Source: Desulfobacterales bacterium
GTDB taxonomy: Bacteria; Desulfobacterota; Desulfobacteria; Desulfobacterales; JAAELO01
Assembly: GCA_024226555.1 (NCBI GenBank)
Contig: JAAELO010000244.1
Span: 1 to 36,244 of the forward strand
DNA length: 36,244 nt
Reading direction: 5' to 3'
This document shows, one piece after another, positions 1 through 36,244 of the stretch. Position 1 is the stretch's first letter; every line of letters starts with the position of its first letter. The position numbers and the translations under genes were made by a program. The notes beneath the pieces are model-generated. The model was not told where the DNA came from. It did not search any database and was given only the letters and a program-made list of their open reading frames with translations.

Positions 1-834
1 AAAACGAGCTGGGGTGAATCTGTTTTCCATCATGGAAAGTTCAGCACCTGCTCTAAGAGCCATAGTATATGTGGAACCTGCGTTCCATACTGGATACCAT
101 GCACGTCCTTTACCTTCACCAACTGAACGTGGCTGGTAAATATTAACTGCTCCACCGCATGCTACCATACAAGTGTTACACTTAATTACGTAAACGATAT
201 TTTCACGAGTTGAGAAACCAACCGCACCAGCGATTCTGTTTGGCTCGTTTTTATCTTTAAGAAGTTCAACAATGAATACTCTTTCAAGAATATTTTCATC
301 ACCAAGAGCAAGTTTTGCTGTTTCAGCAACTATTCTCTTGTAAGATTCACCGTTGATCATTATCTGCCATTTACCTGTACGAACAGGAGTAGCACCAGCT
401 TTTAGTGTTCCAAGCTTCTGACCTTTATGACCATCAAGGTTTTTTCCGTCGTCAGTCTTCTTCCACATTGGAAGTCCCCATTCTTCGAAAAGATGAACAG
501 AGTCATCAACCTGACGTCCAAGGTCAAAAATAAGGTCTTCACGTACGATACCCATAAGGTCATTTCTAACCATACGTACGTAATCATCTGGAGAGTTATC
601 TCCAACATAAGTGTTGATTGCAGAAAGTCCCTGTGCAACAGCACCTGATCTCTCTAAAGAAGCTTTATCAACAAGAAGGATTGATGTATCATCATCAGCC
701 CATTTCTTTACTTCAAAAGCCGTACCGCAAGCAGCCATACCACCACCAACGATAAGGATGTCAACATCCATTTCTTTTACTTCTGGATTTGAAACGGCCT
801 TAAGTTCTCCTAAAGGCTTATTAGGTAATGCCAT
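1..834 (-). CDS. aprA: Adenylylsulfate (APS) reductase alpha subunit, N-terminal part
   Basis: Catalytic FAD subunit of dissimilatory APS reductase, which reduces APS to sulfite and AMP in the cytoplasm. The first 278 codons are present and the frame stays open to the window edge, so the C-terminal part is missing (the family is about 650 residues long). I read the product by reverse-complementing the bases. It starts MALPNKPLGELKAV, then has a dinucleotide-binding stretch DILIVGGGMAACGTAFE near residues 24-40, then RSGAVAQGLSAIN, as in known AprA proteins. The start is supported by AGGAG eight bases upstream. aprB lies 52 bp upstream on the same strand, the usual aprBA order. The electron-transfer genes qmoABC would be expected beyond the left edge, which I infer but cannot see. 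Confidence 0.96.
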   Translation of the reverse strand, partial: MALPNKPLGELKAVSNPEVKEMDVDILIVGGGMAACGTAFEVKKWADDDTSILLVDKASLERSGAVAQGLSAINTYVGDNSPDDYVRMVRNDLMGIVREDLIFDLGRQVDDSVHLFEEWGLPMWKKTDDGKNLDGHKGQKLGTLKAGATPVRTGKWQIMINGESYKRIVAETAKLALGDENILERVFIVELLKDKNEPNRIAGAVGFSTRENIVYVIKCNTCMVACGGAVNIYQPRSVGEGKGRAWYPVWNAGSTYTMALRAGAELSMMENRFTPARF

Positions 835-886
835 CTTATATCTCCTAATTTGTTTTTCAAGTAATCAGTTAAAATAATTTTGACAA

Positions 887-1324
887 TTAAGCTAATTCAA
901 GTGGCTTAACTAATTCAAGACCGTCTTTCTCACATGTAAAGCATAGTCCACTGTCAAGATCATTACCTTTTTCACCAAGGTACGCATTAGCCTGTCCTTC
1001 TGGAGTGGTACGAATTGGGAACTTGAAACGCTTAATAACGCCGTTTCTGAACTTACAAGTCCACATAATATCTTCTGTACCCATCATTGGAACAAGTGAA
1101 GCTCCCATTGGAACGAAATCTGAGTAACCACGACATTCGATCGCCTGGTTTGGACAGATTTTAATACATGAAAAACATTCCCAACATGCATCTGGTTCCT
1201 GATTGTATGCCTTCATTTCATTTGGCTCTAAAACCATCAGGTCGTTAGGACAAATGTACATACATGCTGTTTTGTCCCCGCCTTTACATCCATCACATTT
1301 TTCTGTGATTACAAAGCTTGGCAT
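887..1324 (-). CDS. aprB: Adenylylsulfate reductase beta subunit, ferredoxin-like
   Basis: Electron-transfer subunit of APS reductase. It carries two [4Fe-4S] clusters that pass electrons to the FAD of AprA. The 145-aa product has two visible cysteine sets. One is C10, C13, C21 and C25, in CDGCKGGDKTACMYIC. The other is C47, C50, C53 and C57, in ACWECFSCIKICP. The tail after about residue 100 matches the extension that wraps AprA in the known structure (family knowledge). The start is preceded by AGGGAG at good spacing. aprA follows after 52 bp, so the two are probably one transcript. A 16-bp perfect palindrome lies just upstream of the ribosome-binding site. Confidence 0.97.
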   Translation of the reverse strand: MPSFVITEKCDGCKGGDKTACMYICPNDLMVLEPNEMKAYNQEPDACWECFSCIKICPNQAIECRGYSDFVPMGASLVPMMGTEDIMWTCKFRNGVIKRFKFPIRTTPEGQANAYLGEKGNDLDSGLCFTCEKDGLELVKPLELA

Positions 1325-1342
1325 AGTTAATACTCCCTAATT

Positions 1343-1358
1343 ATGAGCCCGGGCTCAT
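1343..1358. promoter_or_regulatory. Perfect 16-bp palindrome in the aprB leader
   Basis: ATGAGCCCGGGCTCAT is its own reverse complement. It ends 18 bp before the aprB start codon, immediately upstream of the Shine-Dalgarno sequence. It is strikingly GC-rich for this AT-rich intergenic region. It could be an operator for a dimeric repressor or a short mRNA hairpin affecting translation or stability of aprBA. It does not resemble the Rex, Fnr/HcpR or Fur boxes I know. Function is inference. Confidence 0.5.
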
Positions 1359-1844
1359 TAGCCTACAGACTCGTGTAAATTTTATAGTGAATCAAATCTG
1401 TTAAACTCAACCCACCGCTCATACCTATGATCTATAAAGTTTCCTTATAGACCTACAAAATCTTAATTTTCTATGAAAAACATACTGTATTTATTACTGA
1501 TTTTACTTATGAAAGGAACTGTAAAAAAAGTATGTACTGCATATTTTCAAGTCAATTCTTATACTTTTACAATCACCCGAAGAAACTATCACCAGCAAAA
1601 AACCTTGTCAAGCTTTTTGCAAGCGTGAAAATCAGCTGCGATTGGTCTATAAATACATTCATTATATGAACTCAATATTTGTAAATATTTTAGAAAGATA
1701 ACACCACATATAGTGATAATTTTTTTTCGAAAAAAAATGATATATTTAATAAAAATTTTATTTTTTTTATTATATTTTTTTAAATATGTCTGATAAGTAT
1801 CCTATTTTTATTAACAGTTTTACAAATGAATCTGAGGTATTAAT
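1359..1844. other. AT-rich gap between divergent aprBA and a ykgJ-like gene
   Basis: No ORF here looks real. This is the shared upstream region of aprBA (minus) and the gene at 1845 (plus). Two weak minus-strand promoter candidates for aprBA are TTGACT (1555-1550) with TACTTT (1532-1527), 17-bp spacing, and TTGACA (1612-1607) with TAGTTT, 18-bp spacing. At 1719-1738 there is a perfect 20-bp palindrome, A, eight T, CG, eight A, T. It is surrounded by nearly pure A/T to about 1790, which could act as an UP element or a bendable tract for the plus-strand gene. Confidence 0.45.
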
Positions 1845-2579
1845 ATGAGTGAAGATATGATCCCTGTTGGCGCAAATGAAAGTTTTCAGTTCAATTGCTC
1901 CAAGGAAAATAAATGCTTTAATGAATGTTGTCGTGACTTAAACCAGTTTCTTACACCTTATGACATATTAAGGTTAAGAAAAAATCTTAACATCTCAACT
2001 GAGGAATTCATTAATAAATATACAACAACGCATATGGGTGATGAATCCGGTTTGCCGGTACTAACTTTTAAGGTTGTTGATAATGAACTAAAATGCCCGT
2101 TTGTCAGTGACGAAGGTTGTACAGTGTATGGTGACAGACCTGCATCCTGCAGAACTTACCCTCTTGCAAGAGCTATTTCAAGAAACAGAGATACAGGAAA
2201 AATAACTGAATACTTTGCCCTTATAAAGGAACCACACTGTCTTGGTTTTTCCTGTGAAAAAAAACAGACACCAAATGAGTGGAACAGTGATCAGGAAATT
2301 ATCAAATATAATGAAATGAATGATCTTCTAATGGAATTAATAAGCCTTAAAAACACTACTATTCCAGGATCTCTTGACAGTGTTTCTATGGATATTTTTA
2401 TCCTTGGATGCTACAATCTTGATCGTTTCAGGGATAATGTTGTTAATGATGATTTTCTTGCAAAGCACAACATACCTGCTGATGTTGTTGACAAGATAAA
2501 AGTTGATGATGAACTTCTGCTAAAAACGGGTATTAACTGGGTTAAGTATGAACTTTTTGGAATGGATTTAAACTTTTAA
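1845..2579 (+). CDS. YkgJ-family cysteine-cluster protein (copy 1)
   Basis: 244-aa protein of the YkgJ/UPF0153 class, predicted to bind zinc or iron through clustered cysteines. The biochemical role is not established. Visible cysteines are C18, C24 and C28-C29 (CFNECCRDL), then C84, C92 and C102 (KCPFVSDEGCTVYGDRPASC), and C132 in EPHCLGFSC. There is no signal peptide or membrane segment. It starts after GAGG at about 8-bp spacing. It is clearly paralogous to the minus-strand protein at 4304-5083, sharing FLxPYDxLRL, CPFxSxEGCxVY and the SCRTxP motif. The SDR-like gene follows after 14 bp, so the two are probably co-transcribed. Confidence 0.88.
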   Translation: MSEDMIPVGANESFQFNCSKENKCFNECCRDLNQFLTPYDILRLRKNLNISTEEFINKYTTTHMGDESGLPVLTFKVVDNELKCPFVSDEGCTVYGDRPASCRTYPLARAISRNRDTGKITEYFALIKEPHCLGFSCEKKQTPNEWNSDQEIIKYNEMNDLLMELISLKNTTIPGSLDSVSMDIFILGCYNLDRFRDNVVNDDFLAKHNIPADVVDKIKVDDELLLKTGINWVKYELFGMDLNF

Positions 2580-2593
2580 TTTGTGGTTTAGAA

Positions 2594-3403
2594 ATGAATA
2601 AAAAAGTTGCATTGGTTACAGGAGCTATAAAAGGTATAGGAAAAGAGATAGGTCTTTTTCTTGCAAGAAAGGGCATTAGAGTTGTTCTGACCCACTATGA
2701 CTGGAATGAGTCTCTTTCTGATATGGAAAAGGCTTTTAAGGAAACAGGGACTGAACACCTGATTGTGAAAGTTAACCTTCTCGATACCGAGGCGATTGAA
2801 GACCTTGTTAGTGAAATTGATGAAAGATTTGGCAGATTGGACATCCTTATTAATAATATTGAAAGGGGTGGAATGCCTGTGGTCCATGGAAAATATATCA
2901 GGGACCAGTGGGATCTTGAGATTGAAACAACCCTTAGGGCAAAAAGATGGCTATTCGATAGCTCATTTCCACTTCTTAAAAAATCTAAAGATGCCTCTGT
3001 AATCAATATATCATCAATTGCCGGAATTGTTGGTCGCTCAGGACCTGCAAGCCTATTATTTAATGAGGGATATGCAACTGCAAACAGAGGAATTTCAATT
3101 CTAACAGAAACCTGGGCAAGGCTTGGTAGCCCAAATGTTAGAGTTAATGAACTTATGCTTGGAATTTTTGAGACAAGACATGGTGAAAAAACAAGAGGTT
3201 GGAGTCTTTTAAGTGATGAACAGAAGGAAGCTCTGATTGACCACACTTTGGTTAAGCGAACTGGAAAATTTGAGGATATAACAAAAGCTTTGAGCTTTTT
3301 GATTTTTGATGCTCCATATGTTACAGGAAGTGTCTTAAAGATAGATGGAGGTTATACTCTTGGGGGAGAACATATTTTACCAATGCCCGAAGGAGTGGTG
3401 TAG
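2594..3403 (+). CDS. SDR-family protein with the catalytic Lys replaced by Asn
   Basis: 269-aa short-chain dehydrogenase/reductase fold. The cofactor motif TGAIKGIG covers residues 9-16 and is intact. The usual NNAG reads NNIE at 87-90. The serine pair is S140-S141 in INISSIAG. The catalytic motif YxxxK reads Y160-A-T-A-N164, so the lysine that orients the nicotinamide ribose and lowers the tyrosine pKa is missing. About six extra residues separate Ser and Tyr compared with classical members. The C-terminal TGSVLKIDGGYTLGG is typical. It may be a non-catalytic or altered SDR. The substrate cannot be predicted. It follows the ykgJ-like gene by 14 bp and has only a weak Shine-Dalgarno, which suggests coupling. 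Confidence 0.85.
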   Translation: MNKKVALVTGAIKGIGKEIGLFLARKGIRVVLTHYDWNESLSDMEKAFKETGTEHLIVKVNLLDTEAIEDLVSEIDERFGRLDILINNIERGGMPVVHGKYIRDQWDLEIETTLRAKRWLFDSSFPLLKKSKDASVINISSIAGIVGRSGPASLLFNEGYATANRGISILTETWARLGSPNVRVNELMLGIFETRHGEKTRGWSLLSDEQKEALIDHTLVKRTGKFEDITKALSFLIFDAPYVTGSVLKIDGGYTLGGEHILPMPEGVV

Positions 3404-3423
3404 GTTTATAAAATTCCTCCATA

Positions 3424-3500
3424 TACTGCTTTATAACTTTTTTTTGCTAATCGACGTATAGCAAAACACGCCTCATATCAAAAAAAGCTAATGCCTTGTA
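3424..3500 (+). repeat. CTGCGTTA/GCCTTGTA structured repeat, copy 1
   Basis: Starts TACTGCTTTATAAC and ends AATGCCTTGTA. The arms are CTTTTTTTTG and CAAAAAAAG. The loop contains TCGACGTAT and ACGCCT, matching the conserved loop of the other copies. It lies 20 bp after the stop of the SDR gene, in the same sense. Confidence 0.7.
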
Positions 3501-3506
3501 TATATG

Positions 3507-3566
3507 TGAAGCGCAATAAAAAAGCATAGCTTTTTTATGTTATTTGTTTTTTACTTCGCCAAAAGA
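3507..3566 (+). repeat. GCGCAATAAAAA hairpin repeat, copy 1
   Basis: Follows structured repeat copy 1 directly. GAAGCGCAATAAAAAAGC leads into a 10-bp perfect hairpin (3516-3525 with 3529-3538, ATAAAAAAGC/GCTTTTTTAT). It ends with GTTTTTTACTTCGCCAAAA. Near-identical flanks occur at 20027-20170, and the right flank occurs alone at 4063-4082 and, inverted, at 34407-34425. The last site reads as an empty version, with TATATGAAG joined straight to TTTTTTACTTAGCC. Confidence 0.55.
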
Positions 3567-3630
3567 TTGGATTTTAATTTTTGATTTGTATTAAGATAGG
3601 ATATTAATAAATTGTTAAGGAGAAACAAAA

Positions 3631-3882
3631 ATGGGAAAAAGGAAAAAGAAACAGGTTATCAAAGGTGAAGTTACACCAACGATAAGAAAACCAATAGCAC
3701 CACCGGGTTTTTCATTTAAAGACAAGAAAAAGTATGACAGGAAAGATAAGTTTAAAAAGGGTTGGGAGGAGCGCAATAAAAAAGACCACTCTATTGCTAT
3801 TGGTGATAATAGTTCCAACCCTTTTTTATTTTGTATCGATACCGACGCTTGTAAAATACCTCCATTTTCTGTGTTGCAGTAA
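3631..3882 (+). CDS. Small very basic protein of unknown function
   Basis: 83 aa, starting seven bases after a strong AAGGAG. The first 50 residues are rich in Lys and Arg and include VIKGEVTPTIRKPIAPPGFS and KDKKKYDRKDKFKKG, suggesting a nucleic-acid or ribosome-associated small protein. That is inference from composition only. The C-terminal 30 residues (SSNPFLFCIDTDACKIPPFSVLQ) are not basic. The stop codon directly abuts structured repeat copy 2, so the repeat may have supplied the end of the reading frame. Bases 3769-3783 match the GCGCAATAAAAAAG motif of the hairpin repeat 260 bp upstream. I do not recognise a named family. Confidence 0.6.
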   Translation: MGKRKKKQVIKGEVTPTIRKPIAPPGFSFKDKKKYDRKDKFKKGWEERNKKDHSIAIGDNSSNPFLFCIDTDACKIPPFSVLQ

Positions 3883-3883
3883 C

Positions 3884-3929
3884 CTATCAAACCTCGACGT
3901 ATAAACTACATACGCCTGCGGCTTGATTG
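3884..3929 (+). repeat. CTGCGTTA/GCCTTGTA structured repeat, copy 2
   Basis: Arms CTATCAAACC (3884-3893) and GGCTTGATTG (3920-3929) enclose a 26-nt loop. The loop contains TCGACGTAT, CATAC and GCCTGC, where GTAT and ATAC can pair. The loop is the GC-richer version of the TCGAAATAT...ATATTCCT loop in copies 5 and 7-9. It begins one base after the stop of the small basic ORF. The outer boundary motifs are degenerate in this copy. Confidence 0.65.
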
Positions 3930-4303
3930 AACACTACGCCTCGAAACTGAAACTTTTTTACCTCGCTCCTATACTGTCATAATTAAATAACCTTTTTTTA
4001 CTAAAATACTGAAAAATTTTGTTTTTGATAGAGCTTAAACCAGACTGATCATTAGTGGTTTCTTGTTTTTTACCTTGCCTAAGAATTAGGATTTTCTGAA
4101 GGTCAACAAATCACAAGTTTTTTGTTTATATAACATGAATTAGGATTTTAAGATGAAATACAACGTTTATAAAAGCTTTTAGTTTTATAAAATCTCTGCA
4201 TAACAATGAATGTTTTACCGGAGGAGTATGTTTTTATTACTTCGATGATAAAACTTTATTGTTTAACACAGCATTTCGCTTAAAAGACAATTCGTATCAA
4301 AAA
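3930..4303. other. Repeat-rich gap without a convincing gene
   Basis: Holds the isolated right flank of the hairpin repeat (TTGTTTTTTACCTTGCC, 4063-4079) and a TTTATAAAA hairpin at 4164-4201. That hairpin recurs on the far side of the ykgJ-like gene. An ACCGGAGGAG Shine-Dalgarno-like string near 4217 is followed by ATG but by no ORF of useful length. The remainder is AT-rich and featureless to me. Confidence 0.5.
4164..4201. repeat. TTTATAAAAGC hairpin, left member of a direct repeat
   Basis: Starts CGTTTATAAAAGCTTTTAG and ends AAAATCTCTGCAT. It matches 5158-5195 at 36 of 38 positions by my alignment. Internal complementarity TTTATAAAA/TTTTATAAA makes it a hairpin. The two copies lie in the same direction on either side of the ykgJ-like gene at 4304-5083. 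Confidence 0.75.
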
Positions 4304-5083
4304 TTACAACTTCTTAAATTTTTTGGTTGGTAGATTCCATAGGTAAAACTTGATCCAGGAAAAGCCGAACTTCAACATCTCAGTTTCATTTTTCTTTATT
4401 TTCTTAAGAACATCTGCTTTAATTTTGAATCTTTTCTTAAAACTGCTCTTTAGAATAAAATCACTGAAAATATCCATATTATATGCTGACATAAAAGCCA
4501 TCTTGGCCCTTTGCCCATTTGCACCTTCAGGTCCCCAGGGATCATTACCAAACAACGCTTTAACTTCAGCCCACAAAAGTGTCATTTTGTAATATTTTTC
4601 TGCTTCCTGATCTTTTGACCATGTTTCCTTTGTCCACACTGTGTCCTCATCCTGACCTCTGCAAAACTCCGGTGGTTTAAAGAAACTTATCATATCTGCT
4701 TTTCCCGATTCTCCAAAAATCACACCATGCTCAACGGGAAATGTTCTGCACGAATCAGGTCTTCCTGAATATACAGAACAACCTTCTTTGGATAGAAAAG
4801 GGCAGGTTTTTTCCTCATTATCTGCCATTTTAAGCAGAACATCGGGAAAATAATTTCCCTCCCTAAGAACAATATCAGTATGTTTTTCAATGAATTCATC
4901 TGATGAAATGTTTAGTTCGTTTTTGAGTCTTAAAACATCATATGGGTATAAAAACAGGTTGAGGTTCCGGCAGCAAAGGTTAAAGCAGGATACATCCTTA
5001 TGACACTTAAATTTAAAAGGTTCTCCGGAATCTATACGTTTTCCGGGAAGTTTATCTATCTCACTAATCTCAACTGATTTCAT
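4304..5083 (-). CDS. YkgJ-family cysteine-cluster protein (copy 2)
   Basis: 259-aa paralogue of the protein at 1845. Cysteines are C27, C33 and C37-C38 (CFNLCCRNL), then the CPFLSKEGCSVYSGRPDSCR block and a late C in PPEFCRG. It is predicted to bind metal; the function is unknown. There is no signal peptide. Its Shine-Dalgarno AGAGG comes from the TTATTAGAGGTTCC end of the repeat at 5089-5357, so the repeat may supply the translation signal. The gene lies in a repeat-bounded segment, with 38-bp direct repeats at 4164 and 5158, and in inverted orientation to copy 1. This suggests local duplication or repeat-mediated rearrangement. Confidence 0.87.
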   Translation of the reverse strand: MKSVEISEIDKLPGKRIDSGEPFKFKCHKDVSCFNLCCRNLNLFLYPYDVLRLKNELNISSDEFIEKHTDIVLREGNYFPDVLLKMADNEEKTCPFLSKEGCSVYSGRPDSCRTFPVEHGVIFGESGKADMISFFKPPEFCRGQDEDTVWTKETWSKDQEAEKYYKMTLLWAEVKALFGNDPWGPEGANGQRAKMAFMSAYNMDIFSDFILKSSFKKRFKIKADVLKKIKKNETEMLKFGFSWIKFYLWNLPTKKFKKL

Positions 5084-5088
5084 ATTTT

Positions 5089-5357
5089 GGAACCTCTAAT
5101 AATTTGAATTTTAGTAAAATAAAAACTAAAGCTTTTTATTTGCGTATTGAAATTTAGCGTTTATAAAAGCTTTCAGTTTTATAAAATCTCTACATGAGAA
5201 AAAATAACGAGATGATTCGTTTATAAAAAAGGTTTTCTTTTATAAAGTTTACAGTTTTTTTTGGAATAACACTGTGTAATGCGAAGCATTCACCACATAT
5301 ACATTGATAAACGAGAACAACTGTAGTTCAATCAAAAGTCATTTATTAGAGATTCCC
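5089..5357. repeat. CTCTAATAA-ended palindromic repeat, composite copy
   Basis: Bounded by inverted ends GGAACCTCTAATAATTTGA (left) and TTTATTAGAGATTCCC (right). Inside are two TTTATAAAA hairpins, at 5158-5187 and about 5219-5246, with AAAAAATAACGAGATGATTCG between them. That block matches the middle of the compact copy at 13198-13360. At 269 bp it looks like one element nested in or fused with another. It fills the whole gap between two ykgJ-like genes. Confidence 0.65.
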
Positions 5358-5359
5358 AT

Positions 5360-5962
5360 TTAATCCAATATTATTTCAGCTATTGTCATTTTTATTCTCT
5401 GGTTAATAGCTGCTTCTTCTCTTAAGCCACGTTCCAGATTTGCCAACTCAATATAAAATGGAGTTCTGTCCAAAGGAAGGTATTTTTTTTCATTTGAAAG
5501 CTCTGTAAATTGTTCACAACCAGGCCCTCTTAATGGTTCCTGACCAGGCTTTCTCAATTCATGGCACACTCCGTGAAGTCTGCATATCATTGGTCTGTAT
5601 TCATAAAGAACACATAAACCATCAAAATTCAGTGGACACATTTTTCTAAAAGGTTCTTTGGAATTATGATTTTTAAGAGCCATAATTTGAGATTCAGATT
5701 TGATTTTGACCTCTTTTAACAAATCCTGATCAAGAGTTTTCAGTCCCTCTTTAAGATATAGACATTCAAGCAGGGTGTGATGATAAAAGAGGGTCAAACA
5801 ACAACTATCTGTACATCCCTTGCAATCAAATCCATAATGACCTGCAATAATATCATAACCTTTTGCCATGGAATCAAATACAGATTTTAAATTCTCAAAA
5901 TAGAGTTCTGTGTTTAAGTCAGTCTGAATCATATTCAAATTTGGAAAAAGATTATTTTCCAA
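5360..5962 (-). CDS. YkgJ-like cysteine-cluster protein (copy 3), TTG start
   Basis: 200-aa, more distant member of the same metal-binding class. Cysteine motifs are CKGCTDSCC (around residues 46-54), then CPLNFDGLCVLYEYRPMICRLHGVC and a late C in GPGCEQF. The function is unknown. The start is TTG at 5962, four bases after a strong GAGGAG. The only in-frame ATG, at 5932, has no ribosome-binding site. The start overlaps the last 11 bases of the Lys-rich gene upstream, so translation is probably coupled. Pairing with a DNA- or RNA-binding-type basic protein is the main functional hint. Confidence 0.85.
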   Translation of the reverse strand: MENNLFPNLNMIQTDLNTELYFENLKSVFDSMAKGYDIIAGHYGFDCKGCTDSCCLTLFYHHTLLECLYLKEGLKTLDQDLLKEVKIKSESQIMALKNHNSKEPFRKMCPLNFDGLCVLYEYRPMICRLHGVCHELRKPGQEPLRGPGCEQFTELSNEKKYLPLDRTPFYIELANLERGLREEAAINQRIKMTIAEIILD

Positions 5963-6257
5963 ACAACTCCTCAGCTTTTTTTACAGCAAATTTACAAACA
6001 TTGTCATCTAAAGAGTAAAGAGCTCTTACTTTTTCAATACTTCCCAAAGATTTTACTTTCTCATTAATAAACTTAACCTGAGACTCGGTAAGTTTAATCT
6101 CTTTAGTTTTTCTGGCTCTTTTTTTAGCTGCTTTTTTCTTTGAAACTGCCTTCTTCTTTGCAGTTTTTTTCTTAGCTGCTTTTTTCTTCGGAGCAACCTT
6201 CTTTTTAGCTACTGCTTTTTTCTTTGTTTTTTTCTCTGTATCTTTAGTCGATGCCAT
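5952..6257 (-). CDS. Lys/Ala-rich histone H1-like small basic protein
   Basis: 101 aa. The N-terminal half is repeats of the type KKKAVAKKK/AAKKKTAKKK, as in bacterial histone H1-like tails. The C-terminal half (from about residue 55, KEIKLTESQVKFINEKV to AEELFGK) looks folded and helical. It probably binds nucleic acid, inferred from composition. I chose ATG 6257 because AGGTGA lies about eight bases upstream. A GTG at 6269 in the same frame overlaps that site. The gene overlaps the next by 11 bp. The poly-Lys region is A-rich at the DNA level and could be prone to slippage. Confidence 0.8.
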   Translation of the reverse strand: MASTKDTEKKTKKKAVAKKKVAPKKKAAKKKTAKKKAVSKKKAAKKRARKTKEIKLTESQVKFINEKVKSLGSIEKVRALYSLDDNVCKFAVKKAEELFGK

Positions 6258-6367
6258 TTTATTATTCACCTGTCAAATCAAACAATTTAATAATTTAAGA
6301 AACCTAACAATTACCTTTTGACCGAACTAAAGCGTTTTTCGAAAAAAAGAACTGTTGAAAAACCCAG

Positions 6368-6427
6368 CTCGTTATTTTTTTCTCAACCTTGTATTTCAAT
6401 AAAAATTCGAATTATTAGAGGCTCCTT
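6368..6427 (-). repeat. CTCTAATAA-ended palindromic repeat, single arm
   Basis: On the minus strand this reads GGAGCCTCTAATAATTCG, then GAAATACAAGGTTGAG, then AAAAAAATAACGAGCTG. That is the same order of blocks as the left arm of the 163-bp copy at 13198. The second arm is not recognisable, so this is a solo half. It sits in the 371-bp gap between the Lys-rich gene and the HEAT-receiver gene. The remainder of that gap holds the promoter at 6531 and otherwise unremarkable AT-rich sequence. Confidence 0.6.
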
Positions 6428-6530
6428 TAAGTAACTTGGATCAGTATCAGAATAACAGTTTTTGTCAAATCAAAAATTTAAAAACTATGATTTTTATTTG
6501 ATTTTTAGAGATCATCATTTAAATGAGAAT

Positions 6531-6559
6531 TTGACAAAATAAATATTAACGATCATAAT
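6531..6559 (+). promoter_or_regulatory. Sigma-70 type promoter for the HEAT-receiver gene
   Basis: TTGACA (perfect -35) and CATAAT (5 of 6 for -10) with 17-bp spacing. The start would be near 6566, giving a leader of about 63 nt before ATG 6629. This is the best sigma-70 match in the window. Confidence 0.75.
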
Positions 6560-6628
6560 ATTTACTACATATGATAAAAAATATCATTACCTTTTCAGGT
6601 ATTTCACTACTAAAATCAGGGATATGTT

Positions 6629-9424
6629 ATGAACAATATTGAACAGCAATTTATAGATGAATTATTGTTTTGTATTAAAGAGAATGATCTTCAAAAAAGT
6701 TATGCTCTTCTGCAGTTTATTCCAACAATTAGTCCTGAAATTCAAAACAGGGCTCTTTTTGAGATTAGTAATGCAAATGATGGTCTTTCATATTCCATGT
6801 TTGAGTATCTTGTACGTGTTGAAATCGCTGACGATGCTGTAAGAAACAAACTCTACGAGATTATTCTTGATAAAGGCAGAGTAAATAACGAATTCTATTT
6901 TATTTATATACGCATGGCTGATGAAAACAAGATGCCGGAAACAGTACCTGTTCTCCTTGATATCATAACCACAGAAACCAATATCGGGATATTAATGGAG
7001 ACCATAAGAGCTCTCTCCAATATTGGCCATGGATCATCTGTTATGGCACTATCTGAATTCATTTATTATAATGATGAGATGCTGAAACGGGAAGCAATAC
7101 TTGCCCTTGAAAGAATAGGTGGAACTACAGCGAGACAGGCCCTTGAATTTGCAGCAAAAACAAGCAAAGCCAGTCCTATTATATTGTCAACATTAGATAA
7201 ATTAAGAAAAGCTGAGAATCTTCCTCCATTTACTTTTGAAAAGCCAGCCCTGGTTGAAGAGCCTGAACCCAAACCTGATCCTGTTGAAACAAAGCCTGTT
7301 AAAGATACAAAAAGAACCGAACCTGAAAAAACTAAAGAGATTGAGATCGAGATCCCTGAAGAAACTCAAAAACTTCTGGATATGTTTAATTCAGGAAATG
7401 TGGAATTGAGGCATCAGGCGATTGATTCTCTTATAGAACAAGGTGAAGAATGTATTTCAGCCATTGTTCACAACATGGATCTGGAAGATGCTGATAATTT
7501 AATTAATTCACTTGATATTCTTGGTAATATTAGTTCAAAAGCAGCGGCTTCACCGATTTTAAAAGTTATTGACAACAAACACAAAGATTCTAATGTCAGG
7601 TTTGCTGCATTTGAAGCTTTAGAGCGTCTACCAAAATTAAAATCTGCTCTTGTATTGATAGAAGGTGTCACTGATCCATCTGAACAGGTTAGAATTGCTG
7701 CTGCTGCTGCGATAGATAAAAATCTTTCCGATGTTCTTCTTGCTGGTTTAAGGAGCAAAATCGACTCCGGAGGCAGGGCAGCAAAGCTTGTTATTGAAGG
7801 TATAATGGACTCAAGATCAGAAAATACTTTTGAAGCACTATTAGAATCAGACGCCTTTACGTTTGGATCTTCCAACTATCTTACACACGATGCTGAACCT
7901 GAAGTACGGGAATATTTTATAAAACTATTAAAAAACAGGGGAAACAAAGCTCTTGCTGGAAGAATAGCTTTTGATACTCAAAAGGATAAAATTAAAAACA
8001 GACTGACAATCTATGCTGTGGATGATTCACGAATAATGTTAAATTTCTATGTTAAAAAGATCTATAAAATGGGACATTCTCCTATTGTTTTTACCAATCC
8101 AAACAAGGCTCTAAAAATGATAAAAAAATCAAAACCAAGCCTTGTTATTACAGATCTAAATATGCTTGAAACATCGGGACTTCAGCTTGCGTCCAAAATA
8201 AGGAATATCTATCCTGATAATCTTCTTCCTATAGTTATAATAACAACCCAGGGAGATTTTATTTTTGATGTAAATCAAACAAATGATTCAGATAATAAAA
8301 AGCAAGTTACTAAATGTGGTGTGACTAAAGTTCTAAAAAAACCACTTAATCCTGATGAACTTTTACCTTTCCTTGATGCTGAAAAAGCAGAGAGTGGACT
8401 AAGTGATATTTTATATACACTTTCTTCGGAGAATCCGGATATTCGGTACAAAAATTACCAAAATGTACTTAAAGAAAATGATCTAAATATGAAAGAGCTA
8501 TCAGAGAACATTATTGTTGATGATATAGATCTTTCCATTAATAAATTGAACATACTCTCTGAAAAAGGGGATGAAAGTTCAATAGATGCAATAATGAAAG
8601 TTATTGAATCAAAACCAAAGGATCCCAATCTAAGATTTGCCGCATATAAAGCTTTTTATTCCCTTGTTCCAAATTCCTACGATATTCCAGAGAATTTTTT
8701 AAAGTATCTTGAAGATTCAGCTGATCATGTTCGTATTGCCGTTTCCAAGATTATTAATAAAGTATACTCGGATGAAATAAATAATAAGATGAAGGAGATG
8801 ATTGAAACTGGTAGCAGAATTGCTAAAGTTATAGTTTCAGCAATTATCGACTCAAGGTCCGACAATCTTTTTAAATTTTTGTTGGGCTCAGATGCTTTTA
8901 CATTTGTAGCCTCCGATTATCTTTCAAGAACGACCCATCCTTCTAACAGGGAGTTTTTTCTGAATATTTTAAAATCAAGGGGAAATAACTCCATGGCAAG
9001 ATCTATCGAAAGAGATGCTGAGGATAGCAGTCGTAGTCGAAAGAGCGTTGTCGTTGTTGATGATTCAGATATTATGCATGATTATTACATTAGCAAATTG
9101 CATGCATCAGGCTTTAAGCCAACAGTTTTCAAAAACCCGGAAGATGCTTTTGGTTTCATTTTTAAAGATAAACCGGATCTTATAATTACGTCTTTTATGC
9201 TGCCGGTTTTTTCAGGTATAAAACTTGCTGAAGAGATAAGAAAAGATCTTCCGTCTGAAGATTTGCCAATCGTTATGGTCACAGGCCAAAACAGTTTTGT
9301 AAAAGATTCAGGGGATAGTGATTCTGTTTTCAAACGTGAGATTGCAACAAAGGGTGTTGACAGGATTTTTGCAAAACCCTTAAAAATGAAGGAATTGGAA
9401 GTAATCCGTTCCCTAATTAGTTAG
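6629..9424 (+). CDS. HEAT-repeat protein with two receiver domains, internally duplicated
   Basis: 931 aa, cytoplasmic. HEAT-like helical repeats cover residues 1-195, then a Pro/Lys/Glu-rich linker at 204-245. Two tandem modules follow, each HEAT repeats plus a receiver domain: 245-590 and 600-931. Shared landmarks are VRIA, IIDSRS/IMDSRS, SDAFTF and RGN(K/N). Receiver 1 is complete: D465-D466, phosphoacceptor D509 (VITDLNM), T539-T540 and K571. Receiver 2 keeps D811-D812, T885 and K916-P917, but the phosphoacceptor is S855 (IITSFML), so it should not be phosphorylated in the usual way. No output domain is visible, so it is probably a scaffold or single-site switch. The start follows AGGGA by six bases. 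A strong promoter lies at 6531. No kinase gene is adjacent. Confidence 0.88.
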   Translation: MNNIEQQFIDELLFCIKENDLQKSYALLQFIPTISPEIQNRALFEISNANDGLSYSMFEYLVRVEIADDAVRNKLYEIILDKGRVNNEFYFIYIRMADENKMPETVPVLLDIITTETNIGILMETIRALSNIGHGSSVMALSEFIYYNDEMLKREAILALERIGGTTARQALEFAAKTSKASPIILSTLDKLRKAENLPPFTFEKPALVEEPEPKPDPVETKPVKDTKRTEPEKTKEIEIEIPEETQKLLDMFNSGNVELRHQAIDSLIEQGEECISAIVHNMDLEDADNLINSLDILGNISSKAAASPILKVIDNKHKDSNVRFAAFEALERLPKLKSALVLIEGVTDPSEQVRIAAAAAIDKNLSDVLLAGLRSKIDSGGRAAKLVIEGIMDSRSENTFEALLESDAFTFGSSNYLTHDAEPEVREYFIKLLKNRGNKALAGRIAFDTQKDKIKNRLTIYAVDDSRIMLNFYVKKIYKMGHSPIVFTNPNKALKMIKKSKPSLVITDLNMLETSGLQLASKIRNIYPDNLLPIVIITTQGDFIFDVNQTNDSDNKKQVTKCGVTKVLKKPLNPDELLPFLDAEKAESGLSDILYTLSSENPDIRYKNYQNVLKENDLNMKELSENIIVDDIDLSINKLNILSEKGDESSIDAIMKVIESKPKDPNLRFAAYKAFYSLVPNSYDIPENFLKYLEDSADHVRIAVSKIINKVYSDEINNKMKEMIETGSRIAKVIVSAIIDSRSDNLFKFLLGSDAFTFVASDYLSRTTHPSNREFFLNILKSRGNNSMARSIERDAEDSSRSRKSVVVVDDSDIMHDYYISKLHASGFKPTVFKNPEDAFGFIFKDKPDLIITSFMLPVFSGIKLAEEIRKDLPSEDLPIVMVTGQNSFVKDSGDSDSVFKREIATKGVDRIFAKPLKMKELEVIRSLIS

Positions 9425-9463
9425 AGAACATTTAGTCGGTGGGCATTGATTTTAGCACATCTG

Positions 9464-9523
9464 CTGCGTTACAAGCCACTCGCGGTATCAAATACATACA
9501 GCTTCGTGGCTTGATGCCTTGCA
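9464..9523 (+). repeat. CTGCGTTA/GCCTTGTA structured repeat, copy 3 (60-nt class)
   Basis: Begins CTGCGTTACAAGCC and ends GATGCCTTGCA. CAAGCCAC pairs with GTGGCTTG, and an inner GTAT pairs with ATAC. It matches the reverse complement of 26457-26516 at about 47 of 60 positions. It starts 39 bp after the HEAT-receiver gene, in the same sense. The rest of the gap up to 9762 is AT-rich without a clear feature. Confidence 0.8.
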
Positions 9524-9761
9524 TACGCCCTAAACTTAATGCCCTGCATTATTAATAAACGAAAGAAAAACCAATTGTTATTCTAATATTTTTTATTCAT
9601 AGGATGGATTAACGCCTTTTCAACGTATCTTTACACTATTTTGCAACATAAGAAACCGACTATAAAATTTCTACTTCTCGCATTTAAACTCTAAAATGTT
9701 TTTCTTTCTCAGGATAACTTTTATTACATTTTTTTCATAAGGGAATTGAGTTTGCTGAATA

Positions 9762-9821
9762 TTCAAGGCACCGAGCGGTAAAGTCGTAGTTGTTTCCTAC
9801 TACAAACCGCTCATAATGAAG
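9762..9821 (-). repeat. CTGCGTTA/GCCTTGTA structured repeat, copy 4 (60-nt class)
   Basis: On the minus strand it runs from CTTCATTATGAGCGG to CGGTGCCTTGAA. Stems are GAGCGGT/ACCGCTC and an inner GTAG/CTAC. It is exactly 60 nt, like copies 3 and 6. It lies about 33 bp upstream of the sigma-54 promoter and does not follow a minus-strand gene, so it may be a DNA-level site here. Confidence 0.65.
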
Positions 9822-9854
9822 AATATGTGGTGAAATCGATACCCTCAACGACAT

Positions 9855-9871
9855 TTGGCATGCTGCTTGCA
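9855..9871 (+). promoter_or_regulatory. Sigma-54 (RpoN) -24/-12 promoter
   Basis: TTTGGCATGCTGCTTGC has TGGCA and TTGC with GG and GC separated by exactly 10 bases, which fits the RpoN consensus. Transcription would start near 9882, and the ATG at 9916 has a good AGGAG. This is the only such site I found in the window. An enhancer-binding activator would be required (family knowledge). Confidence 0.75.
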
Positions 9872-9915
9872 AATTTCTAATTCCTAACAGTAAAAACTAC
9901 TTTTAGGAGAAAAAA

Positions 9916-10398
9916 ATGCAGGTTCAAAATCTATCAAATTCAATCGCTCAAAAGTACAGCAATACAGCTACAGCAATTGATGAAGTAAGTAATGAATCTT
10001 CTGAAAAGAGGGAGGAAAATCTTTCCCTAAGAAGTACTCTTCATTTGGAAAGAGCAAGAGTTGCTTCAAAAATTGCTAACAAGTATGGATCTTTCAGAAA
10101 TATCTCCCCAAGAGAGATGGTTAGTTTGAGCAGGGAGCTATACGACAAGGGAATTATATCTCTACAGGACTATAACATTCTTTCCCATCAGCCTGAGTTA
10201 CACAAAAACTACAATGATCACAATGAGGTTGAAGCAAAGCCAGATACAAAGAGGGATTTTATAGACATCTGGAAAAAACAGTATATGTCAGACAGAAATA
10301 AAGGTAATTTTAAAGGGATGGAAGTTTCAAGTGGAATTTTTAATATCCTTGAAAACTTACAGGCTCTTGTTTCAACGGGTAAAGCAGCGGCTGCTTAG
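9916..10398 (+). CDS. Unknown 160-aa protein under a sigma-54 promoter
   Basis: Probably soluble, with no signal peptide. The N-terminal half is Ser/Glu-rich. A central block of about residues 45-100 (ERARVASKIANKYG, ISPREMVSLSRELYDKGIIS, LQDYNILSHQPELH) looks like a conserved helical domain. The C-terminal helix ends LVSTGKAAAA. I do not recognise a characterised family. The RpoN-type promoter makes a flagellar, surface or nutrient-response role possible, but no flagellar gene is in the window, so this stays open. The stop is only two bases from the stop of convergent mltA, so the transcripts should overlap. Confidence 0.72.
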   Translation: MQVQNLSNSIAQKYSNTATAIDEVSNESSEKREENLSLRSTLHLERARVASKIANKYGSFRNISPREMVSLSRELYDKGIISLQDYNILSHQPELHKNYNDHNEVEAKPDTKRDFIDIWKKQYMSDRNKGNFKGMEVSSGIFNILENLQALVSTGKAAAA

Positions 10399-10400
10399 AA

Positions 10401-11600
10401 CTAATCCGGCTTTAAAACCAGAAAATAGAGGTCACCTCTATGCTGGAGATGTCCGGCGGTTACTTCAGCCTCAACTCCGTTTCCCATAAAGATATCAACT
10501 CTGCCAGGTCCTTTTATAGCCCCTCCGGTATCCTGATTCAGAACAAATCTGCTGAAATCAACCCAGTCAATTATCTCTTCATTCTCATTTATTATTGGTT
10601 CCTGGGTTTCTATAAAACAGAGTGCTCCTTTGGGAAAAACCCTTGAGTCTGTTGCGATAGATCTTTTAGCTGTTAGTTCAACACTAATTGATCCATATGG
10701 ACCTCCTTTCTCTGTTTTAAAAAAAACAAAACTCGGATTGTAATTAAATATTTTATCCATCTCTTTAGGGTTCTTCTCAAGGTAGGCTCTTATACTTTGC
10801 ATGGAGATCTCTTCAAGCGGAATTTTACCAAGATCAACCAGATATTTTCCTATACTCCTGTACTCATGTCCGTTTGATGAATGATAATGAATATTTAAAT
10901 TACTCCCATCCCGTAATTTAATTATACCAGAACCCTGTATTTCTAAAAAAAAGAGATCAACTTTATTATCCACCCACACAATAGGTTTAGCGTGTTTAGA
11001 TAATATATTTTTTTTATTGAGCTCTTCTCTTGTGAAGTAAGGAACAAATTTATTCTTATCAACCCTTCCTGTAATTCTTTTTTTAGGAAGTTCCGGATAG
11101 AACTTTGAGATATCAAGGTACACTATATTTTCAGGAATTGGGTAAACAGGATATTTAAACCTTTTTGTCTTCTCTATGCTGCCTTCAAGAAACGGTTCAT
11201 AGTAGCCAGTGAATAGAACATTCTCAAAAGGCTTCTTTCCGCAGGATTTGAATACAAGGTAGTTCTCTTTAATGTGTTTACTAAACTCTTCTTTGGTTGG
11301 TTTTTGCTGAATAAAAAAAAGGAAATCTACCAGAGTTTTTTTAAGGTGCTCAGCTGTAAAACCGATCTCACCAAACCATAAGTTTCTGTTTTTTGACCCT
11401 CTTTTATAATACTCAATGCTTTTTATCAGGCTTTTATCAAGGTGTTCAAATGAAAGGTCATCATAAAAATCAGGATACTGGTCCTGATCCAGCTGAATTA
11501 AAGAGCAGGTTTCTCCATCAGGTTTTCTTTTAATTTCGTCTTTTGAGGAACAGCTAAAAAGCACCAAAAACAGTAGAACTATCAATACAAGTCTACGCAT
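10401..11600 (-). CDS. mltA: Membrane-bound lytic murein transglycosylase A (lipoprotein)
   Basis: 399 aa. An N-terminal lipoprotein signal ends in LFSC (Cys17), giving an envelope lipoprotein. The MltA barrel region includes FTGYYEPFLEGS and IQGSGIIKLRDGSNL. The C-terminal 3D domain has NQDTGGAIKGPGRVDIFMG, whose aspartates form the catalytic site that cleaves peptidoglycan to 1,6-anhydro products (family knowledge). The Shine-Dalgarno is weak and distant. It is last in a minus-strand run mobA, moaE-like, moaC, mltA, 30 bp after moaC, so it is probably co-transcribed with cofactor genes despite an unrelated function. It is convergent with the 160-aa gene at a two-base gap. Confidence 0.93.
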   Translation of the reverse strand: MRRLVLIVLLFLVLFSCSSKDEIKRKPDGETCSLIQLDQDQYPDFYDDLSFEHLDKSLIKSIEYYKRGSKNRNLWFGEIGFTAEHLKKTLVDFLFFIQQKPTKEEFSKHIKENYLVFKSCGKKPFENVLFTGYYEPFLEGSIEKTKRFKYPVYPIPENIVYLDISKFYPELPKKRITGRVDKNKFVPYFTREELNKKNILSKHAKPIVWVDNKVDLFFLEIQGSGIIKLRDGSNLNIHYHSSNGHEYRSIGKYLVDLGKIPLEEISMQSIRAYLEKNPKEMDKIFNYNPSFVFFKTEKGGPYGSISVELTAKRSIATDSRVFPKGALCFIETQEPIINENEEIIDWVDFSRFVLNQDTGGAIKGPGRVDIFMGNGVEAEVTAGHLQHRGDLYFLVLKPD

Positions 11601-11630
11601 ATATTATTATAAATTCTCCAGGAATTAATA

Positions 11631-12107
11631 TTAACTTCTTATAAAATGACCGCTTTTTCCTCCCTTTTTTTCAGAAAGAAGAATTTCAGAGATAACCATC
11701 TCTTTGTCATAGGATTTGCACATGTCATATATAGTCAGAGCAGATATTGAAACAGCAGTCAAAGCTTCCATCTCCACTCCTGTTTGTCCGGTAACCCTCA
11801 CTTCAGACCGTATATTTATTCTGCTTTCTGAATCAACAGGGCTAAAATCCACCCCGGCATATGTTATGTTCAAGGGATGGCACATGGGAATCAGCTCGTG
11901 GGTCTTTTTAGCAGCCATTATACCAGCGATTCGAGCCGTCTCAAGAACATTGCCCTTTTTTACCTGATTATTATATATCTTATCAAAAGTATCTCTGTTC
12001 ATTGAGATATAACCTTTTGCCACAGCAACTCTTTCAGTTATACCCTTTTCTGTCACATCAACCATTCTGACAGAACCATTTTCATCTATATGTGTAAACT
12101 CGCCCAT
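11631..12107 (-). CDS. moaC: Cyclic pyranopterin monophosphate synthase MoaC
   Basis: 158 aa, full length for the family. It catalyses the second half of the first molybdenum cofactor step, making cyclic pyranopterin monophosphate after MoaA. Conserved segments are FTHIDENGSVRMVDV, KKTHELIPMCHPL, TGVEMEALTAVS, the TIYDMCKS stretch and terminal KKGGKSG. It starts after AAGG at good spacing. It sits 27 bp after the moaE-like gene and 30 bp before mltA. moaA and moaD are not in the window. Confidence 0.96.
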   Translation of the reverse strand: MGEFTHIDENGSVRMVDVTEKGITERVAVAKGYISMNRDTFDKIYNNQVKKGNVLETARIAGIMAAKKTHELIPMCHPLNITYAGVDFSPVDSESRINIRSEVRVTGQTGVEMEALTAVSISALTIYDMCKSYDKEMVISEILLSEKKGGKSGHFIRS

Positions 12108-12134
12108 AAAAATACCTTAAAAAACTTTAATGAT

Positions 12135-12503
12135 TTACTCAACACTAAAAAACTCGGTTTTTGAAGTAACCTCTTTTTTTATCTCATTTAAAACATCAGT
12201 AAGTGTTGCAATAACTGTTTCCCGAATATCCCCGGCAACAACTATAAACATTACATCATCACCAACAACAAGCATTGTATCATCCTCTGCAATGTGGACA
12301 AGAATCTCTACAATACCTTTATTCTGTTTATATTTTGCTATGATTTCATCAAGTTTTGCTCTGTCAGATTTAATTTTTAAACCCTTAACTCTCTTTCCAT
12401 CCCTTGAGGTAGACCGAACAACACCATTGTGGCATAAAATCATACCAGCTTCTTCATATCTTTCATTTTTTTTGACCTGATCTATAAGAGTCTGTAGTTC
12501 CAT
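12135..12503 (-). CDS. Short MoaE-like protein (molybdopterin synthase large subunit family)
   Basis: 122 aa, shorter than classical MoaE (about 150). The class is supported by GMILCHNGVVRSTSRDGK near residues 20-38, VGDDVMFIVVAGDIRETV and the C-terminal KKEVTSKTEFF. The classical motifs ALxxEHY and WKKE are absent or altered. KKEVTSK may supply the active-site lysines, but I cannot verify the alignment. It is expected to transfer sulfur to the pterin precursor with MoaD if functional. It lies between mobA (11 bp) and moaC (27 bp), which supports a cofactor role. The Shine-Dalgarno AGAGG is good. Confidence 0.75.
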   Translation of the reverse strand: MELQTLIDQVKKNERYEEAGMILCHNGVVRSTSRDGKRVKGLKIKSDRAKLDEIIAKYKQNKGIVEILVHIAEDDTMLVVGDDVMFIVVAGDIRETVIATLTDVLNEIKKEVTSKTEFFSVE

Positions 12504-12514
12504 ATATAACCTCT

Positions 12515-13120
12515 TTATACTTTAATACCTTCAGCAATCTCTCTGGCTGTTTTTAAATCTTCCTCTGTATTTATATTAAAAAAAGATCTTAAATCTTTAT
12601 CCTCTTTTCTTAATACAGATTCAGGTATTTTTTTAGTTCTGTTTTTAGTAAAAAAACTTCTGATTGATAAACGCCCCTCTTTTATATTTCTTTCGATATG
12701 GGAGATGCACTTTTTCGAGTATACAGCACAAAGTGGCTCAAGTCCAAGTTTTACCTCAGGAACAATGACTGTTTTAGACGGGTCCATGCTTTTCAGTACC
12801 TTAACAACAAGATCTTCAGAAAGAAATGGAGTATCACATGCTGAAACAAAAATATTTGGATTTGAAGAATAGAAAAGTCCCGCATGTATTCCGGCAAGGG
12901 ATGATCTGACTTTAATTATATCTGATACAACTATTGCATCCACATCTGTATAGAGATGTGGCGTGTTAGTAACAATAATTATTTCATCAAATAGTTTATT
13001 AAACAGAGTAAGTATATGGTCTATAATTCTTACACCTGAAACTTCAATAAAACCTTTATGAATCCCGGGAAGCCTTTTATTCTCACCACCTGCTAAAATT
13101 ACACCTGTACATTGATACAT
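12515..13120 (-). CDS. mobA: Molybdenum cofactor guanylyltransferase MobA-like
   Basis: 201 aa from the start chosen here. It attaches GMP to the molybdenum cofactor to give the bis-MGD form used by enzymes such as formate dehydrogenase. The nucleotide-binding start TGVILAGGENKRLPG follows the initiator. Other landmarks are HKGFIEVSG, FVSACDTPFLS and EPLCAVYS. A longer frame begins at 13189 but would lie inside the promoter region. ATG 13120 has AAAGG about eight bases upstream. It is first gene of the run to moaC and mltA. Confidence 0.9.
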   Translation of the reverse strand: MYQCTGVILAGGENKRLPGIHKGFIEVSGVRIIDHILTLFNKLFDEIIIVTNTPHLYTDVDAIVVSDIIKVRSSLAGIHAGLFYSSNPNIFVSACDTPFLSEDLVVKVLKSMDPSKTVIVPEVKLGLEPLCAVYSKKCISHIERNIKEGRLSIRSFFTKNRTKKIPESVLRKEDKDLRSFFNINTEEDLKTAREIAEGIKV

Positions 13121-13168
13121 TTTACAACCTTTAATATAACTTATTTTTGGTGAATTTTTTCCTCTTTT

Positions 13169-13197
13169 GCGATACAGATAACTGTACATATTGTCAA
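13169..13197 (-). promoter_or_regulatory. Candidate sigma-70 promoter of the mobA operon
   Basis: TTGACA (13197-13192) with TATCGC (13174-13169) and 17-bp spacing on the minus strand. It would start transcription near 13162 and leave about 40 nt of leader before ATG 13120. The -35 box directly abuts the left end of the palindromic repeat at 13198, so the repeat insertion may have set the promoter's upstream context. Confidence 0.5.
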
Positions 13198-13360
13198 GGG
13201 AATCTCTAATAATTGGAATTTTTGATGAAATACAAAGTTTTTGTCAAAAAATAACGGGTTGATTCGTTTATAAAATGCTTTTACTTTATAAACATTACGA
13301 CAGTTATTTTTTTTGATAAAACAAAGTATTTCGCAAAAAGAGCATTTATTAGAGGTTCGC
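13198..13360. repeat. 163-bp near-complete palindrome, MITE-like
   Basis: The two arms of about 76 nt align with each other over their whole length. Ends are GGGAATCTCTAATAATTG and TTTATTAGAGGTTCGC. Inward pairs are TGAAATAC/GTATTTC, TTTTTGTCAAAAAATAAC/GTTATTTTTTTTGAT and a centre of TTTATAAA on both sides. There is no ORF inside. It fills the divergent promoter region between mobA and pyrR, abutting the mobA -35 box and ending 28 bp before the pyrR start. Relatives are at 5089-5357, 6368-6427 and 4164-4201. Confidence 0.8.
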
Positions 13361-13388
13361 TCAATAGAATTAAAACAGGGAATAAAGA

Positions 13389-13925
13389 ATGAAAAAACAA
13401 AATGTTGTTCTCACAAGCTCCGATATCAACAGAATTATTACACGAATCGCATTTGAAATTATTGAAAAACATCAGGGAGTTGATAAACTCGCTCTGATCG
13501 GAATCCAGAGAAGAGGTGTATTTCTTGCTGAGAGAATTCAAAAAAAAATTGAAGAGATAGAAAATATAAAGATACCAACAGGAAATCTTGATATCAACCT
13601 GTACCGGGACGACTGGACAAGTATTGGAAATCAACCTGTTGTGAGGCCTACCGAGATTGTCTTCAGTGTTGATGAGCACCATATTATTCTGATCGATGAT
13701 GTTCTCTTTACTGGAAGAACAATCAGAGCTGCCATGGATGCAATTTTAGATTATGGAAGGCCGGAAAAAATTGAACTTGCGGTCCTGGTAGACAGAGGCC
13801 ACAGGGAACTGCCAATTGAAGCAAACTATATTGGAAGATTCATAGAAACCAGACATTCCGAAACTATAAATGTTCTTCTTACTGAGCAGGATGGTTCAGA
13901 TAGTGTTATTCTTGAGGGGAAATAA
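13389..13925 (+). CDS. pyrR: Bifunctional pyrimidine operon regulator / uracil phosphoribosyltransferase
   Basis: 178 aa, full length. PyrR binds pyr mRNA in response to UMP and can also make UMP from uracil and PRPP (family knowledge). Visible features are the early helix ITRIAFEIIEKHQG, IGIQRRGVFLAERI, the DINLYRDD segment and the PRPP loop IILIDDVLFTGRTIRAA, with LVDRGHRELPI near the end. It starts after AGGG at good spacing. No other pyrimidine gene is nearby. moaB follows two bases after its stop, so the two are translationally linked. The CTCTAATAA palindrome lies just upstream. Confidence 0.96.
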   Translation: MKKQNVVLTSSDINRIITRIAFEIIEKHQGVDKLALIGIQRRGVFLAERIQKKIEEIENIKIPTGNLDINLYRDDWTSIGNQPVVRPTEIVFSVDEHHIILIDDVLFTGRTIRAAMDAILDYGRPEKIELAVLVDRGHRELPIEANYIGRFIETRHSETINVLLTEQDGSDSVILEGK

Positions 13926-13927
13926 AA

Positions 13928-14422
13928 TTGGGACATAAAGAGAATGCACCAATTAGTGTAACAATCTCCATACTTTCAATATCATCCACAAGAACTATTG
14001 AAAATGATGTAAGTGGCCAATATATAAAAGACCTATCAATAGAAAAGAGTCACACCGTTATTCACCATAAAGTGGTTGATGATGATGTGAATGATATAAA
14101 AAAAGCTGTAATAGAGATCATTTCAGAGAATAAATGTGACGCAATATTGATAACAGGCGGTACCGGAATTACCAAAAAAGATGTTACCATCGAAGCCATC
14201 AAACCCTTGCTTCAAAAGGAATTAACATCCTACGCGACTGTATTTGCTGTCTTAAGTTATGATGAGATTGGTTCTTCTGCAATTCTTTCAAGAGCAACAG
14301 CAGGTATTATTGAGAATACCGCTGTTTTCTGCATGCCCGGAAGCCTCAAGGCTTGTAAGCTTGCCTGCGAGCAGATTATATTTAAAGAGTTAGGACATAT
14401 CAAAAAACACCTTCTGGATTAA
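13928..14422 (+). CDS. moaB: Molybdopterin adenylyltransferase family protein, TTG start
   Basis: 164 aa of the MoaB/MogA family, which adenylylates molybdopterin before molybdenum insertion. Landmarks are ILITGGTGITKKDVTIEA, SYDEIGSSAILSRATAG and CMPGSLKACKLACEQ. The start is TTG at 13928, two bases after the pyrR stop. Its Shine-Dalgarno AGGGG lies within the last codons of pyrR, so translation is coupled to pyrR. It is separated from the other cofactor genes only by the mobA-pyrR divergent gap, so 10.4-14.4 kb acts as one cofactor locus interrupted by pyrR. Confidence 0.92.
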   Translation: MGHKENAPISVTISILSISSTRTIENDVSGQYIKDLSIEKSHTVIHHKVVDDDVNDIKKAVIEIISENKCDAILITGGTGITKKDVTIEAIKPLLQKELTSYATVFAVLSYDEIGSSAILSRATAGIIENTAVFCMPGSLKACKLACEQIIFKELGHIKKHLLD

Positions 14423-14587
14423 GATAATCAGAAACCCATAAGTTTTAATTATTTCAAATTAATTATAGTTCTAATAATTTGAATTTTGGAAGAAAACGCA
14501 GTTATTCTTTCAAAAGGCAACTATTCAGATAATTACCGTGACTGTTAGAATTCTTCTATTTTGTTTTAAGTTCAAGGAAGAATTAAA

Positions 14588-14630
14588 TTTTAACCACAGA
14601 AATATATGTAATATTTTGTTGTAGTTAAAA
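14588..14630. repeat. Long imperfect hairpin in the gap after moaB
   Basis: TTTTAAC (14588-14594) pairs with GTTAAAA (14624-14630), and AAATAT (14600-14605) with ATATTT (14611-14616), with small internal mismatches. It lies between converging moaB and the histidine kinase gene. It has no U-run, so it is not a standard terminator. Near 14472 a GTTCTAATAATTTGAATTTT string resembles one end of the CTCTAATAA repeat family. Confidence 0.4.
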
Positions 14631-14700
14631 TAAAATTCATAGACTTTTATTTATGTGATTAAAATTTAATTATGACGCAGAAATAATCAAAAGAGAGGTA

Positions 14701-15981
14701 TTATAACCTCACGGGGATGGTTATTGTGAAGGAGGCTCCATTAGAAGGAGCACTTTCACAATGGATTTCACCCTTTAGCTTCTGGGTAACAAGATTATAA
14801 ACAATATTCATTCCAAGCCCGTTACCACCCTTACCCCTCTTGGTTGTGAAAAAAGGATCATATATTTTTGCAATGGTCTCACTATCCATTCCCACACCAT
14901 TATCACTATATTTAATTTCAAGAGTCTCTGTTCCACAACTTGCCTTGATCTCCATATGACCATCTCTGTCTTTACCAAACCCATGAATAACTGAGTTCAT
15001 CACAAGATTTGTAAATATCTGAGAGAAAGCACCGGGATAGTTCGTCAGATAGATATCCTTTTGGATGAAAACATCTATCTCGTGCCCCTCATTTCTAAAG
15101 TTTGGACGAAGGCTTAACAGAGTCTCATCAATGCACTTTCTAAAATTGAAATAACGAATCTCCTCATTGGACTGATCAACAGCTACCTGTTTAAAACTCT
15201 GAATCAGTTCGGCGCCTCTCTTTAAGTTTGTCAAAACAATGGAGGTCGCCTCAGTCGCAGTTTTAAGATATTTTTGAAATTCATCCTTGTTCATCTTGTC
15301 AGACTCAAACAGCTTTTCGATAGCCTTTGTTCTCTGTTCCAAAAAGGACGATGCGGTAAGGCTAATTCCAACAGGAGTATTAATCTCATGGGCAATTCCA
15401 GCAACCAAACCACCAAGAGCAGACATTTTTTCAGATTGCACAAGCTGATCCTGAGTATCTTTCAGAGTATCAAGAAGATCATTCAGCTTCACATTTGTTT
15501 TCTGAAGCATTTTACTCCTTTCCTGAACTCTCAGGAAAAATAAAAGCACTGTCAATATCAGAAGAATCACAGCCATAAAATACAGATAGAGATAGATAGA
15601 AGTATTATAAACATTTGCAGATATCACACCTATATTTTTACCCCTGAAAAATATGGATGACTCAGTTGAATTTAAACGGATAAGTTTTAGAAAAAGAAAT
15701 ATCTGATTAAAGGAACCTGTAAGCTCATTCTCAAGATGGATGAACACCTCACCATAGGTACCTTTTACAGTTAATGTTTTGTAGTTTCCTTTACGGCAAT
15801 GGATCTCAAGATAGTTCTTCGGAACAGCTGAATCATAATTCCACAAAGATCTTGCAATAATCTCAGAAAAGTTATCGACCTCCTCTTTTAATTTTTTTTT
15901 CGTATAGCGTTCATAAAAAAACACAAGCACTATAAAAATAATTACAAAAAGAATAAAGGCCCTGACAATTGGATTCTTCAT
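14701..15981 (-). CDS. Membrane sensor histidine kinase
   Basis: 426 aa. TM1 is at about residues 8-23, a small periplasmic sensor region at 24-130, and TM2 at about 131-150. A coiled-coil linker (155-185) leads to the H-box SALGGLVAGIAHEINTPVG with phosphorylated H198. The ATP-binding domain has an N-box around N325-N329, G1 SDNGVGM (359-365), an F-box PFFTTK and G2 GNGLGMNIV. The kinase core resembles NtrB-like/HisKA kinases that often act on chemotaxis-type or sigma-54 activator regulators. No response regulator is adjacent. The ATG directly follows the stop of the upstream MBL gene (TAGATG), so translation is coupled. Confidence 0.93.
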   Translation of the reverse strand: MKNPIVRAFILFVIIFIVLVFFYERYTKKKLKEEVDNFSEIIARSLWNYDSAVPKNYLEIHCRKGNYKTLTVKGTYGEVFIHLENELTGSFNQIFLFLKLIRLNSTESSIFFRGKNIGVISANVYNTSIYLYLYFMAVILLILTVLLFFLRVQERSKMLQKTNVKLNDLLDTLKDTQDQLVQSEKMSALGGLVAGIAHEINTPVGISLTASSFLEQRTKAIEKLFESDKMNKDEFQKYLKTATEATSIVLTNLKRGAELIQSFKQVAVDQSNEEIRYFNFRKCIDETLLSLRPNFRNEGHEIDVFIQKDIYLTNYPGAFSQIFTNLVMNSVIHGFGKDRDGHMEIKASCGTETLEIKYSDNGVGMDSETIAKIYDPFFTTKRGKGGNGLGMNIVYNLVTQKLKGEIHCESAPSNGASFTITIPVRL

Positions 15982-16788
15982 CTAAACCTCTATAAGATCA
16001 CCGGCACCAGATTGCAATGCAAGATGAATCGATGTTTTATCAATATTAAAAACATCTCCACAGGTTTCAAGAACCTTATCGGGTGTATTGTTCTCTTCAC
16101 TCAGATGGCCCAAAACCACATTTCTTAAATTTTCATGCTTTAGATCAACCAGAAGTTCTCTTGTATCAAAATTGGACAAGTGTCCGTGCCTGCTCCGAAT
16201 CCTCTGCTTTAGAGACCATGGGTAACTCCCATTAATAAGCATTTCAGGATCATGGTTTGCTTCGATAAAAAGCATGTTGCTGTCTTTTAGATGAGTCTTC
16301 ACCATACCGGTTGCAATGCCAAGGTCAGTTGCAATACCAACTTTGGAATCTTTGTAAGTAACAGAAAAACCCACAGGATCAACAGCATCGTGTGATATCT
16401 GAAATGGATGCACCTCAAAATCTCCAATATAAAACGAAACTCCGGGTTCAAATATTTTTAGATTCTTCACCTCTCCAATCTTATGGGCAACCCTTTGGTA
16501 TGTCAGCCTGCTCATATATAAAGGGATGTCAAACCGTCTTGATAAAATAGCTGCTCCCATAAGATGGTCATTATGTTCATGGGATATAACAATCCCCTTC
16601 ATATCATCAAATGTAAGGGATTTTGATTCCATACGTCTTTCAATTTCAATTCCAGAGAGCCCTGCATCAATCAAAATTTTGGCTGTCGTATTTTCTATAT
16701 ATATTGAATTCCCCACACTCCCACTCGCAAGGGAACATAAGGATATGTTTGATTTTCCATTTTTCATGTTTAGCACAATAATACACAT
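15982..16788 (-). CDS. Metallo-beta-lactamase-fold hydrolase, YycJ/PhnP-like
   Basis: 268 aa. The metal-binding motif HxHxDH is intact: SHEHNDH with H70, H72, D74 and H75. The ASGSVGNS segment at 21-28 is typical of the YycJ/WalJ-PhnP group, predicted nucleases or phosphodiesterases. Later ligands appear in the ISHDAVDP and GHLSEENN regions. The substrate is unknown. The start is uncertain: M1 at 16788 has GGG only a few bases upstream, and M8 (16767) has no good site. It is joined directly to a histidine kinase gene. In Firmicutes a related gene lies in the walRK operon, but I cannot claim orthology of the kinase. Confidence 0.88.
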   Translation of the reverse strand: MCIIVLNMKNGKSNISLCSLASGSVGNSIYIENTTAKILIDAGLSGIEIERRMESKSLTFDDMKGIVISHEHNDHLMGAAILSRRFDIPLYMSRLTYQRVAHKIGEVKNLKIFEPGVSFYIGDFEVHPFQISHDAVDPVGFSVTYKDSKVGIATDLGIATGMVKTHLKDSNMLFIEANHDPEMLINGSYPWSLKQRIRSRHGHLSNFDTRELLVDLKHENLRNVVLGHLSEENNTPDKVLETCGDVFNIDKTSIHLALQSGAGDLIEV

Positions 16789-17078
16789 TACCCATTTAAC
16801 TCAAGCAGATAGAATGGATTTTATAATTTTTATAATTTTAAATTAGTAAAATAAGCTACTTGTTTTTTTAGAAGTTTTTATGAAAATTAAAGATAAAAAA
16901 TCTAAAAGCAAAAAAACAAAATTTTTGAATATCTCAAAAAAAATAAAAACCCTCTGCCGAGAGCTAAACTTTTGAAAAGTTTAACAAACACATTGTGAAA
17001 AACTGAAATGATATTGAAAAACTAAATGGTTTTGTAGGGGGCGTTGCTTGCCATTTCGATTCCCTTATAATTCAAATT

Positions 17079-17321
17079 TTAATCAAATTTTTCAAGAATG
17101 TTATCAACACGATATCTCGTAGGTTGCATAGAGCCAAAGGCGAAATCCAACATCTTCGACCAAATAAGAATTTCCGAGTTTGTCGGGTTTCGTTCCTCAA
17201 GCCGACTTACAACTAAATTAAAATCCATTAAACTCTCTTTTGCAGTGTATTGCCTTACCTCCGCCCGATTTGAATAAAAATTCAATCCCAAAACGATCGA
17301 AATTTCTTCCCAAATTTTCAA
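17079..17321 (-). CDS. Hypothetical 80-aa protein, doubtful start
   Basis: The reading frame looks protein-like: KIWEEISIVLGLNFYSNRAE, then DFNLVVSRLEERNPTNSEIL, then FAFGSMQPTRYRVDNILEKF. No family is recognised. The only plausible initiator is TTG at 17321, without a Shine-Dalgarno, and a stop lies seven codons upstream in frame. It may be a remnant of a larger gene. It borders the structured region starting near 17400. The gap on its left (16789-17078) holds only AT-rich sequence and a short AAACTT/AAGTTT hairpin near 16967. Confidence 0.4.
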   Translation of the reverse strand: MKIWEEISIVLGLNFYSNRAEVRQYTAKESLMDFNLVVSRLEERNPTNSEILIWSKMLDFAFGSMQPTRYRVDNILEKFD

Positions 17322-17487
17322 AAAATGGTACTCAATTATTTAACACCCATAAAAAATATATTTATTTGCTTGTAATCTTGATATGCAGAGTATAGGCTTG
17401 ATTCAGAAACACAGAAGCGAGCCAGTCAGGAGTTGTAGCTCCTTAACTGACTCTGAACAAAAACATTTCTTCAAAGGAGAAACGTAA

Positions 17488-17670
17488 ATGTCTGTATATT
17501 CTTTTACAGAATCCCTAAGATTCCGTCAACGCCTCTTTCAAACGTCGGGGCAGCTTTTACACTCAAACACTTTTAAATCAGGAAAAACAGCAGGATTAGT
17601 ATGTTCTACAAATGTGCCTTCGGTTTGTAAAACAACCGTTTTTCCATTGTATCCCCCGTTGATAATTTGA
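17488..17670 (+). CDS. Possible 60-aa leader peptide or gene remnant
   Basis: ATG 17488 lies eight bases after AAAGGAG, one of the best ribosome-binding sites in the window. It encodes MSVYSFTESLRFRQRLFQTS and continues to VFPLYPPLII. No domain is recognised. The frame overlaps several paired segments of the putative structured RNA, so its translation would disrupt them, as expected of an attenuation leader peptide. Alternatively it is the surviving start of a broken gene. Confidence 0.4.
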   Translation: MSVYSFTESLRFRQRLFQTSGQLLHSNTFKSGKTAGLVCSTNVPSVCKTTVFPLYPPLII

Positions 17671-17812
17671 GTGTCATTGAACATGTAAAAACACCAGAGA
17701 TTTAATTAAAGATTCATAAAAAATCAGTGCTGAAGATTTTGTTCAGGTACAACACTTGTTTTGCGTCTGAAAGAGGCGAGCCTTAACAACCGGGGACATT
17801 CAATTGTTCCAT

Positions 17813-17851
17813 AAGGTATGGCAGTTAACTGCCCCTGCTGCCATACCTTTT
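17813..17851 (+). terminator. Intrinsic terminator with a 12-bp perfect stem
   Basis: AAGGTATGGCAG (17813-17824) pairs perfectly with CTGCCATACCTT (17838-17849) around a 13-nt loop. Only four T follow before a C, so strength may be moderate or conditional. It ends 31 bases before the ATG at 17883. Confidence 0.75.
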
Positions 17852-17882
17852 CAAAATATAAAACAAAACCGAGGTAAAATAT

Positions 17883-18194
17883 ATGTACGTTGAGATAACC
17901 AGCAACTTTATAGAAACATCAAATGAGTTCATAAGATGCATTCGCCTGTTTGGCGGAGATTTCAATGAATGGTATGTGGGTTTAACAAGAGATTCGAAAC
18001 ATAGCTTTCTAAACATCCATAAAGTGGATCTACTTGAAAAACACTGGCTTTTAAGTAAAGAATCTGATGCACTGATATTGTATGCAAGAAAATTTCTGGT
18101 AGAACTTGGATGCCAGAATAACAGAGCCCTTGATATGGATAATTCAAACAGGGTTTATTTGTATCAGATAAGTGAAAATACAAAAGAGAAATAG
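17883..18194 (+). CDS. Small accessory protein with a GIY-YIG-like WYVGL motif
   Basis: 103 aa, starting after GAGG at nine bases. Landmarks are GDFNEWYVGLTRDSKHS (around residues 25-41), HKVDLLEKHWLLSKESDAL, LYARKFLVELGCQNN and a final RVYLYQIS. The order resembles a group of small orphan proteins, often seen in phage or accessory regions, that keep a single YVG-type strand reminiscent of GIY-YIG domains. I infer this from memory of the pattern. The usual GIY-YIG catalytic Arg/Glu context is not evident. The function is unknown. The terminator immediately upstream suggests conditional expression. Confidence 0.65.
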   Translation: MYVEITSNFIETSNEFIRCIRLFGGDFNEWYVGLTRDSKHSFLNIHKVDLLEKHWLLSKESDALILYARKFLVELGCQNNRALDMDNSNRVYLYQISENTKEK

Positions 18195-18206
18195 CTTGAA
18201 TCGTAT

Positions 18207-18728
18207 CTACAAAACATCAAAAGAGTATAAAATTTTATATTCCATATCGATTTGTTCATTTGAAACGGCCGGAAAAGAGTCTGGTATTAATTCAAATTTG
18301 GCCTTTAGTTTATCCTTTGATGGAATATCATTTAAACCGCTGAACAATACTTTTCCGCTTTTGCCATCCAGAATATCTGCATTTTCACCGTTTGTAACTA
18401 TTACATATGGCAGGTGTTTTCCTGAATAGATCCTTCCCGCTGCAAGGGCTGATCTATGCCTTGTAACTATTGAAGATAAACCATATCTAACAATCATTAC
18501 ACACTTTTCATTTACAAATACAGCAGCATCTATAATAGAAAGACCTTTTTTCAGTGGAAACTTTATAATCTCTCTTGGTTTCAGATCTCTTCTATCAAAA
18601 CCCTTAGACTCCACCAGAAATTTGAATATTTTCTGCCGGTCCCTTTCATTTGAATCGTCCTCAAGAACAGTTCCTGTGATATAATCTTTAAGAGTTTTTA
18701 TAGTGCCAAATTTAAATTGGTTTTCCAT
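18207..18728 (-). CDS. HSDR_N-like nuclease-fold protein lacking the ExK motif
   Basis: 173 aa resembling the stand-alone type I restriction R-subunit N-terminal domain. It has FLVESKGFDRRDLKPREII, then DAAVFVN, VTRHRSALAAGR, YVIVTNGENADILDGKSGKV and SGLNDIPSKDKL. PD-(D/E)xK members carry an acidic-x-Lys strand after DAAVFVN. Here that strand reads VMIVRYG, so nuclease activity is doubtful. There are no restriction M or S genes nearby. The start is ATG 18728 (TTG at 18734 is an alternative), and the ribosome-binding site is weak. It is divergent from dgt across 53 bp and tail-to-tail with the gene at 17883. Confidence 0.75.
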   Translation of the reverse strand: MENQFKFGTIKTLKDYITGTVLEDDSNERDRQKIFKFLVESKGFDRRDLKPREIIKFPLKKGLSIIDAAVFVNEKCVMIVRYGLSSIVTRHRSALAAGRIYSGKHLPYVIVTNGENADILDGKSGKVLFSGLNDIPSKDKLKAKFELIPDSFPAVSNEQIDMEYKILYSFDVL

Positions 18729-18781
18729 AATCAATAATAATCATTTTACCTTTAATGGTAAATATGTTTAAAGGAATAGGC

Positions 18782-19843
18782 ATGACTATTCGGGAAAAAT
18801 TTGAAGAACGGGAAGCGGGCTTTATAATTGGATCTGGTTGCTTAAGTTCTGCATCAAAAGGCAGAAGGCGTAATGAAGACCATTGTAATTTAAGAACTGT
18901 TTTTCAGGTTGATAAGGATAGAATCGTTTATTCCAATGCATTTCGGCGTTTAAAATATAAAACCCAGGTATATCTATCACCACTTGGTGATCATTACAGA
19001 ACAAGATTAACACACACACTTGAAGTTGCTCAGATTGCAAGGAATATTGCAAGAGCTATGAGGCTGAACGAAGATCTGGTTGAAGCGATCGCTTTGGGGC
19101 ATGACCTTGGGCACACCCCATTCGGGCACAGTGGTGAGGTTGCGCTAAAAGAGATATATAAAGAAAGTTTTTCACACAGCCAGCAAAGTTTAAGGGTTGT
19201 TGATAAGTTAGAGCGACATGGCGATGGTTTGAACCTTACACTTGAAGTAAGAGATGGTATTTTAAAACATTCAAAAGGTTTGGGTGCGATCATACCGGAA
19301 CACCATAAAGAGAAAGCTATAACTCTTGAAGGACAGATCGTAAGGGTTGCTGATATTATGGCCTATATTAACCACGATCTTGATGATGCCATAAGAAGTG
19401 GTGTTATCAAAGAGAATCAGGTTCCAAAGGATTGTGTGCGAATTATTGGATCAAAACATTCTGAACGAGCTGCAAAAATGGTTTGGGATCTGGTTTCAAA
19501 CAGTGATGTGACATCAGAAAAGCCATATCTTAACTTAAGTAAAGATATGCACAAGGCCATGAATGACCTTCGGGGTTTTCTGTTTGAGAATGTTTACAGA
19601 TCTGATCAGGTACACAGAGAGTTCGAAAAATCAAAAAGAATGTTGATTGAACTTTTTAAGTATTGCCTCCTGAAAGAGAACAACAACTCCTTTGAGGATG
19701 AACTTGCCGAGATTGAAATCAAGGATTGTACAAAAGCGTCAGATACCAAAGAAAGAATGGTTGCTGATTTTATCGCAAGTCTTACCGATAGATATGCTAT
19801 GGAGTTGTATTCCAAGATTTTCTTTCCATCCCCTTTCAAATAA
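18782..19843 (+). CDS. dgt: dGTP triphosphohydrolase-like HD-domain protein
   Basis: 353 aa from the chosen start. The HD fold hydrolyses dNTPs to deoxynucleosides plus triphosphate (family knowledge). Landmarks are the YSNAFRRLKYKTQVYL segment, metal ligands in RLTHTLEVAQIAR and ALGHDLGHTPFGHSGE, and VRVADIMAYINHDLDDAI. ATG 18782 follows AAAGGA at seven bases, whereas the upstream ATG 18755 has no site. The proximal HxxxH region and NHDLDD aspartates are intact, so it should be active. No terminator follows; structured repeat copy 5 begins 27 bp after the stop. Confidence 0.93.
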   Translation: MTIREKFEEREAGFIIGSGCLSSASKGRRRNEDHCNLRTVFQVDKDRIVYSNAFRRLKYKTQVYLSPLGDHYRTRLTHTLEVAQIARNIARAMRLNEDLVEAIALGHDLGHTPFGHSGEVALKEIYKESFSHSQQSLRVVDKLERHGDGLNLTLEVRDGILKHSKGLGAIIPEHHKEKAITLEGQIVRVADIMAYINHDLDDAIRSGVIKENQVPKDCVRIIGSKHSERAAKMVWDLVSNSDVTSEKPYLNLSKDMHKAMNDLRGFLFENVYRSDQVHREFEKSKRMLIELFKYCLLKENNNSFEDELAEIEIKDCTKASDTKERMVADFIASLTDRYAMELYSKIFFPSPFK

Positions 19844-19870
19844 TTAGTAAGAGTTCAAATTTTGGCAAAT

Positions 19871-19951
19871 TACTGCGTTATACAAGAAAGTTTCTCCTCG
19901 AAATATAAAACCATATTCCTGCGGAATAAACATTTCCTGTAATGCCTTGTA
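19871..19951 (+). repeat. CTGCGTTA/GCCTTGTA structured repeat, copy 5 (80-nt class)
   Basis: Runs TACTGCGTTA to ATGCCTTGTA. GCGTTA pairs with TAATGC, and ACAAGAAAGTTT pairs with AAACATTTCCTGT with one bulge. The loop is CTCGAAATAT...ATATTCCTGC. It lies in the sense of dgt, 27 bp after its stop. Confidence 0.8.
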
Positions 19952-20014
19952 ATTTATCCAAACTTCAAACTCTTAAATATTAACCTTACAACGTCTTCCC
20001 GACCGATCCCAAAT

Positions 20015-20170
20015 GCCTTGTAAATGTGAAGCGCAATAAAAATCCCCGCAGCAAGCAACGGGGTATTATAATTAGTCTATCACAGACGCCGCAAGCGGCG
20101 GGGTATTAAACCCAAGCTTCGCAATAAAAACAAAGCATTTTTTATGCTATTTGTTTTTTACTTAGCCAAA
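20015..20170 (+). repeat. Composite repeat: GCCTTGTA end, GC-rich hairpins, GCAATAAAAA hairpin
   Basis: It begins with GCCTTGTA (20015-20022), the 3' end of the structured repeat without its 5' half. GTGAAGCGCAATAAAAA follows, as at 3507. Next come two GC-rich hairpins in AT-rich surroundings: CCCCG/CGGGG (20044-20063) and CGCCGC/GCGGCG (20087-20100). Each is followed by GGGGTATTA. It ends with CGCAATAAAAACAAAGC, a short AGCAT/ATGCT hairpin and TTTGTTTTTTACTTAGCC. The order suggests repeats inserted into repeats. Confidence 0.55.
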
Positions 20171-20230
20171 AAAGTTAATAAAATAGTAACTTATTTGAAA
20201 GTTTGATTAAAATTTTAACCTGAGATCGAC

Positions 20231-20287
20231 GTCATTCCCGAGAATATTTTTCTAAATTCTTTTAGAAAAATATGAGTCGGGAATCCA
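20231..20287 (+). repeat. ATTCCCGA/TCGGGAAT palindromic repeat R1
   Basis: GTCATTCCCGAGAA opens and GAGTCGGGAATCCAT closes. ATTCCCGA (20234-20241) pairs with TCGGGAAT (20277-20284). An inner perfect 13-bp stem, ATATTTTTCTAAA/TTTAGAAAAATAT (20244-20256 with 20261-20273), continues it. It is a near-perfect 50-nt hairpin, related to R2 (25411) and R3 (26002). The 630-bp gap after dgt holds only repeats, no gene. Confidence 0.8.
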
Positions 20288-20434
20288 TATATTAACCCAG
20301 CGATTAAATAGATGAGCCACTAAATGGAATTACAATAACCTATTCAGCATGTTAACTAAATAAATTTTAAGATATTTAGTCGCCAGATTAATAACAAAAG
20401 TATTGGGTCTTAGAATTTTTGAAATTAAGAAATG

Positions 20435-20464
20435 AAGGGTTCACCCTGATTTAGATAAACCCTT
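20435..20464. terminator. Weak hairpin terminator next to the FG-GAP gene
   Basis: AAGGGTT (20435-20441) and AACCCTT (20458-20464) form a 7-bp stem, followed by a short T-run on the plus strand. It lies 10 bases beyond the stop of the minus-strand gene at 20474, where the T-run would be poor. Possibly a weak bidirectional terminator. Confidence 0.4.
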
Positions 20465-20473
20465 TTTGAAATA

Positions 20474-21946
20474 TTAGTACAAATTATATGTATAAATTAC
20501 AGTCTTTTTGGAGCTGAAAATTCCTTTTTTTGAAACAACGGCATAAACAATCTCTTTTTTGCCATCATTATCTATATCACCAACGAAAAAATCGCTTATA
20601 TATCCCGAATGCTTAGATGACTGATACTTAACATCAAATCCCGTTGCTCCCCATATGAAAACCTTAATACTTGTTGCTGTAAATTTCCTCGAATTTGGCA
20701 ATAATGAGGTTAAATTCTCATTATGCACAGTGATCAGTTCTTTTTTCCCATCATTATCAACATCATCAATAAACAGTCTCTGAGACAGGTATTCTTTATC
20801 TTTAACCTCTGGATCATATTTGGATAATACTTTAAAGTATTTATAAGTCCCTCCAAGGGGTTCCGGACTCATCCACAACTCTTTATTGTTATCTCCAACA
20901 GCTTTAATATTATCATCATTTGTAAAAAAAAGAGTTGTAACTTTCTTCTCGTTTGTTACATCTCCTTTAACAAAGGAGTAGAGATTTAGACCATCTCTAT
21001 TGTAAATTTCATATTTATATTTTTTACCATCCCAGACAACTTTAAATATATTTTTTTCATATTTTGATTCATTTTCATATGCGCCTCTTTTGCCCCAGGC
21101 TTTTTTGGTAAGGAGAATCGTTTCACCATTTATTTTTACAGATCTATAGTGATAATTCTGTTCTTTTAATATTTTAACGAACTTTTCCCCATTCCACTCC
21201 ATAACAAAAGAGTTAAGCCTGTTATTATCTATATCGATTGTAGTTACAAATATCTCATCTTTTCCGTTTTTATTTAGATCTATTGCATCCACGCCATAGA
21301 CCTTAAAACTGGTATCGGGGTCAAATTCCAATATTTTCTTAAGTTTATTACCCTTTTTGGAATATATATAAATATCCTGGGATGTTGAGATTATAATTTC
21401 ATTTTTACCATCACCATTAAAATCTACTTTGGTTATAGATGTTGTAACAAAATCAAGCTCACTGCTTTTCCAACCGGGTTTTTTCTTTATTTTGACAAAA
21501 GATTGCTCAGTCTCTTTTTTTAGACCAACTCTTAAGACCTTATCTGTAAAAGAGTTCACATGAACAAAAATGGTTCCTGTTCCAACACCTTTATTGTTAA
21601 GGAAGACTATTTGTTTTTTTTGTTTAACACTTAATAATGAACCCGAAAGCTCATAGTCATTATTTTTAATTGCTATTTTTCCAGTGACAACAAAATCAAA
21701 ACCCTCTTTTCTGGCATGGGAAATCAATTTTTTTGAATCTTTAAAAGATTTTTTTGAGATTATAACAAGTGAATCTTTTTTTAATTTTGATTCAATAATC
21801 TCAGTAATCGAATTTTTCAAAAAAGAAATATCATTTTCAGATTCAGTCTGAAACGGAACAATTAAAACCTTTACTTTTTGCTGTGCATATAGATTTGAAT
21901 TAATCATTAAAACGATAAACAAAAACAGATATAATATTTTTTTCAA
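20474..21946 (-). CDS. Exported FG-GAP/VCBS repeat protein
   Basis: 490 aa with a signal peptide (MKKILYLFLFIVLMINSNLYA, cleavage after Ala about residue 21). Residues 25-150 resemble an envelope domain of alpha/beta type: VLIVPFQTESENDISFLKNS and a GFDFVVTGKI strand. From residue 165 on there are beta-propeller type repeats with Ca-binding loops DFNGDGKNEI, DLNKNGKDEI, DVDNDGKKEL and DIDNDGKKEI. It is probably periplasmic or outer-membrane-associated. The ligand is unknown. The combination of a TolB-like N-terminal region with FG-GAP repeats is seen in Desulfobacterota genomes, to my recollection. It is divergent from the porin gene. Confidence 0.82.
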   Translation of the reverse strand: MKKILYLFLFIVLMINSNLYAQQKVKVLIVPFQTESENDISFLKNSITEIIESKLKKDSLVIISKKSFKDSKKLISHARKEGFDFVVTGKIAIKNNDYELSGSLLSVKQKKQIVFLNNKGVGTGTIFVHVNSFTDKVLRVGLKKETEQSFVKIKKKPGWKSSELDFVTTSITKVDFNGDGKNEIIISTSQDIYIYSKKGNKLKKILEFDPDTSFKVYGVDAIDLNKNGKDEIFVTTIDIDNNRLNSFVMEWNGEKFVKILKEQNYHYRSVKINGETILLTKKAWGKRGAYENESKYEKNIFKVVWDGKKYKYEIYNRDGLNLYSFVKGDVTNEKKVTTLFFTNDDNIKAVGDNNKELWMSPEPLGGTYKYFKVLSKYDPEVKDKEYLSQRLFIDDVDNDGKKELITVHNENLTSLLPNSRKFTATSIKVFIWGATGFDVKYQSSKHSGYISDFFVGDIDNDGKKEIVYAVVSKKGIFSSKKTVIYTYNLY

Positions 21947-22378
21947 AATTAGCTCCTGATTACTGGGGTATTAAAATCAATTTGAAGATTTGATAACATA
22001 TAAATCAATTACTGAAAAGTTGTATTTGGAATGCTCTATCAACAAAAAAAGACTATAATCCTAATTTACAAATTCATTAACAGAACCCATCTACTTCGTG
22101 AACCCGTTCTGTCAATAAATTTTTATCATGATCTTAGAGATGGTTTTTAGCTATTAAAAAGAACACCTTTACTTGACTTTTAGCAGTAGTTGATATTAAT
22201 TAATTACTTAAAAAATTCATTAAAAAAAATTAAAACTGTAAAGAAATTTAAATTTTTCAATGTAACTATGAAAGGAGGGGGGTAAAAAAATTCTTGCTTT
22301 TGTGTAGTTTATTGGAATAAAGTTTTTACGAGTTAAATACTAGAACGTTTTCATAAATAATTATTAGGGGAATTAAAG
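21947..22378. other. Divergent upstream region of the FG-GAP and porin genes
   Basis: No gene. A hairpin ACAGAAC/GTTCTGT lies at 22080-22112. A promoter-like TTGACT at 22173 has only a weak -10. At 22270-22281 there is an isolated GAAAGGAGGGGGG purine tract, in ATG AAA GGA GGG GGG TAA, which has the form of a five-codon leader ORF but nothing supports translation. The likelier porin promoter is at 22312. Confidence 0.45.
22312..22341 (+). promoter_or_regulatory. Candidate promoter of the porin gene
   Basis: TTGGAA (22312-22317) and AATACT (22336-22341) with 18-bp spacing. Both boxes are imperfect. They are placed 38 bp before the ATG, which has a good AGGGG. Porin genes are usually strongly expressed, so a better site may be hidden by a regulator-dependent promoter. 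Confidence 0.35.
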
Positions 22379-23704
22379 ATGAAAAAAATTATTTTAATTG
22401 CATTAGTATCTGTTCTTTGTTTTGGAACTGCTTATGCGAGTAAGTTTGAAGTAACAGGTAATGCTCTTATGAAGGGTGAATATAGAAGCGGATATGAATT
22501 AGATCCAGATGCAAACTCTAAGAGTTTCTATGATTTTGATTTTAATATCTTTCCAAAGTTCGTTGTTGATGAGAATAACTTTGCATTTGCTAAAATCGCC
22601 ATGAAAGATATCAAGCCTGGTGCAGATAGATCTACAACTGTTGCTGCTACTACAGGTGACAACGTAGGAGGAAATGTTAATGAAGAAGATGAAAACATTT
22701 CTGTTGAAAGAGCTTACTTTCAGACAAAAATTGGTCCTGCATCTCTTACTTTCGGTTTGATGGATGGTAGAGCATGGGGAACAGGTTTTGGTGACTCTAC
22801 TGCTGGTGTTTGGAGAGTTAAGGCTGTTGTAACAACTCCAATTGGTGCTGTTGTAGCTGTTCATGAGAAATCCAATGAGAATAGTGATGTTACCGCTAAT
22901 GCAGATAAAAATTCTTCCTTAAACGGTGATGATAACGACATTTATTACTTAGGTTTAATAACAAAGGCTGGTCCATTGTACATTAAGCCTCTTTTTGTAC
23001 GTGCTAACTATAACTCCACATATGCTTATGCACCAGCATGGACAAATCTTGGAGATATGGAAAAAACAGCTTACATTTTAGCTCTTAATGGTTCTTTTGG
23101 TGATATCTCAATTGAAGCTGAATTTGGTTATCAGGATATTGAATGGCAAACTCCTAACCGAGATACTCTTGATTACGATGTATATGGTGCTTACCTTCAC
23201 GCAAGTATGAAAATGGGTGAAAGCACTGCTGGTTTCATGTTTCTTTACGGTGGAACTACTATGAACAAAGCAGGTTCTACATATGGATATGCTTTTGGTG
23301 ATGATGTATGTTTCCTGAATATTCTTGATGATGATATGGAAGTTGGTAGAACAGATTCTACTTATGCCGGCGCTGGTGGTTTAACAATTTATGCTGCATA
23401 TTTCAGCATGCAAGTTATGGATGGTCTTACAATTACACCTAAAGTTGGTTATGTATTAAGTAATTATGCAGATGATGCTTCAACTCAAGATGTAGGTGCT
23501 ACTGAATATTCAAAGACACATCCTGCTGATAGCGTTGATACAGCATGGGAAATTGATATCGATTGTGCTTATAAGATCAATGATGCTGTAACTTATACTT
23601 TTGGAGCTTCATATGCATCTCTTGATATGATTGATGGTATTGCAGATGCAGATGCACCAGATGATATTATCCTACTACAGCACCAAATTAAGATTGTTTT
23701 CTAA
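22379..23704 (+). CDS. Outer-membrane beta-barrel porin
   Basis: 441 aa. The signal peptide MKKIILIALVSVLCFGTAYA is cleaved before SKFEVTG. The mature chain has alternating hydrophobic beta strands, acidic Asp/Asn-rich loops (for example residues 95-110 and 165-185) and a C-terminal Phe (HQIKIVF), the outer-membrane insertion signal. SVERAYFQTKIGPASLTFG near residue 120 resembles the constriction-loop strands of trimeric porins. It probably passes small solutes; specificity is unknown. It has a strong Shine-Dalgarno AGGGG and a strong terminator 40 bp after the stop, so it is a single-gene unit. Confidence 0.88.
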   Translation: MKKIILIALVSVLCFGTAYASKFEVTGNALMKGEYRSGYELDPDANSKSFYDFDFNIFPKFVVDENNFAFAKIAMKDIKPGADRSTTVAATTGDNVGGNVNEEDENISVERAYFQTKIGPASLTFGLMDGRAWGTGFGDSTAGVWRVKAVVTTPIGAVVAVHEKSNENSDVTANADKNSSLNGDDNDIYYLGLITKAGPLYIKPLFVRANYNSTYAYAPAWTNLGDMEKTAYILALNGSFGDISIEAEFGYQDIEWQTPNRDTLDYDVYGAYLHASMKMGESTAGFMFLYGGTTMNKAGSTYGYAFGDDVCFLNILDDDMEVGRTDSTYAGAGGLTIYAAYFSMQVMDGLTITPKVGYVLSNYADDASTQDVGATEYSKTHPADSVDTAWEIDIDCAYKINDAVTYTFGASYASLDMIDGIADADAPDDIILLQHQIKIVF

Positions 23705-23744
23705 ATAAAGTTGAATTAATAGACTTTAGACTGCTTGAAATATT

Positions 23745-23776
23745 AAAGCCCTTTCATTTGAAAGGGCTTTTTTTTT
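23745..23776 (+). terminator. Strong intrinsic terminator after the porin gene
   Basis: AAAGCCCTTTC (23745-23755) pairs perfectly with GAAAGGGCTTT (23760-23770) around a four-base loop, followed by nine T in total. From the other side it could weakly stop gatB transcripts. Confidence 0.93.
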
Positions 23777-23828
23777 GATGAGAAATTATAAAACGAGTTA
23801 TTTTTTTCTAAAACTTAATTCTTAAATT

Positions 23829-25256
23829 TTATATCAACTTTTCAGAAATTATCTGATTTACAACTTTAGGATTTGCAGAACCTTTTGTTTTTTTCATGAT
23901 CTGTCCCACAAAAAATCCCATTAATTTCTTATTTCCTGCTTTGAATCTTTCAACTTCATCCGGGTTTTTTTCTAAAATTTCATCGATTATTGATTCCAGT
24001 TCAGAAACATCTGAAACCTGAGAAAGTCCCTTTTCTTCAACGATAGATTCGGGTGATTTTCCTGATTCAGCCATTTCCTCAAAAACTGTTTTTGCTATTT
24101 TTCCGCTTATTGTGTCTTTTGCAACCAGTTTTACAAGGTTAGCTAAATTCTCAGGGGTCACTGGTGATTCTAATATTGTTTTCCCTTCACTGTTTAGAAA
24201 ACCAAGAAGCGTACCTGTTATCCAGTTACAAACTGGTTTTGGTTCATTAAAAACAGTAAGTGACTTTTCAAAATATGCAGCAAGCTCCCTACTTGAAACC
24301 AGAAGAGTTGCGTCGTCTTCTGACAAATTCAAATCTTTTATGAATCTTTCTTTTTTAGCCTCAGGAAGTTCAGGAATTTCAGATTTTATTTTTTCTATCC
24401 ATTCATCTGTTAAAACAACAGGTAGGAGATCAGGATCTGGAAAGTATCTGTAGTCATGATCATTTTCTTTACCTCGCATGGCGCTTGTTCTGTTTTTATT
24501 TGGATCATAAAGTCTTGTTTCCTGAGTTATTTCTCCCTTATCTTCTTTAACTCTTATCTGTCTTTTAATCTCATAATTAATTGCTTTTTCAATATTTCTA
24601 AAGGAGTTCAGGTTTTTCATCTCTGTTCGTGTGCCATACTCTTTTGCACCTTTTTCCATTATTGAGATATTCGCATCACACCTGAAGCTTCCCTGCTCCA
24701 TATTGCCATCACAAATACCTAAATACCTAACAATGGAACGAACCTGCTTTAAAAAAATAACCGCTTCTTCAGCAGAGCGAAGGTCTGGTTCTGAGACCAT
24801 CTCAATCAGCGGGGTTCCAGCTCTGTTAAGGTCTACTAAGCTAACAGGCCTGTCAGGATCATGGTTGGATTTTCCGGCATCATTTTCAAGATGAATTCTT
24901 GTAAACCCGATTCTTTTCGTATCTCCATTTACCTTAATATCCAAATACCCACCTTCACAAATTGGAAGTTCAAACTGTGTGATCTGATATCCAAGTGGTA
25001 GATCAGGATAAAAATAGTTTTTTCTGGCGAACCTGTTATCTTTTATAATTTTGCAATTTGTTGCAATGGCTGCCTTTGCCGCATATTCAACAACCTTTTC
25101 ATTAAGAACGGGCAGTGATCCTGGCATCCCAAGACAAACCGGACAAGTATTACTGTTTGGTTTTGAGCCAAACTTTGTTGAACAACCGCAGAATATTTTT
25201 GATTCGGTGCTGAGTTGGACATGTATTTCAAGACCGATAACAGATTCAAACTCCAT
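23829..25256 (-). CDS. gatB: Aspartyl/glutamyl-tRNA amidotransferase subunit B
   Basis: 475 aa, full length. GatB binds the mischarged tRNA and activates it in the GatCAB complex, converting Glu-tRNA(Gln) or Asp-tRNA(Asn). Landmarks are the start [14 protein letters not shown], zinc cysteines in [20 protein letters not shown], the [15 protein letters not shown] segment, [32 protein letters not shown] and the C-terminal YqeY-like tail [19 protein letters not shown]. gatC and gatA are not adjacent. Together with gltX at 34.5 kb this suggests indirect Gln-tRNA synthesis with a non-discriminating GluRS, which is inference. Confidence 0.97.
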
Positions 25257-25410
25257 TTTTTATCCTTTTTTTATAAAAATTGAGAAATGTTAGAAAATTT
25301 TTTTACTATAATATAGATGTAAATTTGAATTATTCAATATGAAAGTTGTAAAGGTTTAATCTTTTTTCAGGAGTGGATATCGAAATGATTTTAATTTATA
25401 TAAAAAGAAC

Positions 25411-25466
25411 ATGGATTCCCGAATCGGATTTGGAACAAAAACATTCCAAATCTTCTCGGGAATGAC
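25411..25466 (-). repeat. ATTCCCGA/TCGGGAAT palindromic repeat R2
   Basis: Read on the minus strand it starts GTCATTCCCGAGAAG and ends TTCGGGAATCCAT. Its first 30 bases are identical to R3. Inner arms ATTTGGAATG and GTTCCAAAT also pair. A fragment, TTATTCCCGAGAATTC (minus), follows at 25532-25547. The 25257-25572 gap holds this repeat and otherwise AT-rich sequence. Confidence 0.8.
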
Positions 25467-25572
25467 AACCAATTGTTGATTGACTGCAACTGTTAAAATA
25501 AAGATGAATAATAAATGAGCTTTAATTATGAATTCTCGGGAATAACTTCAGGCATAATGGTAACTATCAAAA

Positions 25573-25863
25573 TCAAGATAATATATTGTATAGATCATTC
25601 CAGTTATAGTTATCTTTCTCAATTAGATTGATTTTCCATTGGCGATTCCATTTTTTAATCTGTTTTTCTCTAATTATTGCATTTTCCATAGTTAGATGTA
25701 TTTCAAAATATACAAGATTTTTAATTTGATATCTTTTTGAAAATCCTGACACATCTCCATTTTTATGTTGAAATACTCTTTTTATGAGATTACTGGTAAC
25801 TCCTGTATACAAAGTACCATTTTTCTTATTTGCCAGAATATAAACACATGGTTGCCTTTCCAT
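25573..25863 (-). CDS. Small GIY-YIG endonuclease (UPF0213-like)
   Basis: 96 aa consisting of one GIY-YIG domain. YIL (8-10) and LYTGV (18-22) form the signature, R29 is the catalytic arginine position and E66 in REKQIKKW is the metal ligand. A W-rich tail ends QWKINLIEKDNYNWNDLYN. All key residues are intact, so it is likely a DNA-nicking or cleaving enzyme. The start ATG has AGGT nine bases upstream. It is flanked by inverted copies of the ATTCCCGA palindrome, R2 on the left and R3 on the right, and a fragment lies just beyond its stop. This suggests the gene and repeat travel or evolve together, which is inference. Confidence 0.9.
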   Translation of the reverse strand: MERQPCVYILANKKNGTLYTGVTSNLIKRVFQHKNGDVSGFSKRYQIKNLVYFEIHLTMENAIIREKQIKKWNRQWKINLIEKDNYNWNDLYNILS

Positions 25864-26001
25864 AATTAAGACCTAAATTTTTTTGTTCAAACCACTAAAT
25901 TTAACTATAATTACTGTTATTTAAAAACAATCAGCTCGTTACTTTAATAAGACTACGTAGAATAAAATTACAACCAAAATTCTTAGCCTTACGACACCGT
26001 T

Positions 26002-26056
26002 GTCATTCCCGAGAAGATTTGGAATGTTTTTTTACAAATCTGAGTCGGGAATCTAT
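26002..26056 (+). repeat. ATTCCCGA/TCGGGAAT palindromic repeat R3
   Basis: GTCATTCCCGAGAAGATTTG to GAGTCGGGAATCTAT. AGATTTG and CAAATCT pair inside the outer ATTCCCGA/TCGGGAAT stem. It is in opposite orientation to R2, so R2 and R3 face outward around the GIY-YIG gene. Confidence 0.8.
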
Positions 26057-26101
26057 AGGTTCCACTTAAGTTATAGAAAAGGTTCCAATCTGGAAAGGTC
26101 T

Positions 26102-26266
26102 TCACTTTGTGGATTGTCGCTTTTTGAATGCATCTCTCAACTCCAAAACTGCTCGCACCGCATTATCGTTAGCTTTTAATCGTTCCTCCGGCGTCATTTT
26201 CAAATACATGGCAACCAGTCCTTTATCCACAGTAGAGCTATTGTCTGCACCTAATGTTTTGACCAT
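26102..26266 (-). CDS. Small 54-aa protein of unknown function
   Basis: Read directly from the minus strand. ATG 26266 follows AAAGGA at about eight bases. The product begins MVKTLGADNSSTVDKG, continues MTPEERLKANDNAVRAVLEL and ends RDAFKKRQSTK. The plus-strand frame over the same bases lacks any start signal. The PEERL...NDNAV...LELRDAF pattern looks like a conserved helical small protein of the kind found beside restriction, toxin-antitoxin or nuclease genes. I recognise no named family. It is the first minus-strand gene upstream of the GIY-YIG gene, 238 bp away with R3 between them. Confidence 0.75.
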   Translation of the reverse strand: MVKTLGADNSSTVDKGLVAMYLKMTPEERLKANDNAVRAVLELRDAFKKRQSTK

Positions 26267-26361
26267 TTTAATATCCTTTATAAATACTTTTCTATAGTCT
26301 AAACTTATTGTTTTTAATCAAAAAAAGCAATTCAGGATTTCAATATAATATTCTTCAATAT

Positions 26362-26391
26362 TTGACAAAAACAAATCATTACATGTATTAA
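26362..26391 (+). promoter_or_regulatory. Candidate promoter of the DUF2065-queA run
   Basis: TTGACA (26362-26367) with TATTAA (26386-26391), 18-bp spacing. The leader would be about 155 nt and would contain structured repeat copy 6 in antisense orientation. Confidence 0.45.
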
Positions 26392-26456
26392 GTGTTTAAA
26401 ATTGATCGGAATTTTAACAGTTAACACTTTATTTGAATTGTTGAGTTTGCTGCAAA

Positions 26457-26516
26457 TACAAGGCTCCGAGCTATGAAGCTGTACGTTTTTTGTACCGCGA
26501 TTGGCTCGAAACGCAG
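26457..26516 (-). repeat. CTGCGTTA/GCCTTGTA structured repeat, copy 6 (60-nt class)
   Basis: On the minus strand it starts CTGCGTTTCGAGCC and ends GGAGCCTTGTA. CGAGC pairs with GCTCG and an inner GTAC with GTAC. Compared with copy 3 the second stem pair changes from A-T (CAAGC/GCTTG) to G-C (CGAGC/GCTCG), a compensatory change. It does not follow a minus-strand gene. Confidence 0.8.
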
Positions 26517-26553
26517 GATTTGTTGTGAAATCGACAATTCTTTAGGCGATTAA

Positions 26554-26745
26554 ATGGATATAGATTTTATATTATGCGTGCTTGGGATGGTGATGATAAT
26601 CGAGGGCCTACCTCACTTTACATTCCCATCAAAAATGAAAAGTTATATGAAGCAGCTATCTGAACTTCCTGAAAAAACTCTCAGGATTTTAGGATTGATA
26701 CTTATGGCTATCGGACTTGCTTTCGTATATTTTGGAAAGGCTTAG
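26554..26745 (+). CDS. DUF2065-family small membrane protein
   Basis: 63 aa with two hydrophobic segments, at about residues 4-20 (FILCVLGMVMIIEGLPHF) and 42-60 (RILGLILMAIGLAFVYFG), separated by a short basic/acidic loop. The EGL after the first helix and the GL...IG pattern in the second are typical of DUF2065/YjeT. It is an inner-membrane protein of unknown role. queA begins six bases after its stop, so they should be co-transcribed. AGGCG lies upstream of the ATG. Confidence 0.85.
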   Translation: MDIDFILCVLGMVMIIEGLPHFTFPSKMKSYMKQLSELPEKTLRILGLILMAIGLAFVYFGKA

Positions 26746-26751
26746 ATTTAT

Positions 26752-27798
26752 ATGTACGATTTAAAGGATTATGATTACGAACTTCCTGAAGATTTGATAG
26801 CACATAATCCAAAAGATAAAAGAGATAGTTCATCCCTTTTATGTTTAGACAGAGAAACGGGCGTTACTAACCACAAAGTTTTTACTGATATTATTGATTT
26901 CTTTAAACCAGGTGACACGCTTGTTTTAAACAATACAAGAGTTGTACCTGCAAGACTTTATGGGAAAAAAGAGACCGGTGGTAAAATTGAGATTCTTATT
27001 CTTGATTATATAAAAGGTATCGAAAAACTGAATAAAAATGGTTTTTTTGAATGTGACTGTTTGGTTAAGGCTTCCAAAAGACCTGCAGTGGATTCAACTC
27101 TATATTTTGATGGCTTTACAGCAGTGGTTACAGATTTCAAAAATGGTGTTTCAACCTTAAGGTTCGATAGCTCAGAGATTGAAAATATACTTGAAGAGAA
27201 AGGTGAACTTCCTTTACCTCATTATATAAATAAAGATGAGGAGCGGGATGACAGGACTAAATATCAAACAGTATATGCAAAAGAGAAAGGTGCTGTGGCA
27301 GCCCCAACAGCCGGGCTTCATTTTACTGATGAACTTCTTTCAAAACTCAAAGACAAAGGTGTTGATATAACATATGTAACTCTCCATGTGGGTTATGGAA
27401 CTTTCGTACCTGTTAGAGTTTCTGATATTCGTGATCACAAAATGCACTCTGAATTTTTTACTGTTTCAAAAGAAACTGCTGATATTGTTAATAGTGCAAA
27501 AAAAGATGGTCGAAGAGTTATCGCTGTGGGTACAACATCTGTAAGAACTCTGGAATATGCATCAAAAGAGACTGGAATTGTTCAGCCCGGCTCAGGGAGT
27601 TGTGATCTGTTTATATATCCGGGATTTAAGTTTAATATAGTTGATGCAGTTATAACTAATTTTCATTTGCCTGAGTCTACGTTAATGATGCTTATTTCTG
27701 CTTTTGCGGGGCGTGAAAATGTTATGAAGGCGTACAAAGAAGCTATCAAAAATGAATATAGGTTCTTTAGTTACGGAGACTCAATGCTAATTATTTAA
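26752..27798 (+). CDS. queA: S-adenosylmethionine:tRNA ribosyltransferase-isomerase
   Basis: 348 aa, full length. It converts preQ1-modified tRNA to epoxyqueuosine using the ribosyl group of SAM. Landmarks are YDYELPEDLIAHNP at the start, LVLNNTRVVPARLYG, GAVAAPTAGLHFT, YVTLHVGYGTFVPV, HSEFFTVS, GTTSVRTLEYA and TNFHLPESTLMMLISAFAG. It follows the DUF2065 gene by six bases. tgt follows about 225 bp later with structured repeat copy 7 between, placing two consecutive queuosine genes in one direction. Confidence 0.97.
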   Translation: MYDLKDYDYELPEDLIAHNPKDKRDSSSLLCLDRETGVTNHKVFTDIIDFFKPGDTLVLNNTRVVPARLYGKKETGGKIEILILDYIKGIEKLNKNGFFECDCLVKASKRPAVDSTLYFDGFTAVVTDFKNGVSTLRFDSSEIENILEEKGELPLPHYINKDEERDDRTKYQTVYAKEKGAVAAPTAGLHFTDELLSKLKDKGVDITYVTLHVGYGTFVPVRVSDIRDHKMHSEFFTVSKETADIVNSAKKDGRRVIAVGTTSVRTLEYASKETGIVQPGSGSCDLFIYPGFKFNIVDAVITNFHLPESTLMMLISAFAGRENVMKAYKEAIKNEYRFFSYGDSMLII

Positions 27799-27817
27799 CG
27801 ATTGGCTTTTTGTTAAA

Positions 27818-27897
27818 TACTGCGTTATAAAAAGAGAATAAACTTCGAAATATTAAAAACATATTACTTCAGTTTATTATCTTTTCAGTGTCTTGTA
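27818..27897 (+). repeat. CTGCGTTA/GCCTTGTA structured repeat, copy 7 (80-nt class)
   Basis: TACTGCGTTATA to GTGTCTTGTA. AAAAGAGAATAAACT pairs with AGTTTATTATCTTTT with one mismatch. The loop is TCGAAATATT...ATATTACTTC. It lies 19 bp after the queA stop, in the same sense. Confidence 0.8.
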
Positions 27898-28001
27898 TTT
27901 ATTCAAAAAATCCAAAGTTAAATATAATCAGGAATATATTTCTTAAACCATAGAGTTTTTGATCAATCTTTTTGCAAAAAGATTGCCGTCGGAGACTTTA
28001 A

Positions 28002-29129
<1,128 letters not shown>

Positions 29130-29166
29130 TGACAGGGTACTAATTAGTAAAAAGGGGTAACTAAAA

Positions 29167-30345
29167 ATGACTGTTTCAGAAAAAATAAATGCTATCGCAA
29201 CGAAATCATCCTGGATTAGAAAAATGTTTGAAGAGGGAAATCGTTTAAAAACTCTTCATGGAGCGGATAAAGTTTTTGATTTCAGTCTTGGAAATCCAAA
29301 TCTTCTCCCTCCAGATGCATTCAAAGAGGTTTTAAAAGAAGTAGCTTCTGATAAAGGTGCTGTTCATTCATATATGCCCAATGTTGGTTACCCAGATACC
29401 AGAGCAGCAGTGGCTGTAACTGTTTCAAAAGAGCAGGGGGTTACCTTAACTGAAAATGAGATAATAATGACATGTGGTGCAGCTGGAGCTCTTAATGTAA
29501 TTTTTAAAACCGTTTTAAATCCCGGTGATGAAATAATATCTCCTGTTCCACACTTTGTTGAATATGGATTCTATGCTGATAACCATGGGGGAACCCTTGT
29601 AAAAGTTCCAACAAATGAAGACTTTACTCTTGATATTAAAGCTATAGAATCTGAAATAAACCCAAAGACAAAAATTGTTCTGATAAATTCTCCAAACAAT
29701 CCTACGGGTCAGATTTATTCAAAAGAAAGCCTTGATCAACTGGGCGCTCTCTTAAGAGAAAAAAACAAAGAGTTTAATACTACTATCTATTTAGTATCTG
29801 ATGAACCATATAGAAAAGTTGTCTATGACAATGCCGTTGTTCCAGGTATTTTTGAAAGTTATGATGAGTCGATAGTTGCTACTTCCTATTCAAAAGATAT
29901 CTCAATCCCAGGTGAAAGAATTGGCTTTCTTGCAGTAAATCCAAAGGCAAAATATAAAGACCAGATTTATGGTGGTTTTGCTCTTTCAAACAGAATTCTT
30001 GGATATGTAAATGCACCAGCTCTTATGCAGAGAGTTATAGCAAAGGTTCAGGGGTTAAGTGTTGATATCGATCTTTACAAAAGAAAAAGAGATCTTTTCT
30101 GTGAAGGTCTTAAAGATGCAGGATATGATTTTACAGTTCCACCCGGAGCTTTCTATCTGTTTCCAAAATCACCAATAGCAGATGATGTCAAATTTGTTCA
30201 GGCTCTTCAGGAAGAGTTGATTCTAACTGTTCCGGGAAGTGGTTTTGCAGGTCCTGGTTATTTTAGAATAGCTTATTGTGTGGATGACAAATCCATTGAA
30301 AACTCTATTTCCGGTTTCAAAAAAGTGATGGCCAAATTCAGCTAA
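29167..30345 (+). CDS. PLP-dependent aminotransferase, class I/II
   Basis: 392 aa. The fold-type I aspartate aminotransferase-like core is complete. Landmarks are FSLGNPNLLPP near residue 40, TCGAAGALNVIFKTVLNPGD (cofactor phosphate region), INSPNNPTGQIYS, LVSDEPYRK (Asp contacting the pyridine nitrogen) and the Schiff-base lysine in TSYSKDISIPGERIG, with FRIAYCVDD (substrate-carboxylate Arg) near the end. The substrate cannot be assigned. Candidates are Asp, Ala or aromatic amino acids. AAGGGG precedes the ATG. It begins 37 bp after tgt. Confidence 0.93.
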   Translation: MTVSEKINAIATKSSWIRKMFEEGNRLKTLHGADKVFDFSLGNPNLLPPDAFKEVLKEVASDKGAVHSYMPNVGYPDTRAAVAVTVSKEQGVTLTENEIIMTCGAAGALNVIFKTVLNPGDEIISPVPHFVEYGFYADNHGGTLVKVPTNEDFTLDIKAIESEINPKTKIVLINSPNNPTGQIYSKESLDQLGALLREKNKEFNTTIYLVSDEPYRKVVYDNAVVPGIFESYDESIVATSYSKDISIPGERIGFLAVNPKAKYKDQIYGGFALSNRILGYVNAPALMQRVIAKVQGLSVDIDLYKRKRDLFCEGLKDAGYDFTVPPGAFYLFPKSPIADDVKFVQALQEELILTVPGSGFAGPGYFRIAYCVDDKSIENSISGFKKVMAKFS

Positions 30346-30550
30346 AACCAATTGTTATAACATGTATTATTACGTACTTACAATTTTGTTAAAATGCATT
30401 CATTTACTAAACATCTCTTTTGTCTTGACATTTTTCCGAGAGTGTACAAATGTTAGAATTCGCATTAAAAAAGATGTATGGGCCGATTTTAAATAAAATC
30501 AATTATTTATAATCATATCTTTTAATTTTAAACTAAATTTTAAAAAGAAT

Positions 30551-30772
30551 ATGAAAAATAAAAAAATGGCAGCTGCATTAGCTGCAGTCACAAACTACAT
30601 TAAGTCAGAAGAAGAATCCATTGTATCACAAACTTGTGGACCTCAGGAACAAGTACCTGTTATTGAAAATGAACCTATATTCGCCTCTCCATTTAGCAGA
30701 TGGAATTCAGGTGGAAGAGAAGCTCTCATGCAGATGAGAACTATGATGCAAATGAGATTAATGGGGCGCTAA
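30551..30772 (+). CDS. 73-aa protein upstream of the biotin carboxyltransferase gene
   Basis: The N-terminus MKNKKMAAALAAVTNYIKSEEE is helical. The middle is Pro/Glu-rich. The C-terminus PFSRWNSGGREALMQMRTMM ends in Arg-rich Met repeats. The layout of an Ala-rich helix, a flexible linker and a WxxxGRxxxMxxR end resembles small ancillary subunits beside oxaloacetate or methylmalonyl-CoA decarboxylase-type genes. That resemblance, plus its position 160 bp before pycB, suggests an assembly or stabilising partner, which is inference. The Shine-Dalgarno is weak. A TTGACA at 30425-30430 upstream has no good -10. Confidence 0.7.
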   Translation: MKNKKMAAALAAVTNYIKSEEESIVSQTCGPQEQVPVIENEPIFASPFSRWNSGGREALMQMRTMMQMRLMGR

Positions 30773-30820
30773 GCTTCACAAAAACGGAAATAAGCCTTCA
30801 GATTTATGTTTAAAGTTATA

Positions 30821-30837
30821 CCCCATTTTTAATGGGG
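30821..30837 (+). promoter_or_regulatory. Short hairpin between the 73-aa gene and pycB
   Basis: CCCCATT (30821-30827) and AATGGGG (30831-30837) form a perfect 7-bp stem with a three-base loop. The following TCTCTTGTCTT is T-rich but not a run. It could be a partial terminator that lowers expression of pycB relative to the upstream gene, or a processing site. Confidence 0.45.
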
Positions 30838-30934
30838 TCTCTTGTCTTCAATACTTGGATAGTTTGTTTATAACTGTATTGTAAAAGAGTCTTTATGGTT
30901 AAGGCTTTTAATAAAGTTTATTGGGAGAATGATG

Positions 30935-32941
30935 ATGAATGAACACGGTGTATTGAATAAAGCTAAAATGGAATACGGTGCTGACAGGCCGAAAGCTGCA
31001 AATCCAGTCAAAATTATGGATGTGACTTTAAGAGATGGTCACCAGTCACTGTTCGCAACCAGAGGCCGTACAGAGGATATGATCCCTGTGGCTGAGATGA
31101 TGGATGAAATTGGATTCTGGGCAACAGAAACCTGGGGTGGTGCGACATTTGACACCATGCACAGATTTCTAAACGAAGACCCATGGGAAAGAATCAGAAC
31201 TCTTAAGAGATATATGAAAAAAACTCCTTTTTCAATGCTTCTTAGAGCTCAAAACCTTGTTGGTTACAGAAATTATGCTGATGATTTAGCATATGCGTTT
31301 GTTGAAAGAGCCGCTGAAAATGGAATGGATATTTTCAGAACATTTGATGCTCTTAATGATTACAGAAACTTTGAAACTGTTGTTTCTGCTATTAAAAAAT
31401 GTGATAAACACTTCCAGGGTTGCATCTGCTATTCTCTTACAGAAGCAAGAATGGGTGGAAATGTTTATGATCTTAAGTATTTTGAAAATAAAGCAATAGC
31501 CCTTAAAGACATGGGAGCTGACAGTATCTGCATTAAAGATATGGCTGGCCTTATTGCTCCATATGATGCGTATGACCTTGTAAAAACAATAAAAGAAGCC
31601 GTGGATATTCCGGTTCTTCTTCATAGTCATTTCACCTCTGGAATGGCTTCAATGACTCATTTGAAAGCTATCGAAGCTGGTGTGGATATTTTAGATACCT
31701 GCATGTCACCATATGCATACAGAACATCTCACCCTGCTGTTGAACCTCTTGTTATGTCTCTTCTTGGAACTGATAGAGATACTGGTTTTGATATAAATGC
31801 TCTTGCTGAGGTCAATGAAATTTTTGAAAGAGATATTTTACCAAAATATAAACATCTTCTTTCAGATAACAAAATGTCTGTTATCGATATCAATGTTCTT
31901 CTTCACCAGACACCTGGTGGAATGCTTTCAAACCTTGTTAATCAGCTTAAAGAGATGGATGCTCTTGATAAGATTGATGAAGTTTATAAAGAACTACCAA
32001 GAGTTAGAAAAGAACTCGGACAAATTCCACTTGTTACTCCAACAAGTCAGATCGTTGGAACTCAAACTGTAAATAACGTTCTTTTCGATGATGAAAATGA
32101 AAGATATAAGATGATTACGGGTCAGGTTAAGGACCTTTGCTATGGTTTATATGGAAAAACAGCAGTTCCAATAGATCCAAAAATTCAAAAGAAAGCCCTT
32201 AAAGGATATGACAGAGGAGAAACTCCTATTACTTGTCGTCCTGCTGAGGTTCTTGAAGCTGAACTTCCAAAGGCAAAAGCAGATGTTAAAGGACTTGCTG
32301 TTGATCTTGACGATGAAATTCTTTACGCAATATTCCCTGTAACCGGTAAAAAATTCCTTAAGTGGAAATATGGTAAAGAGGAAGCTCCTGCAGATACAAA
32401 AGGAAAAACCCTTGAAGAAGTTAAAGCTCAGGATGAATTAGTTAAAAAGGCTCTTGAAGGTAAACTTGTTGATAAAACAGATATTGGAACTGGTCCTCAA
32501 AGAACAGATCATTTAAGAAAATTCAATGTATTTGTTGAAAATGACTACTTTGAAGTTGAAGTTGATGAGATTGGTGGACCACCGGTTGTAAATATAGCCG
32601 GAATGCAAGCTGCAGCTCCTGCACCTGCTGTTTCAGCAATACCTGCAGCACCAGTTGCTGCTGCGCCTGCGGCCCCAGCTCCAAGTGCACCTGCGACAAC
32701 ACCAGCTCCTGCAGCAAACACTAATGGTGGTACATCCTTAAAAGCTCCAATGCCAGGAATGATTGTTAATTATTCCAAGAATGTTGGCGATAGTGTTGAA
32801 AAAGGTGACATTGTCGTTATTTTAGAAGCTATGAAGATGGAAAACGCTCTTCCTGCTCCTACTTCCGGGACAATTAAAGCTATAAACTTTGCAAGTGGGG
32901 ACTCTGTTGCTAAAGATGCTGATCTTTGTGTAATAGGTTAA
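30935..32941 (+). CDS. pycB: Pyruvate carboxylase subunit B / oxaloacetate decarboxylase alpha-type carboxyltransferase with biotin domain
   Basis: 668 aa from ATG 30935, the third of three consecutive ATGs and the one best spaced from GGGAG. The carboxyltransferase domain (about 25-290) has VTLRDGHQSLFATR, RTFDALNDYRN and the carboxylated-lysine region DSICIKDMAGLI, with HSHFTSGMA metal ligands. The conserved PYC_OADA domain follows (about 310-500). An Ala/Pro-rich hinge (about 550-595) leads to a biotinyl domain with EAMKMEN near the end, biotin on its Lys. Neither the biotin carboxylase subunit nor the membrane beta subunit is nearby, so carboxylation and decarboxylation cannot be separated. 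The carboxylase role fits anaplerosis in sulfate reducers. Confidence 0.93.
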   Translation: MNEHGVLNKAKMEYGADRPKAANPVKIMDVTLRDGHQSLFATRGRTEDMIPVAEMMDEIGFWATETWGGATFDTMHRFLNEDPWERIRTLKRYMKKTPFSMLLRAQNLVGYRNYADDLAYAFVERAAENGMDIFRTFDALNDYRNFETVVSAIKKCDKHFQGCICYSLTEARMGGNVYDLKYFENKAIALKDMGADSICIKDMAGLIAPYDAYDLVKTIKEAVDIPVLLHSHFTSGMASMTHLKAIEAGVDILDTCMSPYAYRTSHPAVEPLVMSLLGTDRDTGFDINALAEVNEIFERDILPKYKHLLSDNKMSVIDINVLLHQTPGGMLSNLVNQLKEMDALDKIDEVYKELPRVRKELGQIPLVTPTSQIVGTQTVNNVLFDDENERYKMITGQVKDLCYGLYGKTAVPIDPKIQKKALKGYDRGETPITCRPAEVLEAELPKAKADVKGLAVDLDDEILYAIFPVTGKKFLKWKYGKEEAPADTKGKTLEEVKAQDELVKKALEGKLVDKTDIGTGPQRTDHLRKFNVFVENDYFEVEVDEIGGPPVVNIAGMQAAAPAPAVSAIPAAPVAAAPAAPAPSAPATTPAPAANTNGGTSLKAPMPGMIVNYSKNVGDSVEKGDIVVILEAMKMENALPAPTSGTIKAINFASGDSVAKDADLCVIG

Positions 32942-32973
32942 ATCACAAAAAAAGAAAAAGTTTAAAAAAATAT

Positions 32974-33020
32974 CAGGTTTATTGGAAATCATACACGATT
33001 TCTGATAAACCTGTTTTTTT
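32974..33020 (+). terminator. Intrinsic terminator after pycB
   Basis: CAGGTTTAT pairs with ATAAACCTG and GAAATC with GATTTC around a six-base loop, with one TG/TG internal loop, followed by seven T. It separates pycB from hypA. Confidence 0.92.
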
Positions 33021-33045
33021 ATATTAGTCACAGAGGAAAATAAAA

Positions 33046-33390
33046 ATGCATGAGATGGGAATTGCAGCTGAAATTATTAAAATAGCTGAGTCTTCAATAC
33101 CGGAAGACTTTGATGGTGCTGTTGAGAAGGTTAATATGAGAATAGGAAAAATGTCTTCAGTTGTTCCTGAAAGCCTGAAATTCTGTTTTGATATTGCCTC
33201 TGAAGATACAAGACTAAAAGGCGCCGATTTTGTTATTGAGGAGATTCCTGTGGTTTTTCTTTGCAAAGAGTGCGAGAAAGAAACAGAAGCTGATGGCCCA
33301 CAGTTCTCTTGTAAAGAGTGTGGTGGTAAAAAGATTGAGATAATTTCCGGTAAGGAATTAGAGATTACTTCAATAGAGCTTGAAGACTAA
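33046..33390 (+). CDS. hypA: Hydrogenase nickel metallochaperone HypA
   Basis: 114 aa, full length. It delivers nickel to NiFe hydrogenase with HypB. The MHE start provides the Ni-binding His2. The zinc site is CKEC (near residue 74) and CKEC (near residue 91). NMRIGKMSSVVPESLKFCFD matches the family helix. It starts after AGAGG. No hydrogenase structural gene or hypCDEF is in the window. hypB follows after 155 bp, but structured repeat copy 8 lies between, so the two may not be fully co-expressed. Confidence 0.96.
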   Translation: MHEMGIAAEIIKIAESSIPEDFDGAVEKVNMRIGKMSSVVPESLKFCFDIASEDTRLKGADFVIEEIPVVFLCKECEKETEADGPQFSCKECGGKKIEIISGKELEITSIELED

Positions 33391-33416
33391 CCCTAATAAT
33401 TCCATTTTGAGCGAAC

Positions 33417-33494
33417 TACTTCGTGAATTGACAATTTAAACCCATCGAAATATTATTTATATTCCTTTGTGTTTAAATTATCAATTCACTTGTA
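33417..33494 (+). repeat. CTGCGTTA/GCCTTGTA structured repeat, copy 8 (80-nt class)
   Basis: GTGAATTGACAATTTAAAC (33423-33441) pairs with GTTTAAATTATCAATTCAC (33471-33489) at 18 of 19 positions. The 29-nt loop is CCATCGAAATATT...ATATTCCTTTGT. This is the best-paired copy, and its arms share no sequence with other copies. It begins 26 bp after the hypA stop. Confidence 0.85.
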
Positions 33495-33545
33495 TTTCAT
33501 CACAAAATTAAATTATTAGATTTTTGATAATAAGGATAATAAAAT

Positions 33546-34208
33546 ATGGAAGTTAAAATAGTAAAAAAAGTTTTAGATGCTAACGATACTATGGCTGAAG
33601 AAAATCGCAAACTTTTCAGAGATAAAAACGTTTATGTCCTTAATATTATGAGTTCTCCAGGGTCCGGTAAAACAGAAACTCTTGTAAAATCACTGGCCAG
33701 ACTTGAACCTGAACTTAAAACAGCAGTCATTGTTGGTGATGTTTGCACAACAAACGATGCCGACAGATTAAATGTTACCGGAACACATGCTGTTCAGGTA
33801 AATACAGATGAATTCGGTGGAGATTGCCACCTTGCAGCCCATGTAATAAGAAAAGCTGCCCTTGATCTTGACCTTGAATCAATAGACCTTCTTATTGTTG
33901 AAAATATCGGAAATCTTGTTTGTCCGGCGGAATTTGATATCGGAGAAGATAGCCGTGTTGTACTTCTAAGCGTTACTGAGGGAGAAGACAAACCCCTTAA
34001 ATACCCAGTGATGTTTAAACTTTGTAGCGGGGCTGCCGTTCTTAATAAAGTTGACCTTCTTCCATACCTTGATTTTAATATTGATGAAGCTGAAGATAAT
34101 ATTAAGTCAATCAATCCTGATATTCCGGTTTTCCGTATCTCTGCAAAAACTGAAGAGGGTTTTGATGATTGGCTTAGCTGGATCAAAGATGTTGTAAAAA
34201 GTAAATAA
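33546..34208 (+). CDS. hypB: Hydrogenase/urease nickel-insertion GTPase HypB
   Basis: 220 aa, a G3E-family GTPase that drives nickel insertion. The P-loop MSSPGSGKTET lies near residues 36-46. Metal-site and switch segments are VGDVCTTNDADRL, FGGDCHLAAHVIRKA and VENIGNLVCPAEFDIGED. NKVDLLPYL is the guanine-specificity motif. There is no N-terminal His-rich nickel-storage tail, unlike some homologues. No urease genes are seen. It is followed 18 bp later by structured repeat copy 9. Confidence 0.96.
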   Translation: MEVKIVKKVLDANDTMAEENRKLFRDKNVYVLNIMSSPGSGKTETLVKSLARLEPELKTAVIVGDVCTTNDADRLNVTGTHAVQVNTDEFGGDCHLAAHVIRKAALDLDLESIDLLIVENIGNLVCPAEFDIGEDSRVVLLSVTEGEDKPLKYPVMFKLCSGAAVLNKVDLLPYLDFNIDEAEDNIKSINPDIPVFRISAKTEEGFDDWLSWIKDVVKSK

Positions 34209-34226
34209 TAGTCTTTTTGAAAAATT

Positions 34227-34306
34227 TTCTGCGTTATACTAAAGTTGATATTCATCGAAATATTATAAATATTCCTCTGTATATCAAACTTTAGTAATGC
34301 CTTATA
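34227..34306 (+). repeat. CTGCGTTA/GCCTTGTA structured repeat, copy 9 (80-nt class)
   Basis: CTGCGTTATACTAAAG to AATGCCTTATA. GCGTTA pairs with TAATGC, and ACTAAAGTTGATAT with ATATCAAACTTTAGT with one bulge. The loop is TCATCGAAATATT...AATATTCCTCTGT. It lies in the sense of hypB, and faces copy 10 across 119 bp. Confidence 0.85.
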
Positions 34307-34425
34307 GTTTTCCCAAAATCCTGATTATTTCTATTATCATAATTTAAATGCTCTTATAAGTCCTTTAGTTTGTACCCATATTCCTTACAAATAAGATCTT
34401 ATTAAATTTTTGGCTAAGTAAAAAA

Positions 34426-34518
34426 CTTCATATACAAGGCATTAGCATTTTGACAGCGATGAGTCGTATTCCAATACGTCGAAGAGCTGGCGAAGATGCT
34501 ATAACGAAGTATATGAAG
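34426..34518 (-). repeat. CTGCGTTA/GCCTTGTA structured repeat, copy 10, with extended ends
   Basis: Minus-strand reading: CTTCATATACTTCGTTATAG to GCCTTGTATATGAAG. Outer arms CTTCATATAC/GTATATGAAG are perfect and GCATC...GC arms pair inside. The inner loop forms CGTATTGGAATACG. It is in the sense of gltX, 18 bp after its stop. The 328-bp gap between hypB and gltX holds this copy, copy 9 and the lone right flank of the GCAATAAAAA hairpin repeat near 34407. Confidence 0.8.
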
Positions 34519-34536
34519 GAATTTTACAACGCCAAA

Positions 34537-35946
34537 TTAATCTTCTTTGTATCTTGCTTCTATAAAATCCAACCCAGCTTTGAGCCTTGCAATTGTGGTT
34601 TCCTTACCAAGAACTTCAACTACTTCATAAATCCCGGGGCTATTGGTCTTTCCGGTAAGAGCAATACGCACAGCCGGACCTAATTTTCCAAATTTCAGAC
34701 CGGTTTTTTCAAGAACACCTTTAAAAATTTCTTCAATCTTATCCTGGGTATAATCCTCAAGAGCTTCGAAATCCTCTATTAAAGTCTGAATACCTTCAAC
34801 TACATTCTGCTTCATGTTCTTTTTTGAACCTTTTTCACAGTATGTTAGTTCATCTTCAAGATAGAATAGTGAACCATCCACAAGTTCATGAATAGTCCGG
34901 CTTCTTTCGCTTAAAGTTTTTACTATTTTTTCAAGATGTGCTTCATCTGGTTCAAAACCTTTCTCTTTTAGTCCAGGCTTCATAAATTCAGATAATGTTT
35001 TTACTTTTGTGGCTCTAATATGCTCTCCATTAATGGCAAGGAGCTTATCGGTGTCAAAAACACTTGGTGATCTTCCAATATTTTCAAGATTAAACTTCTC
35101 TTTAAGATCTTCCCGGGTAAAGAACTCCTCATCACCAAATGACCAGCCAAGCCTTACAAGATAATTAAGCATAGCATCCGGCAGGTATCCCATATCACGA
35201 TACTCTGTAACTGACATTGCGCCATGTCTTTTGCTCAGTCTTGATTTATCTTTTCCAAGAACCATTGGTACATGACCAAATACAGGCAGTTTTTCACCCA
35301 AAGCGTTATAAAGCATGATCTGTTTTGGAGTATTATTTACGTGGTCATCACCCCTTATGATGGTGTTGATGTTCATAGTCACATCGTCCACAACAACAGC
35401 AAGATTATAAGTTGGGGTTTTGTCACTTCGTTCTATTATGAAGTCATCCAGCTCTGTATTTTGGAAAACAATATTTTTCTTAATAACATCATTTATAACT
35501 GTTGTTCCTGCAAGAGGTGCTTTAAATCTAATTACGGAATTTTCAGATTCCTTAAGACCTCTTTCCCGGCATCTTCCATTATACTTGGGTTTCAAACCTT
35601 TTACTTTTGCTTCCTCCCTCATCACATCAATCTCATCAGGGGTACATGTACAATAATATGCTTTATCACTATCAAGTAATTTCCGGATATACTCTTTATA
35701 AAGATCAAATCTTTCGGTTTGAAAATATGGGCCTTCATCCCAATCAATTCCAAGCCATTCAAGTGATTCCAATATTGCATCAACAGAAGCCTGAGTGGAT
35801 CTTTCAGTATCAGTATCCTCTATTCTCAGGACAAATTTTCCTCCATTTTTTCTTGCGTATAACCAGTTAAATAGGGCTGTTCTTGCTCCACCAACATGGA
35901 GATAGCCTGTTGGGCTCGGGGGAAAACGTGTAATTATTGTATCCAT
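34537..35946 (-). CDS. gltX: Glutamyl-tRNA synthetase
   Basis: 469 aa, class I synthetase charging tRNA(Glu). The HIGH-type motif is in RFPPSPTGYLHVGGARTAL (residues 7-25). The KMSKS-type motif is KDKSRLSKRHG near residue 235. YYCTCTPDEIDVMREEA corresponds to the zinc-region insertion, and RGDDHVNNTPKQIMLYNAL is the conserved active-site helix. With gatB in the window it is probably non-discriminating, also charging tRNA(Gln); this is inference. It is convergent with hypB. Confidence 0.97.
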   Translation of the reverse strand: MDTIITRFPPSPTGYLHVGGARTALFNWLYARKNGGKFVLRIEDTDTERSTQASVDAILESLEWLGIDWDEGPYFQTERFDLYKEYIRKLLDSDKAYYCTCTPDEIDVMREEAKVKGLKPKYNGRCRERGLKESENSVIRFKAPLAGTTVINDVIKKNIVFQNTELDDFIIERSDKTPTYNLAVVVDDVTMNINTIIRGDDHVNNTPKQIMLYNALGEKLPVFGHVPMVLGKDKSRLSKRHGAMSVTEYRDMGYLPDAMLNYLVRLGWSFGDEEFFTREDLKEKFNLENIGRSPSVFDTDKLLAINGEHIRATKVKTLSEFMKPGLKEKGFEPDEAHLEKIVKTLSERSRTIHELVDGSLFYLEDELTYCEKGSKKNMKQNVVEGIQTLIEDFEALEDYTQDKIEEIFKGVLEKTGLKFGKLGPAVRIALTGKTNSPGIYEVVEVLGKETTIARLKAGLDFIEARYKED

Positions 35947-36114
35947 TATAATTTATTTCCAATTAAAAGGTTTAAATTTTTCTTTATTTTATTGTTTTTT
36001 TGCATTTTAATATCACACCAGAAAGATTTTGCAAATGATGAAGAACTATTATTTTATGCGTTAATTTTTCATAATACAATGTTATTGTTGATATGTATTT
36101 GATTATCAAAGAGC

Positions 36115-36143
36115 TTGACATGATTTTTATTTTAAAGTATCTA
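36115..36143 (+). promoter_or_regulatory. Candidate promoter of rpmF
   Basis: TTGACA (36115-36120, perfect) and TATCTA (36138-36143) with 17-bp spacing. The leader would be about 60 nt before ATG 36210. The divergent gap from gltX otherwise holds only AT-rich sequence. Confidence 0.6.
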
Positions 36144-36209
36144 ATTCTGTTGTGCTTTATGTTAAAAATTATTTTAATTAAGAATATTAATTGGTTAGGA
36201 GAATAATCA

Positions 36210-36244
36210 ATGGCAGTACCAAAGAGGAAAACCTCAAAATCTAA
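36210..36244 (+). CDS. rpmF: 50S ribosomal protein L32, first codons only
   Basis: MAVPKRKTSKS is visible before the window ends, the standard L32 N-terminus. AGGAG lies eight bases upstream. The usual upstream DUF177 gene (yceD) is absent; gltX is divergent instead. Confidence 0.9.
   Translation, partial: MAVPKRKTSKS

Follow-up and report, generated by a model that had tools for sequence, protein, structure and literature searches.

The question raised by this locus is what kind of element accounts for ten hairpin-forming copies of an intergenic repeat, most of them at gene ends, in a window of 36,244 nucleotides (contig JAAELO010000244.1 of a Desulfobacterales bacterium, the whole stretch of DNA that was analysed). 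The first-pass annotation took them for a structured RNA element that acts at transcript 3' ends in termination, processing or stability and has spread as a repeat. The spread, the covarying stems and the placement at gene 3' ends were upheld, whereas the sense-transcript RNA element was not. The copies are probably small non-autonomous MITE-like elements with a strand-specific core, kept over the long term at stop codons where their function is putative, rather than a dedicated family of sense-RNA genes.

Copies in the window and their common hairpin

Covariance model R1 was built from four copies (copies 9 and 10 of the window and two from elsewhere in the genome), and model R2 from twenty, copies 2 and 10 among them. 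All ten copies were found at the places annotated. R1 recovers seven of them (copies 1, 2, 5, 7, 8, 9 and 10) and R2 eight, gaining copies 3 and 6 and losing copy 8. Copy 4 lies outside the matches of both models and is assigned on the basis of a 94-nt repeat shared with copy 6 at 71% identity. A degenerate eleventh copy, matched by both models, was absent from the original ten.

Copy 1, 3399-3528, plus strand: GTAAAA type, equal to type C; end of the SDR-family gene 2594-3403; R2 52.3 bits.
Copy 2, 3842-3972, plus strand: type C; overlaps the end of the small ORF 3631-3882; R2 85.6 bits (R2 training copy).
Copy 11, 4187-4278, minus strand: degenerate; just past the stop of the minus-strand gene 4304-5083; R1 22.5 bits (E 0.11), R2 30.9 bits (E 0.0024) at 4198-4268.
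Copy 3, 9441-9546, plus strand: short type A; 3' of the HEAT/receiver gene 6629-9424; R2 33.9 bits.
Copy 4, 9749-9839, minus strand: short type A; no gene sense-upstream; repeat pair with copy 6.
Copy 5, 19848-19977, plus strand: type B; starts 5 nt beyond the dgt stop, which ends at 19843; R2 56.6 bits.
Copy 6, 26432-26541, minus strand: short type A; no gene sense-upstream; R2 23.4 bits (E 0.18); repeat pair with copy 4.
Copy 7, 27795-27923, plus strand: type B; overlaps the queA stop (27798); R2 44.4 bits.
Copy 8, 33392-33520, plus strand: type B; starts 2 nt beyond the hypA stop, which ends at 33390; R1 24.4 bits at 33412-33500.
Copy 9, 34210-34324, plus strand: type B; at the hypB stop (34208); R1 84 bits (R1 training copy), R2 46.6 bits.
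Copy 10, 34407-34536, minus strand: type C; directly 3' of the stop of gltX (34537-35946, minus strand); R2 123 bits (R1 and R2 training copy).

The ten copies do have in common a CTGCGTT-like start and a GCCTTG-like end, and CTGCGTT ... GCCTTG on the gene-sense strand is the core of the family. The loop described for them, TCG..RTAT/ATAY..CCT, is present in most of the ten copies and not in every one; the tip TCGA-GTA/TAC-CCTC occurs in most of the family and is absent from the high-copy short type. Elements are about 105-185 bp long, and each window copy forms one long hairpin with covarying arms. That arms of unrelated sequence remain self-complementary was borne out above chance with 43 hand-placed pairs in 20 copies from the same genome: 82.1% of stem cells pair versus 73.2% in shuffled controls, and the covariation score is 0.314 versus 0.175 (reached in 0 of 500 shuffles), falling to 0.066-0.091 when the pairs are slid. 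For the same copies, the measure of further pair types was not above chance (67 of 500 shuffles).

Spread, ends and placement at stop codons

Matches throughout the genome bear out that the repeat has spread. R1 gives at least 62 matches and R2 at least 78 (at least 71 places) at E<=1. The own-genome stretches that were analysed had been selected partly for their matches, so that copy densities are not to be extrapolated. Elsewhere in the order, 21 of 39 genomes contain matches (E<=0.01), and elsewhere in the phylum 53 of 147 (E<=0.001); the 80 named records among the matches listed are hosted by Desulfobacterales/Deltaproteobacteria. As the annotation held, no named family fits: Rfam 15 yielded no covariance-model match at gathering in the whole window, and at E<=5 the seven loci searched gave only MIR172, MIR1435 and IMES-1, each far under its gathering score. 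No literature on the family was found within open-licence papers. The ten copies are members of a large, apparently unnamed mobile-hairpin superfamily of sulfate reducers and their relatives.

Two kinds of terminal inverted repeat were established on relatives and on a high-copy set of the same genome. The first, GATGG..GTAAAAAGTC / GACTTTTTACGAGWCCATC, comes with a 6-bp target duplication, and the second (GGGAAYC), GGGAAYCTCTAATAA / TTATTAGAGRTTCCC, with a 4-bp one; the corresponding ends of the window copies are degenerate. Target duplications were counted on the relatives' and the GGGAAYC copies. The 6-bp duplication is exact in all 10 full-length copies of relative G017 and in 9 of the 17 G019 copies having both ends, and the 4-bp duplication in 73 of 178 GGGAAYC places, where shuffled flanks led to an expectation of 9.4 (at most 18). 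Similarity supports the view that both kinds of end carry one core, and it is through this core and nothing else that the two would be linked. The G008 elements end in TAGAAGC..GCTTCTA, which by eye suggests a TA duplication.

Of an autonomous partner, only likely ends were seen. At nine G017 contig-end places the same 18-nt end is followed by one other identical interior over the 13-36 nt that the contigs extend, and the ends of this putative longer, multi-copy element share GATGGACTCGTAAAAAGT. Facing ends 0.5-4.5 kb apart enclose no convincing transposase in the stretches examined. Plasmids held no match to two near-identical elements or to the end of the longer element, phages none to the one near-identical element tested, and viral contigs none to two element patterns.

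Eight of the ten copies do lie in sense at a stop codon, copies 4 and 6 being the exceptions, and this placement is non-random throughout the genome. Among the 52 strong copies (of 91 distinct R2 places; E<=6.1e-7), 36 are in sense at -25 to +20 nt relative to a stop codon; 19 lie at 0 to 20 nt, where 4000 simulations in the same stretches gave a mean of 2.1 (sd 1.4, maximum 9). Genes were called by the author's hexamer-scoring script rather than a published gene finder. A count in further genomes scored 58 of 59 loci (L194 has no usable anchor), apart from L193 and L195, opposite-strand matches of counted places, and L103 and L105. In it, copies are in sense at a stop codon in 22 of 27 cases in G016, and the placement is not seen in G001 (1 of 5), G021 (0 of 4) or G034 (1 of 5). 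In G008, 18 of 30 copies are so placed. The diverged copies of the window's genome, G016 and G008 are mostly in sense, and their left end lies on the stop codon and often supplies it. The upstream genes are full length, as is queA before copy 7 (against NCBIfam).

No clear orientation bias is seen among young copies, meaning undated copies near-identical to others in their genome: same and opposite orientations number 14/15, 7/4 and 12/11 in three sets and 40/54 in GGGAAYC copies, whereas the diverged copies give 47/4 in the window's genome and 22/5 in G016. Since the near-identical copies behave like transposons, the strong sense placement is a property of the diverged sets. A site preference at insertion is nevertheless possible, because 11 of 12 sense copies in G003, where copies are still similar, already lie at -13 to +11 of the stop codon.

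A sense-transcript RNA element that terminates, trims or stabilises mRNA 3' ends would account for the sense position at stop codons in all three genomes; the missing orientation bias of the near-identical copies speaks against it. The annotation's statement that the genes lack an obvious U-run does not hold, as 38 of the 52 strong copies have a run of five or more T past base 85 in sense (copy 10 of the window, GAAGTTTTTTAC, is an example) and 18 in antisense, an excess that fits a sense role. At the ends of G008 copies, however, no U-run was visible by eye, and elements separate hypA from hypB in the window and hypD from hypE in G008, gene pairs that probably share an operon, which argues against a terminator.

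The strand that carries the constrained fold

Nearly everywhere, the more stable fold is that of the complement and not that of the gene-sense strand. This is the case for 30 of 30 copies in G008, 27 of 27 in G016, 80 of 91 in the window's genome, 38 of 40 of type D, 30 of 30 in G019, 11 of 11 in G017, 21 of 23 in G003 (from 24 loci), 81 of 81 named copies (from 80 of 119 stretches) and 83 of 94 GGGAAYC copies, versus 202 of 460 element-free 3' regions as a control. Smaller samples gave only 2 of 4 in G021 and 3 of 4 in G003. In the window, the complement is the more stable strand in all of the 11 copies except copy 1 (complement -36.8, sense -38.4); over the stretch folded, copy 2 gives -48.7 versus -20.0 kcal/mol, copy 5 -46.0 versus -31.0 and copy 8 -48.2 versus -34.8. 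RNAalifold consensus folds, which took 26 of 30 G008 and 73 of 81 named copies, gave sense/complement values of -25.7/-60.5, -18.1/-51.0, -7.9/-19.5 and -3.7/-7.0. RNA and DNA energy parameters both favour the complement and do not separate the two molecules. The sense strand also folds well (set means -20 to -63 kcal/mol), as a sense RNA would.

The stem mismatches private to single copies point to the same strand. They were counted only where the tip and the end of a copy could be recognised (27 of 30 in G008, 8 of 27 in G016, 41 of 141 own-genome places and 11 of 27 others), skipping columns where at least 20% of copies mismatch. Read on the sense strand, A.C exceeds G.U by 39 to 9 in G008 (p=1.5e-5), by 17 to 6 in the window's genome (p=0.035) and by 66 to 20 over four sets, whereas the control, terminator-like hairpins from the window's genome, gives the reverse (22 G.U, 6 A.C). 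With the skipped columns included, A.C/G.U is 91/28 in G008, 25/2 in G016, 56/19 in the window's genome and 31/7 in the others. Helix 4 is an exception that suits a sense RNA, with 33 G.U versus 3 A.C on the sense strand, and the whole 20-copy alignment including it has 53 G.U versus 41 A.C; elsewhere the sense stems lack the excess of G.U over A.C that marks an intrinsic terminator. On the complement strand the apparent A.C mismatches turn into G.T/U wobbles, the loop near the tip becomes GA opposite GA, and an AAGGC/AACGCA internal loop appears.

Therefore, complement stability and the private A.C mismatches together place the constrained fold on the antisense strand, be it RNA or single-stranded DNA. 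The sense transcript, which the annotation had taken for the constrained molecule, did not stand up as such, and an RNA element acting in it is unlikely. A usable pair of orthologous copies in two genomes, for compensatory change, was not found among the loci examined.

A functional antisense RNA, transcribed from the complement, folding beside the stop and acting on the mRNA or on incoming antisense transcription, would explain the wobbles and the GA-opposite-GA loop. By eye, the promoter-side flank seems not conserved in G008, and how the copies stand to the gene on this flank varies. This explanation is very unlikely.

In integrons, attC sites fold from the bottom strand, have variable arms, lie at the ends of reading frames and carry RYYYAAC / GTTRRRY boxes. 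The present elements resemble them in the complement fold, which DNA parameters also favour, in variable arms with constant unpaired motifs, and in the sense position at stop codons, as if the folded single strand were a recombinase substrate at a strand-specific integration site. They differ in that their ends lack the boxes (by eye), and near-identical copies have 4- and 6-bp target duplications that point to an ordinary transposase. Copies stand beside housekeeping genes (gltX, queA, polA, hypE) in both contig orientations, and no cassette arrays are evident. A site of this kind is quite unlikely, and the integron reading was dropped because of the ends and the genomic context.

Probable mobile elements at gene ends and comparison with known repeats

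In the preferred MITE-like reading, the core would serve the element itself as a folded molecule specific to one strand, either single-stranded DNA in the course of mobilisation or RNA of the complement strand. Copies would survive for long only where they cleanly end the reading frame and put the weaker hairpin into the mRNA. At stops they may act as a 3' boundary, by blocking exonucleases or, where a U-run follows, as a terminator. In G008, however, copies whose arms are unrelated have private A.C mismatches, and these suggest that constraint on the complement fold persists where the copies now lie; this counts against the reading in so far as pure relics would need no such constraint. A tentative, rather doubtful extension is that MITE families of different transposases across the phylum share the strand-specific module like a cassette, and that in each genome compensatory change keeps it at dozens of stop codons, in genes unrelated to one another. 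There it would mark gene ends for a putative protein that recognises it as single-stranded DNA or antisense RNA.

An apparent sense 3'-UTR RNA family can thus be made up of mobile-element copies that truly fold on the other strand; a best-folding strand opposite the message is unexpected for a normal RNA terminator or 3'-end element. Counting A.C versus G.U in stems is a simple strand test that is applicable to other palindromic repeats. A core found across the phylum, seemingly on elements with different ends, and the near base-precise placement of diverged copies at the stops of full-length genes raise a testable question: is there selection for a 3'-end role, or does a strand-specific enzyme place or use copies at stops?

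Among known repeats, ERIC (IRU) is a 127-bp enterobacterial MITE, an imperfect palindrome with many intergenic copies at gene 3' ends, and in Yersinia the way it affects the upstream mRNA varies with its orientation, according to the portions of the sources used (PMC2229807, PMC10969869). The present family is similar in palindromy, size, copy number and intergenic position at gene 3' ends. Its listed named hosts are Deltaproteobacteria, not enterobacteria or Vibrio, and it differs from ERIC as there described in having two end kinds and duplication lengths, apparently on one core, a constrained fold opposite the message and diverged copies that abut the stop codon. Chunjie of Geobacter uraniireducens is likewise a MITE; it has inverted as well as direct repeats, measures 178-235 bp and occurs in tens of intergenic copies, and the part of its description drawn on here mentions no strand-specific core or stop-codon placement (PMC10969869). 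RUP of pneumococcus (107 bp) is thought to be mobilised by the IS630-Spn1 transposase at TA targets, which the G008 ends resemble by eye; its ends, as far as the excerpted account gives them, are different, and that account says nothing of a covarying hairpin core (PMC2229807). The palindromic REP/BIME repeats, with REPs of 20-40 bp and proposed roles in termination and mRNA stabilisation in the section cited (PMC3733652), are set apart from the present elements, which measure 105-185 bp and have inverted ends as well as target duplications. Overall, the family appears to be a mobile repeat of the MITE/ERIC kind, apparently an unnamed one.

Hairpin copies in the window and in other genomes

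All ten intergenic hairpin copies listed in the first-pass annotation are present at their places, and, as it had described, the arms are unlike in sequence between copies yet complementary within each. The hairpin reaches outward past the ends given there; in copies 5, 6, 8, and 9, where this is clearest, it spans 106-133 nt. There is one copy additional to those ten:

4187-4278, minus strand: copy 11, degenerate, directly past a stop codon

By eye, the copies can be divided into subtype A (copies 3, 4, and 6), subtype B (copies 5, 7, 8, 9, and 11), and subtype C (copies 1, 2, and 10), which has an outer stem like GTAAAA/TTTTTTAC. Comparison of the window with Rfam gave nothing reaching the gathering score. 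A recurrent tail, GTGAAGCGCAATAAAAA, with TTTGTTTTTTACTTNGCC after it in the window copies, takes the place of the right arm or lengthens it at window 3505-3575 and 20014-20176, and at 14683-14815 of another stretch (L093). At window 20014, nothing remains of an element but its right half.

Searches of the source genome and its relatives with covariance models, as had been proposed, yielded many further copies. A model built from four copies (R1) gave at least 62 matches with E<=1 in the source genome (7.69 Mb, 904 contigs). A model built from 20 type-C copies (R2), with a 43-pair structure placed by hand, gave at least 78 matches at at least 71 places; matches outnumber places because the near-palindrome was also matched on the other strand. 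The covariation score of the 43-pair structure was 0.314, compared with 0.175 when shuffled and 0.066-0.091 when slid. Outside the source genome, R2 had matches at E<=0.01 in 21 of 39 other genomes from the order, and at E<=0.001 in 53 of 147 others from the phylum. A DNA pattern search of named genomes gave at least 119 stretches; those listed, 80 in all, come from Deltaproteobacteria, Desulfobacterales, Desulfobacteraceae, Desulfobulbaceae or Candidatus Desulfobia/Desulfatibia MAGs; sequence-pattern searches did not find the element in viral contigs, plasmids or phages. In one stretch of the source genome (L009), a tandem pair lies behind a single gene, at 7118-7247 and 7270-7398, with arms that are alike, not identical.

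Placement at stop codons

The diverged sets in three genomes lie mostly in the sense of the upstream gene at its stop codon. With genes predicted by our own script, 52 strong copies were scored in the source genome: the upstream gene has the same direction in 47 and the opposite direction in four, and one copy is at a contig end. In 41 the stop codon is no more than 60 nt away, and 36 are at -25 to +20, of which 19 are at 0 to 20, while random intergenic placement (4000 runs) gave means of 22.8 same-direction, 5.2 within 60 nt, and 2.1 at 0 to 20 (maximum 9). The placement at gene ends noted earlier for the window extends genome-wide. Sense copies no more than 60 nt from a stop were 22 of the 27 scored in relative G016 and 18 of 30 in relative G008. 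Among 81 named copies, the upstream gene is on the same strand in 39 (28 of them within 60 nt of the stop) and opposite in 31. The placement is not seen in G001 (1/5), G021 (0/4), and G034 (1/5).

Upstream genes are full length wherever a profile was compared, both in the window (last profile position reached: queA 345/345, hypB 214/217, gltX 469/470) and in G008 (HypE 332/332, DNA polymerase I 889/889). The stop codon is often inside the left end of the element. This end supplies TAG in 12 of 18 cases in G008, mostly as TAGAAGC; in G016, one flanking T and the first two bases of the element form the stop in 14 of 22 cases (distance 22-24); and in seven copies of the source genome the TAA of GTAAAA is the stop, by arithmetic from the distance of -13. 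An insertion preference for stop codons is possible, since the still-similar copies of G003 (L196-L214, L247-L266) already sit exactly there, 11 of 12 sense copies being within -13 to +11 and opposite-orientation copies more scattered. An element also follows each stop codon of hypA and hypB (window 33046-34332), and of hypD and hypE in G008 (L228 and L211); each pair is probably in one operon.

Mobility of near-identical copies

Near-identical members of the family behave as transposons. In G017 and G019, the elements have inverted-repeat ends, GATGG/GACGG..TCGTAAAAAGTC, and exact 6-bp direct repeats flank all ten full-length G017 copies and 9 of the 17 G019 copies having both ends. The complement of the left end occurs twice at the right end of these elements (e.g. 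L108 10001-10150), as an inner ..TTTTTCCATAGCCATC and an outer GACTTTTTACGAGTCCATC, so that the left arm could pair with either. Nine contig-end places in G017 (L406-L414) have the same 18-nt end, GATGGACTCGTAAAAAGTAGAATTTCATAACA.., followed by another interior, identical over the visible 13-36 nt before the contig breaks; they are probably the termini of a longer, multi-copy transposon that has its ends in common with the element.

A second, high-copy set, with ends GGGAAYCTCTAATAA, was counted in a 1.475-Mb sample of the source genome. It occupies 178 places (C161 stretches L096 and L166 are examples), with exact 4-bp duplications at 73 of the 178 as against 9.4 with shuffled flanks. Most copies of this MITE measure 120-139 bp; its ends are GGGAAYCTCTAATAAC..GTTATTAGAGRTTCCC, and those of window type B are similar (CTAATAA..TTATTAG in copy 8). 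The core CTGCGTT..GCCTTG is common to both sets, and is retained in the short type D of the high-copy set, which is without the TCGA tip (another tip, by eye). Four same/opposite counts of near-identical copies (14/15, 7/4, 12/11, and 40/54 for the GGGAAYC set) gave no clear orientation bias.

The conserved fold is that of the strand opposite to the message

The first-pass annotation took the sense transcript as the constrained molecule, for which private stem mismatches on that strand should be G.U wobbles; A.C mismatches predominate instead. With columns of shared mismatches excluded, the sense strand has 39 A.C and 9 G.U in G008 (p=1.5e-5), 17 and 6 in the source genome (p=0.035), 3 and 1 in G016, and 7 and 4 in other relatives. 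The test distinguishes strands, since in the same genome 65 terminator-like hairpins past stop codons without an element gave 22 G.U and 6 A.C, and 51 hairpins on the other strand of the same regions gave 5 and 17. Against this, sense-strand counts in the 20-copy alignment were 33 G.U to 3 A.C for helix 4, and 53 to 41 overall.

The complement folds more stably in 30/30 G008, 27/27 G016, 30/30 G019, 11/11 G017, 21/23 G003, 80/91 source-genome, 38/40 type-D, 83/94 GGGAAYC, 81/81 named, and 10/11 window copies, and in small samples in 3/4 G003 and 2/4 G021 copies; element-free 3' regions lean the opposite way (202/460, 469 taken). Consensus folding, in kcal/mol for complement versus sense, gave -60.5 versus -25.7 (G008), -51.0 versus -18.1 (G016), -19.5 versus -7.9 (named), and -7.0 versus -3.7 (source genome). 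By eye, the complement has GA opposite GA in the near-tip loop and a second constant loop, AAGGC/AACGCA. With G.U pairs disallowed, its preference is small but persists (28/30, 25/27, 73/81, and 33/40). It is also preferred under DNA parameters (30/30, 27/27, 81/81, and 39/40); therefore, RNA and single-stranded DNA both remain candidates.

The core may serve the element itself, and long-term retention would favour copies lying in sense at a stop codon, a position that would put the weaker hairpin into the mRNA. Since the private A.C excess occurs in G008 despite unrelated arms, it suggests continuing constraint on the complement fold at these sites; a plain relic would not be expected to show this, nor does the proposed scheme account for it.

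The general kind of element is a MITE, and searches of open-licence papers brought up no description of this hairpin family. Integron attC sites are alike in the strand folded and in position; identity with them fails on the ends and arrangement of the elements. Among known systems, ERIC comes nearest, by its size, its habit, and an effect on mRNA that depends on orientation (PMC10969869, PMC2229807).
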